Part shown: piece after piece, positions 1-60,319 of the stretch
How positions within the stretch are numbered: position 1 is the first letter of the stretch
Layout: every line of letters starts with the position of its first letter
NCBI GenBank assembly: GCA_011391635.1
Contig: JAABQD010000014.1
Location: forward strand, 1-60,319
Length of the DNA stretch: 60,319 bases
Reading direction: 5' to 3'
Origin: Sulfurimonas sp.
GTDB lineage: Bacteria; Campylobacterota; Campylobacteria; Campylobacterales; Sulfurimonadaceae
The notes under the pieces: generated by a model
The model's database searches: none
Told to the model about the DNA's origin: nothing
What the model saw: only the letters and a program-made list of their open reading frames with translations
Translations under genes and position numbers: made by a program

Positions 1-602
1 AAGGTATTCTTATCTCACCCTATTTCTTTTTAGAAATATCTAAAAAAACAAAACACTACCTCTCTATCACAAAAGTGATGATTAAAAAAACATTTGAAAC
101 ATTTAAAGATAAAGATATAGAATTTTCTATAAATCTAACAATTCAAGATATATTAAATGAACAGATAAAAGAGTATCTTTTTGAGATGATTCAAAGTTAT
201 AGCATTGGTGAACGCATAGTATTTGAAATCGTTGAATCTGAGTCTATTCAAAATTTTCAAGATGTTATAGGCTTTATCAATGAAGTAAGACGCTTCGGAT
301 GTAAAATAGCAATAGATGATTTTGGAACAGGATATAGTAATTTTGAGTATCTTTTAAAAATCAAAGCAGACTACATCAAAATAGATGGAAGCATGATTAA
401 AAATATAGACAAAGATATGGATGCACAGATTGTTGTCTCAACTATAGTTGACTTTGCTAAAAAGATGGGTGTAAAAACGGTAGCTGAGTTTGTAGAAAAT
501 GAAGCCATCTATAACAAAGTAGTAGAACTTGGTATAGATTATTCACAAGGGTATTATTTCTCTGCTCCTAAAGATTTAAGAGAAAAAAAATGTTTGAGTT
601 GA
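1..602 (+). CDS. EAL-domain c-di-GMP phosphodiesterase, C-terminal part (open at left edge)
   Basis: The frame is open from the left edge, so only the C-terminal roughly 200 residues are present; the GTG at 75 is internal, because the residues before it (ILISPYFFLEISKKT) are normal EAL sequence. EAL domains hydrolyse c-di-GMP to pGpG. Family motifs visible here are the DDFGTGYS loop near 318-340, YIKIDG near 373, the AEFVEN loop near 483 and the closing SQGYYFSAP. The metal-binding Asp pair and the loop Glu are kept, so activity is plausible. The N-terminal sensor part lies outside the window. The stop overlaps the start of the next gene, a GGDEF protein, by 13 bases, suggesting co-translation of opposing c-di-GMP enzymes. 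Confidence 0.9.
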   Translation, partial: GILISPYFFLEISKKTKHYLSITKVMIKKTFETFKDKDIEFSINLTIQDILNEQIKEYLFEMIQSYSIGERIVFEIVESESIQNFQDVIGFINEVRRFGCKIAIDDFGTGYSNFEYLLKIKADYIKIDGSMIKNIDKDMDAQIVVSTIVDFAKKMGVKTVAEFVENEAIYNKVVELGIDYSQGYYFSAPKDLREKKCLS

Positions 603-2770
603 GTATTAAAAACAAAATTTTATTTTTTATCATAGCTCTCTTTAGTTTCGCATTTGTTGGATTTTTATCTATTTTTATAAGTTTTCAAAATCAAAAAATG
701 CAAGAGATTAAAATAGAAAACCTCTCTAGAGTGAGTGAATCATTTAAAAAAAATAGAGAGTTACATCTCAATGATTACTACTTAAAGCTTATGAATGATT
801 TTTTATCAAAAGAGATTATAAAAGAGGTCGCATCTGAAAATAGAGATGAACTACTCAAGATGACTAAAGAAAAATATCTTCAAATGACTAAAGAGGATGA
901 AAATATATTTCAAGTTTATTTTCATAAAAAAGATGGAAAAACTCTTCTCAGACTTCATAATGTAGATTTATATGATGATGAAGTAGCAAAAATAAGAGTT
1001 ATGGCACAAACAATACATAAAGAGCAAAAAGAGATATCAGGATTTGAACGCGGTAGTAATGGAGTAGCATATAGAATTTTTAAACCGATTTTTTATGAAA
1101 ACAGATATGTAGGAGCTTTGGAATTTGATGTATCTCCTAAAAAAATATTAAATCTTGTCGCATATTTTAATAAGATAGATGGAGCTTTGATATTTAATGA
1201 TACAAATAAAGATAGCCCATTTGTTCAGTTTCAAAAAATATCAGATGAAAAATTGAGGCATTTTCTTGCAAATAACTCTAGTGATATGCAAACTCAAAAT
1301 ATTCACACAGATGATGGAAACTATTATGCTATTTACTCATTTGATATATTGGATTACAGCAATAAAAATATAGGGAAATTTTTATTTTTTGATGACATAA
1401 CTATGCAATATAAAGAGTACAAAAAAGATTTGATTATGTTCTCTGTTAACTTTGCAATAGTTTTTATCTTTTTGATAGTTGTGATAAATATAGGTTTTTC
1501 AACAATAACAAAAAAACTAAACGAATCAAATGAAAAACTCCAAGAAAGTAATGACGAACTAGAAACGATTTTAACAACTACAAAAGATGGTATCGCTATT
1601 TTAGATTTGCAAACGAACTTTCTATTTTTTAATGATTCTTATCTGAAAATGACAGATTTTAGCAAAGAGGAACTTTTATCAAAATCATGTGCTGAATTAT
1701 CTGCACCCGAAGATTTGCCAAGAGCTATAAAAGCGGTTGAAGAGGTTATGCAAAAAGGATTTGTTGAAAATTTTGAAAAAACTTGTATTCTTAAAGATGG
1801 CAAAAGAGTAGATATAAATATGTCCATAGCACTTATGCCTGATAAAAAAAGACTTCTGCTAAGTGTTAAAAACATTACAGAATTTAAAATAAAAGAGAAG
1901 CTACTTCAAGAGTATGTGTCACTTATAGATAAAAATATAATCACTTCAAGCACGAATATTAAAGGAAATATTATTTATGTGTCCGACAAATTTTGTGAGA
2001 TAAGCGGTTTTAGTAAAGAGGAACTTCTAGGTAAAAATCATAGAATCGTTAAACACCCAGATATGCCAAGTTCTCTTTACAAAGAGATTTGGAATACGAT
2101 TACACAAGGTAAAACATGGAGTGGAGAGATTAAAAACCTCAAAAAAGATGGTGGTTTTTATTGGGTAAAAGCTTCAATATATCCTACTTTTGACTCTTAC
2201 GCAAATCATACAGGCTATACGGCTATTAGGCAAGATATCACAGATAAAAAAATCATCGAAGAGATAAGTATTACCGATGGACTAACAAATATTTTTAACA
2301 GAAGACATTTCAATGAAACTTGTCCAAAAATGATACATAGTGCTAAAAGAGAGAATGAACTTCTCTCTTTTTTACTCTTAGATGTAGATCACTTTAAACT
2401 CTACAATGATAATTATGGACATCAAGAAGGGGATGAAGTTTTAAAAGCTGTTGCATTATGCTTGAAAAATACTATGCACAGAGCGGATGATATGGTTTTT
2501 AGACTAGGCGGTGAAGAGTTTGGAGTTTTATTTAAAGCAGATTCAAAAGAAAAAGCATTTGAGTTTTCCAATATTTTAAGAAAAAATATAGAAGATTTAA
2601 AAATAGCACACGATTTTAATAGTGCAAGTAAATATATTACTGCATCCATGGGGCTTGTATGCAAACACGCAGACGAGATAGAAAGTATGGACACAATATA
2701 CAAAGATGCAGATGATTTGCTTTATAAGGCAAAAGATGGGGGAAGAAATAGAGTTGTAGGAAATGTTTAG
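590..2770 (+). CDS. Membrane-bound PAS-PAS-GGDEF diguanylate cyclase
   Basis: Makes c-di-GMP from two GTP at the inner membrane. Order of parts in 726 residues: short cytoplasmic start, membrane helix about 8-28, periplasmic sensor region about 30-280, second helix about 283-303, PAS about 320-430, a second PAS about 440-560, GGDEF about 560-726. The second PAS has the NHRIVKHPDMP signature of Aer-type redox PAS domains, so FAD binding is possible. The active-site loop is GGEEF at residues 640-644. An RxxD product-inhibition site (RADD, 631-634) stands the usual five residues before it. The start lies inside the end of the EAL gene. A hairpin at 2782-2803 follows the stop. Confidence 0.93.
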   Translation: MFELSIKNKILFFIIALFSFAFVGFLSIFISFQNQKMQEIKIENLSRVSESFKKNRELHLNDYYLKLMNDFLSKEIIKEVASENRDELLKMTKEKYLQMTKEDENIFQVYFHKKDGKTLLRLHNVDLYDDEVAKIRVMAQTIHKEQKEISGFERGSNGVAYRIFKPIFYENRYVGALEFDVSPKKILNLVAYFNKIDGALIFNDTNKDSPFVQFQKISDEKLRHFLANNSSDMQTQNIHTDDGNYYAIYSFDILDYSNKNIGKFLFFDDITMQYKEYKKDLIMFSVNFAIVFIFLIVVINIGFSTITKKLNESNEKLQESNDELETILTTTKDGIAILDLQTNFLFFNDSYLKMTDFSKEELLSKSCAELSAPEDLPRAIKAVEEVMQKGFVENFEKTCILKDGKRVDINMSIALMPDKKRLLLSVKNITEFKIKEKLLQEYVSLIDKNIITSSTNIKGNIIYVSDKFCEISGFSKEELLGKNHRIVKHPDMPSSLYKEIWNTITQGKTWSGEIKNLKKDGGFYWVKASIYPTFDSYANHTGYTAIRQDITDKKIIEEISITDGLTNIFNRRHFNETCPKMIHSAKRENELLSFLLLDVDHFKLYNDNYGHQEGDEVLKAVALCLKNTMHRADDMVFRLGGEEFGVLFKADSKEKAFEFSNILRKNIEDLKIAHDFNSASKYITASMGLVCKHADEIESMDTIYKDADDLLYKAKDGGRNRVVGNV

Positions 2771-2781
2771 TAGTCTATTCC

Positions 2782-2803
2782 TTTGCATCTTGGAGGATGC
2801 AAA
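2782..2803. terminator. Bidirectional terminator hairpin between convergent genes
   Basis: TTTGCATC (2782-2789) and GATGCAAA (2796-2803) form a perfect 8-bp stem with a 6-base loop. A-rich sequence follows and T-rich sequence precedes it. It lies between the GGDEF gene on + and the HDOD gene on -, so it can end transcripts from both. Confidence 0.7.
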
Positions 2804-2814
2804 AGAATAAAAAC

Positions 2815-3627
2815 TTATGCAGCTGAGAGAATTTTTTCTACTGTTTCATTAAAAAGATTTGGATTCATCCCATACTCTTCTACGAGTTCACGAGCATTTT
2901 TGAGTGTTGTTTCTGTCATAGTTCCTTCGAGTGTAATTGCCTCTTTTGCAACTTTCAAAAACTTTGCCATCTCTTGTGTCTCTGGGTCTGATGCATCTTC
3001 TGGTTCGTTCGCATAGCGAATGAGATGCACCAAATCTGGGTCAAAATTCCATCGATTAAAGAGTGTCGCTGTCACATCTTCTGATTTACTTCCACATGCC
3101 AAGATTTCTGCTTGTTGTGTTTGATTCCCTTTTGCTAATGCTTCACTTAGAAGTACCGCTTGACCTGATTCGATGAGATAGCGACTGATAACAATTTTGC
3201 CGAGTTCAAGCAAAAAAGAGGCGATAGAGAGGTGTGCGAGAAGTGTTTTATCCACTTTAGTCACCCATCGATTGATAAGTGCGTTTTGCAATTGTGCTCG
3301 TGCTAGATAGTTGTTTTGTGTCATTCCATAAGGTGAGAGGTCTATATCCATACAATTGTTCGCAGCAGAGGCAATGGTAAATGTTCGAACAGCATCTTTA
3401 CCTAGGAGTGAGATAGCTTGTGACACATCTGTAACTTTACGGCTTAGACCATACATAGGAGAGTTGGCAGTTTTGAGAATATAAGCGGTAATAATAGGGT
3501 CTTGTTTGACTGCTTCCGCCATTTCAGATACACCACTCTCTGGATTGTTATACACTTTTTCGACTTTTAACACTGTTTCTGGGAGCATTGGAACATGCTC
3601 GATTTGCTCCATTAATTCGGGTCTCAT
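2815..3627 (-). CDS. HDOD-domain signalling protein
   Basis: 270 residues, essentially one HDOD domain. HDOD proteins are non-enzymatic relatives of HD phosphohydrolases that act as scaffolds in bacterial signalling. Recognisable family sequence: the LPETVLKVEKVYNNPESG start, the QDPIITAYILKTANSPMYG helix, and AISLLGKDAVRTF near residue 90. No second domain is attached. The codons for Leu-Ala-Cys-Gly (3091-3101) are an exact copy of the dispersed 11-mer. The start follows GGAGAA directly. Partners are unknown; the flanking c-di-GMP enzymes and lone response regulator suggest a signalling role. Confidence 0.88.
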   Translation of the reverse strand: MRPELMEQIEHVPMLPETVLKVEKVYNNPESGVSEMAEAVKQDPIITAYILKTANSPMYGLSRKVTDVSQAISLLGKDAVRTFTIASAANNCMDIDLSPYGMTQNNYLARAQLQNALINRWVTKVDKTLLAHLSIASFLLELGKIVISRYLIESGQAVLLSEALAKGNQTQQAEILACGSKSEDVTATLFNRWNFDPDLVHLIRYANEPEDASDPETQEMAKFLKVAKEAITLEGTMTETTLKNARELVEEYGMNPNLFNETVEKILSAA

Positions 3628-3809
3628 TCATTTCTCCAAAAAATATTTAAACTATCTGTTTCAACACTTCAAAGATTTTATTTGTGAATACAAAACAAAA
3701 TTTTTACTGTTAAAAGATGTGTATTAACATACACTAGCTCTGAGTATTGTAACATATTTTTAAGTTTTTCTTATATTCTATGTCAAAATGAGAGTGCTGT
3801 ATTGATCTC

Positions 3810-4256
3810 TTAATCGAGTAAAATAGTCTCTAGGTTTATTGTCTGGTGAAACTCAAAATGGTGCGTACACCACTTTTCGATAAAAGCACTGATACCCGTC
3901 AGGTGTTTCGTTTTTGTTACTAAATCTTTGATGTTATAGGGTTTTACTAAATAGTCGTCTGCTCCGGCTTTAAGAGCTTTTATCACATCATCTTTTGTGG
4001 AGAGTGCTGTTACCATAAGTATGGGAACACATCGTAGCTGTTCATCCATTTTAATAAGTTTGACGCCCTCGAAGCCATCAATTTCAGGCATATTTATATC
4101 CATCAAAACGAGAGATATTTTATGCGTTTTCATAATAGTTATTCCCTCTTTTACAGAGAGTGCAGCATAGGGAATATACCCCTCTTTTGAAAGTACCAAA
4201 GTAGCAACTTTTATATTGTGCGGATTGTCATCTATGATTATAATATTTTGAGCCAT
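3810..4256 (-). CDS. Single-domain response regulator (REC)
   Basis: 148 residues with a complete receiver domain and no DNA-binding output. The acidic pair is Asp9/Asp10, the phospho-acceptor is Asp53 in LMDINMPEIDG, the conserved Thr is 83 and the Lys is 105 in VKPYN. About 25 residues after the receiver (FIEKWCTHHFEF onward) match no domain I recognise. Such stand-alone receivers act by protein contact, as CheY or Spo0F do. No cognate kinase is adjacent. It is divergent from ccsBA, with a 160-base gap containing a long inverted repeat. Confidence 0.9.
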   Translation of the reverse strand: MAQNIIIIDDNPHNIKVATLVLSKEGYIPYAALSVKEGITIMKTHKISLVLMDINMPEIDGFEGVKLIKMDEQLRCVPILMVTALSTKDDVIKALKAGADDYLVKPYNIKDLVTKTKHLTGISAFIEKWCTHHFEFHQTINLETILLD

Positions 4257-4303
4257 GCCAAATTATATTGCTTGAAAATGAAGATTGAATGAAGATAAAT
4301 TGC

Positions 4304-4344
4304 ATCTCTCTTTTTGATATGTGTATTATTAAAAAGAGAGAGAT
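4304..4344. promoter_or_regulatory. Long inverted repeat in the divergent promoter region
   Basis: ATCTCTCTTTTT (4304-4315) is followed after 15 bases by AAAAAGAGAGAGAT, giving a 12-bp stem with a small GA bulge. It lies between two gene starts (response regulator on -, ccsBA on +), where a terminator is not expected. An operator, or a terminator for a short upstream transcript, are the options. Confidence 0.45.
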
Positions 4345-4416
4345 AATTTCTCTAATTTAACACTCTATTATCTTACTTTGACTAGAATTGCCTTTTTAAA
4401 ATAAAGGCTTTCTCTT

Positions 4417-7400
4417 ATGAAAAATTTACTCTCTTCCCTTGGTTCTATGAATACAATGGTTATTTTGATGCTTCTCTTTGCAGTGGCATGTGGATATGCT
4501 ACATTCATTGAAAATGATTATGGAACAATGACTGCAAAAGCGGAGATTTATAACGCTTTGTGGTTTGAAATTTTACTTGGACTTTTGGCTGTGAACCTTG
4601 TTCTTAATATAGTTAAGTTCAAAATGTACACACTTAAAAAAGCTCCGATATTTATCTTTCATATCGCATTTCTTGTGATACTTTTTGGTGCAGCGATTAC
4701 CCGTTATGTAGGCTTTGAAGGCTCTATGCATATCCGTGAGGGCGAGAGTGCTTCAGTTATGAGTAGTTCGGATACTTTTTTTAGTGTTTATGCTTCAAGC
4801 AACGACAAGAATGCTTCATCCGAGCAAAAAGTATATCTCTCCAAAAAATCTTCAAACAGACTCAACTCCTCTTTGGTTGTTGATGGCAAAGCAGTTGAAG
4901 TTGAGATGCTTGAGTATATACCAGATGCAGTGGAGATGATTGTCGAAGATAAACAAAATGGCACGGCTATGGCAAGTGTGATGATAAGTGCAGGTGGTCG
5001 TGGTGAGCCTGTAATACTCAAGCAAGGTGAAGCGTATGAGAGTGAAAATTTTGTTTTAGATTTTGATTCAAATGAGAGTTTTGACAAGCCTGTAATTTCG
5101 GTTTTTGTAGAGAATGGAACACTCTTTATGAAGCATCCAATGGCTCTGAATTTCCTGAAAATGGATGATGGCTCCAAGGGTGAATTGGCTATAAGTGAGA
5201 AAGGGCCATTTACGACACGAACACTTTTTACGAATGGAAATAGTAGTTTTGTACTTCGTGAATTTCTTCCACATGCCAGTAAAAAACTTATCTCCAATCC
5301 AAAAGCAACCGCAAAACAAGCTGGTGCAGATGCATTTCGTTTTCAAGTAAGCGTGGCAGATAAATCAGAAGTGGTTACGCTTTTTGGTATGGCGGGAGCC
5401 TTGCCAAGAGAGTCGCATACAGTTATCAATGGGGTCGATGTTCATCTCTCTTATGGTGCAAAAGAGATTCAAATTCCATTTGAAATCCTTCTCAAAGATT
5501 TTCAACTTGACCGCTATCCAGGCTCTATGAGTCCAGCTTCGTATGCGAGTGAAGTTGTTTTGGTGGACAAAGAGCAAAAAATCGAGATGCCGTACAGAAT
5601 TTTTATGAATAATATTTTGACACACCGTGGATATAGATTTTTTCAAGCATCGTATGACCAAGATGAGCAGGGAACAGTTCTCTCTGTCAATAATGATCCA
5701 GGGACACTGCCGAGTTATATCGGCTATTTTCTTTTAGGGCTTGGAATGTTTTGGTCGCTTTTTTCAAGAGAGAATCGATTTGCAAAATTGGCTCAAAAAG
5801 CAAAAAATGTGAGTGAACAAAAGGGAGTTGCTCTTTTGTTGGCATGTGGAATATTTTTGAGTATCACACCTTCGTATGCACAAGATACACAAGCGATTTT
5901 TGCTTTTGACGCTCCACATGCCAAAAAATTTGGCGAGTTGGTAGTGCAAGACAGTGGTGGGCGAATGAAGCCAATGGACACACTTGCAACAGAGATTTTG
6001 GCAAAAGTTCATAGAGGCTCAAGTGTCAATTTCGATGGGCATCTCCTTGATGCCAATCAAGTGGTGCTTGGCATGATGGTGCGTCCAGATGTCTATAGAG
6101 ATGTAAAAATGATTTATACAAAAGATGAATCTATCAACAAAATCATCGGAGCAGAGGCGAATGAGAAGTATGTCTCTTTTTCTCAGTTTTTTGTCAAGCC
6201 TGAATCTTTAGAGGGCTACAAACTCGCAAGTGCAGTTGAAGAAGCAACACGCAAAGAGCCAAAACATAGAAACAATCTCGACAAGATGGTATTAAACATC
6301 GATGAGCGAGTGAATGTGGTTTATATGGTTTATACAGGTTCACTCATCAAAATGTGGCCAAAACCAAATGATTTAACCAATAAATGGTTCTCAACTATCG
6401 AAGCTCTTCAAGAGTTTACACCAGAAAATAGTGAAAAATTACGCATTTTAGCGGTAGAGTATTTTACATCGATTGATGAGGCACTCGTGAGTGCTTCTTG
6501 GAGCAAACCAAACCAAGCTATAGAAAAAATTGCTGAGTATCAGAAATTTTATGGAGCAGAGGTTTATCCATCGCAAAATCGAATTTTAGCAGAGGTTTTT
6601 TACAACAAAGCGAAAATTTTTGAGACCATCTATCCACTCTACTTTTTGATAGGTTTTGTTCTTCTGATAGTGAGTTTTATAAAAATACTTAAACCAAGTT
6701 TCAATATCAAAATCTATACTAAAGTGACATTGGCACTTTTAATAGCACTCTTTATCGCACATACAATCGGTCTCATAAACAGATGGTACATCTCAGGTCA
6801 CGCACCGTGGTCGGATGGATATGAGTCTATGATTTACATCGCTTGGGCAACAGTTTTGGCAGGATTTATCTTCTCTAAACGCTCAAGTATGACAATGGCT
6901 TCTACGGGAGTTTTGGCGGGGCTTATCTTGTTTGTGGCACATCTCAATTGGATGAATCCACAAGTTACAAATCTCGTTCCAGTTCTCAACTCCTATTGGC
7001 TGAGTATCCATGTCTCTATGATTACGGGAAGTTACGGCTTTTTGGGGCTTGGGGCTTTACTTGGATTTATAACTATTATTTTATTTGTTCTCAAAAATCC
7101 TGCGAACGAAAAACATATCACGCTCTCCATCAAAGAACTCAATGCTATCAATGAGATGAGTTTGATGGCGGGATTGGTTCTTTTGACTGTCGGAAACTTT
7201 TTGGGTGGTGTTTGGGCAAATGAGAGCTGGGGACGCTACTGGGGCTGGGATCCAAAAGAGACTTGGGCATTGGTCACTATTTTGGTCTATGCGGTTGTGC
7301 TTCACCTGAGATTTATCAAATCACTCTATAGTGATTTCAACTTTAGTGTAATTTCGCTTTTATCGTTTACATCGGTTATTATGACCTATTTCGGGGTAAA

Positions 7401-7530
7401 CTATTATCTTGCAGGGCTTCACTCCTACGCAAAAGGTGACCCTGTGCCGATTCCTGATTTTGTGCCTGTTACCTATTTGATTATTTTTGTATTGATAGCA
7501 ATGGCGTATAAAAATAGAAAATTGGTTTAA
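4417..7530 (+). CDS. ccsBA: Fused cytochrome c synthase CcsBA (system II)
   Basis: Carries haem across the inner membrane and ligates it to CXXCH motifs of periplasmic c-type cytochromes. The 1,037 residues match the fused CcsB-CcsA form known from Wolinella, Helicobacter and Campylobacter. The first half is ResB-like, with helices near 13-30, 45-65 and 75-95, a large periplasmic domain and a helix near 435-455. The second half holds the CcsA helices. The haem-handling WWD motif, WGRYWGWDPKETWAL, is at residues 938-952. Three exact copies of the 11-mer lie inside (4484, 5840, 5913), plus one at 5268. The SD AAAGG (4403-4407) lies in a small hairpin with GCCTTT (4390-4395). A DUF2461 gene starts 12 bases after the stop. 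Confidence 0.95.
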   Translation: MKNLLSSLGSMNTMVILMLLFAVACGYATFIENDYGTMTAKAEIYNALWFEILLGLLAVNLVLNIVKFKMYTLKKAPIFIFHIAFLVILFGAAITRYVGFEGSMHIREGESASVMSSSDTFFSVYASSNDKNASSEQKVYLSKKSSNRLNSSLVVDGKAVEVEMLEYIPDAVEMIVEDKQNGTAMASVMISAGGRGEPVILKQGEAYESENFVLDFDSNESFDKPVISVFVENGTLFMKHPMALNFLKMDDGSKGELAISEKGPFTTRTLFTNGNSSFVLREFLPHASKKLISNPKATAKQAGADAFRFQVSVADKSEVVTLFGMAGALPRESHTVINGVDVHLSYGAKEIQIPFEILLKDFQLDRYPGSMSPASYASEVVLVDKEQKIEMPYRIFMNNILTHRGYRFFQASYDQDEQGTVLSVNNDPGTLPSYIGYFLLGLGMFWSLFSRENRFAKLAQKAKNVSEQKGVALLLACGIFLSITPSYAQDTQAIFAFDAPHAKKFGELVVQDSGGRMKPMDTLATEILAKVHRGSSVNFDGHLLDANQVVLGMMVRPDVYRDVKMIYTKDESINKIIGAEANEKYVSFSQFFVKPESLEGYKLASAVEEATRKEPKHRNNLDKMVLNIDERVNVVYMVYTGSLIKMWPKPNDLTNKWFSTIEALQEFTPENSEKLRILAVEYFTSIDEALVSASWSKPNQAIEKIAEYQKFYGAEVYPSQNRILAEVFYNKAKIFETIYPLYFLIGFVLLIVSFIKILKPSFNIKIYTKVTLALLIALFIAHTIGLINRWYISGHAPWSDGYESMIYIAWATVLAGFIFSKRSSMTMASTGVLAGLILFVAHLNWMNPQVTNLVPVLNSYWLSIHVSMITGSYGFLGLGALLGFITIILFVLKNPANEKHITLSIKELNAINEMSLMAGLVLLTVGNFLGGVWANESWGRYWGWDPKETWALVTILVYAVVLHLRFIKSLYSDFNFSVISLLSFTSVIMTYFGVNYYLAGLHSYAKGDPVPIPDFVPVTYLIIFVLIAMAYKNRKLV

Positions 7531-7541
7531 AAGGTTGGCAT

Positions 7542-8240
7542 GTGGAATTCACTGGCTTTAGTAAAAAGACACTCCCATTTTTAAAAGCCATCCGTGCCAA
7601 TAATAACAAAGAGTGGTTTGATGCCCACAAACGAGAGTACGAAGAGCTTATCTTAAACCCATCTCGTGCCTTTGTCATCGAGATGGGCGAACACCTTCAA
7701 GCCCTCGAACCCACAATAAATGCAGAGCCAAAAATCAATCAATCCCTCTTTCGCATCTATCGAGATATACGAAGAATGGGTGCAAACAAAGAGCCTATCA
7801 AAAGCCGAATCGGAATTATTTTTTGGCAAGGCAAAGGTTCACGACTCCAAAGTTCCTCTTTTTATCTTCACTTTTCTCCTGATGAACTTCTTGTAGCAGT
7901 GGGGATTCGATGGTTTGAAAAACCTCTGCTGGAGGCTTTTCGCGAATACATAGGAGATGAAGAGAAACGCATAGAGCTTGACGAGGTTTTGCAAGAGCTA
8001 TCGGCATGTGGATATCAAATCCTTCCTCATGGATACAAACGCTATCCCCAAGGTTTTCATTCCCACATGCCAAGTGCAGAAGTAAGCCTCTATAAAGGTG
8101 TGGCTGCAATGCAAATCTTAGAGCCAACCCTCATAGAAGATGGTGAAAAATTCATCGCTACACTTTATAAGATTTATGAAGATATGCTACCATTACACAA
8201 GATTATGTATGCAGTAAGTTTAAAAGTAAAAGAGGATTAG
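7542..8240 (+). CDS. DUF2461 (TIGR02453) family protein
   Basis: 232 residues with the family pattern: FTGFSKKTLPFLKAIRANN at the start, NKEWFDAHKREYE, then LFRIYRDIRRMGANKEPIKSRIG and FYLHFSPDELLVAVGIRWFE. The function of this widespread family is unknown. The start is GTG at 7542, which lies inside an exact copy of the dispersed 11-mer (7536-7546); AAAGG upstream gives a spacing of about seven bases. An ATG at 7540 is in another frame. Two one-mismatch copies of the 11-mer lie inside the gene (8002, 8062). The stop abuts the hemH start, so these two are probably one transcript. Confidence 0.85.
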   Translation: MEFTGFSKKTLPFLKAIRANNNKEWFDAHKREYEELILNPSRAFVIEMGEHLQALEPTINAEPKINQSLFRIYRDIRRMGANKEPIKSRIGIIFWQGKGSRLQSSSFYLHFSPDELLVAVGIRWFEKPLLEAFREYIGDEEKRIELDEVLQELSACGYQILPHGYKRYPQGFHSHMPSAEVSLYKGVAAMQILEPTLIEDGEKFIATLYKIYEDMLPLHKIMYAVSLKVKED

Positions 8241-9194
8241 ATGCAAAAAAAAGAAGCAATAGTTTTACTCAATATGGGTGGTCCAAACAACCTTGAAGAG
8301 GTGGAAATGTTTTTGACAAACATGTTTAGTGATGAGAATATTTTGACTATGAAAAGTGATCTTTTGCGAAGTATTGTAGGCACAATGATAACTTTTACAC
8401 GAACAGAAAAATCACAAGAAATCTATAGAAAAATAGGTGGAAAGTCACCTATTGTTGGACTTACAAGAGAACTTGTAAAAAAACTTCAGCGAAGAGTCCA
8501 TGAAAATATTATTGTTGATTTTGCTATGCGATACACGCCTCCTTTTGCAGATGAAGTGATAGAAAGACTCAACAAAGAGGAGGTGGATAAAATCTATCTG
8601 ATTCCTTTGTATCCGCAATTTTCAACGACGACAACCAAATCTTCGCTTGAAGATTTTGAAGAACATTATCACAACTCAAGTGGCAATGCGATTTTGGTAG
8701 AGGTCAAACACTTCTTTGAAAATCAAAATTATAATAAAGCGATAGTACAGAGAATCAAAGAAAAAATGGGAGATGCAAAGTGTGAAGATTTTGACATTGT
8801 TTTTTCTGCTCATGGACTTCCAAAAAAGATAATCGAAGCAGGAGATGTGTATGAAAACCACATTACTCGGCATGTGGAAATCATCAAGAAGATGCTTGCA
8901 GAAGAGAATATGAATTTTTATGAGGCACACTTGGCGTATCAGTCGAAGGTTGGACCTATGGAGTGGCTCAAGCCCTCACTCGAAGAGAAACTGAGAGTGA
9001 TAAAAAATCGTAATGTTATTATCTTTCCAATCGCATTTACGATTGATAACTCCGAAACAGATTACGAGCTTGATATGGAGTACCGTGAGATAGCACATGA
9101 GTTAGGATTTACAGATTACAGGGTGTGTCGATGCCCAAATGATAGTGACTTTTTCGTGGATGCACTTTTTGAACTTTATGAGAAGATGCAGTAG
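8241..9194 (+). CDS. hemH: Ferrochelatase
   Basis: Inserts ferrous iron into protoporphyrin IX, the last step of haem b synthesis in the cytoplasm. The length (317 residues) is normal. The N-terminal LLNMGGPNNLEEVEMFL, the catalytic His191 in SAHGLP and Glu272 in TIDNSETDYELD are all present. It starts right after the DUF2461 stop. It lies near ccsBA, which consumes haem, so the cluster links haem production to cytochrome c assembly. A one-mismatch 11-mer copy is at 8868. Confidence 0.95.
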   Translation: MQKKEAIVLLNMGGPNNLEEVEMFLTNMFSDENILTMKSDLLRSIVGTMITFTRTEKSQEIYRKIGGKSPIVGLTRELVKKLQRRVHENIIVDFAMRYTPPFADEVIERLNKEEVDKIYLIPLYPQFSTTTTKSSLEDFEEHYHNSSGNAILVEVKHFFENQNYNKAIVQRIKEKMGDAKCEDFDIVFSAHGLPKKIIEAGDVYENHITRHVEIIKKMLAEENMNFYEAHLAYQSKVGPMEWLKPSLEEKLRVIKNRNVIIFPIAFTIDNSETDYELDMEYREIAHELGFTDYRVCRCPNDSDFFVDALFELYEKMQ

Positions 9195-9203
9195 AGTTTG
9201 AAG

Positions 9204-9833
9204 ATGAAAATCGTTATATTTGATATGGATGGAACGCTTTTGGATTCTCAAAAAGATATTACGATTTCTATCAATCATGTGCGAAAAACAAACTACGATC
9301 TTCCAGCTTTAAGTGAATCCTTTGTAGTTGAAGCTATTAATAGACAAGTGCGAAATCTTCCTAAACTTTTTTATGAAACAGAGGAGTATCAAGAGGGAGA
9401 TAGAGAGCTTTTTGAAGCACACTATGAGAAGCAATGTGTTCAAAATCCCTATCTTTATGAGGGGATTTTAGAGCTACTCAATCAACTCTTGGCATGTGGA
9501 ATTAAACTCTCTGTTGCGACAAATGCTCCGACACTTTTTGCCCAAAGAATGCTTTCGCATCTTGGAATTTATGAGATGTTTGATGTTGTCATTGGTGCGG
9601 ACAAAGTAGAGTTTTCAAAGCCAGACCCACAAATGGTGCATGAAATTCTTAATTTCTATAGTTTTGATAGCCAAATGCACAAAGCGTGGATGGTAGGAGA
9701 CAATGTTAAAGATATGCTTTGTGCTAAGAGTGCAGGGATAGAGTCTGTATTTGCAACTTGGGGATTCTCCCCAGATGGCAAATATGAAACACTTATCCAC
9801 ATGCCAAAAGAGTTATTAGATATTGTTTTATAA
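9204..9833 (+). CDS. HAD-superfamily hydrolase, phosphoglycolate phosphatase-like
   Basis: A 209-residue HAD subfamily IA phosphatase. Motif I is FDMDGTLLDS (nucleophile Asp7, acid Asp9). Motif II Thr is in SVATNAPT, the Lys of motif III in FSKPDPQM, and motif IV is MVGDNVKDM. The helical cap between motifs I and II fits Gph or PgmB-like enzymes; the substrate cannot be read from sequence. ATG at 9204 is preferred over the TTG at 9198. Two exact 11-mer copies occur, at 9490 (Leu-Ala-Cys-Gly) and 9796 (His-Met-Pro). Confidence 0.88.
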   Translation: MKIVIFDMDGTLLDSQKDITISINHVRKTNYDLPALSESFVVEAINRQVRNLPKLFYETEEYQEGDRELFEAHYEKQCVQNPYLYEGILELLNQLLACGIKLSVATNAPTLFAQRMLSHLGIYEMFDVVIGADKVEFSKPDPQMVHEILNFYSFDSQMHKAWMVGDNVKDMLCAKSAGIESVFATWGFSPDGKYETLIHMPKELLDIVL

Positions 9834-9875
9834 AGAAATATGATAGAATAGTCTAAGTACGATAAAGGAGAGAGC

Positions 9876-11135
9876 GTGTTCAATAGTGATGTGTTACTAG
9901 CATTTTTGTTTATGGCTGTGCTTTTTTTGAGACAGATATCCATTTTGAAACAGCCAAATAAAATCAATTATGCACCTTTGATGCTAGGGATTGGTGCGAT
10001 TAGTTCTATTGTTCACTTTGTTATCTACCCTAGCCAAGATGTAGTGATGCTTCTGCGTGAATCTATATTTCCTTTCCTTGTTGCTCTGCTTCTTTATATT
10101 GTCATGAATATTTTGCACCAAACACAACAGACAGAAACGGCAAAAATGCAAGATGAATTTACAAGAGTTTTAGTAGCTCAAGTAACACAGCTCAAAGAGT
10201 TTATGGGTGAATTAGAAGCGAGAATGATTATCTCGCAACAAGAGGATCGCAGTGCTCAAGAGGAGCTACGCGTCAAGTTCAAAGAGGATATTAAGGCTCT
10301 TGAAGCTATCAAACTCAATCAGGGTAAATTTTTAGAAAAATTTGAAGCGATGGAAGATTGGCACAAAGATGTCTCTAAAGAGTTTGAACAGTTTATCCAT
10401 GTAAAAATGCCCTCTTTTGATGAAGTGGTGCATAAACATATCAATATTTTACGAATTGCAGAGCAAGAACACCATAATCAACTCAAAGTCATTATGGAAA
10501 AAGCACTTGAGAGTAAATATGATTCGACGAAAGATATAAGTGAACTCAAAGCAAGTATCCAAAGCATGAAAAATGTCTCAGAAGAGATATCTAAAGCAAT
10601 AGTAAAACAGACACTCCAACAGATATCAGGTGTAACACAAGAGTTCCAAAAACAGCTCATAGCACTCAAATCCTACACAGAGAGCGTAAAAACATCTCTG
10701 CATGAGGGAGAGAATACACTCGCTTCTATCCGACAGCAGAGCGAAATTATCATGAAACAGATGTCACTCTCTGCAAATAAAATGACAGAAATTGAAAAAC
10801 AAAATGAGGGCATTCATAATGTGTATTCAACTATCAAAGAGTTGATGCGTGATATGGAAGTGATTAAGTCGGATTATGTAAAATCAAAAGCAGAACTTAG
10901 TACCCTAGCAAAAGAGTTGAAACTCTCCGAGGGTGAGCATGTACAAGCTATGAAAACAGAGCTAGGAAGCATGAAAACTCAACTCAATACACTCGGAGAG
11001 ACTCTTACAAGCAAAATAGATGCTTCTCTTACAAAATTGGATGAACATTACCACATGGCGGATGATGATATCTCTAAAAATGTTCAGTTTTTAGCAAAAC
11101 GCTCACAACTTAAACAGGGCTACACGCAAAACTAA
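9876..11135 (+). CDS. Membrane-anchored coiled-coil protein of unknown function
   Basis: 419 residues, GTG start with AAAGGAGAG about five bases upstream. Two to three hydrophobic helices occupy about residues 5-85. From about 90 to 400 the protein is charged heptad-type helix without Cys or catalytic motifs, dominated by Glu, Lys, Gln and Ser. This resembles the signalling helices of chemoreceptors or RmuC-like proteins, but the chemoreceptor tip and the RmuC nuclease-like core are absent. A structural or polar scaffold role is possible; I cannot name a family. Followed after three bases by a small secreted-protein gene. Confidence 0.75.
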   Translation: MFNSDVLLAFLFMAVLFLRQISILKQPNKINYAPLMLGIGAISSIVHFVIYPSQDVVMLLRESIFPFLVALLLYIVMNILHQTQQTETAKMQDEFTRVLVAQVTQLKEFMGELEARMIISQQEDRSAQEELRVKFKEDIKALEAIKLNQGKFLEKFEAMEDWHKDVSKEFEQFIHVKMPSFDEVVHKHINILRIAEQEHHNQLKVIMEKALESKYDSTKDISELKASIQSMKNVSEEISKAIVKQTLQQISGVTQEFQKQLIALKSYTESVKTSLHEGENTLASIRQQSEIIMKQMSLSANKMTEIEKQNEGIHNVYSTIKELMRDMEVIKSDYVKSKAELSTLAKELKLSEGEHVQAMKTELGSMKTQLNTLGETLTSKIDASLTKLDEHYHMADDDISKNVQFLAKRSQLKQGYTQN

Positions 11136-11144
11136 ATTTTGTTG

Positions 11145-11396
11145 ATGGTAAAAAAAATTGCAGTTGGATTTTTCTCTCTTCTTCTGATGCACTCCAGCCT
11201 GAGTGCAGACCCAAAATGGATTCCAATCGAACCAATCAATTTCAATGAAAGTACAAAAAAAGATACAAATCTCTCTCAAATCAAGCCTTCAAATAATCTG
11301 CTAGAAAATGTAAAAATCTTGCAGCAACTCTTAGACAAAACAAAAGAGGATGAAAAATTGGATGACGAAGAAGAAAAAAATTGGTATCCTCTTTAA
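11145..11396 (+). CDS. Small predicted periplasmic protein
   Basis: About 83 residues. A signal peptide is visible (MVKKIAVGFFSLLLMHSSLS, then ADPKW), followed by a short, strongly charged region rich in Lys, Asp and Glu that ends in NWYPL. The preceding in-frame TTG codons are unlikely starts; ATG at 11145 is chosen. It sits nine bases after the coiled-coil gene and is probably cotranscribed. No family recognised. Immediately downstream is a ribosome site and a truncated ybgC start. Confidence 0.7.
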   Translation: MVKKIAVGFFSLLLMHSSLSADPKWIPIEPINFNESTKKDTNLSQIKPSNNLLENVKILQQLLDKTKEDEKLDDEEEKNWYPL

Positions 11397-11402
11397 AATT
11401 TT

Positions 11403-11437
11403 AGGAGAGTTCAAATGCAAATACGAGTCTCCTATGA
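11403..11437 (+). pseudogene. ybgC: Relict 5' end of ybgC, candidate left attachment site
   Basis: TTAGGAGAG is followed five bases on by ATG (11414) and eight sensible codons reading MQIRVSYD, then a TAG stop. The intact ybgC at 22861 begins MQIRVYYED, and 15 bases (AATGCAAATACGAGT) are identical at both places. I read this as the original start of ybgC, cut off when the 11.4-kb segment up to 22860 was inserted. A chance 15-base match in an AT-rich window is possible, but the good ribosome site and the integrase remnant at the other end favour an attachment site. Confidence 0.5.
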
Positions 11438-11645
11438 TTAGGCTATGGAAAATTATAGGATTTCGTTCCACACGCAAATGTTCCACATGTAAATTGCTAT
11501 GAAAAAGTACCTTTGATTGTAATTAATATATTTGAGTTGCTTAGAAATACCTAACTACAATTAATCTAGTAAGCTATAATCATAGCATCACTAAAAAAGA
11601 GTTACTCAACAGTACCTCTTAATATTTTATCATAAAGGTCACACT

Positions 11646-12122
11646 TTGAAAAATTTACTTCTTTCCTACACATGCACAATTGAAGCTCCTATTCAAGAGG
11701 TTTGCTCATTTCATACGGATACTCAAAATCTTCCTCTTATTACTCCGCCGTGGATTGATGTAACAATTGTTTCCATGGATACACCGATGCATGAAAACTC
11801 TCAAGTAGAACTTCGTATCAAACGCTTTGGAATTCCAACCCTATGGAAAATGAAAATAGATAAACTTGATTGTCCACATGAAGTTATTGATGAAATGATA
11901 AGCGGTCCTTTTAAGCATTTTCGTCATGAGAGAAAATTTATGTTCCTTAGCGATTCTGTAACACAAATGGATGAGACTATTACCCTTGTTTTACCTTTTG
12001 GATTTTTAGGAAGATTGTTTTTTACTTTTATTCAAAAAGATATGAATAAGATGTTTGCATATCGTCACCATGCTACTAAAGAGTATTTCAAAAATAAAAA
12101 AGATATTGTGTCTATTGCATGA
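11646..12122 (+). CDS. SRPBCC-family (START/Bet v1-like fold) protein
   Basis: 158 residues with the SRPBCC pattern: an opening beta strand with SYTCTIEAPIQEVCSFHTD, a central region with LRIKRFGIPTLWKMKI, then GPFKHFRHERKFMF and a C-terminal helix. These proteins bind hydrophobic ligands or act as polyketide cyclase-like proteins; some relatives are fused to or neighbour SDR epimerases. The ligand cannot be inferred. TTG start with AAAGG six bases before it. It is the first gene inside the probable island; the 240 bases upstream hold only the ybgC relict and presumably its promoter. Confidence 0.72.
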   Translation: MKNLLLSYTCTIEAPIQEVCSFHTDTQNLPLITPPWIDVTIVSMDTPMHENSQVELRIKRFGIPTLWKMKIDKLDCPHEVIDEMISGPFKHFRHERKFMFLSDSVTQMDETITLVLPFGFLGRLFFTFIQKDMNKMFAYRHHATKEYFKNKKDIVSIA

Positions 12123-12147
12123 ATTGTAAGCGATAAAAGTTGCAAAA

Positions 12148-12576
12148 ATGAGAGTGTTTATGTATATTAAAACCACCCCGAGCGATACTATAAAAAAATA
12201 TTTATCTCTTTTACTCTTCTTTATATTTTTTAATGGATGTATGGAGCGGGAAATTTATACAGAAATTACACAACCCTCTTTCATTGCTCATCCTCCAGTT
12301 GCACTCCACATCGATGATATAAGCGGTAGCCTTAAAAGTGATTTTAAAAACGATTCAAATGCTCTTCTTCATCTAGAAGTTTACACTCACTGTGCCAATT
12401 GCACCAATGTCCAAAGCCGTTCCATAGGAACTGATTTTGATGGGTATATTCGTATTACGATAAAGGATGTAAACAGTACAATCGCACGTGCTCAGATGGA
12501 TTATAAGGGAGAAGCTGATGCGAAGAAAATTCAACATGTTTACGATCATCTCATAAAAGAGCTCAAATGGAAATAA
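12148..12576 (+). CDS. Hypothetical lipoprotein
   Basis: 142 residues. A lipoprotein signal is visible: positive N-terminus, hydrophobic stretch LSLLLFFIFF and the lipobox FNGC with Cys at residue 31. The mature part has a CANC pair, which could bind metal or form a disulfide, and a predicted beta-rich domain (YIRITIKDVNSTIARAQMDY). The second residue after the Cys is Glu, which does not signal inner-membrane retention by the E. coli rule. No family recognised. The SD is weak, and translation from ATG 12160 is also possible. Confidence 0.65.
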   Translation: MRVFMYIKTTPSDTIKKYLSLLLFFIFFNGCMEREIYTEITQPSFIAHPPVALHIDDISGSLKSDFKNDSNALLHLEVYTHCANCTNVQSRSIGTDFDGYIRITIKDVNSTIARAQMDYKGEADAKKIQHVYDHLIKELKWK

Positions 12577-12675
12577 AAGCTCTCTGAGCCACTTTAAAAT
12601 TTCAGTAAAAAGATATAATCTCATAATAATTTTTAGGATGCAAATGGCATCTATGCGTATGAGAGAAGGATAGAA

Positions 12676-13278
12676 ATGGGTGTAATAAAGATTACTGATA
12701 ATATAGACTGCTTTGCAGAGGAGTTTAAAAATATTTCTCTCTCTGGCTCCAAGATTCAAAAAGCAGAGTTCGAAGCGTGTACATTTGTATCTTGTGATTT
12801 TAGTGAAACTTTCTTCTCCTCATGTAGATTCGTCGAATGCCGTTTTGAGAACTGCAACCTGAGTCTCATAAAACTCACCAATACTAAAATGAGTGATGTT
12901 TCGTTTGTATCATGTAAGATGATTGGCATTGATTGGACTATGGGTGATTGGAAAAGTTTACTGAGTGCTGATCCTATAAAATTTACAGAGTGTATTCTAA
13001 ATGACAGTAACTTCTTAGGCTTAACGCTAGAGGGTATAGTAATGAAAGAGTGCCGTGCCAAAGAGGTAGATTTTCGCAACGCTTCATTTCAAAAAGCTAA
13101 TTTTTCAGGTACGGATTTTAAGGGAGCACTGTTTGATAACACACACTTGGAATATGCTAATTTTACCGATGCCCAAAACACCCTCATCGACATAAGAAAG
13201 AACTATCTCAAAGGAGCAATCTTCAGCCGATATGAAGCTCTGTTTTTGCTTGAAGTAATGGGAATTACATTAGTCTGA
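12676..13278 (+). CDS. Pentapeptide-repeat protein
   Basis: 200 residues built largely of A(D/N)LxF-type pentapeptides, for example CDFSETFFSSCRFVECRFENCNL near 40-60 and VDFRNASFQKANFSGTDFKGALFDN near 135-160. They fold as a right-handed quadrilateral beta helix. The centre positions are often Phe and the preceding ones often Cys. The two-part repeat with an interruption around IDWTMGDWKSL resembles Qnr/McbG-type proteins that protect DNA gyrase, but that function cannot be asserted from sequence. AAGGA lies five bases before the ATG. A terminator follows at 13310. Confidence 0.85.
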   Translation: MGVIKITDNIDCFAEEFKNISLSGSKIQKAEFEACTFVSCDFSETFFSSCRFVECRFENCNLSLIKLTNTKMSDVSFVSCKMIGIDWTMGDWKSLLSADPIKFTECILNDSNFLGLTLEGIVMKECRAKEVDFRNASFQKANFSGTDFKGALFDNTHLEYANFTDAQNTLIDIRKNYLKGAIFSRYEALFLLEVMGITLV

Positions 13279-13309
13279 GATTGGGTATAGGGTGCTTATC
13301 AAGAAACAC

Positions 13310-13342
13310 TGCCAGATGCATTGTAAAGTCTGGCACTTTTTT
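13310..13342 (+). terminator. Rho-independent terminator after the pentapeptide gene
   Basis: TGCCAGA (13310-13316) pairs with TCTGGCA (13329-13335) across a 12-base loop, followed by CTTTTTT. It is 31 bases after the stop of the pentapeptide gene and in the correct orientation. Confidence 0.8.
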
Positions 13343-13527
13343 GAGCTACTATCTTATATAATTACAAAGATTTATTTGGAAATATATCGAATAAACAAAC
13401 TACTGTAAATTTCACTTTCATGTTTCCATTCCTTTCATTTTAAGTTTCCACATGCCAAAAATATTTTTGATTTTTCTCGGAGTTAATGGAACTCTTTGTG
13501 CTACATAAAATGCAAATAGGGAGAATA

Positions 13528-13878
13528 ATGAAAAAATCAGCAGCATTTTTGGCAAACAAAAAAACGGATTATTTTGAACTTTTTGAAAAGAAAAAATCTA
13601 AAGTGAGAATCACACTTAAAACAAAACAAAAAGAAGAAGTTGCTTTTGGTGAAAAAACAACGCATAATCGTTTTATATCCGCAGAAGACAGAGACAGAAG
13701 AATTGAAATCAAGGCAATTAAGGCTGAAATTTATCGTTTGCTTACAGCCAGAGAACCGCAAACTACACGGATACAAATGCAAAAAAAATCTGTTGAAGAT
13801 AGACGCGCTGAACTTATCTATTGTAAACAAATATTAGAAGCTAATGTAAATACAAAATCATTTATTCATTTTTCATAA
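13528..13878 (+). CDS. Small basic hypothetical protein
   Basis: 116 residues from ATG 13528, chosen because GGGAG stands five bases upstream; an in-frame ATG at 13486 has no such site. The protein is rich in Lys, Arg and Glu, apparently helical, with no signal peptide and no membrane segment (KKKSKVRITLKTKQKEEV, later SAEDRDRRIEIKAIKAEIYRLL). No family recognised. It stands alone between the pentapeptide gene and the sensor-kinase pair. An exact 11-mer copy at 13447-13457 lies in its upstream region and is the only one in the putative island. Confidence 0.55.
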   Translation: MKKSAAFLANKKTDYFELFEKKKSKVRITLKTKQKEEVAFGEKTTHNRFISAEDRDRRIEIKAIKAEIYRLLTAREPQTTRIQMQKKSVEDRRAELIYCKQILEANVNTKSFIHFS

Positions 13879-14033
13879 AAGTCATGTGTACTCAAAGCAC
13901 TATTGGCTTTGCTATTTTTATAATATGTAATTGAAAAAAAGTGGAAGCTCAGAATATTATGAAAGGAGATAATTTTAAAATTTAAGAGGTTTGATGTGTT
14001 ATAATCAAAAAGCTGTTGTTTTTAGGATATATT

Positions 14034-16502
14034 TTGCATTTCTTTTTATCTCTATTTTTTTTATTTTTTCTAGCCGGTTCGATGAATGCGAGTTCCTTAA
14101 AGAGTACATCGCTTCAGTTTATGTGGCTTGATCAATTTGAGTTTGCAGGGTTTTATATTGCCAAAGAGAAAGGTTTTTACGCACAAGAGGGAATAGATGT
14201 AAACTTTATTCCCTACAATCCAAACAAAGATACTTTTGATGCGCTCTTTGATGGAACTGCTGATTTTAGTACAGGTTCGGCTTCTATCCTCATAAAACAT
14301 GCACAAAATAAAAACAAAATTACTATCCTCTCCACTGTTTTTCAATCTTCTCCTTTAATGCTTTTGGGAATCAAAGACTATGGTATTGAAAAATTAGAAG
14401 ATATTAAAGGCAAGAAGGTCATGCTGACAAATGAGCAACAATCTTTTGCAACATTTCAAACGATGCTTCGTTCCCATAATGTTTCTCTTAGTGAAATACA
14501 AGTTATTCCTCATAGCTACAATGTTGATGATTTAATCCATAAAAAAACAGATTTAATGGTTGCTTACACTACAAATGAGCCTTATATTTTACAAGAAAAA
14601 GGGTATCAGCCTCAGATTTTACATCCTAAAGAGTATGGGTTTGATTTTTATGAAGAGCTTATTTTTACATCCCAAAAGATGGTAGAGATTGAACCTGATT
14701 TAGTTGAAGCTTTTCATAAGGCGACTATCAAAGGGTGGCTTTATGCTTTCAATAATATAGAAGAGAGTGCAAAGCTTATATATGAAAAATATAATCCCCA
14801 AAAGAAAAGCTTAGAGAGTCTTATTTTTGAAGGAAATGAGATGAAAAAACTCGCTTTCATTCCTGGAGTTGAATTTGGTTCTGTAAATATTGAAAGACTA
14901 AAAAGCATAGAACAAAGCTATCGCATTATGAATCTTCTTGAAAAAAGTGTTGATTATTATGGCATGATTTATAATCCTAGCTATAAACTCTTTAGTGAAG
15001 AAGAGAGAGCATATTTATGGAATAAAGGCACACTAAAAATGTGTGTACTCAAAGACAACCATCCTTTTGAGTTATATGTCGATGGTCTTTATCAAGGATT
15101 AGTCGCCGAGTATGTAAATAAAATAACGAAACATACAAAGCTTCCAATTGAGTGGGTTGTTTCTGAAAATATAGATGAGAGCCTTTTAAAACTACGATAT
15201 GGACAGTGTGATATTGTTCCAATGACGATACAAAACTCACTGCATGATAAAACTTTAGAATATACTTCAAGCTATTTAGAACAAAAAATAGCCATTATCA
15301 GTGATCATCAAACTCCCTTTATTAAGTCAATTGAGGATACAGCGAAGCTTCATATATCGGTTCTCAAAAATAGTGAACTCAAAGAGCATTTAAAAACAGT
15401 TCTTCCAAATAAAGAATTTTTAGAAATAAACTCTATCAGTCAAGCGATAGAACTCATAAAAGAAGGTGTAATAGATATTCATATAGGTACACTTTATGAA
15501 GTCAATAGTGCCCTTGCAAAAAATGACACAGTACGCATAAATACTATTGTAGATGCGGCTATATCCAACTCCGCAGCCGTGAGATTTAATGACAAAAATC
15601 TTCAATCCATCGTGTCGAAAATTTTTAATAATATTAATCAAAAAGAGAAACAAGAGATTGAAAATAGATGGCTTCAAATTGAGATAGTAAAAGTTTATGA
15701 AAAACATCAAATTTTATTTTTTATATCACTCACACTTATAGTGTTGGCTACGCTTTATGGGGGTTATTTATATTTTAGACGAGCTGTTAAAAAATCAGTA
15801 GATGCAAGAGTTTTAGAAGAGATGATATTTTTTGAACACAACAAGCTCTCTTCTATCGGAAAACTTTTAAGTATCATAGGCATAAATTGGAAGGAAAATA
15901 TTTCAAAAATACGCGTGATGCAAAAAGAACTTAGAGAGAGTGTCACTTACGAACAAAATCAAGAAGATATAGAAAAATCATTAAGAAAACAGCAACTTAT
16001 TGTACAAGAGATGTCCCAAGAGATAGAAAACTTCCTTACCCTTTACAAATCTGACAAGGCGAAAGAAAACCTCAATATATATAGAGTTTTTCAAGATGCA
16101 AAAGAGATATGGAAGCACTCTTTAGAAAATACAACTATTACGCTTCGTGAAGATATTGATAAATCACTAGAAATATATACGAGTAAAAATGAACTTTTAC
16201 AGCTTTTTTTGTCTATTATTGATTATATATTGGAGCGATTTAAAACAAAAAATATAGAAGATGGCTTTATTTATTTGATTATAAAAAAAGAAGCTCAAAA
16301 AATCATCATAGTTTTTCAAGATAGTGATTCTGAATTTGATGAGCATGAGATGGTATTTGACAGAAAAAAACAAAGTAGTATGATGCTGAGTCTTTATACT
16401 ACCCAGCAGATGTTAAAAGAGAATTTTAACGGTAGTATTAAAGTGAGTAAAAATCAAATTGGTAGAGTATTTGAAATAGAGTTAGGAGTTCACAATGGTT
16501 AA
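14034..16502 (+). CDS. NMT1/SBP sensor with degenerate histidine-kinase module (pseudokinase)
   Basis: About 822 residues. Signal-like helix, then an NMT1/THI5-like binding domain (FMWLDQFEFAGFYIAKEKGFY onward, about 25-330), a second SBP_3-like domain (about 340-560), a membrane helix near 570-590 and a kinase-like C-terminus. The aligned H-box of the next gene reads LIAHQWRQPL; here it is IGINWKENI, with Asn at residue 618 in place of the phospho-His. The N-box Asn and the glycine motifs of the ATP lid are lost as well (QDSDSEFDEHE, SSMMLSL). It should not phosphorylate itself. TTG 14034 follows AGGA by six bases; TTG 14016 is an alternative. Overlaps the next gene by eight bases. Confidence 0.83.
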   Translation: MHFFLSLFFLFFLAGSMNASSLKSTSLQFMWLDQFEFAGFYIAKEKGFYAQEGIDVNFIPYNPNKDTFDALFDGTADFSTGSASILIKHAQNKNKITILSTVFQSSPLMLLGIKDYGIEKLEDIKGKKVMLTNEQQSFATFQTMLRSHNVSLSEIQVIPHSYNVDDLIHKKTDLMVAYTTNEPYILQEKGYQPQILHPKEYGFDFYEELIFTSQKMVEIEPDLVEAFHKATIKGWLYAFNNIEESAKLIYEKYNPQKKSLESLIFEGNEMKKLAFIPGVEFGSVNIERLKSIEQSYRIMNLLEKSVDYYGMIYNPSYKLFSEEERAYLWNKGTLKMCVLKDNHPFELYVDGLYQGLVAEYVNKITKHTKLPIEWVVSENIDESLLKLRYGQCDIVPMTIQNSLHDKTLEYTSSYLEQKIAIISDHQTPFIKSIEDTAKLHISVLKNSELKEHLKTVLPNKEFLEINSISQAIELIKEGVIDIHIGTLYEVNSALAKNDTVRINTIVDAAISNSAAVRFNDKNLQSIVSKIFNNINQKEKQEIENRWLQIEIVKVYEKHQILFFISLTLIVLATLYGGYLYFRRAVKKSVDARVLEEMIFFEHNKLSSIGKLLSIIGINWKENISKIRVMQKELRESVTYEQNQEDIEKSLRKQQLIVQEMSQEIENFLTLYKSDKAKENLNIYRVFQDAKEIWKHSLENTTITLREDIDKSLEIYTSKNELLQLFLSIIDYILERFKTKNIEDGFIYLIIKKEAQKIIIVFQDSDSEFDEHEMVFDRKKQSSMMLSLYTTQQMLKENFNGSIKVSKNQIGRVFEIELGVHNG

Positions 16503-18933
16503 AAAAGTAGTTTTACTCTCTTTTTTCATATCTTCACTTTTTTCAAATGACACTTTGCAAAAGGTCACACTTGAGCTCAAATGGATTCATCAGTTTCAGT
16601 TCGCAGGTTATTACACAGCGATAGAAAAAGGTTTTTATAAAGAAGAAGGGCTTGATGTAACCTTGATACCTTACAATCCAAATGATTCTGTAGTTGAAAA
16701 AGTCTTAAACAATGAAATTGACTTTGCTCTTGAATCTGCTTCCATAATGGTACATGCAGCTAAGGGAAAAGAAATTTTGCTCTTGGCTTCTATTTTTCAA
16801 TCCTCTCCCTTAGCTCTTTTGGCTTTGAAAGAATCAAACATTAATAGTTTTGAAGATTTTAAAGGTAGAAAAATATTATTGACAAATGATCAGCAATTTT
16901 ATTTGACGCTTCAGGCAATGTTAAAAAGCCATAATATAAGCCTAAATGAGATAGAAATTTCAGAAGGAAAAAATTTTGATATAAATAATCTAATCACAAA
17001 AAAAGCGGACATTATGGTTGCATATACAACAAATGAGCCATTTGTTTTAAAAGAAAAAGGGTATGAAACAAAACTTTTTTATCCAAAAGATTATGGGTTT
17101 GATTTTTATGAAGAGATTTTATTTACTTCAAAAGAGAAGTTTAAAAATAATCCGGAACTTGTAGATAAATTTTATCGTGCCAGTATCAAAGGTTGGCTCT
17201 ACGCTTATAACAACATAGAAGAAATTGCAACCATAGTCCACAAAAAATATAACACCATGAACAAAAGTTACCCAGCCATACTTTTTGAAGCCAATGAAAT
17301 GAAAAAATTAAGCTTTAAAGACGACATGCCTTTTGGTTCTATAACATCTGAGAAATTAAATCAAATCATTCAGAATTACAAACTTATGGGTTATGTAAAT
17401 TCAGAGGTAAATCTTGATGGGTATGTTTATGATTCATATCACAAAGTTTTAAGTGATGAAGAGAAGGAGTATCTACACGCTAAAAAAAGTATCAAATATT
17501 GTGCAAAGAGCAACATGATGCCCTTTGAAGATGTTAAAGATAAAAAACATATCGGTTTAACTCTCAATATCATCAAAGAGTTGAGTGATATTTTAAACAT
17601 CACTTTTGAATCTCAAGCCGATAAGCATGAGTGTGAACTTTATACTTTGACAAGTAGCAATTATGACTCAAACATAACAAAACCTTTTTATTTTGCAGAC
17701 TTGGTTTTAATAGCAAAAAGCAATCAAACTTATCTCAATGATTTGAATGCTTTGGGTGCAAAGAGTATCTCCTATCCTAAAGATTTATCCATCATAAATG
17801 AGCTTGAAAAAAAATATCCCGATATCCATTTTATACCTGTAAAAAATAGTGATGAAGGGATGAAAAAAGTTGTCCAAAACGATGTGTATGCACATTTGGA
17901 TGTTCTTTTAAGTTCAGCATCTATGTTACAATCTCAATACTATCAAGTTCTCTCCATCATCCACAAATTAAACGAAAAAGAGCCTTTGATGATGCGTAGC
18001 AACGATAAAATTATTTTATCGGCTATAAACAAAGCACTCGATGCTATAGAAGATGAAAAAATAGAAAGTTTTTTATCTCATTATTCGATTGTAAAGATAC
18101 AAGAGAGAACAGATAACTCTATCATTATCTATGTCTTAGTTGCTTTTGGAATCTTATCTGCTGTATTAGTATTTTTAATTTTCTATTTTCGATACAAAGT
18201 GAAAAAAGAGAGTGAAAAAATTATGCATTATAAAACAGCAATACTTGAGAAAAAAAAGATAGCTTCACTAGGCTCTATGGTGGGTCTCATCGCACACCAG
18301 TGGAGACAGCCTCTTAATGAGTTGTCTATGTCACAAAATATCAGTATAGGAAAAATCAAAAACAATCAATTTGATGTTGCACATCTCCTAACAAAGCTTA
18401 ATCATCAAGAGGAAGTTTTAAACTTTTTGGATGCAACCGTCGATAATTTTGTCAATTTTTTTGATGAGAATGATGTAATAAAAAAAATATCTGTCAATGA
18501 AGTTCTGCAAAAAGCCATTTCTTTATTTGCAGAAACACTCAAACATGACAATATAGAACTTAGGATAAAAGAGGATGAACAAAATCTAGCCTATATCTCT
18601 CAAAATAGCATGATGCAGGTATTTGCATCATTGATGCAAAACTCGCACCATTTTTTACTCTCGAGAATGACACTCCATCCGTGGATACAAATAGAGTTGA
18701 AAAACAGTTTGAACTCTTTAATAATCACCTTTGAAGACAATGCCGGAGGTATAAAAATCACACCCATCGAAGATATTTTTATATCGAGCAGTTCTAAAAG
18801 AGATGATAATATAAAGTCAAGCGGCATGGGGCTTTACATGGTAAAAATGATTATAGAAAATAAATTCGATGGAAAAATAGCGATAACCAATAATGAAAAT
18901 GGAGCTAAATTTACGATTACTTTAAAAACATAA
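16495..18933 (+). CDS. NMT1/SBP-domain sensor histidine kinase (intact paralogue)
   Basis: 812 residues in the same order as the previous gene: signal peptide, NMT1/THI5-like domain (about 25-330), second solute-binding domain (about 335-540), membrane helix near 545-567, then a kinase. The H-box IAHQWRQPLNELSM has phospho-acceptor His601. The N-box (SLMQNSHHFL), G1 (FEDNAGGI) and G2 (SSGMGLYMVKMI) are present, so it should be active. The two extracytoplasmic parts share long stretches such as GFDFYEE, ASIKGWLYA/ATIKGWLYA, FEANEMKKL, so the pair arose by duplication. The likely partner is the OmpR-type regulator at 21373-22074, though they are separated by the secretion ATPase. Confidence 0.9.
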   Translation: MVKKVVLLSFFISSLFSNDTLQKVTLELKWIHQFQFAGYYTAIEKGFYKEEGLDVTLIPYNPNDSVVEKVLNNEIDFALESASIMVHAAKGKEILLLASIFQSSPLALLALKESNINSFEDFKGRKILLTNDQQFYLTLQAMLKSHNISLNEIEISEGKNFDINNLITKKADIMVAYTTNEPFVLKEKGYETKLFYPKDYGFDFYEEILFTSKEKFKNNPELVDKFYRASIKGWLYAYNNIEEIATIVHKKYNTMNKSYPAILFEANEMKKLSFKDDMPFGSITSEKLNQIIQNYKLMGYVNSEVNLDGYVYDSYHKVLSDEEKEYLHAKKSIKYCAKSNMMPFEDVKDKKHIGLTLNIIKELSDILNITFESQADKHECELYTLTSSNYDSNITKPFYFADLVLIAKSNQTYLNDLNALGAKSISYPKDLSIINELEKKYPDIHFIPVKNSDEGMKKVVQNDVYAHLDVLLSSASMLQSQYYQVLSIIHKLNEKEPLMMRSNDKIILSAINKALDAIEDEKIESFLSHYSIVKIQERTDNSIIIYVLVAFGILSAVLVFLIFYFRYKVKKESEKIMHYKTAILEKKKIASLGSMVGLIAHQWRQPLNELSMSQNISIGKIKNNQFDVAHLLTKLNHQEEVLNFLDATVDNFVNFFDENDVIKKISVNEVLQKAISLFAETLKHDNIELRIKEDEQNLAYISQNSMMQVFASLMQNSHHFLLSRMTLHPWIQIELKNSLNSLIITFEDNAGGIKITPIEDIFISSSSKRDDNIKSSGMGLYMVKMIIENKFDGKIAITNNENGAKFTITLKT

Positions 18934-18973
18934 TTTAAATCAAAATGAAGCAATCTAACTCTTGCAAGAGTCT

Positions 18974-19060
18974 ATTTTATCTTTCATAAATAGCATCATA
19001 GCCTAAGCGATAATCCAAATCCTATCCAAAGGATAAAAAAAGGATTATTGATTTTTGTAT
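18974..19060. repeat. 87-bp direct repeat, copy 1
   Basis: Aligns without gaps to 22049-22135, with five differences in 87 positions by eye. Read on the - strand, this copy contains the first codons of the response regulator at 21373-22074 (MMLFMKDK), followed by a short tail and a stop, so it is a truncated relic of that gene's start and upstream region. It also contains the dyad AATCC..TATCC/GGATA..GGATT. It supplies the upstream region of the secretion ATPase gene. Confidence 0.8.
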
Positions 19061-19093
19061 GATTTTATTCAAGAAAGATATAAAGGAACTAGC

Positions 19094-19150
19094 ATGAATA
19101 CCGCCCCAATCCTCGATGCAATAAAAGCACCGGCACTAGCGAATATATGA
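19094..19150 (+). CDS. 18-codon upstream reading frame, coupled to the secretion ATPase
   Basis: ATG at 19094 follows AAGGAACT with proper spacing and opens an 18-codon frame, MNTAPILDAIKAPALANI, whose TGA overlaps the ATG of the ATPase gene as ATGA. The arrangement suggests translational coupling or the remnant of a larger upstream gene. It may be only a leader; no homology is claimed. Confidence 0.35.
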   Translation: MNTAPILDAIKAPALANI

Positions 19151-21396
19151 ACGCCAACAGTGCAACCTCTGCAAACGGTATTAACAGTGGTACGCTGAAT
19201 AACTATAGCGATATAAGCGGCAATAAGGTTGATAATCTAAAAATAGACTCCTTGCTTGATTGCTTGGTTTTATTTACAGCTCTTTATCATAAACCGTTAT
19301 CTACAGCGAAGTTAACTGCGGAATTAGCGTTAACAAATGGTGAAGAGACTCCAAAACTCTTTTCTATAGATAAAGCCAAAACTCTTTTTTCTTATGCAGC
19401 GCACAAAATCGGACTAAAATCAAGTTTTATACAAATACCTTTTGATCAAATTTCACCTCTACACCTTCCTATGATTATTTTACTTTCAAATCAAAGTGCA
19501 TGTATTTTAGAAAAAATCTCTAAAGACAGTCAAGAAGCTAAAATCATTATGCCTACTGAAGGGGGAGTCGAGCAGTGGGTGGAGACAGAGGTACACAAAG
19601 ATAAGTATATCGGTTTCGGCTTTGTAATACAAAAAGCTTTTGAGCACATGGACGAAAATTCCAGAACACTTCATTTAAATCAAAAACATTGGTTTTGGAG
19701 CACTCTAATCCTTTCTCGCAGTATTTATCAAAATGTATTCTATGCATCTCTTCTTATCAACCTTTTTGTTCTTGCCACTCCCTTATTCACCATGAATGTT
19801 TATGATAGAATCGTTCCCAACAATGCTATAGAAACACTCTGGGTATTTGCAATTGCTACAGTGATTGTTTATCTATTAGACACCTATTTTAAATTTATAA
19901 GAGCCAATCTCCTTGAGATAGCCGCAAAAAAAAGTGATGTCATGATGGCATCTATTATTTTTAAAAAGGTGCTTAATCTTAAAATGGCCTCTATTCCTAC
20001 CTCTGTCGGTGCATTTGCAAATAACTTAAAAGCTTTTGACACACTTAGAAATTTTTTAACCAATGCCACTATGACGGCTCTCATTGATTTGCCCTTTTCT
20101 CTGCTCTTCTTAGGAGTTATTTGGTACATCGGAGGCTCAATCGTTCTTATTCCGATAATAGCGATGATTTTAATTGTTGGCTATGCGCTCCTCATGACAA
20201 AGCAGATAAAAGCAAGCGTTAAAGATTCAATGAGTGCTTCGACAAAAAAAAGTTCAATGTTAATAGAAACACTCAACAACTTAGAAACAATTAAAACTCT
20301 CGGCAAACTCAATCATGTACAATGGAAATGGGAACACTCCACAAACGATATAGCTACAAATAGCATGAAAACACGCCTTTTATCAGCTTCTATTCCAGCT
20401 ATAACAGAATTTATTATGCAGCTCAACAGAGTTATAGTTATAATTTATGGCGTCTATCTGATTCAAGCCTTTGAACTCTCTATGGGTGGACTGATTGCTA
20501 TAGGAATTTTAACGGGACGCGCTTTGGGACCCATGGGACAAGTTGCGGGAATCCTTACAAATTATGAGAATACAAAAGCATCCTATGATGCAATAAACGA
20601 AATAGTATCTCAGCCGAGCGAGCGACCTGCAGGGAAGAAGTTTGTAACAAAACCCTATTTCATCGGAAGAATTGAGTTTATCGATGTTACATTTGCATAC
20701 CCAAAAACAGGGTTTCAGATACTCAAAAATGTCTCTTTCACCATAGAACCGGGAGAGCAAGTCGCCATAATCGGTCGTATCGGTTCAGGAAAGAGTACGA
20801 TTCAAAAGCTTATTTTAGGACTTTATGAGCCGGATTCGGGACAGATTCTGATTGATGGCATAGATATAAATCAGATAGACCCTGCGGATTTAAGAAAAAG
20901 TATTGGATATGTTGCTCAAGATATTATGCTCTTTCGCGGAACACTCAAAGATAATATCACCTATCGTGTATCACATTGTTCTGATGATGACATGATACGG
21001 GCATCTATTATCAGCGGAGCCTCAGAGTTTGTAAAAAAACATCCAAAAGGGTATGAAATGCCCATAGGCGAGAGGGGACAGGGATTGTCCGGCGGTCAAA
21101 AACAGAGCATCGGAATTGCCCGTGCATTTTTGCTTGACTCTCCGATTATGCTCATGGATGAGCCTAGCAATGCCATGGATCAGCTATCTGAGTCCAGACT
21201 TATTGAGAGCTTGGGTGAAAATATCAAAGGAAAAACTGCTCTGCTTGTAACGCAAAAAATGAAGCTGCTCAAAATTGTCACAAGAATTATAGTTATGAAA
21301 GAGGGAGAAGTTTTTATTGATGCAGAGAAAGATGTAGCACTCAAAAAATTACAAGAGCTCGAAAAACAGAGTTTACTTTACAATCATAAACCCTAG
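19147..21396 (+). CDS. Type I secretion ABC transporter, LapB-like ATPase/permease
   Basis: 749 residues in the order degenerate C39-peptidase-like domain (about 30-160), six-helix membrane domain (about 190-470) and ATPase (about 500-740). ATPase motifs: Walker A GRIGSGKST from residue 543, signature LSGGQ at 647-651, Walker B LMDEPSNAMD. The N-terminal domain begins LDCLVLFTALYHKPLS, as in transporters for LapA-type RTX adhesins, which lack a working peptidase. Such proteins export giant C-terminally signalled adhesins with a membrane fusion protein and a TolC. Neither partner nor an RTX substrate is adjacent; the export operon at 43.5 kb is of another type. Its 3' end overlaps the convergent regulator gene by 24 bases. 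Confidence 0.9.
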   Translation: MNANSATSANGINSGTLNNYSDISGNKVDNLKIDSLLDCLVLFTALYHKPLSTAKLTAELALTNGEETPKLFSIDKAKTLFSYAAHKIGLKSSFIQIPFDQISPLHLPMIILLSNQSACILEKISKDSQEAKIIMPTEGGVEQWVETEVHKDKYIGFGFVIQKAFEHMDENSRTLHLNQKHWFWSTLILSRSIYQNVFYASLLINLFVLATPLFTMNVYDRIVPNNAIETLWVFAIATVIVYLLDTYFKFIRANLLEIAAKKSDVMMASIIFKKVLNLKMASIPTSVGAFANNLKAFDTLRNFLTNATMTALIDLPFSLLFLGVIWYIGGSIVLIPIIAMILIVGYALLMTKQIKASVKDSMSASTKKSSMLIETLNNLETIKTLGKLNHVQWKWEHSTNDIATNSMKTRLLSASIPAITEFIMQLNRVIVIIYGVYLIQAFELSMGGLIAIGILTGRALGPMGQVAGILTNYENTKASYDAINEIVSQPSERPAGKKFVTKPYFIGRIEFIDVTFAYPKTGFQILKNVSFTIEPGEQVAIIGRIGSGKSTIQKLILGLYEPDSGQILIDGIDINQIDPADLRKSIGYVAQDIMLFRGTLKDNITYRVSHCSDDDMIRASIISGASEFVKKHPKGYEMPIGERGQGLSGGQKQSIGIARAFLLDSPIMLMDEPSNAMDQLSESRLIESLGENIKGKTALLVTQKMKLLKIVTRIIVMKEGEVFIDAEKDVALKKLQELEKQSLLYNHKP

Positions 21397-22074
21397 CGTA
21401 GAAATATTAATCACTATGGAGCTATAAGTTTTTTTTCTCAGTTTGGCTACGAGATTGTTGAGTGCAGCCATGCTCATTTGCTCATCTCTCCAAACTACAT
21501 CTTCTATAATCTCTTTTGTGACAAGTTTGTCTCTATTTTTTAAAAGCAGTTCCAAAAAAGTTATCTCTTTGGGCGTAAGTGCGATAAGTGTATTCCCTTT
21601 TAAGATAGATTTTTTGGAGTAAGAGTAGATATGCTCTGCATTCAAAGAACTCTCTATAGTTCCATTTTCTTCCAATGAATATGCACAATTTTCTAAAACT
21701 TTTGAAAAATCATCAAAATTTATAGGCTTATTCATGTAACTTATCAGCTTTTTATCCATAAAACCCATCAGAAGATTTTGCTCAGAGTAGGCACTTACAA
21801 CAACGATGGGAATAGTCGTATTTTGATTTCTAATCACATTTGTGAGTGAAAGTCCATCCATGATGGGCATTTTTATATCGGTAATAATGATATGCGGATT
21901 TCTCTCATAAAAGATTGTAAGTGCCTCCTGACCGTTACTTGCAAGATAAACAACATCTACATACATGTAGAGTGCCTCTTCTATTTGTGATCTGATTTTT
22001 AAATCATCTTCTACCAGTAAAACTTTGCATTGTTTGAGTATTTCTTTCATTTTATCTTTCATAAATAGCATCAT
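21373..22074 (-). CDS. OmpR-family response regulator
   Basis: 233 residues: receiver (acidic Glu22-Asp23-Asp24, phospho-acceptor Asp66, Ser94, Lys116) and a C-terminal winged helix about 150-230 (ALTPKEITFLELLLKNRDKLV, later ALNNLVAKLRKK). A DNA-binding transcription factor. It lies tail-to-tail with the secretion ATPase and downstream of an active kinase, so a three-part system (kinase, regulator, secretion) is likely. Its upstream region is the 87-bp repeat containing a dyad, and the same repeat stands before the ATPase gene, so both could be targets of the regulator. Confidence 0.9.
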   Translation of the reverse strand: MMLFMKDKMKEILKQCKVLLVEDDLKIRSQIEEALYMYVDVVYLASNGQEALTIFYERNPHIIITDIKMPIMDGLSLTNVIRNQNTTIPIVVVSAYSEQNLLMGFMDKKLISYMNKPINFDDFSKVLENCAYSLEENGTIESSLNAEHIYSYSKKSILKGNTLIALTPKEITFLELLLKNRDKLVTKEIIEDVVWRDEQMSMAALNNLVAKLRKKTYSSIVINISTLGFMIVK

Positions 22075-22135
22075 AGCGTAAGAGATAATCCAAATCCTAT
22101 CCTATGGATAGAAAAAGGATTATTGATTTTTGTAT
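22049..22135. repeat. 87-bp direct repeat, copy 2, with dyad operator candidate
   Basis: Second copy of the repeat at 18974-19060. It covers the start codon of the - strand response regulator and its upstream region. Inside, CTATCC TAT GGATAG is a perfect dyad with outer arms AATCC and GGATT. Two further AATCC/ATCC units lie in the left arm, giving a phased TCC pattern such as OmpR-type regulators bind. Duplication of this segment on both sides of the ATPase gene is direct observation; the operator role is inference. Confidence 0.75.
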
Positions 22136-22198
22136 TGTTTTGCTCAAATAACATATAAAAGGGCAATACATGAAATACACACCAGATTTCAAAAACCA

Positions 22199-22848
22199 AT
22201 GGAGCTCGAAAAATGGCAGAATGACTTTAAATCTAAAAATATAAACTTTTAACAATCCAAAAATTTAGATCTATATTATTTTCAATATTTGATGAAGCCA
22301 TCAAAAATAATATTGTAAATACTAATCCACTCTTAAAAGTTGAAGCTCCGAAAATAAATAGAGAATTTAAAATGCTTGATGATGTAGATGAAGATATATT
22401 TCCTTTTTCAAAAGATGAAATTAAAATTATTTTGGATAAAAGTGACGGGTACTTAAAAAATTTCATAATGCTAATGTATGCAACAGGAATAAGACCAGGA
22501 GAAATAATTGCTCTTAACTGGAGTGATATAAGTTTTGAAAAAAAACAAAAATATATATCTAAAACAATATCATTAGGAAAGAACAATATGAGTTAACTAA
22601 AAATCATGAGTATATCTTTATTAGTTCATCTAAAACAGCTTTTTACTCTCACGATGTTATTAACTTAAGATTTGAAAAAATTTTAGAATCAAATAATATA
22701 CAAGTCAGAGCATTGTATAATCAACGATGTATTAATAACTTTGAAATATTATACAAAATTTATTAAAGAAGATGAAGATACAAGGCTGAAAAAAATATCT
22801 AAAATTGGAGCGAATATTTTTACAGATAGCCTAGAAGCCTATAAATAG
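22199..22848 (+). pseudogene. Decayed tyrosine recombinase (integrase)
   Basis: Fragments of a phage-type integrase lie in three frames. They are EKWQNDFKSKNI then (after a one-base loss near 22250) IQKFRSILFSIFDEAIKNN, the long piece FPFSKDEIKIILDKSDG with the box I motif TGIRPGE, a +1 shift near 22570 to EYIFISSSKTAFYS, and the end YTKFIKEDEDTRLKKISKIG with the catalytic Tyr. The HxxR box between is deleted and the N-terminal domain is missing. It ends 12 bases before ybgC. This marks the right edge of an integrated element that can no longer excise by itself. Confidence 0.85.
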
Positions 22849-22856
22849 GGGGGGGG
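22848..22856 (+). promoter_or_regulatory. G9 tract four bases before the ybgC start
   Basis: Nine consecutive G, then TATA and the ATG at 22861. No normal Shine-Dalgarno is present, so the G run probably serves as the ribosome site. Poly-G runs in Campylobacter and Helicobacter slip and cause phase variation; here slippage would change SD length and spacing rather than reading frame. Confidence 0.5.
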
Positions 22857-22860
22857 TATA

Positions 22861-23241
22861 ATGCAAATACGAGTTTATTACGAGGATACAGACACAGGTG
22901 GTGTTGTGTACCATTCAAACTATCTCAACTTTTGTGAGAGAGCGAGGAGTGATATTTTTTTTCAGAAGGGACTTTTACCTATTTTGGCATGTGGACATTT
23001 TGTCGCTAAAAAAATTGTGGCTGAGTATTTTTTGAGTGCGAAACTTGGAGATTTACTTGATGTAAAATCGAAACTTCTCCAAATGAATGGTGCTTCTTTT
23101 GTGCTTTTGCAGAGTGTATATCGAGAGAGTGAGAAGATTTTTGAGTTAACTATTACTTTGGCGTATGTTACTTTTGAGGGGAAGCCTCAAAAGATAGATG
23201 CTCAGACCAGAGAGCTTTTTTTATCACTCTTTGAGGTCTGA
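22861..23241 (+). CDS. ybgC: YbgC-type acyl-CoA thioesterase (hotdog fold)
   Basis: 126 residues, the usual length of the 4HBT family. The active-site motif YYEDTDTGGVVYHSNYLNF holds the catalytic Asp; RARSD and the C-terminal beta strands follow. YbgC hydrolyses acyl-CoA or acyl-ACP thioesters and is often linked to the Tol-Pal system and phospholipid metabolism, but no tol genes are adjacent here. The first codons are duplicated at 11414. An exact 11-mer copy at 22985 is read as Leu-Ala-Cys-Gly; it is the first after a 9.5-kb stretch without one. The 3' end overlaps the convergent gene by 18 bases. Confidence 0.9.
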   Translation: MQIRVYYEDTDTGGVVYHSNYLNFCERARSDIFFQKGLLPILACGHFVAKKIVAEYFLSAKLGDLLDVKSKLLQMNGASFVLLQSVYRESEKIFELTITLAYVTFEGKPQKIDAQTRELFLSLFEV

Positions 23242-24576
23242 TTGATTTTTTACAAATCGGTATTGTGTTGGTCTGAGAAGTTCAATTTCATGTTTGATTT
23301 GATTGTTTTCAAGTGCTAGGTTGTACTCTCTGTTTTTGTGCGTTATTATGTTAAAAAAGTAGTCCACACCTACGGTTGTCGTATAATTAATCCAATCATA
23401 TACGATATCATTTGCTAGAAGAGAGTTTGCTTCTATGAGCATATTGTTTTCTGAAGTGATAGAGTTTGCAACAATCATTTTTTTTCTATCTTCGTACTGT
23501 GTCATCGAGAGCAGAAGCGGGTCATAATTGATTTGTGTCGATAAAACATTGGCTGTGTTGACATCATAAAGTGTGATTTGTGACATAATCATCCCCGTCT
23601 TTACAATGGGTGTGTTTATGAAAAAAGAGCCATTTTGAATGTTACCTTTTTTTTCTAAATATTGTGAAAGATTTGTTGTTTTTGCTGGGATAGAGTGTTT
23701 AATAACTCGAGGATTTGGTATCTCTCTCATTCGAAACTGCTCCTCTTCGTAGAAAGCTAGTTTTGTACTTATGGAAGATTGGTCAGAAAAAATAACTAAA
23801 GGAGATGTTGCTTCTTTGATGAGAAGTTCACTTTGTGCTTTGTAATCAATTCCACCAAAGTATAAAAATGTTGAGTTTGTACTTGAGTCATTTTTGTTGA
23901 TAGTTGGAAAATAAATATTGATATTAGGGTTTATCGATGCAACGGCATCTGCACCCTCTTGAGTGAGTGGAGCGATAATATACTCAAACCCATCTTTTTG
24001 AATTTCTGAGAGAACTCTTTGAATCTCTGTGGAGGACTCATTCTCTATTTTATAACTTTTGAGTTCAAAAGAGTAATTTTTACTCATAAGATAAGCAAGT
24101 GCAGCATTCGTTGTGGATGCACCATATTTTCCAATAATTTTATAAGGAAGAAGCATTGCAATTTTTACTATTTTACCTGTCTCTTCGACTCCGCTAATTG
24201 CACTAACACCTGCACCTTCTCGAAGCGGCTCTTCTGCTGGAGCAATTTCTTGAGTAATTGCTAAATTTTCTTGATTTTCATTGGGAGTGTTTGGCATTTG
24301 CATAGGTTTGACAACACTCCACTCACCTAGATTGAGACGCTCTATATTTGCTAAGCGTAACTCTTCATGGGCTGGATTTTCTAGCTTTTTATTTGCATGA
24401 GAGAGAAAGGAGAAAATCATTCCCTTGTCTATATAAGTTTGCATACATTTTTCACTACAAGAGTAGGAATCAGTATCCAAAATATAAGTTTTTGGCATCG
24501 GAAGTGGCGATACAAGATGACTTTTTGCATCTAAAAGGATTGGTAAAAGTAAAAATGCGAAAATTATTGTTTTCAT
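23224..24576 (-). CDS. Periplasmic protein with possible LpoA/receptor-like fold
   Basis: 450 residues with an N-terminal signal peptide (MKTIIFAFLLLPILLDAKS). The middle and C-terminal parts alternate strands and helices in the manner of type 1 periplasmic binding proteins: KIAMLLPYKIIGKYG near 145, YIIAPLTQEGADAVASIN, IYFPTIN, SPLVIFSDQSSISTKLA. LpoA-like activators and amino-acid receptors share that fold; I see no specific motif, so function is open. Cys38 and Cys42 in CSEKC could form a disulfide. The stop of the upstream UDG gene overlaps its start (ATGA-type), so the two are cotranscribed. Confidence 0.6.
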   Translation of the reverse strand: MKTIIFAFLLLPILLDAKSHLVSPLPMPKTYILDTDSYSCSEKCMQTYIDKGMIFSFLSHANKKLENPAHEELRLANIERLNLGEWSVVKPMQMPNTPNENQENLAITQEIAPAEEPLREGAGVSAISGVEETGKIVKIAMLLPYKIIGKYGASTTNAALAYLMSKNYSFELKSYKIENESSTEIQRVLSEIQKDGFEYIIAPLTQEGADAVASINPNINIYFPTINKNDSSTNSTFLYFGGIDYKAQSELLIKEATSPLVIFSDQSSISTKLAFYEEEQFRMREIPNPRVIKHSIPAKTTNLSQYLEKKGNIQNGSFFINTPIVKTGMIMSQITLYDVNTANVLSTQINYDPLLLSMTQYEDRKKMIVANSITSENNMLIEANSLLANDIVYDWINYTTTVGVDYFFNIITHKNREYNLALENNQIKHEIELLRPTQYRFVKNQSDLKE

Positions 24577-25229
24577 AAACAGCTCTTTATAGTTTTTAAA
24601 TCGTTTAGTGTTATCTTTTTTAGCTCAGGATTTCGGAGTAAAAACTGAGGATGATAAATCGGTATAAGTTTATATTTCTTAAAGTCTATAACATGTCCTC
24701 TTACATTCTCGAAATTTTCCTCTTCTCCTGTGACTTTATAGTAGGCATCATTACCAAGAGTTACAATTACTTTGGGTTGGATAAACTCTATCTGTGCAAA
24801 AAGATGAGATTTGCATGAGTCCCATTCTGAGAGAGATGGAATATTGGAGTTGAGTGTTTTACACTTTATGGCATGTGTAAAGTAAACATCCTCTATTTTG
24901 AGATTTATAACATTTTCTATCATATTTTTGAGTGTTTCTCCAGATCTGCCACTGTAATATCCATTTTGTGCATCATCCGAGAGTGAGACACTAAAATCGA
25001 TAATCATCAAATCGGCATGTGGATTGCCATAACCACTCATACTCTGTGTTCTTGATTTGCTTAAATCGCAAAGGTGGCATGTGGAAATGGTGTGTGAGAG
25101 ATGTTGCAAAGTTGCTGGAGTTTCATCAGTGCTTGTTTTGTTGATAAAAAATGGATCGCTATACACAAATCCAAGGGCTTTAAGACGATAGAGATTTTGA
25201 AGTAAAACAAGGTTTTGAAATGACTTCAA
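24573..25229 (-). CDS. Uracil-DNA glycosylase, family 4-like with Fe-S cluster
   Basis: 218 residues. Four cysteines positioned for a 4Fe-4S cluster are Cys51, Cys54, Cys123 and Cys139. The GYGNPHADLMIID segment replaces the usual GEAPG loop. DVYFTHAIKCK and the HPQFLLRNP motif of the minor-groove loop are present. The family removes uracil from DNA in base-excision repair. The N-terminal 40 residues are extra compared with compact thermophilic enzymes. The Cys51 codon lies in an exact copy of the 11-mer (25075), read Ser-Thr-Cys-His; a one-mismatch copy is at 25013 (Pro-His-Ala). Confidence 0.83.
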   Translation of the reverse strand: MKSFQNLVLLQNLYRLKALGFVYSDPFFINKTSTDETPATLQHLSHTISTCHLCDLSKSRTQSMSGYGNPHADLMIIDFSVSLSDDAQNGYYSGRSGETLKNMIENVINLKIEDVYFTHAIKCKTLNSNIPSLSEWDSCKSHLFAQIEFIQPKVIVTLGNDAYYKVTGEEENFENVRGHVIDFKKYKLIPIYHPQFLLRNPELKKITLNDLKTIKSCL

Positions 25230-25387
25230 CTACCATCCTTTTGTGATTGTAAATATGCAAAGGAGTATATAGGAAGAGTGGTTAAATTCTACTTTAGCCA
25301 AAAAAATAGTAAATTCATCTCTTTTTTCAATAAAACAAAGAGAATGTATTATAATACTTTATATGTGTAATTTAAGGAGGTAAAGAG

Positions 25388-25855
25388 ATGAACTTTTTAA
25401 AGATGAGTGTGGTATGGCTTTTTTTATTGCCAAATGTTGTAAGTGCGGAGCTATTAAGCGTACAGGTGGAGCAGGTTTTTTTGCGTGATAAGCCCTCTTT
25501 TTTAGGAAAAAATGGAGTGCGACTTCAGTACGCAGAGCAGGTTGAAAATGAGAAAGCTGAAAATGGCTGGAATTATGTCAAGAGTTTACAAAATGGATCA
25601 AAAGGCTGGGTACACACATCGGCTTTGAGTGAAAAAACTATTGTTTTGAACGCTTCGCAAAAACTTTCTAACTCCTCAGTTTCTCAAAGTGAGGTACTTA
25701 TGGCTGGAAAAGGCTTCAATAAACAGGTAGAAACAGAGTATAAAAAACAAAACTCCAAACTCAATTTTACCCTCGTAGATACAATAGAGAAGAGTAATCG
25801 TGTCAATACACAAGAGTTGATTGTTTTTGCCAAAAATGGCAAACTAAATCTCTAA
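25388..25855 (+). CDS. Secreted bacterial SH3-domain protein
   Basis: 155 residues: signal peptide (FLLPNVVSA cleavage region near 20), an SH3b domain about 22-80 (VQVEQVFLRDKPSFLGK, NGWNYVKS, SKGWVHTSAL) and a C-terminal extension without known motifs. SH3b domains usually bind peptidoglycan. AAGGAGG precedes the ATG. It is eight bases upstream of an M48 protease gene; the pairing of SH3 protein, M48 protease and CHASE2 cyclase looks like one operon with a cell-envelope stress role. Confidence 0.82.
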   Translation: MNFLKMSVVWLFLLPNVVSAELLSVQVEQVFLRDKPSFLGKNGVRLQYAEQVENEKAENGWNYVKSLQNGSKGWVHTSALSEKTIVLNASQKLSNSSVSQSEVLMAGKGFNKQVETEYKKQNSKLNFTLVDTIEKSNRVNTQELIVFAKNGKLNL

Positions 25856-25862
25856 GGAGGGA

Positions 25863-26747
25863 GTGATGAAAGTCCATTTTATAGCAGGTGCAATGGTTTT
25901 GTTGTTTTTTGCAGGGTGTAAAGAGATAGAAGTCCCCGATATGAATATTGGAGGCATCGCAACAGCTGATATCAAAAAAGGACTTGGTTTAGGCAAACAA
26001 GTTTTGAATGCTGCACAAGATATTACACAACAAGAGGAGTATTATATCGGTCGTTCCGTTGCTTCTTCTCTTTTGGAAAAATATAAACTCTCTAGTAATC
26101 AAGAGCTTACAGAGTACATAAACAGTGTCGGTAATATGCTCGTTGTCAATTCAAAACAACCTGAAATTTTTGGAGGATACCACTTTGCTGTGCTTGAGAG
26201 TAATGAAATAAATGCTTTTGCAACACCAGGAGGATTTGTTTTTGTCACTCGTGCAATCGTGAAAATGTGTAAAAATGAGGATGAACTTGCAGCTGTTTTA
26301 GCACATGAAATCTCACATATACAGCTTCGACACGGTATGAGTTCTATCAAAGATAGTCGTTGGACGAATTTTGCAACGACTCTTGGAGTGGAAGCTACAA
26401 AAAAATATGCTTCTAATGATTTGATAAAACTTACCGACGCTTTTGGGGGTTCGGTGAGTGATGTTGTCAATACTCTGGTTGTGAACGGATACTCAAGAGA
26501 GTATGAGATGAGTGCGGATGCGTATGCCTTGGAGATACTAAGTAAAACAGGGTATGCACCAACTTCGATAGTAAGTATGCTTGAGCAAATGCAAAAAACA
26601 TTGGCAGATGACAAAGGAGGATTTGGCACTACACATCCAAAAGCGTCTGAGCGTGTAGAATCTATCAGTAAAGTTCTTCAAAAGTCAGAGACGAAGGTTG
26701 AGAGTGTACGAACAGAGAGGTTTATTAAGTATAGTAAAAATGCCTAA
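25863..26747 (+). CDS. M48-family metalloprotease lipoprotein
   Basis: 294 residues. Lipobox FAGC near residue 19, then a peptidase domain with zinc motif HEISH (His148, Glu149, His152) and downstream EYEMSADAYAL supplying the third ligand. It resembles periplasmic LoiP/YggG and BepA-like proteases that clear misfolded outer-membrane proteins. No TPR region follows, which argues against BepA. AAGGAGGG stands before the ATG. The stop overlaps the next start by eight bases. Confidence 0.9.
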   Translation: MMKVHFIAGAMVLLFFAGCKEIEVPDMNIGGIATADIKKGLGLGKQVLNAAQDITQQEEYYIGRSVASSLLEKYKLSSNQELTEYINSVGNMLVVNSKQPEIFGGYHFAVLESNEINAFATPGGFVFVTRAIVKMCKNEDELAAVLAHEISHIQLRHGMSSIKDSRWTNFATTLGVEATKKYASNDLIKLTDAFGGSVSDVVNTLVVNGYSREYEMSADAYALEILSKTGYAPTSIVSMLEQMQKTLADDKGGFGTTHPKASERVESISKVLQKSETKVESVRTERFIKYSKNA

Positions 26748-28764
26748 ACACGCACTAGAATATGCAATCCTTTTTGGAGTTTCGCTTGTATTGACCTTTT
26801 TTATCTACCGTCTTGGTATGTTAGATAAAGTGGAGTATATTAGCTATGATTGGCGAGTTCAAGCATTTTCAAAAAGTAAGCCAATACGAGAGGATATAGT
26901 TCTATTTGTGATAGACCAATCCAGTTTGGAGTGGATGCAAAAAGAGCAGGGCATTGGTTGGCCTTGGCCCAGAGAACTCTACAGTGCCTTTACCTCATTT
27001 GCCAAAGCAGGAGGAGCAAAAGCAGTTGTTTTTGATATGATATTTTCTGAAGATTCTATCTATAATAAAACAGATGATATTGCTTTTGCACAAGCTCTCA
27101 AAACTTTACCAAGCGTAGGTGCAATCTCTTTTGGAGGTGACAAATATGGTACAGATAGCTGGTCAAAACAGATTCCACTTCCACATGCCAAAAGTTGCAC
27201 TCCATCTCAAAATGCTCAGGGTGTACTCTTCCCGATAGAGGAAATAGGGCGTTCATTCACTTTGCTTGGTGCTGTGAATGCATCTGTGGAGAGTGATGGT
27301 GTTATTCGCCGTGCAAGGTTATGTTATGCGTTTGATAATCTTGTTGTTCCTTCTCTTGCATATGGGGTGTATGAATATCTCTATCCAGATGCAAAAAATG
27401 AGTTTTCAAATGAAGTTTTTATCAACTATCACGATGCTCCATTCTCCTACACAACTTATAGCAGTGCTTCTATCATTCAGTCGTGGAGTGCCATACAAAA
27501 TGGTTTAGAGCCTACTATCGAACCTCATTTACTCAAAGATAAGGTTATTTTTGTTGGTCTCTCAGCCTCAGGACTTTTTGACCAGAGAGTTTCTCCTTTG
27601 AGTAAAAATCATGCGGGAGTAGATATTCAGGCAACTATTTTTGATAATTTGGTCTCTGACGCTTTTATCAGACCTCTTGGTTTTTCTTATGAACTTTTTT
27701 ATACACTTTTTTTTGGCATTCTTACTACTTGGCTTATGATGTATTCTCGTAATTGGACGCATTTTATTTTCCCGCTTCTTGTCGTTCCAGCTTTTGTGAT
27801 TGCACTTGGATATCTTTACTATTTTTATAATATTTGGCTTCATATCACTCTGCATTTGAGTGCGATAGTATTGATTGTTATCTTGAGCGGACTTCTTGGT
27901 TATATGCTTGAAGGACGCCAAAAGCGTTATCTCAAAAATGCTTTTTCTCATTATGTGAGTCCAGCTATCGTTGAGAAACTTGTAGAATTTCCAGAACGCT
28001 TAAAGCTTGGTGGAGAGAGTAGGGAGCTTACTATCTTTTTTTCAGATATACAGGGATTTACATCTATCTCTGAGAAGCTAGAACCTGAGCTGATGATTGC
28101 AATGTTGCATGAGTATCTTGATAGTTTGAGTACGATTATTATGGAGCATCAAGGAACCATAGATAAGTATGAAGGGGATGCAATTATTGCTTTTTGGAAT
28201 GCACCGCTTGATATACAAGAGCATGAAACATTGGCTCTTCAAGCAGCCTTGGCATGTCAGCAAAAGCTCTTTGTGATGAATCAAAATTTTAAAATCAAGT
28301 ATGGAGTCGAACTCAAAACTCGTATAGGAATTCATACAGGAAAAGTTATCGTAGGAAATCTAGGTTCACTCAAACATTTTGATTACTCTTTTATTGGTGA
28401 TGCAGGAAACTTGGCATCCAGACTAGAAGGTGTCAATAAAGTTTTCGGTACTGACATCCTTGTTTCTAAAACGACTTATGAGCGAGTCAAAGGGATACTT
28501 TTTCGCAAAATTGGAACTATAAAAGTAGTCGGTCGTACAGAAGCACTTGAAGTGTATCAACCTTTAGCATGTAAAAGTGAACATGAAGCTCTTTTTACAA
28601 AAGGAGTAGAACTTTTTGAATCAGCTCAGTTTGAAGAGTCCAAAAAAGTATTTGAACAATTTTATAAAGCCGACAGTGTCGCAGAACACTATATAAAGCT
28701 TATAGATGAGATAGCACAAAAAAGTTTGATGTGGGAGAATGCTATTGTTCTTTCGAACAAATAA
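26740..28764 (+). CDS. CHASE2-domain class III adenylate/guanylate cyclase
   Basis: 674 residues from ATG 26740, chosen over an upstream TTG because it gives an eight-base overlap with the protease stop. Order: membrane helix about 6-24, extracytoplasmic CHASE2 sensor about 30-315, three helices about 320-400, cyclase domain about 430-610, short helical tail. The cyclase has FFSDIQGFTSI with the metal Asp, and KYEGDAIIAFW, whose Lys favours ATP; GDAGNLASRLEG follows. The likely product is cAMP. The signal sensed is unknown. An exact 11-mer at 27180 is read Pro-His-Ala. Confidence 0.9.
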   Translation: MPKHALEYAILFGVSLVLTFFIYRLGMLDKVEYISYDWRVQAFSKSKPIREDIVLFVIDQSSLEWMQKEQGIGWPWPRELYSAFTSFAKAGGAKAVVFDMIFSEDSIYNKTDDIAFAQALKTLPSVGAISFGGDKYGTDSWSKQIPLPHAKSCTPSQNAQGVLFPIEEIGRSFTLLGAVNASVESDGVIRRARLCYAFDNLVVPSLAYGVYEYLYPDAKNEFSNEVFINYHDAPFSYTTYSSASIIQSWSAIQNGLEPTIEPHLLKDKVIFVGLSASGLFDQRVSPLSKNHAGVDIQATIFDNLVSDAFIRPLGFSYELFYTLFFGILTTWLMMYSRNWTHFIFPLLVVPAFVIALGYLYYFYNIWLHITLHLSAIVLIVILSGLLGYMLEGRQKRYLKNAFSHYVSPAIVEKLVEFPERLKLGGESRELTIFFSDIQGFTSISEKLEPELMIAMLHEYLDSLSTIIMEHQGTIDKYEGDAIIAFWNAPLDIQEHETLALQAALACQQKLFVMNQNFKIKYGVELKTRIGIHTGKVIVGNLGSLKHFDYSFIGDAGNLASRLEGVNKVFGTDILVSKTTYERVKGILFRKIGTIKVVGRTEALEVYQPLACKSEHEALFTKGVELFESAQFEESKKVFEQFYKADSVAEHYIKLIDEIAQKSLMWENAIVLSNK

Positions 28765-28776
28765 GAGGATTTTTGT

Positions 28777-29619
28777 TTACTCTTGTGCCAAAAATATGTA
28801 TCCTTGTCCATAAACTGTTTTGATATTTACCATGGGAAGTTTTTTTCTCAAACGACTTATGACGAGTGAGAGGGCATTGCTTGTGAGATGTTTATTTGGA
28901 TTGAGCAGATACTCTATCTCATTAAATGTGAGAACAATATTTTTTTTCTGTATAAAAAGTTCAAAGAGTGAGATTTCTTGATCTGTTAGTTTGATAATAG
29001 AATCATTATGTCTAACTGTTTTAGTATTGCTGTTGTAATAAACATGGTCATAAACTCTAAATTCATCATTTGCTTTTTTTAATAACTTTTCATTGAAGAG
29101 TCGTATTTCATCTTTTTCTGCCAACTCTTTTTGAAGTTGTATGACTGGAGTCAAATCATTGTGTGCTCCTAACATTCTTGTAGGTTTTCCATATGCATCT
29201 TTGATGGCAATGCCTCTGCATCGTATCCACACTGTTGAGCCATTTTTATGTCTGTATCGTACTATTTGGTCGTATGGATTTTTTGAATCTTGGAGATGTT
29301 TGTGAAGGTTTTCAGTAGCAGTTTTTAAATCATCTTCAAAGATGATATGTTGCCACTCGGATGCAAGATGTTTTTTTTTCTGTGGATCGTATCCAAGCGT
29401 TTCCCAAAATTTAGGACTCATCCATATATTTTCGGTGTGTTCCAAATCCCAATACCATATACCATCGAGCGAGCTACTCTGAATAAATTCGAAATAAGAG
29501 ACATCCGTTTGAATCAGTTTGTATAACTCTTGCTTTAAAGTATGGTTATCTTCAAATGTATTTTTCATAACAATTATTCTAACATAATTTGTCATAAAAT
29601 TTTTTTGTATATTCATCAT
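28777..29619 (-). CDS. PAS-containing winged-helix transcription regulator
   Basis: Up to 280 residues: PAS_3-type domain with PAC motif (about 45-165; YWDLEHTENIWMSPKFWETLGY, HKNGSTVWIRCRG) and a C-terminal OmpR-type winged helix about 190-278 (IIKLTDQEISLFELFIQKKN, VISRLRKKLP, TVYGQGYIF). There is no receiver, so a ligand or redox state read by the PAS domain probably controls DNA binding directly. The true start may be the internal Met at about residue 19, since four in-frame starts lie close together. It is divergent from the PAS/chemoreceptor pair and could regulate it. Confidence 0.82.
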   Translation of the reverse strand: MMNIQKNFMTNYVRIIVMKNTFEDNHTLKQELYKLIQTDVSYFEFIQSSSLDGIWYWDLEHTENIWMSPKFWETLGYDPQKKKHLASEWQHIIFEDDLKTATENLHKHLQDSKNPYDQIVRYRHKNGSTVWIRCRGIAIKDAYGKPTRMLGAHNDLTPVIQLQKELAEKDEIRLFNEKLLKKANDEFRVYDHVYYNSNTKTVRHNDSIIKLTDQEISLFELFIQKKNIVLTFNEIEYLLNPNKHLTSNALSLVISRLRKKLPMVNIKTVYGQGYIFLAQE

Positions 29620-29727
29620 TCTTAACTAAATGGTGATAAATTAATCAATAATTAAGTCAGTGAACATATTTTTGACAGATTTCGTCTCTATAATTGCATG
29701 AAATTTATCATATATAGGGAGAAGCCA

Positions 29728-30210
29728 ATGGCAGAAATAAAGTTTGCTGAGAATGAAATTATTGTTTCAAAAACAGATACAAGCGGAAAAATTACTTATG
29801 GAAATGAGTTGTTTTTAAAATTAGCAGGGTACTCAGAAAAAGATATTTTACATGCACCGCACAACATCGTGCGACATCCTGACATGCCAAAGGTAATTTT
29901 TAAATTGCTTTGGGATACGCTCAAACAAGGCAAAGAGATATATGCCTATGTTGTCAATAAAGCAAAAAATGGCGACCACTACTGGGTTTTTGCCAATGTA
30001 ACACCTTCGTATGACAATAGTGGAAGAGTGATTGGCTATTACTCAGTTCGTAGAAAACCTTCAGAAAAAGCTCTAAGTATCATAAAACCTCTTTACACAC
30101 AACTTTTGAATGCAGAAAAAAATGGTGGCATAAGTGCCTCTGAAAAAATGGTACATGATTTATTAGCAAAAAATGGAGGTCGTTATGACAAATTCATCTT
30201 ATCTTTCTAA
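29728..30210 (+). CDS. CetB/Aer-like PAS redox sensor for taxis
   Basis: 160 residues from ATG 29728, which has GGGAGAAG just before it. A single PAS domain of the Aer type: [20 protein letters not shown], then [11 protein letters not shown], then [12 protein letters not shown]. The family binds FAD and reports electron-transport state. In Campylobacter jejuni the PAS protein CetB and chemoreceptor CetA are separate genes that form one energy-taxis receptor; here too the next gene is a chemoreceptor, starting inside the end of this one. Residues after about 130 form a linker. Confidence 0.85.
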
Positions 30211-31603
30211 GCTACAGATTAATCTTTCTATTTTTTTAGTTATTTTTCTTGTCGGGTATGTAAGTAAATTTTTTATAGATGGTTTTAGTAAAGTTGACAC
30301 AGTTCTACTGATAATATATTTAGGTGGAGCTATCAATGTAAGCTCTATTTTTACTTCTCTTAAAAAGTGTATGCATAAATCAATTACTGTCTTAAATGAA
30401 GCAGTTAAAGGAAATCTGGAGAGTCGTGCAACGCAAATTTCAGATAGTGGTCAAGCTGGTCAAATCTGTCATCAGGTCAATAATCTTATAGATCAGATGG
30501 AAACTTTTATGCGTGAAATGAAAACTTCTATTCAGTATGCAGGTGAAAATGAGTTTTTTAGACCTTTTAATACACTAGGACTCAATCCAGCCTTTACTTT
30601 TGCAGGAAATAGCATCAATGATAGTATTGAAGTGATGAAAACAAATTATGCAGGACAGTTACGCGTACAACTCAATGAAGATTTAAGTAAAGTAAATAAA
30701 AATAATGAACAGCTTCAATCCCTTCAAACAAGTTTTAAAAGCAATACAGACAAATTAGAGAGTATTTCTAATCAAGTGAATGTAGCAACGCAGATGAGTA
30801 TCCAAAGAGCCGATGAGGCACAAAGTGTTGGAGAAAAATTGAGTGGATTAAATGAGTTGCTAGATTCAAATGCACTCTCTACTCGTTCTCTTGAAGAGAG
30901 AGCCAAAGAGATTACAACTGTTATCAATCTCATTAGTGACATATCTGACCAAACAAATTTACTTGCTCTGAATGCAGCAATCGAAGCAGCAAGAGCGGGA
31001 GAGCATGGACGCGGTTTTGCGGTTGTAGCAGATGAAGTGCGTAAACTTGCAGAACGAACACAAAAAGCAACGGCTGAAATCAGAACAACAGTGCAGGTAC
31101 TCCAGCAAGAAAGCACTGAAATGTCCACAAGCTCTGAGTCAATGCGAGATGTCGTTCAAGAGTTTAGTCAATTGATGGCTACATTTAGCGGTAGTATGAC
31201 AGATTTACGACATACAAATGAAACAATAGAGGGAGAAATACAGAGTATCCAAAATCGTATCTTTGTGAATTTGATTATGATTGACCATATTCTCTTTAAA
31301 ACAAATGCCTACTCCTCAATTACTCTTGGTAGAAAAGTTGGTAATTTTGGAACACACCATGAGTGTCGTCTTGGTAAATGGTATGCACATGAAGGCAAAG
31401 CAAGATTTGGGCACTCTAGCAGTTATAAAAAAATGGATATTCCACATGCCGTAGTACATCATAATGTTATAGAAGCAGTAAAATGTGTGGAGGGCAAGGA
31501 CACTTGTCTTGAAAATAGAGATATGATTCTTAAAGACTTTCAAGCGATGGAAATAGCGAGTGGTGAGTTATTTATATTAGCGGAAAATATGATAGATGAG
31601 TAA
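30185..31603 (+). CDS. Chemoreceptor with C-terminal CZB zinc domain, CetA-like
   Basis: 472 residues from ATG 30185 (GGAGG six bases before it). Two hydrophobic segments at about 10-55 with almost no periplasmic loop, a HAMP-like region, then the signalling hairpin with the invariant tip [21 protein letters not shown]. The C-terminal CZB domain has [18 protein letters not shown] and PHAVVHHN, with the His/Cys ligands for zinc. Lack of a ligand domain fits a receptor driven by a separate PAS protein, the upstream gene. The PHA codons are a one-mismatch 11-mer copy (31441). A terminator follows at 31613. Confidence 0.88.
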
Positions 31604-31612
31604 AACTAAATG

Positions 31613-31635
31613 AGTAGGGACAATCTGTCCCTACT
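31613..31635. terminator. Bidirectional terminator hairpin
   Basis: AGTAGGGACA (31613-31622) pairs perfectly with TGTCCCTACT (31626-31635) around a three-base loop. It lies between the stop codons of two convergent genes, the chemoreceptor and the superoxide reductase. Confidence 0.7.
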
Positions 31636-31640
31636 AAGAA

Positions 31641-32027
31641 TTACTCAGCTACTTCTACAGTAACAGGAGTTGACTCCCATATACCATGTTTTGTGCAGTA
31701 TGCTTGAGCTACAAGGTTTAACTTTTTGCCCATTGGTCTGATATTGAAAGTGATTTCAGTATGAGATTTCTCATTCCCTAAAGTACCAGCTACAAAATCA
31801 GCTCTTGCTAAAAGCGTTTCACCATTGTAAAGTGCGATGTTCGCGATGTAGTGATCAAAATCATCTGGATGTGTGTATTCTGCACCCATCTTTACTGTTA
31901 CAGCAAACATTTCACCATGTTTTGCACTTGTTGCACAGTGAATAAATGGTGAGTGACGGTCGATGTAATCTTTTTTGCTTTCGCGTTCTACTGTGTCGAT
32001 ATCTACATAACGATTGATTGTTGGCAT
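31641..32027 (-). CDS. Superoxide reductase, neelaredoxin (class II-like)
   Basis: 128 residues, the size of neelaredoxin without a desulforedoxin domain. Ligands of the square-pyramidal iron centre are in place: His25, His53, His59, His114 and the axial Cys111 in CTKHGIW. The usual Glu-Lys-His triplet is Asp23-Arg24-His25, a conservative change at the sixth ligand and catalytic Lys. It reduces superoxide to peroxide in the cytoplasm without making oxygen, fitting a microaerophile. The ATG lies inside an exact 11-mer copy (32022-32032), with AAGGA just upstream. Confidence 0.85.
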   Translation of the reverse strand: MPTINRYVDIDTVERESKKDYIDRHSPFIHCATSAKHGEMFAVTVKMGAEYTHPDDFDHYIANIALYNGETLLARADFVAGTLGNEKSHTEITFNIRPMGKKLNLVAQAYCTKHGIWESTPVTVEVAE

Positions 32028-32126
32028 GTGGAGTCCTTTTATTTTAAAATGTGATGGTGCTATTGTAGCTCGTAAAACTTTTATAAATGCCTAAACAAGA
32101 CTCTATTTGTCTTGATTAAGTAAAAT

Positions 32127-33764
32127 TTAATTGTTTAGTTTACTCTTGGCATGTTCGAGTGCTTGGACAAAGGTTTTTAAGATATTTGTCTCCCCCAAAA
32201 GAGAGACAATATGGTATTTTTTTAAATCTTTATAGACCTCATTATTGACCCCAGACATCAGTACGATAACACCTGCATTTTTGAGTATTTTGATGGTCTC
32301 TTCTAGGTTATGGAGTGCAGTCGAATCGATAAAAGGGACATATCGCATACGAATTATCAAAATTTTGCTCGAAAATCCAATCTCTTTTATCGTTTGTGCA
32401 TACTGTTTCGCAGAGGCAAAAAAGAGAGGTCCGCCTATCTCATAGATACTAATATCCTGAGGAATATCTGCATAATTTTCTATAGAATCGCTCTCCATCT
32501 CTTTGGGAAGTTTTGTTCCGATATCCGCCATTCTTTTCATAAATAAAAGAGAAGATAAAACAACACCTACTTCAATAGCAATAGTTAAATCCACCATAAC
32601 AGTGAGAAAAAATGTTGCCAATAATACGACAATATCAAAAGGAGAACCTCGTAAAATGGAGACAAAAGAACGCCATTCACTCATGTTGTAGGCTACGACG
32701 ATGAGTATCCCAGCCAGAGCTGCCATGGGGATATGTTTCGCTAAGTCCGCGAAAAGGAGCATAATTAACAAGAGTGTCACTGCATGGACAATCCCTGCAA
32801 TGGGTGTGCGTCCGCCATTTTTGACATTGGTTGCTGTTCGTGCGATTGCTCCAGTTGCGGGAATCCCACCAAAAAATGGAGTGACAATATTTGCAACACC
32901 TTGAGCGATAAGTTCTGTGTTGGAGCGGTGATTTGTCCCTATCATCCCATCAGCAACAACAGCGGAGAGGAGAGATTCTATCCCACCCAAAAGAGCGATA
33001 GTGAGGGCTGGAGCGATGTACATGCCAAGGTTGCTAAAGTCTAAGGTTGGCATGTGGAAACTTATATCATTTGGAATTGTGCCAAAAAAAGATTCGATGG
33101 TTGTAACAGGAATACCTGCAAATGAAACAACAGCAGTAATGAGGATGATAGCTATAAATGAACCAGGGACTTTTGTTGTGATATGTTTTGAAAAGAGAAC
33201 TATCAAAATTGTAGTAGCAGTGATAGCAAGAGCATAGAGATTTATATCTAAAATATTTGCAAGATAGAGTTGCCATTTTTCTAAAAATTCAGAAGGAAGT
33301 TTCTCGATGTGTAGTCCCAAAGCATCTTTGATTTGAGTAGAAAAAATAACCACAGCAATACCGCTTGTAAAGCCTACAACAAGTGGATGAGGGAAATAAC
33401 GAAGGAGTGAGCCAAGACGAAGCAGTCCAAAAAGAACGAGAAAAACTCCAGCCATAATAGTCGAAATCATTAATCCTTCAATGCCATACTGCTCCACTAA
33501 AGCATAAATGATTACGACAAATGCACCTGTTGGTCCTCCGATTTGAACACGACTTCCCCCTAAAAAAGAGATGAGAAAACCAGCGATAATAGCTGTGATA
33601 AGTCCCATTTGTGGGGCAACACCTGAAGCAACAGCAAACGCAATTGCAAGGGGTAAAGCTACGATACCTACAATGATTCCAGAAAATATATCAGAGATAA
33701 TTTGTTCTTTTGAAATTCCATTTTTGAAGAGACTAAAGAGTTTTGGCTGAAAAATTTTTGTCAT
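32127..33764 (-). CDS. SulP-family anion transporter with STAS domain
   Basis: 545 residues from the ATG at 33764, preceded by GGAG; a longer in-frame extension upstream has no ribosome site. A SulP membrane core of 12-14 helices (about 20-430; SGVAPQMGLITAIIAGF, GGSRVQIGGPTGAFVV) and a C-terminal STAS domain about 440-540 with RMRYVPFIDSTAL. Substrates in the family include sulfate, bicarbonate and dicarboxylates; no bicarbonate partner is adjacent, so the substrate is open. An exact 11-mer copy at 33048 is read His-Met-Pro. Divergent from glyS across 100 bases. Confidence 0.9.
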   Translation of the reverse strand: MTKIFQPKLFSLFKNGISKEQIISDIFSGIIVGIVALPLAIAFAVASGVAPQMGLITAIIAGFLISFLGGSRVQIGGPTGAFVVIIYALVEQYGIEGLMISTIMAGVFLVLFGLLRLGSLLRYFPHPLVVGFTSGIAVVIFSTQIKDALGLHIEKLPSEFLEKWQLYLANILDINLYALAITATTILIVLFSKHITTKVPGSFIAIILITAVVSFAGIPVTTIESFFGTIPNDISFHMPTLDFSNLGMYIAPALTIALLGGIESLLSAVVADGMIGTNHRSNTELIAQGVANIVTPFFGGIPATGAIARTATNVKNGGRTPIAGIVHAVTLLLIMLLFADLAKHIPMAALAGILIVVAYNMSEWRSFVSILRGSPFDIVVLLATFFLTVMVDLTIAIEVGVVLSSLLFMKRMADIGTKLPKEMESDSIENYADIPQDISIYEIGGPLFFASAKQYAQTIKEIGFSSKILIIRMRYVPFIDSTALHNLEETIKILKNAGVIVLMSGVNNEVYKDLKKYHIVSLLGETNILKTFVQALEHAKSKLNN

Positions 33765-33864
33765 TTTTTTACTCCATTTGTGTAATGAAATTGTATCAAA
33801 AACAGCACTCTTTAACCAAAAAAGAGATAAAATCGCGTCAATTAATATAAAAAAGAGACTTAAA

Positions 33865-35886
33865 ATGCTAAAAACACTCCTAATTGAAATCGGCGTTGAA
33901 GAACTTCCTGCTGTCCCACTTTTAAAAGAACTCAAAAATATTGAAAAAAAGTATGCGGATATTTTAGAAAAAAATGCACTTATGTGTGAGTTTGAATTTT
34001 ATTACACACCGCGTCGTTTGGTGCTATGGCACAGAGAATTTCCAGCAATGCAAAATGACAGCGTAGAGGAATTTTTTGGAGCACCTATCGAAGTAGCATA
34101 CAAAGATGGTGAACCAACTCCTGCAGCACTTGGTTTTGCTAAAAAGTGTGGTGTGAGCATTGATGAAGTTGGTCGCACAGAAAAAGGTGGCAAAGAGGTA
34201 CTTTACTACAAAAAAGAGCTAAAAGGTCAGCCATCCTCTGTACTTTTGCCAGAAATTATTGGCATGTGGATTAAGTCACTTGACTTTGGAAAATCTATGC
34301 GATGGGGAAATTTGCAAGAGAGTTTTATCCGCCCTATTCGCTGGGTAAATGTTCTTTTAGATGATGAACTTGTTGCAATGGAACTCTTTGGCAAAAAATC
34401 TTCTAAAGAGACTTTTGTCCACAGAATCAGTAATTTTGGTGCAGTTCAAATCAACGGAGCAAAAGAGTATTTTGAAGTTTTACACAAAGGTGGTGTAACA
34501 CTTTTTTCTGAAGACAGAATGGTGAAAATTCTCAATGATTTTAAAGCTTTAGAAGTTACACATGCCGTGAATGTTGAGATTGATGATGATTTGCTGGATG
34601 AAGTTATCGCCATAACTGAACATCCAACTGCACTTCTCGGCTCTTTTGACGAAGCATTTTTACGACTTCCCCCTGAGGTTATCATCACTTCTATGAAAGA
34701 GCATCAAAGATATTTTCCAGTTTTTAAAGATGGAAAACTTATCAACAAATTTGTAGTTGTTTCAAACGCTTTGACGGATGATTTCTCAAAAGTAATTGAA
34801 GGAAATGAGAGAGTTTTACGACCTCGTTTGGCAGATGCACTCTTCTTTTATGACAATGATTTGAAAAAAGGACTCAGCACAGCTGGACTTGAAAAAGTTG
34901 TGTTTATGAAAGGGCTTGGAAGTGTTGCGGACAAAATAGAGCGAGAGAAAAAAATCGCAAATACTCTTTTTGCTATGTACCAGCCAAAAGACGCAGACAA
35001 AGAGACGCTAGAGCGTGCAATAAGCCTAGCAAAAGCAGACTTGATGAGTGAAATGGTGTATGAGTTTACAGAGCTTCAAGGACTTATGGGTTCGTACTAC
35101 GCAAAAGCTTTGGGTGAGAGTGATGCGGTGGCATGTGCAATTAAAGAGCAGTATTTACCAGATGGAGAAGAGAGTGCCTTGCCTTCGACTGTGACAAGTG
35201 CAATCGTGGCTATGAGTATCAAACTTGACACACTTTTAGGACTCTTTAGCGTGGAGCAAATCCCAACAGGTTCTCGTGACCCATTTGCACTTCGCCGTGC
35301 TGTAAATGGACTTATTCGCATTACAAAAGAGCATAACTTAGAGTTTGATATCGTTGCAACGCTCAATCTCTTAAGTAAAGAGTATGCAGAGTTTGATATG
35401 AAAAAACTTGAAGCTTTCTTTTTGGAGAGGGTCAAACAGTATTTTAAAGTGAATCCCTCTATCATTGAAGCAGTTTTAGCAACAGGCGAGAGAGAACTTC
35501 TCAAAATTGGCAAAAAAATAGAAGCACTCAATATTATGGTTAATTCTGAGGGCTTTAGTGAATCTTTTTCAACCTTTAAACGCGTTGCAAACATCACAAA
35601 AGATATCGATTTATCCCTTGACATGGTCATAAGTAGTGAACTTTTTGAACAAAAAGCTGAGGAGCTTCTTTATGCAAGATATAATGAAGTCTTGGCATGT
35701 GGATATAACTCGTACGAAGAAGAACTTGATGCACTCCTAGGTCTTAAACCAGAACTTGACAAATTTTTTGAAGATGTCATGGTCAATGCAGAAGATGAAG
35801 CAGTGAAAAATAATAGAAAAGCTTTAGTTGCTTCGATTTATAAAAGCATTTACAAAATCGCGGATATTAAAGAAGTGAGTGTTTAA
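33865..35886 (+). CDS. glyS: Glycyl-tRNA synthetase beta subunit
   Basis: 673 residues from the ATG at 33865, where the protein begins MLKTLLIEIGVEELP, as GlyS normally does. Forms the alpha2beta2 enzyme that charges tRNA-Gly; the alpha subunit is elsewhere. Family sequence: YYTPRRLVLW, SMRWGNLQESFIRPIRW, PPEVIITSMKEHQRYFPV, and the HD-like region ending PTGSRDPFALRRAVNG. Exact 11-mer copies at 34260 (Gly-Met-Trp) and 35693 (Leu-Ala-Cys-Gly) lie inside this essential gene. Confidence 0.95.
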   Translation: MLKTLLIEIGVEELPAVPLLKELKNIEKKYADILEKNALMCEFEFYYTPRRLVLWHREFPAMQNDSVEEFFGAPIEVAYKDGEPTPAALGFAKKCGVSIDEVGRTEKGGKEVLYYKKELKGQPSSVLLPEIIGMWIKSLDFGKSMRWGNLQESFIRPIRWVNVLLDDELVAMELFGKKSSKETFVHRISNFGAVQINGAKEYFEVLHKGGVTLFSEDRMVKILNDFKALEVTHAVNVEIDDDLLDEVIAITEHPTALLGSFDEAFLRLPPEVIITSMKEHQRYFPVFKDGKLINKFVVVSNALTDDFSKVIEGNERVLRPRLADALFFYDNDLKKGLSTAGLEKVVFMKGLGSVADKIEREKKIANTLFAMYQPKDADKETLERAISLAKADLMSEMVYEFTELQGLMGSYYAKALGESDAVACAIKEQYLPDGEESALPSTVTSAIVAMSIKLDTLLGLFSVEQIPTGSRDPFALRRAVNGLIRITKEHNLEFDIVATLNLLSKEYAEFDMKKLEAFFLERVKQYFKVNPSIIEAVLATGERELLKIGKKIEALNIMVNSEGFSESFSTFKRVANITKDIDLSLDMVISSELFEQKAEELLYARYNEVLACGYNSYEEELDALLGLKPELDKFFEDVMVNAEDEAVKNNRKALVASIYKSIYKIADIKEVSV

Positions 35887-35914
35887 AATCACTCAACTCT
35901 TTTGATTCTTTCTT

Positions 35915-37447
35915 TCACTTTTGCTCATCAACAAGCACTTTTTTTGATGTGAGTGCTTTTGCGAGTGAGTATTTAATCGATTGGTATGATTTTTCATTTT
36001 GATCGAGTACTTTTTTCTCTCTATGTACTTGTCGTACATAAGTATCCATCTCAGCGGTCAAATGGTTAAATGAAGCGATAATATTGAGTTGGACACCTTT
36101 TTCAGTGATTTTGATTCTTTCCTCTTTTTTCACATGTATCATATCTTTGATTTGGCGTATTTCACTTTGTAGAGCAGTTTTTTCCTCTTCTGTTTTTACT
36201 AAGTAGGAGGAATCTAAAAATCGTTCTAATTTTTTCTCGTAGTCAACAATCTCTTCTACTATGACTTCTTTCTCTTTTATCAACATATTTTGATACTCTT
36301 GGGGTGGCATACCATTGATATGAAGTGCTTGTAACTTTGCATGAATATCATTGATTTTTTTCTTTGCATCTTCGATAGATGTTCTGACTTTGACATAAAT
36401 TTTGACGATAGAGAGCATGGAAATGACATTCCATTTGAGTCCACCTTCTGTTTCTATCTGTGGAACTCTATATCTTTTTGCATCAAAAACTATGATATTT
36501 AAAGAGTAGTATTTTAGAAATTCAATCATATAATCATTCGTAGCAGCAATTTCAGTAAGAATAAAATTGGCTATATGTCCAAAAACCTCTTTGAAGTGGA
36601 TACGAAATATATATCCTGAAAAACCTTTAAAAAAATCATCATTATGGTCAAATGTATTTGTCAATTGTTCCAAAACAATTGCTTGTACATAGGCAAAAAC
36701 ATTTTTTTCATAGGTGTGATTATCTATTTTTTTATTAAGCATATATATTTTGACAAAAGTTTTGGCGGTTAAGAGAAAAAAATCTTTATGCTCTTGTTTA
36801 GAGAAAAAATCTCTGTGAAAAGTTTTAAGTTCCTCTTCATTGATACCATTAAATCTATTTGCAGCAGTATTTTGTTCAGATTCTGGAACTATGCGTCTAT
36901 TTTTAGTATCAAAAAGTTTGATAAAAATTTGATCGCTTTTAATGATGACAATATCACTGCTTTTGAGTTTAAAAAATTGATTGACAGCAAAGCGAACAAG
37001 CTCTTTTTTATTGATCTCTTCATTGTCGATTTTGCTTACAAAGTTATAAATTTTAGCTCGTAATTCTTCTGGAACGGAGATTTGATTTTCACTTCCTTTA
37101 TAGTTATACTCTATTAAATCTCTGTGATTATAGAGAATCTCTAAAATAGGTCTTAAATTTACACTCTCTTTTGGTTCTACTTTGTAGGGTAGGACTTTGA
37201 TGCGTATTTGTTTGTCTTTGAGTTTAAAAAGTATATAGCCAACAGGTTCAAAATACTCTTTGAAAGCTTGTTTTATTTTTAGTTGGATTTCATTTGTTTG
37301 AAGAGAATTATTATCATATTTTTCACACTCATATTTTTCGCACATATAGGTAAAAAATTTTTCATTATCTTCATCACTCCATTTAAAATCTACTGTGGGA
37401 GCTGATAAATTTGTTTTTAAATAAATTCTTAGTTCTGAAATAAGCAT
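35915..37447 (-). CDS. Unknown 510-residue protein controlled by a c-di-GMP riboswitch
   Basis: No family recognised. No signal peptide or membrane helix; a soluble cytoplasmic protein. The first two thirds are mixed helix and strand (KFFTYMCEKYECEKYD near 30, DFFLLTAKTFVKIYML near 225). From about 355 to 490 it is mostly charged coiled coil (MLIKEKEVIVEEIVDYEKKLE, then LQSEIRQIKDMIHVKKEER). AGGA precedes the ATG. The transcript leader carries a c-di-GMP-I aptamer (37503-37592), so expression should track c-di-GMP, which suggests a role in motility, attachment or surface organisation. Confidence 0.7.
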   Translation of the reverse strand: MLISELRIYLKTNLSAPTVDFKWSDEDNEKFFTYMCEKYECEKYDNNSLQTNEIQLKIKQAFKEYFEPVGYILFKLKDKQIRIKVLPYKVEPKESVNLRPILEILYNHRDLIEYNYKGSENQISVPEELRAKIYNFVSKIDNEEINKKELVRFAVNQFFKLKSSDIVIIKSDQIFIKLFDTKNRRIVPESEQNTAANRFNGINEEELKTFHRDFFSKQEHKDFFLLTAKTFVKIYMLNKKIDNHTYEKNVFAYVQAIVLEQLTNTFDHNDDFFKGFSGYIFRIHFKEVFGHIANFILTEIAATNDYMIEFLKYYSLNIIVFDAKRYRVPQIETEGGLKWNVISMLSIVKIYVKVRTSIEDAKKKINDIHAKLQALHINGMPPQEYQNMLIKEKEVIVEEIVDYEKKLERFLDSSYLVKTEEEKTALQSEIRQIKDMIHVKKEERIKITEKGVQLNIIASFNHLTAEMDTYVRQVHREKKVLDQNEKSYQSIKYSLAKALTSKKVLVDEQK

Positions 37448-37502
37448 AAATGTCCTAAGTTACTATGATATTTGCCATGACTGAAGAGGGTTTTTGGTAG
37501 AG

Positions 37503-37592
37503 TGTAAGGTTGTAATACCGCAATCCGACCATCTTCAAAAAAAGACTCGAGACTTTCCGTCCTCACCTCACAGTGAGTTTGGCTTTAAAAAT
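37503..37592 (-). ncRNA. c-di-GMP-I (GEMM) riboswitch
   Basis: Read on the - strand, the leader contains in order AAGCCAAACTCAC, the complementary GTGAGGTGA arm, then GGACGGAAAGTC (complement of 37551-37562) and CGAGTCT. The second subdomain is GGTCGGATTGCGGTATTAC (complement of 37512-37530). These match the GEMM-I consensus pieces GGCAAACC, GGACGCAAAGCC, GGGTCT and GGTAGGTAGCGGGGTTACC. The expected G in GGCAAA is C and the expected C in GACGCAAAG is G, a paired change. The aptamer ends about 55 bases before the ATG of the 510-residue gene. I cannot tell whether it works at transcription or translation. Confidence 0.8.
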
Positions 37593-37708
37593 TGTTGTTA
37601 TTATACTCTAAATAGCAGAGAAACTTTATAAATTTTGTGCATAATAAAATATTTTTATACTTTTTTAGAGTATGATATAAAATATTGTTATTTTTATAGG
37701 AGTTATAA

Positions 37709-39088
37709 ATGAAATCTGCATTGCTTATATCGATTCTAACATCTGCACTTTTAGCGGGGGCATTTGAGACAGACAAGGGGAGTTTTTTGGAAATTTATGC
37801 AGGTGATAATTTGCAATCAAATGTCGTAGCAACAGTTGCCACAGATAAAGGCAGATTAGAGACACTTAACTGTTTTAACACGAACAATGATACGGAGTGG
37901 TGTAAGATATCCTACGAATATAATGGACTCAAGCTCAGTGGTTATTCAGATAAAAAATCACTTGATACAGTTGTTTCGCGTCTCAATACAAAGCCAACTT
38001 TTGAAGAGAGTTATGGTGGGCGGTATGATGAGGAAGGAAACTCTATTTTGCCACTCAAGGATGGTTTTTTAGTCGTTGGATATACTCGAAGTTTCGGTGC
38101 GGGACAAAATGATGCTTATGCCTTAAAAGTAGATATGTTTGGGAACAAAATTTGGTCGAATGTATCAGGTGGTTCAAGAGAGGATGTAGCAAACGCTGTT
38201 GTGCAAACAGAAGGTGGGTTTATGGTTGCAGGAACGACGAGCAGTATCGGTAATCGCGTACAAAGTGTCTATTATGCAAGAATTTCTGATGATGGTACAC
38301 TTGCATGGCAAAGTGGCTATTTCTCTGATGAAGATGATTATTACAGTGGCAAAGATATTGTAAAAATCAATGACTCCTCTTTTTTGGTTGTTGGTTCGGA
38401 AGAGCATGTAAAGTTTTTTGATTCCAATATGGATATTTATCTCAATACATTTGATGCAAAAGGGCAAAGAGTTGGGATAAAACGCTATGGTGGAGAAAAA
38501 GAGGAGAGTGCAAACTCTGTGATAAAAGTAAGTGATGGGTATGTGATGGCTGGTGTTACCAAAACATGGGGACATGGGCGAGAAGATGCGTATGTGGTCA
38601 AAATCGATAATGATGGAAACCAAATGTGGCACAATGCGTATGGTTTTGGATATGATGAAGTTGCAAATCAGATTATTGCTACGCAAGATGGCGGATATCT
38701 TTTGGTGGGGACAACAGACAGTGACAATAAAAACCAAAAAGATATTTTTGTTGTAAAAATGGATAGCGTTGGAGCAATCCAGTGGCAATATCACTACGGA
38801 ACAAAAGAGCAAGATGAGGGCTTTGGTGTTGTTGAAGCAGAAGATGGATATGTCATTGCGGGATCTACAAAAGAGACAGCAAGTTACAACAAAGATGCCT
38901 ATTTACTCAAAATTGATAGAGCAGGGAATACTCTCTGGTCTGGCAAATATGGCGGTGAAAAAGATGATGCTTTCAACTCTATTGCCAAAGTAAATAATGG
39001 TTTTGTTATGACTGGATATAGAACTTCAAGCCAAACTTATAGTAAAGACCTCTATATAGTTAAAGTTGACGCGAACGGACGACTTTAA
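37709..39088 (+). CDS. Secreted SH3-like plus beta-propeller repeat protein
   Basis: 459 residues. Signal peptide (LLISILTSALLAGAFE), an SH3b-like domain about 20-90 with two Cys (CFNTNNDTEWC), then about seven repeats of 45-50 residues to the end. A repeat reads W..YGG...D.A.S.....DGYV.AG.T...G...DAYV.K.D..G, as in VCBS/SBBP-type propellers. Such proteins are extracytoplasmic and may bind partners or surfaces. AGGAG lies before the ATG. It is divergent from the riboswitch-controlled gene. Confidence 0.82.
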   Translation: MKSALLISILTSALLAGAFETDKGSFLEIYAGDNLQSNVVATVATDKGRLETLNCFNTNNDTEWCKISYEYNGLKLSGYSDKKSLDTVVSRLNTKPTFEESYGGRYDEEGNSILPLKDGFLVVGYTRSFGAGQNDAYALKVDMFGNKIWSNVSGGSREDVANAVVQTEGGFMVAGTTSSIGNRVQSVYYARISDDGTLAWQSGYFSDEDDYYSGKDIVKINDSSFLVVGSEEHVKFFDSNMDIYLNTFDAKGQRVGIKRYGGEKEESANSVIKVSDGYVMAGVTKTWGHGREDAYVVKIDNDGNQMWHNAYGFGYDEVANQIIATQDGGYLLVGTTDSDNKNQKDIFVVKMDSVGAIQWQYHYGTKEQDEGFGVVEAEDGYVIAGSTKETASYNKDAYLLKIDRAGNTLWSGKYGGEKDDAFNSIAKVNNGFVMTGYRTSSQTYSKDLYIVKVDANGRL

Positions 39089-39315
39089 CTTTTTTTAGCA
39101 ATCATATCGAGGTAGAGTTGTTCTACTTTTGTTCTAGCCCAAGGTGTCTTTCGGAGAAACTTGAGGCTGGAATTTATACTTGGCTCATGCAAAAAACATC
39201 GTATTTCTATCTCTTTCCCAAGCTTCTCAAATCCATAATTCGTAACTAAACTCTCCAAAATATCTTGTAGCTTTATGCCATGGAGTGGATTGTTGCTGTT
39301 TTGCTGTTGGCTCAT
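39085..39315 (-). CDS. VF530/DUF2132-family small protein
   Basis: 76 residues with the strong family signature NPLHGIKLQDILESLV, YGFEKLGKEIEIRCF, EPSINSSLKFLRKTPWAR. The family folds as a small helical domain and was proposed to bind DNA; its role is not established. It overlaps the end of the convergent propeller gene by four bases. Confidence 0.88.
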   Translation of the reverse strand: MSQQQNSNNPLHGIKLQDILESLVTNYGFEKLGKEIEIRCFLHEPSINSSLKFLRKTPWARTKVEQLYLDMIAKKS

Positions 39316-39401
39316 AAATACTCTCTTTTTTGAAGAGATTTTAACAGAGTTTAACTCTCTAAGAGATAAAATCGAAAAATCTTAAAGCGTGGGTGTAAAT
39401 A

Positions 39402-40523
39402 ATGTATGACATAGCAATAATCGGTGCTGGAATAAATGGTTGTAGTGTTGCACATGCCATGAGCCAAGCAAAAAAGAGTGTCATCCTCTTTGACATGGGC
39501 GGTATTGCCAGTGGCGGAAGTGGTGCTGCTGGTGCATTTATCTCGCCGAAATTCTCAAAAAGCGGAGAACTTAAAGAGCTGATTCATGATGCTTTTGTTT
39601 ACAGTATGGATTTTTATGAAAAAAATTTCCCGCATCTTCTTACAAAAGCTCCACTTTTGCACATTGCTCAAGATGATGAGGACGCTAAAATACTCCAAGC
39701 TTACAAAAAAGAGAGCCTATTACCACTCAAAACTCCACCGCAAGAAATTGTAAAAAATTTAGTTCCACATGCCAAGATGCAAGAGAGTATTTGCTTAGAG
39801 GGTGGAGTAGTGAATGCAAAAGCGATGTGTGAAGCCTTGAGTAAGAGTGCGGAGTGTATCCAAGAGAAGGTGGAGAGTTTAGTGTATGATGATGGCATGT
39901 GGATTATCAACGAGACCTATAGTGCAAAAGAGGTAGTTTTGGCAACAGGAGCGTATGAGACGCTCATCCAAGAGCCATATATCCAGCTTCGTGGCATTTG
40001 GGGACATCGCATAGATATAAAAACGACAACACAAAATCCATGTTCCATCCATCAGTTTGTCTCAATCGCACCGAGTAGCGAAGGTGTTTTAGCTATCGGA
40101 GCGACACACAATGTGCATTATCATCCGCAAACTTCAAAAGAGCCTTATGATATAAACGAGGGAAGGGCGGAGCTATTAGAAAAAGCATCACGAACGCTCA
40201 ATCTTCAAAATATAGAAATTCTCAGAGATTACACAGGGCTTCGCTCAGGCTCCTTTGATTATATGCCACTTATCGGTGGTTTGGTGTTATCAAGTGAAAC
40301 TTTGTCTTATGGAGATATTAAATTTAAAACAAAAAAACCAAATCATGAAGCATACACTTACTATCCAAACCTCACTATGATAAACGGAAACGGCGGATAC
40401 GGTTTTGTCCTCGCACCCTATTTGGCAAAGATTTTGAGTGAGCATATTCTTAGTGGGAAAAAAATAAGTGAGCGATTAACTCCCGCAAGATTTTTTGCAA
40501 GATGGGCGAAAAAACTTTCTTGA
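39402..40523 (+). CDS. FAD-dependent oxidoreductase, MnmC C-terminal-like
   Basis: 373 residues of the DAO fold. Dinucleotide motif IAIIGAGINGCSVAHAM at residues 4-20, the ASGGSGAAGAFISPK loop, and a C-terminal TGLRSGSFDYMPLIGG. These resemble the oxidase half of MnmC, which removes carboxymethyl from cmnm5s2U34 in tRNA, more than glycine oxidase. The methyltransferase half is not attached. Exact 11-mer copies at 39764 (Pro-His-Ala) and 39893 (Gly-Met-Trp). A paired 11-mer hairpin follows the stop. Confidence 0.78.
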   Translation: MYDIAIIGAGINGCSVAHAMSQAKKSVILFDMGGIASGGSGAAGAFISPKFSKSGELKELIHDAFVYSMDFYEKNFPHLLTKAPLLHIAQDDEDAKILQAYKKESLLPLKTPPQEIVKNLVPHAKMQESICLEGGVVNAKAMCEALSKSAECIQEKVESLVYDDGMWIINETYSAKEVVLATGAYETLIQEPYIQLRGIWGHRIDIKTTTQNPCSIHQFVSIAPSSEGVLAIGATHNVHYHPQTSKEPYDINEGRAELLEKASRTLNLQNIEILRDYTGLRSGSFDYMPLIGGLVLSSETLSYGDIKFKTKKPNHEAYTYYPNLTMINGNGGYGFVLAPYLAKILSEHILSGKKISERLTPARFFARWAKKLS

Positions 40524-40535
40524 GTAGCAAATAGT

Positions 40536-40567
40536 TTCCACATGCCAAATAATATTGGCATGTGGAA
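40536..40567. terminator. Inverted pair of the 11-mer forming a terminator-like hairpin
   Basis: TCCACATGCCA (40537-40547) and TGGCATGTGGA (40556-40566) face each other across about six bases. The pairing extends outward by AT pairs to a perfect stem of about 14 bp. It lies 14 bases after the oxidoreductase stop and 15 bases before the stop of the convergent chemoreceptor, exactly where a shared terminator is expected. There is no long T run. Confidence 0.8.
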
Positions 40568-40581
40568 ATAAATTTGAATCC

Positions 40582-42027
40582 TTAGGCTCTTCTATTGGAG
40601 TTTGGTGCTAACTCTTGAATGATTCCATCGAGGATGTTGAAGAGTTTTTCACTCTCTGTTTCCATCTCTTTGAAATTGCTTATGATTGCATGTTCATTGT
40701 CCGGATTCATAGCCGTACCATTTTTCACAAACGCAGCATTTTTAAGTACATTGTCATGGACTTTGGCATGTGGAGTGTCAATGAGTTTGTAGCCATGTGT
40801 ATGCCCATAATACTCTTTTCCAGCACCAAGATACCATTTTCCAAGACGGCAATTTGTATGGTTTGAAAACTCCGTTTTCATGTCTTCTGCAATGACTGCT
40901 GTATATGCATTGGATTTAAATAAAATATGGTCAATTTTGACCAAAACCATAAAGAGTGAGCTACGGATGAAACTTGCATACTCTGCCGACTCTTTTGCAT
41001 TGACTTGGAAACCTCTGAGTGTATGTGCAAATTCGTCAATAGTCTGTGTAGCATTTTGGGCGATATCTGACATCTCTTCTGAGTTGTGTTGAATCTCTTG
41101 CGTCTCTTGTTGGAGTGTTGAAATCGTGATAGAAATCTCTTGTGTTGCTTTTTGCGTTCTCTCTGCGAGTTTACGCACTTCATCCGCTACAACGGCAAAT
41201 CCGCGTCCATGTTCTCCCGCTCTTGCTGCTTCGATTGCAGCGTTGAGTGCAAGGAGATTTGTCTGTTCTGCGATATCTTTGATAAGCCCTGCAATCGTAG
41301 AGATTTCATTAGAGCGATCAGAAAGAGAGCTGATACCTTGGTGGGAAGAGTCAATTCTCTGAATCAAATCACGGAAAAGTTCCGTAACATTTTCCATAGA
41401 ATCGATGCTTTTTGTTGCCTCTTCTGAAGTGCTTTGAGACATCTGAGAGATTCTTTCAACCTCTTGTGAATTGTTCAGCAAGTTGTTTTGAATCACTTGT
41501 AAGCCGTGTGCGATTCCACCACCCAAATCATGAAGCTTTTGTGTAAAGTCACCACGGATTTGAAGTTTATATCCTTTTTCGATGACGCGGACAGATTCAT
41601 TGATAATCTCTACTGCGTTGGTGAGGGTAGGGTTGAGATTTTCACTTTTTGCGTAGTAGGAGTTTGTATTGTTTCCTGCAACATCGATGGCTTTTCTTGT
41701 CTCACAGATGTAGTAGGTAAATTGAGAAATCAGAGAGTTGAACTCTATGGAGAGTTTGTTTATCTCACCTTCTCCCATCACTGGTGCAAGAACTTCAAAA
41801 TCTCCCTCTGAAGCTTTTGTGATAGTGCTTGTTAAGTGTTCTATGGCATGTTTGACAATCATCAATTGTGAACGAAGATAGACAGCCAAGGAGATGTGAA
41901 CTATACTTAGAACAACAACAACAAGAGAAAAACCAAGAAAATAGGTTTCAACTGCGAAGCCTATGACAAAGAGTATAAATTGCCAAAGATTAGAAAGTGC
42001 GACATTTTGAAGTGTAGAAGAGTGCAT
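40582..42027 (-). CDS. Chemoreceptor with C-terminal CZB zinc domain
   Basis: 481 residues. Two hydrophobic segments at about 10-55, HAMP region, signalling hairpin with [21 protein letters not shown], and a CZB domain at the end ([26 protein letters not shown]). Its architecture is the same as that of the receptor at 30185, but it has no PAS partner gene. The PHA codons are an exact 11-mer copy (40764), at the same place in the domain as in the other receptor. The cytoplasmic input may be redox or zinc through CZB. Confidence 0.88.
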
Positions 42028-42159
42028 GAAGTAATCCTAGCAAAGTAATTTATTTGTATAAACAAATATTAAGCTTGTATAGTACAGTAGGATAAAAAAT
42101 AAGTCAATATTTTCGTCATTTTAAATTTTGTGTTATGATGCCCTAAAAAAGGAGTTCTT

Positions 42160-42602
42160 ATTACATACACATTGATACATACCATTCATATTTTCTCAGT
42201 TTTTATTTATGGCGGTTTTTTATTTGTTGATGTTTTGTTTTTGTTGATGTTTTGTTTTTGTCGAAGATGAACCGTACTCTTGATGAAATGCAGTATAAAA
42301 TCGCTCGTGAAGCCATTATGGTACATGTGCGTCAGGTCGTTCCTTATGCCCTGATGGTGGCGGTTGTGAGTGGCTTGTATCTGATAACGCAACTTTTTGG
42401 TGCAATAGCAGAGGAGGGTTTGAGTAGTTTTCAAATCATGCTCAGTATCAAAGCATTTTTAGGTATTTGGCTAGGACTCAGAGGTGTGAATCAAAAAATT
42501 TTCGAGATAAATCCGTTTGTTTTTACAAGCCATATCTTCCCATTTTCTCTCGTTGTCATCATCATTTTACTTTCGCAATGGATGCATGTGAAAATTGGCT
42601 AA
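42160..42602 (+). pseudogene. Small membrane protein broken by a 17-bp tandem duplication
   Basis: Two frames join into one about 140-residue protein if one copy of GTTGATGTTTTGTTTTT (42226-42242, repeated 42243-42259) is removed; 17 bases shift the frame. The restored protein has about four helices (HTIHIFSVFIYGGFLFVDVLF, then VVPYALMVAVVSGLYLITQLF, later FPFSLVVIIILL). With the duplication the first frame stops at 42268. AAAGGAG is followed five bases on by ATT, not ATG, so the start is also suspect. Translation from ATG 42267 could still give a shortened protein. No family assigned. Confidence 0.72.
42226..42259 (+). repeat. Perfect 17-bp tandem duplication
   Basis: Two adjacent identical units of GTTGATGTTTTGTTTTT. 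It lies within a reading frame that is continuous on both sides in different phases. Reversible slippage between one and two units would switch the gene on and off. Confidence 0.9.
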
Positions 42603-42636
42603 AATATTTCCACATGCCAAGATATCTCAAAAATCT

Positions 42637-43383
42637 CTATCCAATCTTCTGAATAGTCGGTGGATTGGTTCTAAATGCATTTTTGAAGGCATTTGCACGG
42701 ATGAGTTTGAGTTTTCCACCTGCGAGTGGGGAGAGGAAATAGACTTTTTCTTTGCTATCATTTTTGTCGAATGTGTTGTCATACATGTAGGCTATCTCTT
42801 TGCCTAGTTTTTCGGCTTGAATAACGATATTTTGTGCATAAGTCATGATGCTTTTGTGATGTTTTTCATACTTGTGTCCCCAGCCAAAAAAGACAAATTT
42901 ACCACTCAGACGGATGTTGAGATAGTCTTGATAGTTGAGATGTTTGTCAAATCGTGTGAGCTGAAAACTGTTGTAGATGTTTAAATCATTCTCAAAAATC
43001 TCTATCATAGCAGTTTGCTCGATGTTGGCTCTGTTGATGTTGAAGAGGTATTTAATCTCTATGAGTTTGCCTTTGTACTCATGTTTGGTCGCATTTGCGA
43101 GAAGATGAGACAAATCATCAAAATTGAGTTCATTGTATTGTCCATCAAATTCATACCCTTGGTCTGCGAGTTTTGAGTTTGTGTTGTATCCGAGTGGCGA
43201 CATTGTTGGATTGTACAAAAAGATTGTTCCAGCTACTGTTTTGCGTCTGTTTTTTAGGAGTGCTTCAAACTGTTCTACATCTATGATTTCATCTTCTATT
43301 GGGTTGTAAATGTAGTGTTCCACGAGGTATTCTACATCAAAATTTGTTGAAAATTTGCCGAAAATTTGCATCTTTATGTCCAT
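42637..43383 (-). CDS. Hypothetical protein
   Basis: 248 residues, soluble, rich in Asn, Tyr and Asp, no signal peptide or membrane segment. Segments such as EIIDVEQFEALLKNRRKTVAG and FVFFGWGHKYEKHHKSIM look like a folded domain, and the two His-rich HKYEKHHK residues could bind metal or nucleic acid. No family recognised. The start may be Met1 or Met5. It is convergent with the broken membrane gene; an 11-mer copy (42609) lies between the stops. Confidence 0.6.
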   Translation of the reverse strand: MDIKMQIFGKFSTNFDVEYLVEHYIYNPIEDEIIDVEQFEALLKNRRKTVAGTIFLYNPTMSPLGYNTNSKLADQGYEFDGQYNELNFDDLSHLLANATKHEYKGKLIEIKYLFNINRANIEQTAMIEIFENDLNIYNSFQLTRFDKHLNYQDYLNIRLSGKFVFFGWGHKYEKHHKSIMTYAQNIVIQAEKLGKEIAYMYDNTFDKNDSKEKVYFLSPLAGGKLKLIRANAFKNAFRTNPPTIQKIG

Positions 43384-43532
43384 ATTTTTTTGTGGAATTA
43401 TATCGAAAAAAGAGATAGACTTCTTGCAAAACTCTTAGCTATTTCAGGGAGATAAAAAGGCTAACGATAGAGAAATACTATTTTAGCTACAATATTGGCT
43501 TATTTTGATACAAACTATAACGAGATATTATA

Positions 43533-44714
43533 ATGAACAGACTTTTTCTATTTTCACTCTTTTGTGTTGCACTTTTTGCTGAGGAATTGCCTCTGAGTGA
43601 GCAAAAAGCAGAACTTCTTAAACTTAAAAGAGAACAAATTTTACAAGAGAGCCAGAGTGGTGCAACCAGCTGGGTATCGCCCGTGATGCTCTCTACGACT
43701 GTGAGCAAAAACAAAAATCAAAACCTTGAGAGCCAGACAAAAAGTGCTGGTATAGATTGGAGTCAAGACCTCTTTCGAAGTGGTGGAATATCCCAAAGCA
43801 TCGCTCAAGCGGAAGCTTCCAAAGATACAAGTTTGCTAGGTGTGGATAGACAAGAAGCCCAATACATCAAACAGATTTATACACTCTACACACGGATATT
43901 GCGTGATAAACTCATCTATAAACAAAATGAATTGGCTCTGAAAAATCGTGATATTGACCTCTTTATCATCAAAGCAAAATACAAGGTCGGAAGTGCGGAT
44001 ATCAGCGAACTCAATCGCATCGCAATCGACAGAGAGAGTGTCCGAAGCAATCTCATAACACTCAAGAACACACTCAAAAGTGAGGAGTATGAACTCAAAA
44101 AAATCACAGGCGATATTGCTATTGAGAACTTCCACATGCCAGATGTCCCTTTGCTCTCGCAAGAAGCGTACATTCAGTCGCACCTTGAGCTTCTTGAGTA
44201 TGACGCAAAACAAAAACTGAGTGAGGCTTCACTCGGTGTCACTCGTGCGGCATATTTGCCAAAAGTGACCTTTGTAGGTTCGTATGGATACACCAATTTT
44301 CAGAGTCAACTCAACAACTATCAAGGCAATGATTACTCCTATGGTGCAATGATGCGTATGCCTTTGGATATCAATCAAAACGCACAAGTTGAATCTTCTC
44401 GTTTGCAGATGTTGCAAACCAAAACAGCAGAACTCGACCGCAAATTGGAGCTTGAAAAAGAGTATGCCTTACGCACTGCGACGATAGCCGACTATGAAGA
44501 AAAAATCGGTGTAGCTCGGGAGATGGCAGAGATGTATCAAGAGCTTTTAAACTCCACAGAGGCTCTAGTCAAGGCAGGGTATAAATCGGCGTATGACTTA
44601 GAATCACTCAGTAACTCCGTAGAGATTCAAAAATATGAACAAGAGATACACAACAAAAATATAGTAATAGAAAAAATTGCTCTCTATTTTGAGACACAAC
44701 ACGAAGGACAATAA
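43533..44714 (+). CDS. TolC-family outer-membrane efflux protein
   Basis: 393 residues with a signal peptide (FLFSLFCVALFAEE) and the two long helical hairpins of OEP proteins (about 20-210 and 215-390), ending in KAGYKSAYDLESLSNSVEIQK. It forms the exit duct for the exporter encoded by the next three genes. Slightly shorter than E. coli TolC. The stop TAA shares its last A with the ATG of the next gene. An exact 11-mer at 44131 is read His-Met-Pro. Confidence 0.87.
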   Translation: MNRLFLFSLFCVALFAEELPLSEQKAELLKLKREQILQESQSGATSWVSPVMLSTTVSKNKNQNLESQTKSAGIDWSQDLFRSGGISQSIAQAEASKDTSLLGVDRQEAQYIKQIYTLYTRILRDKLIYKQNELALKNRDIDLFIIKAKYKVGSADISELNRIAIDRESVRSNLITLKNTLKSEEYELKKITGDIAIENFHMPDVPLLSQEAYIQSHLELLEYDAKQKLSEASLGVTRAAYLPKVTFVGSYGYTNFQSQLNNYQGNDYSYGAMMRMPLDINQNAQVESSRLQMLQTKTAELDRKLELEKEYALRTATIADYEEKIGVAREMAEMYQELLNSTEALVKAGYKSAYDLESLSNSVEIQKYEQEIHNKNIVIEKIALYFETQHEGQ

Positions 44715-45919
44715 TGCAAAATTTACAAAAAATTACAGAGTATAAAAAGAGCGGATGGAAGTTGAAATTTGCCATTGCTATGGGTCTGCTTCTCATAGGT
44801 GGCATCTTCTATTTTCTTTTTCCTCAAGAGCAAAAGAGAGCCTATAATTTTGTGAGTGAGCCACTCAAATTTGGGGATTTAAACCTCAGTGTTTCTGCAA
44901 CTGGCTATTTGCAACCTCTCGATAGTGTGGATGTCGGTTCAGAGGTCTCTGGTACTGTGGAAAATGTCTATGTGGATTACAATGATGTGGTCAAAAAGGG
45001 ACAACTCTTAGCCGAACTCAACAAAACAAAATATAAAAGCGGAGTGGATAAATCTCTCGCATCTTTAGCCATTACCGAGGCAACTTTGCAAAATGCACAA
45101 GCGACACTCACTCAGGCAAAAGCGACGATTGAGCGAGATAAAACGCTTCGAGAATCCACCGCAGGAGCATTGCCATCGCAAAAAGATTGGGAGAGTGATT
45201 GGGCAAATTATATGAGTGCAAAAGCACAAGTAGCCAATGCAAATGCACAGATAGAACAGGCAAAACAGGCTCTAGTCTCTGGCAAATATGACTTAGAGAG
45301 AACGACGATTTATTCGCCTATTGATGGTGTTGTTTTGGTGCGAAATATAAACCCTGGTCAGAGTATCGCTGCCTCTTTTCAAACACCAGTCTTTTTTAAA
45401 ATCGCCAAAGATTTGACAAAAATGGAGCTTCAAGTGAGTGTCGATGAGGCGGATATCTCCAAAGTCAAAGCACTTCAAAGAGCAACATTTAGTGTAGATG
45501 CTTATCCTGATAAAACCTTTGATGGAAGTATTCGTTTAGTACGAGTCAATTCGGAAATTCTCAATGGAGTTGTGACTTACATTGCAGTTTTGGATGTGCA
45601 AAACCATGATATGCTTCTCAAACCAGGGATGAGTGCAGATGCGGATATTACGGTAGAAACCTTGACGAATACTATTATCATTCCTAGGTCTGCACTTCTT
45701 TTTAATCCTGTTGAAGTAGTGCAAAACAAACTTTTTGGCTTTGGTGAGAAGAGTAAAAGCACTATCGATTCAAAACCGCATGTATGGATTTTGGAAAATG
45801 AAACTCCAAAAAAAGTGTATGTAAAAGTTCTTGGAAACAATGGTTTATTGAGTGCTATCAGTTCAGATTCTCTTAAAAAAGGGGATGCACTCATTATCTC
45901 TCAGGAAAAAGTGCAATGA
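44714..45919 (+). CDS. MacA-like periplasmic adaptor (HlyD/RND-MFP family)
   Basis: 401 residues: one N-terminal membrane helix (FAIAMGLLLIGGIFYFLF), a biotinyl-lipoyl half-motif (VDVGSEVSGTVENVYVDYNDVVKKGQLLAELN), a helical hairpin about 95-190, the second lipoyl half (TTIYSPIDGVVLVRNINPGQSI) and a beta-barrel domain. It links the ABC pump to the TolC duct. It is fused by ATGA overlap to the ATPase gene. Confidence 0.9.
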   Translation: MQNLQKITEYKKSGWKLKFAIAMGLLLIGGIFYFLFPQEQKRAYNFVSEPLKFGDLNLSVSATGYLQPLDSVDVGSEVSGTVENVYVDYNDVVKKGQLLAELNKTKYKSGVDKSLASLAITEATLQNAQATLTQAKATIERDKTLRESTAGALPSQKDWESDWANYMSAKAQVANANAQIEQAKQALVSGKYDLERTTIYSPIDGVVLVRNINPGQSIAASFQTPVFFKIAKDLTKMELQVSVDEADISKVKALQRATFSVDAYPDKTFDGSIRLVRVNSEILNGVVTYIAVLDVQNHDMLLKPGMSADADITVETLTNTIIIPRSALLFNPVEVVQNKLFGFGEKSKSTIDSKPHVWILENETPKKVYVKVLGNNGLLSAISSDSLKKGDALIISQEKVQ

Positions 45920-46596
45920 TACAACTCCAAAATATTTCTAAAACATACGGAAGTGGCGAAGCTGCGACTGTGGTACTCAAAGATATTGATTTAGAGATTA
46001 AACAGGGGGAATTTGTAGCGATTATGGGACCTAGTGGAAGTGGAAAATCAACACTTCTCAATATATTAGGGACACTTGATGAGCCTAGCAGTGGCACATA
46101 CTCATTTTTTGATACACAAGTCAATACATTTTCAAAAGAGCAACTTGCACTTTTTCGGCGTTATATTTTGGGTTTTGTTTTTCAAGGTTTTAATCTTTTA
46201 AAAAAGACTTCGGCTTTAGAAAATGTTGCGATGCCACTTATCTATCAGGGCATCAAAGCAGAGGAGAGAAAACAAAGAGCGTATGAGGCACTCCAAAGTG
46301 TAGGGCTAGAATCGCACATAGATTATAATCCAAGTGAACTCTCAGGAGGTCAGCAACAACGCGTAGCCATAGCTCGTGCGATTGTGACTAACCCGCAAGT
46401 TATCATAGCCGATGAGCCAACGGGAAACCTTGACACGAAGCGAAGCCATGAGATTATGGAGCTTATTCGCTCCTTTAACAAAGAGGGAATTACTGTGATT
46501 ATGGTTACGCATGAGGAGGATATCGCCTCGTTTGCAACGCGAACAATCTACTTGCGTGATGGAGTAATTGAGAAGGAGAGTACACATGCTCTTTAG
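45916..46596 (+). CDS. ABC exporter ATPase, MacB/LolD type
   Basis: 226 residues. Walker A GPSGSGKST near 38-46, Q-loop FVFQGFNLL, signature LSGGQQQRVAIARAI, Walker B VIIADEPTGNLD, switch His in MVTHEED. It powers the permease encoded next. In E. coli MacB the ATPase and permease are one chain; here they are separate genes, as in Gram-positive and several Campylobacterota systems. The export substrate is not evident. Confidence 0.93.
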   Translation: MIQLQNISKTYGSGEAATVVLKDIDLEIKQGEFVAIMGPSGSGKSTLLNILGTLDEPSSGTYSFFDTQVNTFSKEQLALFRRYILGFVFQGFNLLKKTSALENVAMPLIYQGIKAEERKQRAYEALQSVGLESHIDYNPSELSGGQQQRVAIARAIVTNPQVIIADEPTGNLDTKRSHEIMELIRSFNKEGITVIMVTHEEDIASFATRTIYLRDGVIEKESTHAL

Positions 46597-47797
46597 TGCA
46601 TTTTTACAAGCTATCCGAGAAATCAGACGCAATCTTATGCGTTCTATGCTCACGGCTATGGGGATTGTAATCGGTATCGCTTCTGTGATTGCGATGGTCA
46701 ATATCGGCAAAGGTGCAAGTGAATCGATTACAAAAAGTGTAAGTAATTTGGGAAGTAACACTCTGTTTGTTATGCCAAGTCAAGAGCATGGACCAGGGGG
46801 AAATACCGCATTTTCCAAACCTTTTGATATGAAAGATATAGAGATTTTAAAATCTTCTATCGTACTGCTTGAGGCGATTTCTCCTGTGGCTACTGCTTCT
46901 ATCACAGCACTCTACAAAGACCAAAACTATCAAACAAGTGTGCGTGGTGTCAATAATGACTATTTTGATGTGCAAAATTGGGAATTAAAAGAGGGACGAT
47001 TTTTTGAGCAGAGTGAACTTCGAGCAGGACAAAATGTCTGTATAGTGGGGCAAACAGTCGTGAACAAAATTTTCCCTCTAGGCGAATCGCCGATTGGTGC
47101 GAAAATACGACTGCAAAATTTCTCTTGTGAAGTGATTGGAATGCTCCAGAGCAAAGGGGCAAATACTTTTGGTACGGATCAAGATGATTTGGTTGTTGTA
47201 CCGATTAAGATGTTTCAAAGACGCATCAGTGGCAACGAAGATGTTCCGCTCATGATGGCATCGGTCAAAGAAAATATTCCTCTTGAAGAGGCAAAACTCC
47301 AAATGCAACAGGTACTGCGAGAGCGACGCCATCTCAAAGAAGATGAAGAGAGCAACTTCTCTATCCGAAGTATGACAGCACTTTTGGATACAGTCTCCAA
47401 TGTAACCTCTATGCTCACGGTAATGCTCTCTGCTGTAGCCGCGATTTCGCTCATCGTAGGTGGGATTGGGATTATGAACATTATGCTTGTCTCCGTCACA
47501 GAGCGAACCAGAGAGATAGGTATCCGCATGGCAGTGGGTGCGATGGCAAAAGATATTTTGATTCAGTTTCTTATCGAAGCGACTGTTTTATCGGCACTTG
47601 GAGGCATCATAGGGCTTATTATCGGTATCGGTATCACCATCGCTGTTTCTTCTGCTATGGATATCTCCATCATCATCGACCCGACAATATCTGTCGTCGC
47701 TTTACTCTTTTCTATGCTCATCGGCATATTTTTTGGACTCCTACCAGCCAAAAAAGCATCCAACATGAATCCGATAGATGCACTGAGGTATGAGTAA
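46586..47797 (+). CDS. ABC exporter permease, MacB/FtsX type
   Basis: 403 residues from ATG 46586 (AAGGAGA upstream), overlapping the ATPase end by 11 bases. One N-terminal helix (about 20-45, MRSMLTAMGIVIGIASVIAMVNIG), a periplasmic MacB_PCD domain about 50-260, and three C-terminal helices (LLDTVSNVTSMLTVMLSAVAA onward) with ERTREIGIRMAVGA. With the three genes before it this forms a complete tripartite exporter, for a drug, peptide or glycolipid. An 11-mer copy follows the stop at 47814. Confidence 0.92.
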   Translation: MLFSAFLQAIREIRRNLMRSMLTAMGIVIGIASVIAMVNIGKGASESITKSVSNLGSNTLFVMPSQEHGPGGNTAFSKPFDMKDIEILKSSIVLLEAISPVATASITALYKDQNYQTSVRGVNNDYFDVQNWELKEGRFFEQSELRAGQNVCIVGQTVVNKIFPLGESPIGAKIRLQNFSCEVIGMLQSKGANTFGTDQDDLVVVPIKMFQRRISGNEDVPLMMASVKENIPLEEAKLQMQQVLRERRHLKEDEESNFSIRSMTALLDTVSNVTSMLTVMLSAVAAISLIVGGIGIMNIMLVSVTERTREIGIRMAVGAMAKDILIQFLIEATVLSALGGIIGLIIGIGITIAVSSAMDISIIIDPTISVVALLFSMLIGIFFGLLPAKKASNMNPIDALRYE

Positions 47798-47839
47798 AGA
47801 GAAGTGCTTTTTTTGGCATGTGGAAGTTTAATTTTTGAA

Positions 47840-47878
47840 TTGACAAAAAAGTATGAAAAATAGTATAATTTTTCATAC
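47840..47878 (+). promoter_or_regulatory. Consensus sigma-70 promoter with palindromic operator for the toxin-antitoxin operon
   Basis: TTGACA (47840-47845) and TATAAT (47864-47869) are 18 bases apart. The palindrome GTATGAAAAAT (47851-47861) / ATTTTTCATAC (47868-47878) straddles the -10 box. Antitoxins of this class repress their own operon by binding such a site. Confidence 0.85.
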
Positions 47879-47895
47879 TTTAAAAAGGATTTTTC

Positions 47896-48147
47896 ATGCA
47901 ACCAATTTTATCAAACTATACTGCGAGTATCACAGAACTTAAAAAATCACCGACTCAATTACTTCAGCAAGTGGGCGATGAGGCTGTAGCAATACTCAAT
48001 CATAATATTGTGAGTGCTTACCTAGTGCCAAGTAGTCTGTATGAAAAAATGATAGATATTATTGATGAGTATCATCTCTCTAAAAAAGTAGAAGAAAGAC
48101 TCAGTGATGGTGAAAAACCTATTAGAGTCAATATAGATGACTTATAA
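47896..48147 (+). CDS. Phd/YefM-type antitoxin
   Basis: 83 residues. The N-terminal part (YTASITELKKSPTQLLQQVGDEAVAILNHNIVSAYLVP) is the Phd/YefM DNA-binding fold, and the C-terminal half (KVEERLSDGEKPIRVNIDDL) is the flexible toxin-binding tail. It should neutralise the toxin of the next gene and, with it, repress the promoter palindrome upstream. AAAGG stands before the ATG. The 3' end overlaps the toxin gene by 11 bases. Confidence 0.9.
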   Translation: MQPILSNYTASITELKKSPTQLLQQVGDEAVAILNHNIVSAYLVPSSLYEKMIDIIDEYHLSKKVEERLSDGEKPIRVNIDDL

Positions 48148-48421
48148 TCTTGATTTTAAACCCAAGGCGTTGAAAGAGTGGAATAAGTTAAATCCTAGTA
48201 TAAAAGAGCAATTTAAAAAAAAGCTTAAAGAGCGACTTGAAAATCCAAAAATCCAAAAAGATAAGTTAAGTGGTTTTGAAAATATTTATAAAATCAAGCT
48301 CAAAAGTGTTGGATACAGACTTGCTTATGAGGTAAAAGATGAAGAGATAGTCGTTCTTGTTTTGAGTGTAGGAAAAAGAGAAAACAGTGACATTTATAAT
48401 AATCTCAAAAATAGGATATAG
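48137..48421 (+). CDS. RelE/ParE-superfamily toxin
   Basis: 94 residues of the RelE fold: LDFKPKALKEWNKLNPSIKEQFKKKLKERL, DKLSGFENIYKIKLKSVGYRLAYEV and VVLVLSVGKRENSDIY. RelE toxins cut mRNA in the ribosomal A site; the basic residues (Lys, Arg in GYRLAY and VGKREN) agree with that more than with the gyrase-poisoning ParE. Translationally coupled to the antitoxin. A palindromic REP-like element begins nine bases after its stop. Confidence 0.9.
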   Translation: MTYNLDFKPKALKEWNKLNPSIKEQFKKKLKERLENPKIQKDKLSGFENIYKIKLKSVGYRLAYEVKDEEIVVLVLSVGKRENSDIYNNLKNRI

Positions 48422-48429
48422 CTCTTTTT

Positions 48430-48515
48430 CTCGTTCCCAATGTCCTCATTGGGAATGCATACATATATTTAGCATGGAATAATATAACATTCCCAAGCTG
48501 GAGCTTGGGAACGAG
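48430..48515. repeat. REP/BIME-like double palindrome
   Basis: Two hairpins face each other: CTCGTTCCCAA(48430-48440)..TTGGGAATG(48449-48457), and CATTCCCAA(48488-48496)..TTGGGAACGAG(48505-48515). The second is also the inverted copy of the first, so the whole 86 bases form one large imperfect palindrome. A further single unit (GTTCCAAGCTGGAGCTTGGGAACG) is at 48782-48805. The pair flanks a small gene. This type of GTTCCCAAGCT element occurs in many bacterial genomes as a mobile or RAYT-driven repeat. Confidence 0.75.
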
Positions 48516-48525
48516 GATGAGGAAA

Positions 48526-48762
48526 CTAAATTTTGGAAAATTCTTGATATATTCCAAGACCTAATCCTAAAATTGCGATTACTACAGTAATCCATTCAAT
48601 GAGTGTATGTTTTTTATTTAATAAACTTGTTTTTTCATTTATTAAATATTGTAGTTTTCTATTATGTGCTTTCTCTGCATCAGGATCACCGAATCCAGAT
48701 CCATCATTACCAACATTTAACATTTTTTCTATTTCTTTTTCAATATCATGAATTTTTGACAT
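48526..48762 (-). CDS. Small membrane protein
   Basis: 78 residues with one C-terminal helix (WITVVIAILGLGLGIYQEF) and a helical, charged N-terminal half (IHDIEKEIEKMLNVG). AAAGGA lies five bases before the ATG, which supports expression. It is bracketed by REP-like palindromes and sits next to the toxin-antitoxin genes, suggesting a mobile cassette. No family recognised. Confidence 0.6.
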   Translation of the reverse strand: MSKIHDIEKEIEKMLNVGNDGSGFGDPDAEKAHNRKLQYLINEKTSLLNKKHTLIEWITVVIAILGLGLGIYQEFSKI

Positions 48763-48781
48763 CTATATCCTTTCTTATTTT

Positions 48782-48805
48782 GTTCCAAGCTGGAGCTTGG
48801 GAACG
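48782..48805. repeat. Single REP-like palindrome
   Basis: GTTCCAAGCTGGAGCTTGGGAACG, a hairpin of the same family as the double element at 48430-48515, with one base missing from the left CCC. Confidence 0.75.
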
Positions 48806-48818
48806 GAAAAAAATTCAG

Positions 48819-48856
48819 TTCCACATGCCACAATGAAAATAGAGTGGCATGTGGAA
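48819..48856 (-). terminator. Inverted pair of the 11-mer forming a terminator
   Basis: TTCCACATGCCAC (48819-48831) and GTGGCATGTGGAA (48844-48856) form a perfect 13-bp stem across 12 bases. On the - strand it begins six bases after the stop of the ferritin-like gene, and a run of T follows (complement of 48806-48813). This is a Rho-independent terminator made from two copies of the dispersed motif. Confidence 0.8.
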
Positions 48857-48861
48857 GTGTT

Positions 48862-49671
48862 TTAGAGCAATCTTTTCATCAACTCTATATGATAACTCTC
48901 TTGATAGTTGATGAAGTCAAAAAATTTCGATAAATCTTCATCTTTTATCGCACCGCTGAGTTCTTTACACATCGCTTTTGCGGCTTCTTCTTCGGCTATA
49001 CCATCGTGTACAAATTTTTCTAAATCTTTGATGATATATGTGAGTTCGTGAAGCTCTCTTGGAAGAGCTAAAATCCCCATTTTTGCCATCATGTTTCCAA
49101 AAGATTTGAGATGAAAATGTGACTCGTCTATGAGGTCTTGGAAGACATTAAATTGGATAACTTTATCCGTTCTTGCTTGCATAAAAGCGTAGATTAAAAT
49201 AAGTTCATACTCTTTGTATGACTCTTCAAACAAAAACATTGTCAGAGCATCGATTTGCTCTTGAGCTAAATTTTTATCCAGCCATTTTCTTTGCATATTG
49301 AAGGCTGTTACCTCTTTGTTGTGCGAAGCTTCTTTTAAAATTTGTGCGAGATACTCTAAAAGATAGGTATCATCCGTTTTCATTCTGTTTGCGAGGACAT
49401 CATCGCCATAAATAGTTTGCGTTTCTATGATAGTTTCTACCAAATCCTCTAAAACTTCAAAAACAGACTCTCTTTTATAAAATATCATCTCTCTATTGTA
49501 GTTGTAATCATCTCCACATGCCAAGGTATCCGTAGCTATCCACTTCATATGGCGAAAAGCGATTTGTGAGAACTCATACAATCTCGATTTTATCTCCTCA
49601 TCATTTACAGCAAATGACGCGAACAATATACTTAACCACAACTCATGTTTTGCTTGATACTTTTTATTCAT
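48862..49671 (-). CDS. Ferritin-like-fold protein paired with a NifU-like scaffold
   Basis: 269 residues from ATG 49671, which overlaps the upstream gene by eight bases. Mostly helical. Helices carry EESYKEYELILIYAFMQA and DESHFHLKSFGNMMAKMG, then EEEAAKAMCKEL and NYQESYHIELMKRL. The spaced Glu and ExxH residues could make a di-iron site of the ferritin type, but I cannot name the family. Coupling to a NifU-like gene suggests iron storage or iron donation for Fe-S assembly. An exact 11-mer at 49513 is read Leu-Ala-Cys-Gly. Confidence 0.6.
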   Translation of the reverse strand: MNKKYQAKHELWLSILFASFAVNDEEIKSRLYEFSQIAFRHMKWIATDTLACGDDYNYNREMIFYKRESVFEVLEDLVETIIETQTIYGDDVLANRMKTDDTYLLEYLAQILKEASHNKEVTAFNMQRKWLDKNLAQEQIDALTMFLFEESYKEYELILIYAFMQARTDKVIQFNVFQDLIDESHFHLKSFGNMMAKMGILALPRELHELTYIIKDLEKFVHDGIAEEEAAKAMCKELSGAIKDEDLSKFFDFINYQESYHIELMKRLL

Positions 49672-50125
49672 TACTTTCCCCTTCATTTGTTTCACAACTC
49701 TCTTTCATCTTCAGCACATGCATCTCTTCTTCTTTGCCGTTTTGCAGGTTTTCGTAGTTCATTATGGAGGCGACAAAAGCACTCATAACCATGTCCGTAC
49801 ACACTTGTTGTTGCGGTGTGACACCACCTAGTTTTTCATTCATTTTTTTGATTGCACCCTGTGCATATTCGACACTGTGGTCAATTATCATCTCTGTAAA
49901 CATCGAACCCACAACAACCGTATCTTGACACCCATTCGTTGCAAATTTTGTACCTTTGATTATGTCGCCATCTAAAAGAGCGTAAAAGATAACATACTCA
50001 CCCGTTTTCTCATCCACAGCGACCCCGACACCGCTTGGATTTTCAAGTTTTCCGTAGTTCTTTGGGTTCATTAAATGTTCAAGTGTTTGGGGGTTCATTC
50101 CCTCTGGGAGTTCGATGTTTTGCAT
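49664..50125 (-). CDS. NifU/IscU-like scaffold protein lacking one ligand Cys
   Basis: 153 residues. IscU-like landmarks are HLMNPKNYGKLENPSGVG (10-34), GTKFATNGCQDTVVVGS (58-74) with Cys66, and Cys109 in QQQVCTDMVM. The first scaffold Cys and its neighbouring Asp, normally in a CGD motif near residue 37-40, are absent; the region reads KTGEYVIFY. Two of three cluster ligands therefore remain, so ordinary 2Fe-2S assembly is doubtful. The last 30 residues are acidic. Forms an overlapping pair with the ferritin-like gene. Confidence 0.78.
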   Translation of the reverse strand: MQNIELPEGMNPQTLEHLMNPKNYGKLENPSGVGVAVDEKTGEYVIFYALLDGDIIKGTKFATNGCQDTVVVGSMFTEMIIDHSVEYAQGAIKKMNEKLGGVTPQQQVCTDMVMSAFVASIMNYENLQNGKEEEMHVLKMKESCETNEGESNE

Positions 50126-50233
50126 AATAATTCGCTTTTGTTATTAAGATAAGGGAGTATTTTAATATCATTAACATAAGACTAGCTAAAAAACAGTAAA
50201 ATAACACTCTAAAATTTGAAAAACAGAGTATTT

Positions 50234-52261
50234 ATGAACACATTTTTAAAACTTCCAAAACTTCTAAGATTTTTACTGATTTTTATCCCTTCGCTTACTT
50301 TGCTTTTTGTGCTTCTGCGAATTGCATTTTTTATAGTTTTTAGCGATGCATCTTCGCCACTTACCTTGCATGATTTACTCAAATCCATGTGGATTGGGGC
50401 GAGATTTGATTTGCGTATGGTTGTTGTGATGGCTCTGCCTCTGTTTTTATTTGGCTGGATAAAGTGGCTCTCTCCTTTTAAGTACCAAATGGCTCACTAT
50501 GGTTGGCTCTTTTATCTGGCAGTTGTGTTTTTTGCCTATGGAATGTTTTATGTTTTTGATTTTGGACATTATGCCTATTTGAGTACCAGACTCGATTTTA
50601 CAGCTCTGAGATTTTTGGAAAATCTGGATATTTCAGCGGAGATGGTTTGGGAGAGTTATCCTGTCGTTTGGATACTTTTGGGGATAGTTGTAACAAATCT
50701 TATTTTTATATTTTTGACAAGCAGACTTTTTAAAATCATCACAGAACAAAAAAAATGTACTCTGACACTTCCACATGCCATAATTTTTGCAGTGCTAAGT
50801 TTCTTACTTCTTTTTATCGCTGGATACTCCAAATTTTCGCAATATCCGCTTCGTTGGAGCGATGCTGCATTCTCAAAACACCCCTTTGCAACGCAACTCG
50901 CTTACAATCCGATTCACTACTTTTTAGACACGATAAAAAATGGTCGTGTAGCCTATGACATGGCAAAAGTGAGAGAGTATTATCCAATGATGTCGGACTT
51001 TTTGGGTGTGACCAACCAAGATGCCAAAACGCTCAATTTTCAGCGAAGAGTGCTTCCAACACACCCAATCGGCTCACAGCCAAATGTTGTCATTATCATC
51101 ATGGAGTCTTTTGCTTCTTATAAATCAAGCCTCTCGAACAATCCACTCAATCCATCGCCCAATATAAAATATCTTGCAGATAATGGAATCTATTTCAAAA
51201 ACTATTTCACTCCTGCCACAGGAACAGCTCGTTCTATCTACTGTACGCTGACAAGTATGCCAGATGTGGAGCTTCAAGGAACATCAAGTCGCAATCCTTT
51301 GATTGTCAATCAGCACTCTATTGCACACGATTTTAGTAGCTGTTCTAAGTCCTATTTTATCGGTGGTTCGGCTTCGTGGGGGAACATTCGAGGGATGCTC
51401 AATCAATCTTTAGACAATCTCAACCTCTATGAAGAAGAGGCGTATTCAGCACCAAGAACGGATGTTTGGGGTATCTCAGATATCGACTTGGCACGAGAGG
51501 CGAATGGATACCTATCCAAAATGAAAGAGCCATTTTTTAGTGTGATTCAAACCTCAGGAAATCATCGACCTTACACGATTCCAAAAGAGAGTTATGGATT
51601 TCAAGAGAGGCTCAACATAAGCGAAGAGGAGATTCAAAAGTATGGTTTTGATTCCTTGGCAGAGTACAACTCTTTTCGATTTATGGATTACTCTATCGGG
51701 CATTTTATGCAAGAAGCACAAAAAAGTTCCTATTACAAAAACACAATTTTTGTCTTTTACGGCGACCATGGAATCTCAGGCAATGCGGGGCAACATGTAA
51801 GCAAAGGCGAGAGTAGCAGTGCTTTGGATTTGGGGGCTTTACGCGTTCCGTTTATTATCTACTCGCCTCTTATAAAAGAGCCAAAAATGTATGATAAAGT
51901 TGTGAGTGAAGTCGATGTCCTCCCAACCATCGCCTCTATGCTCAACATCTCCTATGTTGCCACAACGATAGGGCGAGATATGTTTGATGAAAAATATGAT
52001 GACAAAAGATATGCCTTTACTATCACGCACTCCTCAAACCCAATTTTGGGTGTGCTAGGAGAAAAATACTACTTTAGAACAAGACAAGATGGAACGATGA
52101 GTGGGCTTTATGATGCCTACAGCGATGACCCGCTCAAAAATCACGCTTCAGAACAGCCAGAGCTTTACAAAAAAATGAGAGATTTAACCTATGGAATTTA
52201 TGAAACTTCCAAATATATTCCCTACTTTAACAAACGCGAAGATGTGAAAAATTCTCAATGA
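50234..52261 (+). CDS. LTA synthase-family membrane sulfatase-fold phosphotransferase
   Basis: 675 residues from ATG 50234; an upstream in-frame TTG is less likely. Five N-terminal membrane helices (about 10-215) and an extracytoplasmic sulfatase-fold domain about 280-650. The metal Glu of IIIMESF, catalytic Thr in TGTARSIYC and FYGDHGISG are visible. Relatives make lipoteichoic acid in Gram-positives; in Gram-negatives such as this, they add phosphoglycerol or similar groups to glycans or lipids. Substrate unknown. The 11-mer at 50770 is read Pro-His-Ala; another follows nine bases after the stop. Confidence 0.85.
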   Translation: MNTFLKLPKLLRFLLIFIPSLTLLFVLLRIAFFIVFSDASSPLTLHDLLKSMWIGARFDLRMVVVMALPLFLFGWIKWLSPFKYQMAHYGWLFYLAVVFFAYGMFYVFDFGHYAYLSTRLDFTALRFLENLDISAEMVWESYPVVWILLGIVVTNLIFIFLTSRLFKIITEQKKCTLTLPHAIIFAVLSFLLLFIAGYSKFSQYPLRWSDAAFSKHPFATQLAYNPIHYFLDTIKNGRVAYDMAKVREYYPMMSDFLGVTNQDAKTLNFQRRVLPTHPIGSQPNVVIIIMESFASYKSSLSNNPLNPSPNIKYLADNGIYFKNYFTPATGTARSIYCTLTSMPDVELQGTSSRNPLIVNQHSIAHDFSSCSKSYFIGGSASWGNIRGMLNQSLDNLNLYEEEAYSAPRTDVWGISDIDLAREANGYLSKMKEPFFSVIQTSGNHRPYTIPKESYGFQERLNISEEEIQKYGFDSLAEYNSFRFMDYSIGHFMQEAQKSSYYKNTIFVFYGDHGISGNAGQHVSKGESSSALDLGALRVPFIIYSPLIKEPKMYDKVVSEVDVLPTIASMLNISYVATTIGRDMFDEKYDDKRYAFTITHSSNPILGVLGEKYYFRTRQDGTMSGLYDAYSDDPLKNHASEQPELYKKMRDLTYGIYETSKYIPYFNKREDVKNSQ

Positions 52262-52340
52262 TAAAAATTTCCACATGCCAGTTTGGGTATGACAAAAAGA
52301 GTGTTTTTTGCGACTGTTTTTTGATCAAGCTCTCGCATGT

Positions 52341-52436
52341 GGAGCTACACTTCTATTTGTGAGTCATGACAAATCCCTCGCTTTTGATTTTCATACGGTG
52401 TATGATTTTGCTACGTTCAATAGGGCTTTTGTATGA
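52341..52436 (+). pseudogene. Remnant of an ABC-transporter ATPase (3' end)
   Basis: A frame reads GATLLFVSHDKSLAFDF and ends TVYDFATFNRAFV at TGA 52434. LLFVSHD is the switch-His region of a LolD/MacB-type ATPase. The rest of the gene is gone. The TGA overlaps an ATG (52433) that opens a permease remnant, as expected of an ATPase-permease operon. Confidence 0.65.
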
Positions 52437-52756
52437 TTTTCAGGCTCACGTATAAAAGTATCCTCAACCGCAAAATCGCCTTTTTTCTTTCTCTGTTTTC
52501 TCTTGCTGTCAGCGTTGTTTTACTTTGAGGCACTTTACGAATTGAGAAAAGTTCACAGGAGCATTTTTTACATACGATAAATGAAACGGACATGATTGTT
52601 GGTGCTTCAAATGGCTTGATTGAGATTTTGATGGAAGATGCGTATGAAAAAATCACTCTCTACGGCACAATACACTTAGAAACCGCAAAAATAGCCACAG
52701 GAACTGCATCATTTGTGATAAAAGATGGCATTACTCGTTTAACACTCAATCATTAA
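52433..52756 (+). pseudogene. Remnant of an FtsX-type ABC permease, with in-frame stop and deletion
   Basis: From ATG 52433 the frame reads MIFRLTYKSILNRKIAFFL, then LSLFSLAVSVVLL, a TGA (52526-52528), then GTLRIEKSSQEHFL and TDMIVGASNGLIEIL. This is the first 70 or so residues of an FtsX-family permease, normally about 400. The frame then continues into 40 unrelated residues (YEKITLYGTIHLETAKIATG) to TAA 52756, apparently the end of another gene fused by deletion. The remaining 100 bases to the next gene hold an AT-rich promoter region. Confidence 0.65.
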
Positions 52757-52818
52757 AATCTCTTTTAAAATAATATTTATTATATAATGTTCTAAAATAA
52801 TAAAATTAGGGAGTCCAC

Positions 52819-52869
52819 ATGAGAGTAGTTCGTTTAAATATAATTTACGAAGCCCTATATTTTGATTGA
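52819..52869 (+). CDS. 16-codon leader frame before the P-type ATPase
   Basis: GGGAG lies five bases before ATG 52819. The frame codes MRVVRLNIIYEALYFD and stops at 52867, overlapping the TTG start of the ATPase in another frame. It may couple or regulate translation of the pump, or be chance. Confidence 0.3.
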   Translation: MRVVRLNIIYEALYFD

Positions 52870-55576
52870 GAGAGAGGAAGCAGAGGCTAAGATTGCAAAA
52901 AATAGTCATGATTTTGAATTAAGTAAATCAGAACTTTTTGAGAAGTTTAGAAGTTCTGAAAATGGCTTAAATAGCTCTGAAATCAAAACAAGACAAGAGC
53001 AGTTTGGTAAAAATATCATTGAGAAAAAAGCCAAAAAAAACTACATAAAAGAGTATTTTAAACAATATATTCAATTTTTTCCAATGATTCTTGAAGTCGC
53101 AGGTTTATTGGCTTTTGTGGCGGATTATTATGAGCCACATAAAAGTTACGATATTTTAGGAACTGCGATTTTTGGAGCGGTATTTGTTAATGCTTCATTT
53201 TCATTTTGGCAATATTTCAAAGCCGACAGAGCCATGGAAGCACTTTTAAAACTTATTCCAACAAATACAAAAGTAAAAAGAGATGCTCTTATCCAAAAAA
53301 TAGATGCAACGGAGTTAGTCGTTGGCGATATTATTGTCATAGAAGAGGGCGATAAAATCGCAGCAGATGCTGTTTTGATAGAGGTCAATGAACTTTATCT
53401 CAATATATCCTCTCTCAATGGCGAATCAAAACCTAGCAAAAGAGAGTTGGCATGTGGAAATACTTTACGAAGTATTGATGCAAAAAATATGGTCTATGCA
53501 GGAACAAGTGCAGTCAATGGAAGTGCTATTGCCATAGTGGTCGCAACGGGTATGGCAACAGAGTTTGGTAAAATCGCCACACTCACAAGTACGATACAAA
53601 AAGGTATGTCACCCCTTGAAAAAGAGATAGTCGGCATGACAAAAATTTTTACTACCATAGCACTTGTTACTGGTGTTATTTTTTTTGCTTTAGGGTACTT
53701 TTCTGGCAAAGGTTTTTTTGTTGCGGCTCTTTTTGCACTCTCTTTGATTGTGGCAAATATCCCTGAGGGTCTGCTTCCAACCATTACACTCTCCCTCTCT
53801 ATCGCTTCACAAAGAATGGCAAAGAAAAATGCACTCATCAAAAATCTTGCCTCCGTTCAAACCCTTGGTAGTGTAACAACTATCTGCACAGACAAAACAG
53901 GAACACTCACAAAAAATGAGATGACACTTCAAGAGGTTTATCTCAGCAGTGGTGAAAAAATAAAAATCAGTGGCGGTAGGTATGACCTTGAGGGTGATTT
54001 TAGTTTTGAGAATGAAAACAGTAATTCTGGGGAGCATCTCAAAAAGTTACTAGAATCTGTGCTGTTCAACTCTCGTGCTTTTATTGAAGATGGCAAAAGA
54101 GTTGGAGACCCAACGGAGCTAGCTTTAGTCGCAGCAGCTCATAAATATAAGATAGTGAATATTTTTCATAAAACAAAAGAGAATCCATTTAGCAGTGAGC
54201 GAAAAATGATGTCCTCTTTTGGTGCGATGGATGGTGAAAACAGACTTTTTGTAAAGGGTGCTCCAGAAGCTATTTTTGCAAAAACAGCCTACTATCAAGA
54301 TGAAAATGGCATTAAAGAGTTTGATGATGAGGCAAAACAAAAAATAGAAAAAGAGCTTTTAGCTTTTGAAAACAGAGCCTATAGAGTTTTGGCAGTTGCT
54401 GTAAATGATAAAGATGAAGAAGAGGGCTTAACGCTTTTAGGTTTGGTAGCAATCATGGATATAGCGCGTCCAGAGGTCAAAAAGGCTTTACAAAAATGCC
54501 ACAGTGCTGGAATCCGTATTATGATGATTACGGGGGATAATGCAAATACTGCGGCAGCAGTTGGTAGAGATATCGGACTTCATTTTGATGCTGTTTTAAC
54601 TGGTAAAGAGGTGGAGGAACTCAGCGATGAGACACTCCAAGCGATGCTCAAAGAGAAAACTTTTATATTTGCGAGAATGGCGAGTAACCAAAAGCTTCGC
54701 ATTGCCGACTTGCTTCAAAAAAATGAAGAGGTCGTGGCAATGACGGGAGATGGAGTAAATGATGCACCTTCGCTTAAAAAAGCTGACATCGGAATTGCCA
54801 TGGGAAGTGGGAGTGATGTTGCCAAAGAAGCGGGTGATATGATTCTCTTGGATGATAATTTCAACTCGATTGTTTTAGCCATAGAAGAGGGGAGAACGGT
54901 GTACTATAACATCAAAAAATTTGTGACATATATACTCGCATCCAATGTGCCAGAACTTGTCCCTTATGTACTTTCCTTTTTTCTGAAAATCCCAAATCCA
55001 CTCTCTGTTATACAAATTTTATCCATAGATTTAGGCTCAGATATGATACCAGGACTCGCTCTTGGATGTGAAGAACCTGAGAAAAATATTATGAAAAAAC
55101 CGCCAATCTCAAAAAATGAAAAAATACTCGATTGGGAAGTGTTTAAAAGGGGCTATTTTTTCATAGGCGTTATAGAAGCGAGTGCGGCTATGTTTGCATT
55201 TATAACATTTTTACTGCATCATGGTTGGCACTATGGGCAGGTGGATTTGCATGACCCACACCTTCAAGCACAAGCGATGACCATGACTCTTCTTGGTGCA
55301 ATAACAACGCAACTCGCAAACTCTTGGAGTTTGAGAAGTTGGGATTTTAATATCTGGACATTGAGTCTGACATCCAACAAAACACTCATCTTTGCATCAT
55401 TAAGCGTTTTAGTTTGGATGTGGGCTCTTTTAAATGTTGCATCTGTTCAAAAGATTTTTAATACAGCCTCTATTGACACAGCAGATTTGTTCATCCTTCT
55501 ACCGTTTCCTATACTACTTTTAGTATCGCATGAGGCATATAAATATTTTAGGCTTAAAAAATTGGATATATCTTAG
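52862..55576 (+). CDS. P-type ATPase, type II (Na+/K+- or Ca2+-like)
   Basis: 904 residues. N-terminal cation-ATPase domain, actuator loop LNGESKP, phosphorylation Asp344 in DKTGTLT, nucleotide-binding domain with KGAPEAIF, hinge GDGVNDAP from residue 629, and six C-terminal helices. LSIDLGSDMIPGLALGCEEPE and IMKKPP in the C-terminal part are close to the type IIC Na+/K+-ATPase pattern. The ion cannot be fixed from sequence. The TTG start is poorly supported; no better ATG lies nearby in frame. An exact 11-mer at 53448 is read Leu-Ala-Cys-Gly. The stop overlaps the convergent truA stop by four bases. Confidence 0.9.
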   Translation: MIEREEAEAKIAKNSHDFELSKSELFEKFRSSENGLNSSEIKTRQEQFGKNIIEKKAKKNYIKEYFKQYIQFFPMILEVAGLLAFVADYYEPHKSYDILGTAIFGAVFVNASFSFWQYFKADRAMEALLKLIPTNTKVKRDALIQKIDATELVVGDIIVIEEGDKIAADAVLIEVNELYLNISSLNGESKPSKRELACGNTLRSIDAKNMVYAGTSAVNGSAIAIVVATGMATEFGKIATLTSTIQKGMSPLEKEIVGMTKIFTTIALVTGVIFFALGYFSGKGFFVAALFALSLIVANIPEGLLPTITLSLSIASQRMAKKNALIKNLASVQTLGSVTTICTDKTGTLTKNEMTLQEVYLSSGEKIKISGGRYDLEGDFSFENENSNSGEHLKKLLESVLFNSRAFIEDGKRVGDPTELALVAAAHKYKIVNIFHKTKENPFSSERKMMSSFGAMDGENRLFVKGAPEAIFAKTAYYQDENGIKEFDDEAKQKIEKELLAFENRAYRVLAVAVNDKDEEEGLTLLGLVAIMDIARPEVKKALQKCHSAGIRIMMITGDNANTAAAVGRDIGLHFDAVLTGKEVEELSDETLQAMLKEKTFIFARMASNQKLRIADLLQKNEEVVAMTGDGVNDAPSLKKADIGIAMGSGSDVAKEAGDMILLDDNFNSIVLAIEEGRTVYYNIKKFVTYILASNVPELVPYVLSFFLKIPNPLSVIQILSIDLGSDMIPGLALGCEEPEKNIMKKPPISKNEKILDWEVFKRGYFFIGVIEASAAMFAFITFLLHHGWHYGQVDLHDPHLQAQAMTMTLLGAITTQLANSWSLRSWDFNIWTLSLTSNKTLIFASLSVLVWMWALLNVASVQKIFNTASIDTADLFILLPFPILLLVSHEAYKYFRLKKLDIS

Positions 55577-56283
55577 TATTTAATACGAGCAAGATACAGC
55601 CCATTACTCGGTGCTGGTTTTATCTTATGGTTTTTTACACATGCCAACTGTTCTTCTATTTCTTGGCATGTGGATTTTAGGAGTGCTCCTACCATAAGGC
55701 GGATTTGGCTTCTTAAAAAACCGTTGGCTTCAAAGTTTAAAACGATGGTGCCTTTGTGTTTGTAAGCGTACGCTTTGTAGATAACTCTTGTTGTAGTTTT
55801 GACATCACTTCCCGTTTTCATAAAAAACTTGAAGTCATGTTCGCCAACAAAGAGTTTGATGTTTTGTTTGATTGCCTCAAAATCCACATGCCGAATAAAA
55901 GTCACAAAATCATTCTCAAACGGATTACTCTGTGCATCTTTGATGATGTAGCGATAAACCCTTCTTTTGGCACCATATCTTGCGTGAAAATCATCACTTA
56001 CGGCTTTGATACTCTTGACTTGTATGGCATGTGGAAGCATTTGATTGCAAACTCTTTGAAGCTTCTCTAAGTCACTCCAAAAAGGGGGCAAATCCACATG
56101 GCAAACTTGTCCCGTGGCATGAACACCTTTGTCAGTGCGTCCCGAAGCTACGACCTTAGAGTCTATGGAAAGTGCGGATAGAACATGCTCTAAGTTGCCT
56201 AAGATGGTGTTTTTGGACTCTGTTTGCGTTTGAGAACCTAAAAAAGTCGTTCCGTTATAGGCAAGGGTAATCGCACAACGCAT
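55573..56283 (-). CDS. truA: tRNA pseudouridine38-40 synthase
   Basis: 236 residues. The catalytic Asp51 is in SGRTDKGVHA. The family segments LAYNGTTFLGSQ, FHARYGAKRRVYRYII and FLRSQIRLMVGAL follow. Modifies U38-40 in tRNA anticodon arms. It contains two exact 11-mer copies (55664, read Ser-Thr-Cys-Gln; 56025, read Pro-His-Ala) and three one-mismatch copies (55636, 55883, 56093), the densest stretch in the window. It starts one base after the permease stop upstream. Confidence 0.94.
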   Translation of the reverse strand: MRCAITLAYNGTTFLGSQTQTESKNTILGNLEHVLSALSIDSKVVASGRTDKGVHATGQVCHVDLPPFWSDLEKLQRVCNQMLPHAIQVKSIKAVSDDFHARYGAKRRVYRYIIKDAQSNPFENDFVTFIRHVDFEAIKQNIKLFVGEHDFKFFMKTGSDVKTTTRVIYKAYAYKHKGTIVLNFEANGFLRSQIRLMVGALLKSTCQEIEEQLACVKNHKIKPAPSNGLYLARIKY

Positions 56284-57303
56284 CTAAAATCGAGCTACAA
56301 TTGTCTTTTTATAAAGAGCGTATGTCGCTCCAAGCCAAGCAAGAGCTACAAGTGGAATCGTGTAAAATGAGAAGAGCTCTTGAAGTCCTAAAGTCGTTCC
56401 ATAAAAAATCATAATCCCTAAAAAGAGATAGAGATAGATACGACCTTTTTGCACCCTCGTATGGACAATGCTGATAGAAGCAACCAAAAAGAGGCTCAGT
56501 ATAGGAAAAAGTGATAGAAGCGTGTCTGTAATGAGCATATGATTTTTGCTCTCTCTTCTATCGTTGGAGAGCCAATACTCTAACGGTGTTCTGTAGAGCG
56601 TTTGGTCACTACTCATCGTATCATTGATGTTCATCGTCTCAAAATCGATTTGAGAAAACTTCTCTTTGGAGTAGCTATAACCCTCTCCGTTTGTGAGTTT
56701 GAGTCTAAGAATGCCAGAGTCGTTTGTTATTTCACCCTCTTTAGCACTGATGAGTATCTCCTCTTTTTTGTTTTTGTTAAACAAAAAGATATCTCCATAG
56801 GTTCCATTAGGGTTGTTTTTTCCGATATAAAGGAGCCAATTGCCAAAACTATGCCCAAATTCAGAAGCAGAGAGATTGAATTTTGCTTCTCCTTTTTTAT
56901 AAGAAACGAAGTTGCTCGATAACACAGTGGCATGTGGAAAGAGTATGAAAAAATCAAACGCAAGAAGAGCTGATAAAATCATGGCTGGTTTGAGCAGTGT
57001 TTGGATGATAAATTTTGGATGGATTCCAAGGGCAAATAGGACGATGATTTCGTTATCAGTAGAGAGACGAAAGAGTGTCAATGAGGCTGCAATAAAAAAA
57101 GTTACAGGCAGAGTATAGAACAAAATCTCTGGCAAAACAAAGAGATAGAGTTGTGTCATTTCCCAAAGTGAGAGTTGAATAACCGCGGTATAAGTTGCTA
57201 GTTTTATCAAAAAAATCACAGATGCGATGGAAAAAAGCGGAAGAAATATCGATAAAAAGAGTATAGATAAGTTGTTTATTATATATTTTTGAAGTCTGTA
57301 CAT
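56284..57303 (-). CDS. LptF/LptG-family lipopolysaccharide export permease
   Basis: 339 residues of the YjgP/YjgQ family: three helices at the start (ILFLSIFLPLFSIASVIFLI, then the LPVTFFIAAS segment near 65), FALGIHPKFIIQTLLKPAM, a periplasmic jellyroll about 130-240, and three helices at the end. It draws LPS from the inner membrane with LptB. Whether F or G cannot be told; the partner is not adjacent. Sits in a - strand run truA-lpt-prepilin peptidase-uppS. An exact 11-mer at 56928 is read Pro-His-Ala. Confidence 0.87.
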   Translation of the reverse strand: MYRLQKYIINNLSILFLSIFLPLFSIASVIFLIKLATYTAVIQLSLWEMTQLYLFVLPEILFYTLPVTFFIAASLTLFRLSTDNEIIVLFALGIHPKFIIQTLLKPAMILSALLAFDFFILFPHATVLSSNFVSYKKGEAKFNLSASEFGHSFGNWLLYIGKNNPNGTYGDIFLFNKNKKEEILISAKEGEITNDSGILRLKLTNGEGYSYSKEKFSQIDFETMNINDTMSSDQTLYRTPLEYWLSNDRRESKNHMLITDTLLSLFPILSLFLVASISIVHTRVQKGRIYLYLFLGIMIFYGTTLGLQELFSFYTIPLVALAWLGATYALYKKTIVARF

Positions 57304-57305
57304 CG

Positions 57306-58124
57306 TTAGTAATTTGCCTCAATATAAGCTAAAATAGGGCTATCAAGCAGATAAACTATAAATGTTGCCATTGCCAAAAATGGAACAAAAGGAACTTTTT
57401 GCTCCTCGCTTGAGCGACCTCTGAGAGCTAACATAACAGGAAGTGCCAAAAGAGCTGATAAAAAAATGGCAACAAGCGTGAGTTTTACGCCAAGCAATGC
57501 TCCCATGGTGCTTGCTACCATGATATCTCCTTCGCCCATTGCTTCGATAAATGGGTATGTGTGATAATGTTTTGTCCAAGAAGTCTGTGTTTTTTTGGCT
57601 TCTCGTTGTGCAGATGCAGTTAAAAAATAGGAGAGTGCAAATCGAAGAAGGGTAAATCCACCTGCAAAAATGAGAGCATTTTGCAAATTTGTAAACACTC
57701 CACCAATGCTCCAAGAGCCTAAAACAGCGAAGAATATCGCTAAAAGATTGAGGCTATCAGGAACCATTTTATATTTGAAATCTATCATGGCAAGGGCTAA
57801 AAGCATCAAAAAACTCATCCCAATGAGAAAAATAGGAAAACTGATGCCAAATTTGTACGCTAAAACTAAAAAGATAAGCCCAGATAAAAACTCTATAACA
57901 GGGTATTGCAGAGAGATTTTTGCATCACAAAAGGAGCATTTGCCTCGTAAAACAATCCATGAAACAAGCGGGATATTGTGCCAAGCTTTCAGAGAGTTTC
58001 CACATGTCGTACAATGAGAAGATGGGAAGATTATGCTCTCATTTTGTGGTACTCTTAAAATAACAACATTCAAAAATGAGCCAAGAACAGCTCCAAAAAC
58101 AAAAGCAAAGAGGAGTTGTTCCAT
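57306..58124 (-). CDS. Type IV prepilin peptidase (A24 family)
   Basis: 272 residues. GSFLNVVILRVP start, zinc-type cysteines Cys38, Cys41, Cys63 and Cys66 of the N-methyltransferase part, and the two catalytic aspartates, Asp115 in MIDFKYKMVPD and Asp200 in MGEGDIM. It cleaves and methylates type IV prepilins or type II secretion pseudopilins. In Campylobacterota such systems may serve DNA uptake, which is relevant to the dispersed 11-mer. ATG overlaps the uppS stop by one base. Confidence 0.93.
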   Translation of the reverse strand: MEQLLFAFVFGAVLGSFLNVVILRVPQNESIIFPSSHCTTCGNSLKAWHNIPLVSWIVLRGKCSFCDAKISLQYPVIEFLSGLIFLVLAYKFGISFPIFLIGMSFLMLLALAMIDFKYKMVPDSLNLLAIFFAVLGSWSIGGVFTNLQNALIFAGGFTLLRFALSYFLTASAQREAKKTQTSWTKHYHTYPFIEAMGEGDIMVASTMGALLGVKLTLVAIFLSALLALPVMLALRGRSSEEQKVPFVPFLAMATFIVYLLDSPILAYIEANY

Positions 58125-58801
58125 TATTTTAAGCCTCCAAAACGGCGTTCTACTTGTGTGAATTCATGTATGATTTTTTCAAGTTGAGAGATACTAAAAT
58201 CTGGCCACAAAGTGTCGCAAAAGAAGAGTTCTGCGTACGCTGATTGCCAGAGTAAAAAATTTGAGAGTCTGTGGTCTCCACCTGTACGGATGAGTAAATC
58301 GACATCATGCGGACAGTCCAGTGCATTACTTAGCATGGCTTCGGTTATATCATTTTCGCAATTTTTTAGCTTGTTAATAGCTCTGAGAATCTCATCCTGT
58401 GCACCGTAATTCAGTGCCAAAGATTGGACTAAACCATCGCAATGTGCAGTTTTTTCTTTGACCTCTTGTATAGTTTTTTGAAGTGATGCAGAAAAAGCTC
58501 GGATATCGCCGATAGGCTCAAAGCGGACATTATTTTCTAAGTAAACTGGAAGTTCATTTTTGAGGTAACTCTCAAGGAGTTTCATCAAAAATTCAACTTC
58601 AAGGCGTGGTCTTTTCCAGTTTTCAGTAGAAAAAGCATAGAGGGTTAGTCGCTCGATATCTTGATGGTTGGAGCAGTAGGTTGTTATCTCTTTGACAACT
58701 TTTGCCCCAGCTTCATGTCCTTTGACTCTTTTTTTGCCCTGAATCTCAGCCCAACGCCCATTTCCATCCATGATAATAGCGATGTGTTTTGCCTGATTCA
58801 T
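58124..58801 (-). CDS. uppS: Undecaprenyl diphosphate synthase
   Basis: 225 residues. HIAIIMDGNGRWA with catalytic Asp12, GHEAGAK, TLYAFSTENWKRP, and LLIRTGGDHRLSNFLLWQSAYAE with the metal-binding region. Makes the C55 lipid carrier for peptidoglycan and O-antigen synthesis. Overlaps the prepilin peptidase start by one base and precedes coaBC's end by 37 bases on the same strand, so the run may be one operon. Confidence 0.95.
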   Translation of the reverse strand: MNQAKHIAIIMDGNGRWAEIQGKKRVKGHEAGAKVVKEITTYCSNHQDIERLTLYAFSTENWKRPRLEVEFLMKLLESYLKNELPVYLENNVRFEPIGDIRAFSASLQKTIQEVKEKTAHCDGLVQSLALNYGAQDEILRAINKLKNCENDITEAMLSNALDCPHDVDLLIRTGGDHRLSNFLLWQSAYAELFFCDTLWPDFSISQLEKIIHEFTQVERRFGGLK

Positions 58802-58838
58802 CTCTTTTTGCCTGAAAATAATTTTTTTGTATTATAGC

Positions 58839-60107
58839 TTATAAATTTTTAGCTTGTTCCAAGATGCCAAAAGCAACGCTCACTTTATTGGCATGTGGAA
58901 TGGATTCTATCTTTTCATGCGTGATAAATTCTACTTTGTTTGTGTCACTTCCAAAGCTTGAGGAGTCTTGGAGTATGTTTAAACAAACAGCGTCTATATT
59001 TTTGCTTTTTATCATATTTGAGGCATTTGCGATGGCATTTAATGCGTCCATCTCGGCTTTGAAGCCCACAGTTGTGATGCCTTCTTTGTCTATGGAGCTT
59101 AAAATATCTATATTTTTTTTCATTTTAAGTTCCCATTTTTCACCCAAAACCTCTTTTTTGAGTTTGCCATTTTGTGTAAACTCTGGCACATAGTCACTCA
59201 CCGCTGCCGCCATAAAAAGGTAGGGTTTTTTTTGTATGAGATGGATATGCTCATCTCTCATAAGAGTTGCTTTAGAGACTTTTCCCTTTTTGGCGATGCG
59301 AATAGAGTCCACCAGATACTCTTGCATCTCAAGCGTATCTTCTACGGCTATTTTGTGCATATCTGTAGGTAAATTTGCTTCAAACTTTGTTGCGATGAGA
59401 TTAACATCTGCACCTTTGCAATAGAGTGCGGTAGCTAAACTTGAAGCCATTTTGCCACTTGAAAAATTGGAGATATAACGAACATCATCAATCTTTTCTA
59501 TAGTGCCACCGCCTGTGACGATCACCATTCTATCTTCCCAAAACTCCTCTTTGAGAAGCACTTTTGCACACTTAAAAAAGATGTCCATAGGTTCAGCCAT
59601 CGCCCCATCGCCTGTGGTTTTACATGCTAACTCTTTTGTTTGTGTGTTTACAATCGTGTAGTTTGCGATGGCTAACATTTTGAGGTTGGCTTGTGTTATT
59701 GGGTTGTGTATCATGTTTGTGTTTGCTGAGGGTGCAATAATCTTGGCATGTGGAAATGCTAAAGCACATTGCAGGAGCATGGTGTCAGCGATGGCATTTG
59801 CGAGTTTTGCGATAGTATTTGCTGTTGCGGGAGCTATCACTAACAAATCCGCCCATTGCGTTGTTTTGATGTGGTTGTGGTCACTCACCCATGACTCGTT
59901 TATGTCATCGAGAATTTGATTGCCTGTGAGCACTTCAAAGCTCAAAGGTGTGACAAATTTTTTCGCAGATTCGCTCATCACTACTTTGACCTCTGCACCC
60001 GCTTTTGTAAAGAGGCGAACGAGTTCAAGTGACTTGTACACAGCGATAGAGCCAGTCACCCCAAGAAGTATTTTTTTGCCTTTTAGTAAATCGGATGGAA
60101 TGAGCAT
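58839..60107 (-). CDS. coaBC: Bifunctional coenzyme A biosynthesis protein CoaBC
   Basis: 422 residues. The N-terminal CoaC flavoprotein (about 1-180) begins GKKILLGVTGSIAVYKSLEL, holds the catalytic-region His in HIKTTQWADLLVIAPATANTIAKLA, and the ELACKTTGDGAMAEP loop. The C-terminal CoaB ligase about 190-420 has VIVTGGGTIEKIDDVRYISNFSSGKM. Converts 4'-phosphopantothenate and cysteine to 4'-phosphopantetheine. Exact 11-mer copies at 58889 and 59744 are both read Pro-His-Ala. Confidence 0.95.
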   Translation of the reverse strand: MLIPSDLLKGKKILLGVTGSIAVYKSLELVRLFTKAGAEVKVVMSESAKKFVTPLSFEVLTGNQILDDINESWVSDHNHIKTTQWADLLVIAPATANTIAKLANAIADTMLLQCALAFPHAKIIAPSANTNMIHNPITQANLKMLAIANYTIVNTQTKELACKTTGDGAMAEPMDIFFKCAKVLLKEEFWEDRMVIVTGGGTIEKIDDVRYISNFSSGKMASSLATALYCKGADVNLIATKFEANLPTDMHKIAVEDTLEMQEYLVDSIRIAKKGKVSKATLMRDEHIHLIQKKPYLFMAAAVSDYVPEFTQNGKLKKEVLGEKWELKMKKNIDILSSIDKEGITTVGFKAEMDALNAIANASNMIKSKNIDAVCLNILQDSSSFGSDTNKVEFITHEKIESIPHANKVSVAFGILEQAKNL

Positions 60108-60240
60108 GGATGACCTCTCTAGTAATTTGTTGCTATTTTATCATTAAAAATCTTAATGGCATGTGGAGTTTTGCAATAAATGCTACTCAATTGCTACCTA
60201 ATATCTGTACAATTCCATTATTATAGAAGAGGGGTTTGTT

Positions 60241-60319
60241 TTGAGCAAAAATGTCGTAATTGTTGGTGGTGGATATGGTGGGCTAAGAGCAGTTGAGTTT
60301 TTGGCAAAACACCATGATT
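60241..60319 (+). CDS. NAD(P)/FAD-dependent oxidoreductase, N-terminus (open at right edge)
   Basis: Only the first 26 residues are in the window: MSKNVVIVGGGYGGLRAVEF and onward, a classic GxGxxG FAD-binding start as in type II NADH dehydrogenases and sulfide:quinone reductases. TTG start at 60241 with GAGGGG about six bases upstream; the nearby ATG is out of frame. Divergent from coaBC across 133 bases that contain an exact 11-mer copy at 60157. Confidence 0.75.
   Translation, partial: MSKNVVIVGGGYGGLRAVEFLAKHHD

Follow-up and report, generated by a model that had tools for sequence, protein, structure and literature searches.

The DNA analysed here, a 60,319-nt stretch from a Sulfurimonas genome (hereafter the window), raises the question of why a single non-palindromic 11-mer, TGGCATGTGGA, should recur in it so often. 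The original prediction was that this word works like the uptake sequences of Neisseria (DUS) and Haemophilus (USS). The analysis below deals with the word itself, the placement of its copies, their fate in related genomes, and the genes that could read them.

An over-represented word

An exact match count of the window gave 36 copies of TGGCATGTGGA between positions 3091 and 60167, 22 on the forward and 14 on the reverse strand, the same figures as counted originally. The word was absent from all of 100 dinucleotide shuffles of the window. Counting against a Markov model, which had been suggested together with the prediction, was carried out on the window with a second-order model: the expected number was 0.04, which corresponds to an excess of about 900-fold, and no other 11-mer exceeded this one. 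The copies are listed below (exact copies of TGGCATGTGGA unless stated otherwise), together with the variants starting with C, CGGCATGTGGA.

3091..3101, -, in ORF 2815-3627
4484..4494, +, in cytochrome c assembly/ResB-like gene 4417-7530
5268..5278, -, in cytochrome c assembly/ResB-like gene 4417-7530
5840..5850, +, in cytochrome c assembly/ResB-like gene 4417-7530
5913..5923, -, in cytochrome c assembly/ResB-like gene 4417-7530
7536..7546, +, gene junction
8002..8012, +, C-first variant, matches consensus YGGCATGTGGA
8868..8878, +, C-first variant, matches consensus YGGCATGTGGA
9490..9500, +, in ORF 9198-9833
9796..9806, -, in ORF 9198-9833
13447..13457, -, between ORFs
22985..22995, +, in ORF 22861-23241
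25013..25023, +, C-first variant, from the one-mismatch count
25075..25085, +, in ORF 24573-25229
27180..27190, -, in ORF 26698-28764
31441..31451, -, C-first variant, from the one-mismatch count
32022..32032, +, crosses edge of ORF 31641-32027
33048..33058, +, in sulfate permease family gene
34260..34270, +, in glyS (33778-35886)
35693..35703, +, in glyS (33778-35886)
39764..39774, -, in FAD oxidoreductase gene
39893..39903, +, in same FAD oxidoreductase gene as 39764..39774
40537..40566, inverted pair, hairpin (40537-40547 - and 40556-40566 +), between convergent genes, 13 bp past stop codon
40764..40774, +, in chemoreceptor gene
42609..42619, -, between ORFs
44131..44141, -, in ORF 43533-44714
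47814..47824, +, just past ORF 46568-47797
48820..48855, inverted pair, hairpin (48820-48830 - and 48845-48855 +), 6 bp past stop of gene 48862-49695
49513..49523, -, in ORF 48862-49695
50770..50780, -, in sulfatase-family gene
52270..52280, -, just past ORF 50216-52261
53448..53458, +, in P-type ATPase gene
55664..55674, +, in ORF 55573-56283
55883..55893, -, C-first variant, from the one-mismatch count
56025..56035, +, in ORF 55573-56283
56928..56938, +, in ORF 56284-57303
58889..58899, +, in ORF 58839-60107
59744..59754, +, in ORF 58839-60107
60157..60167, +, outside ORF 58839-60107, near window end

Twenty-five of the 36 copies lie inside ORFs of at least 100 aa, and 11 are between ORFs or cross an ORF edge. 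As first described, the essential gene glyS (PF02092) is among the carriers, with two copies. Twelve window copies had one mismatch, and since five of these are CGGCATGTGGA, position 1 of the word is really Y. A logo of 278 aligned copies gave the contiguous extended consensus tYGGCATGTGGAanT, of about 14 nt, with GCATGTGG as the core; ten contiguous non-palindromic bases are nearly fixed, with a preference in the flanks, and no column beyond +12 was informative. Many scattered copies could be remnants of a miniature mobile element, but conservation stops at about 14 nt in the aligned copies, and many of them sit in frame inside genes and align with relatives without gaps; we regard this origin as extremely improbable.

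The word contains CATG, and it could be the site of a restriction-modification system or an orphan methylase, with uptake limited by methylation. There is a precedent in Campylobacter jejuni, where transformation is reported to depend on methylation at RAATTY. Ten nearly fixed, non-palindromic bases with a flank preference argue against such a site, and so does the 900-fold excess (36 copies against 0.04), as restriction sites tend to be avoided in genomes. Inverted pairs past genes and drifting variants, both described below, would also be unexpected, and we consider a methylase site very unlikely.

Enrichment is not confined to this region. The window genome (2,345,822 bases) holds 1,041 copies, 511 forward and 530 reverse, a density near 440 per Mb, in line with the extrapolation to more than 1,000 copies per genome, while the word read backwards, used as a control, occurs once (0/1 by strand). 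Contig C1 in full carries 74 copies on the plus and 71 on the minus strand.

Placement of the copies

Placement statistics were calculated on 443 kb of the genome, containing 220 copies. The split by gene strand was 71/85, so that the absence of a bias tied to gene direction, claimed from the window, extends to this larger sample. For a replication-type skew, scored with the origin unmapped, the G-rich strand carried 90 copies and its C-rich counterpart 86; the KOPS/Chi-like skew named as a check was not found. A Chi-like site stimulating recombination, or a KOPS-like site orienting the chromosome, read by a nuclease or a translocase, would also be short, non-palindromic, spread over the genome and conserved at orthologous sites. 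However, in this sample the polarity of such sites is missing by either measure, inverted pairs past stop codons are left unexplained, and the word decays in whole lineages, which would be unusual for Chi or KOPS. This explanation appears highly improbable.

Intergenic DNA, which makes up 7.3% of the 443 kb, holds 55 of the 220 copies, a 3.4-fold enrichment. Close pairs were inverted in 18 cases and direct in 2, with about 4.5 expected in all, and 12 of the 18 inverted pairs are at most 20 bp downstream of a stop codon. This last position is what a terminator or processing element present at many genes, or a site to which a nucleoid or regulatory protein binds, might produce. Against this, 165 of the 220 copies are in or touch called genes, mostly as single copies, and in sister genomes that share these genes the copies have fallen to background level; therefore, no local function is needed. 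We judge a regulatory or terminator role to be a highly unlikely explanation of the word.

Gaps of more than 8 kb without the exact word numbered 5, compared to 3.3 by chance, a slight excess. Stretches free of the exact word include the regions of ribosomal-protein genes and rpoBC and an integrase/methylase island. As for recently acquired DNA, in which uptake sequences are rare, no exact copy was present in this island or in one biosynthetic cluster, in a sample with just five such gaps. The gap in the window (13.4-23 kb) contains sensor and transporter genes that appear neither foreign nor ultra-conserved. The other four contain one to four eight-base cores apiece, counting the boundary copy.

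Distribution and decay among relatives

The word is limited to some Sulfurimonas lineages, where it takes the forms GGCATGTGGA, GGCATGTGAA and GGCATGTGGR. These forms do not map to clean clades, and the pattern of word-rich and word-poor genomes is patchy, requiring at least six changes on the tree.

At orthologous sites, four word-rich relatives had identical copies in 61 of 90 cases and five word-poor relatives in 3 of 79, the overall DNA identity of the two sets being similar. Identical 10-mers were found at 23/25 sites in G151, 16/28 in G153, 10/16 in G152 and 12/21 in G158, where the background rate is 0.04-0.17; the word-poor genomes gave 1/17 (G149), 2/21 (G150), 0/15 (G156), 0/13 (G157) and 0/13 (G163). 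For the window sites alone, the proportions were 25/37 and 0/31, respectively. Genomes with variant words showed weak or no sharing (4/12 in G182, 0/5 in G175). In 522 kb of G150, 34 exact and 101 one-mismatch copies were present as fossils, compared to 0 and 11 for the control; G000 has 607 exact and 140 one-mismatch copies per Mb.

A second word, TGCGTTT, occurs in G163, G165 and G167. In these three genomes its intergenic enrichment was not significant and no excess of inverted pairs was seen, and for these reasons it was not accepted as an uptake word.

Competence genes and the search for a receptor

The window genome encodes an MshL secretin and two PilT-type ATPases above NCBIfam cut-offs, in keeping with an MshL/MSHA-like pilus cluster, and has a ComEC match (PF03772) above cut-off, the gene being cut by the contig end. 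Frames of 421-443 aa for comEC are present in eight of nine word-rich relatives, and in G151 the ComEC N-terminal domain model scored above its cut-off; no comEC was seen in word-rich G169, a 1.7-Mb MAG. In G149, comEC is truncated to residues 166-416 on a 158-kb contig, with other ORFs upstream where dnaB would stand. In G150 there was no comEC match, and neither the gene nor its neighbours were found in the 566 kb examined of about 2.9 Mb. These sister genomes, both MAGs, combine decayed copies with no intact comEC, and count as one lineage. Conversely, G156 has lost its copies and kept comEC, and several genomes without the word also keep the gene.

None of the eight N_methyl matches in G000, one of them below cut-off, could be assigned as the receptor; the pilins compared were a GspH-like minor pilin on contig C52 and a pair A/B near comEC. 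At E<=0.001, 129 of the 135 genomes of the genus contain a match to the C52 pilin (215 aa), which in some cases spans the N-terminus only; this pilin was rejected on its identity of about 50% in word-rich and word-poor genomes alike. Its charged form (pI 8.7 in G000, 8.8 in G151) was rejected as a marker of the word too, as G076, with one word copy, has a pI of 9.0; this comparison covers the 18 of 29 loci with a readable frame, 11 being left out. Within the pair, the pilB sequences of G000 and G151 share 89% identity, yet close pilB pairs also occur across the word groups. In its AlphaFold model (pLDDT 77.5), the C52 pilin has a weak similarity to the pseudopilins GspH/EpsH and XcpGHIJK, with zero matches at E<=0.001 in the structure search, and its sequence-profile match in the PDB is confined to the N-terminal helix region. 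The pilB model was poor (pLDDT 56.6).

Comparison with known uptake systems

In the portions of the published accounts available, Pasteurellaceae and Neisseriaceae are the sole groups for which uptake words are described. The original prediction stated that none was known for Campylobacterota, and our literature search found no report of one; a search for the word itself returned, among the matches listed, nothing but studies on plants, animals and humans.

Neisseriaceae DUS, according to the same partial texts, form inverted repeats that serve as terminators, exist as dialects and are strongly conserved at orthologous sites. The Sulfurimonas word is like the DUS, which is read by ComP, in being contiguous, of similar length and present in hundreds or thousands of copies, and in its inverted pairs, dialects, orthologous conservation and accompanying type IV pilus machinery. 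It differs in its unrelated sequence, without GCCGTCTGAA or a CTG core, its phylum, its MshL/MSHA-like pilus cluster, and the lack of a receptor among the pilins compared. With the Pasteurellaceae USS it shares a genome-wide word existing in types, but has no AAGTGCGGT, GCGG core or downstream AT-rich blocks, the logo being uninformative past +12. The decay of copies where comEC is damaged or missing recalls Haemophilus ducreyi, in which competence genes are inactivated and, in the part of that report available, the USS is described as weaker and rarer (PMC1626085).

The methylation-dependent system of C. jejuni belongs to the same phylum as Sulfurimonas. With its secretin, AAA ATPase, and E and F proteins, the C15 cluster presumably resembles that system. 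To our knowledge, C. jejuni has no uptake word.

A likely uptake word and its implications

Taken from sequence comparisons, the word is likely a DNA uptake sequence read by the type IV pilus competence machinery. The DUS/USS-like reading originally put forward gains support from genome-wide enrichment, absence of skew, inverted pairs, variants and orthologous conservation, and from the presence of MshL-type secretin, PilT-type ATPase and ComEC genes; the functional uptake step stays inferred. A predicted type IV pilus receptor, probably a pilin-like protein, would bind the word on free DNA, so that the machinery would preferentially import DNA of its own kind. Copies may spread by drive, word-bearing DNA being taken up and then recombined in, and tolerant coding positions may fill up with them, paired copies perhaps doubling as transcription terminators. 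Loss of uptake would expose every copy in a genome to decay at the same time, and the lineage of G149 and G150 seems to be an example.

More tentatively, Sulfurimonas may have independently invented mating barriers based on DNA words. The genus would then be split into separate gene-exchange groups by two or more unrelated words, GGCATGTGGA and its variants being one and CTGCGTTT another, and loss of uptake would erase the word genome-wide; this broader scheme is possible, though doubtful. Among the genomes in which both words were counted, none carried the two at once.

The probable uptake word described here would add a third case to the marking systems of Neisseria and Haemophilus, and we know of no other in the phylum Campylobacterota. 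If true, a third, unrelated word in another phylum would suggest that its receptor evolved independently. Its relatives at full, variant, decaying and absent stages would allow drive, selection for recombination and receptor change to be tested against each other on natural replicates.

Over-representation and extended form of the word

The window holds 36 exact copies of the 11-mer TGGCATGTGGA (the word), 22 on the forward and 14 on the reverse strand, as the original prediction had counted them; 0.04 are expected under a second-order Markov model, and 100 dinucleotide shuffles of the window gave none. The enrichment is genome-wide rather than confined to the window: 511 forward and 530 reverse copies were counted in 2,345,822 bases (84 contigs), in line with the predicted figure of more than a thousand, against 0 and 1 for the word read backwards. 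Five of the 12 one-mismatch copies in the window are CGGCATGTGGA.

Alignment of 278 copies, matched on GGCATGTGG, gave the consensus tYGGCATGTGGAanT, in which position 1 is T or C; beyond position +12 these copies have no informative column. Two kinds of variant were encountered among relatives. In 84.6 kb of G175 (L076), 98% of 50 cores are followed by A, yielding GGCATGTGAA (40 copies against 0.13 expected), while in G182 (36 cores) and G169 (10 cores) the next base is mostly G, followed by A or G about equally.

Placement on the genome

Placement was analyzed for 220 copies in 443,047 bases (19% of the genome), with genes called by a simple ORF rule. Intergenic copies amounted to 55 of 220 (25%), whereas intergenic DNA makes up 7.3% of the sequence (P = 5e-16). 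Copies within genes lay on the gene strand 71 times and on the opposite strand 85 times (P = 0.30), which bears out the predicted absence of bias tied to gene direction; nor was strand skew seen when copies were split by GC skew (90 on the G-rich strand, 86 on the C-rich strand, P = 0.82). The 25 copies in window ORFs read PHA (10), LACG or VACG (8), HMP (3), GMW (2) and STC (2). Neighboring copies separated by 40 bases or less formed 20 pairs, 18 inverted and two direct, where about 4.5 were expected in all; 12 of the 18 inverted pairs lay at most 20 bp after a stop codon, and four were within a called gene.

In the same 443,047 bases, five gaps between exact copies exceeded 8 kb (3.3 expected) and three exceeded 15 kb (about 0.09 predicted from mean spacing):

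Gap above 15 kb, first: ribosomal-protein operons (genes identified by eye from first residues)
Gap above 15 kb, second: rpoB/rpoC/ribosomal/EF-Tu region (identified likewise)
Gap above 15 kb, third: AMP-ligase/ketoacyl-synthase/aromatic-lyase cluster
Gap of 10 kb, contig C1 of the window genome, 95-105 kb (L024/L025): island carrying a phage-type integrase, a C-5 cytosine DNA methylase and unknown genes
Gap above 8 kb, window 13.4-23 kb: solute-binding/sensor genes and an ABC transporter

All four gaps checked for eight-base cores contained them (one to four each, boundary copy included). The set, of only five gaps, would tentatively fit a pattern in which tolerant core DNA fills up, while DNA that is foreign or ultra-conserved remains almost free of the word.

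Conservation at orthologous places

Parts of the genomes of eleven relatives were aligned to the window genome, and GGCATGTGGA was scored as identical or not at the same place, an opposite gap counting as not identical. The background is the identity rate of 10-mers of equal GC.

Identity of GGCATGTGGA at orthologous places (word-rich and word-poor, genomes with many and few copies)
G151, word-rich: 23/25 identical; background 0.17; DNA identity 0.83
G153, word-rich: 16/28; background 0.08
G152, word-rich: 10/16; background 0.06
G158, word-rich: 12/21; background 0.04
G149, word-poor: 1/17; background 0.10; DNA identity 0.80
G150, word-poor: 2/21; background 0.10; DNA identity 0.80
G156, word-poor: 0/15
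G157, word-poor: 0/13
G163, word-poor: 0/13
G182, variant genome: 4/12
G175, variant genome: 0/5

For window copies alone, 25 of 37 were identical in the four word-rich relatives, against 0 of 31 in the word-poor ones. Overall DNA identity to the window genome was 0.738-0.827 for word-rich and 0.735-0.803 for word-poor relatives, and distance does not account for the contrast, since G149 and G150 are nearly as close as G151. The same genes are evidently viable without the word, and we infer that its keeper would be a property of the whole genome, that is, maintenance in trans. In 522 kb of G150, 34 exact and 101 one-mismatch fossil copies were found (control, 0 and 11); the corresponding figures for the window genome are 607 and 140 per Mb.

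A chemoreceptor gene piece in window 40400-60319 (MCP signaling domain, query positions about 700-900) had many matches in several relatives, which mark a large chemoreceptor family.

Distribution across genomes

The exact word exceeded 100 copies in six of 89 other genomes of the genus (249-550; the remainder had 0-73), and 59 genomes from other genera of the order had 0-3. Named relatives were reached through the pilus ATPase (80 loci, most titled Sulfurimonas). Some share their counts with genomes of the window's genus: L051 (Sulfurimonas sp. CG01) with G208, L054 (Sulfurimonas sp. UBA6014) with G041, L049 with G221 and L056 with G056. These equal counts would place the window genome in Sulfurimonas as GTDB defines it. 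The eight-base core GGCATGTG was counted in 50 of them: nine had 649-1,668 copies, three had 152-410 and 38 had 2-69. Among 397 genomes of the phylum, the window genome included (1,642 copies), none outside the genus exceeded 103. One other genus of the order, g44 (family f14; G426, G496, G523 and others), showed a mild excess of GGCATGTG, at most 103 copies (control 0-15).

On a pilus ATPase tree of 52 proteins, 51 of them labeled with a word-rich threshold of 100, at least six switches between word-rich and word-poor were needed. Loci L047 and L048 probably lost most copies, since on this tree both fall together with L049 and the window genome.

An unrelated second word, CTGCGTTT, was strongly over-represented (at least 100 copies and three times the control; maximum 2,331) in 32 of 135 genus genomes, including G163, G165 and G167; in these three (L061, L063, L066) it showed neither significant intergenic enrichment nor an excess of inverted pairs. 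None of the nine known GGCATGTG-rich genomes among the 135 had this excess, GGCATGTG or the 11-mer having been counted in about 102 of them; given 32 of 135, the chance of zero overlap is about 9%, kinship ignored.

Competence genes

Besides a pilus cluster (MshL-type secretin, AAA ATPase, E and F proteins), the window genome carries a separate T2SS-like locus, two PilT-type ATPases and pilins; its ComEC match is truncated at a contig end. Tandem pilins near comEC (L035:6879-7873 and relatives) differ strongly among relatives in number and sequence; one of them, pilB, is 89% identical between the window genome and G151, and 48-65% identical to six others.

A PF03772 match was found in 24 of 26 relatives, the exceptions being G169 (word-rich, a small MAG) and G150 (decayed). 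The comEC of G149, also decayed, is a 254-aa frame only (L320:5353-6105), starting at residue 166 of the 420-aa G151 protein; it is flanked by other ORFs well inside a 158-kb contig, and dnaB, which precedes comEC in G151, was not found in the 5.3 kb upstream. Thus, in the closest sister lineage (G149, G150), the word has decayed throughout the genome and comEC is damaged or missing, as one event at most. This parallels Haemophilus ducreyi, in which competence genes are inactivated and USS are fewer and weaker (PMC1626085). In G156, copies are decayed and comEC is intact.

Comparison with known uptake words

PMC12616744 describes the Neisseriaceae word (DUS) as contiguous, up to about 13 nt, and the Pasteurellaceae word (USS) as discontinuous, both frequently arranged as inverted repeats acting as terminators. 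According to PMC2397512, DUS are highly conserved and lie in core regions that are permissive, and genes acquired recently lack them. Such words are placed in Neisseriaceae and Pasteurellaceae by a 2026 terminator survey (PMC13020248), the uptake-word passages of PMC2734928 concern Neisseria and Pasteurellaceae, and in PMC8308473 the term occurs in the reference list only. As predicted, no report of an uptake word in Campylobacterota was found in the literature searched, which covered few subscription papers.

The predicted resemblance to the behavior of DUS and USS is supported; in sequence, the Sulfurimonas word differs from both. By its behavior the word is a likely uptake sequence, for which we infer the uptake step and a receptor.
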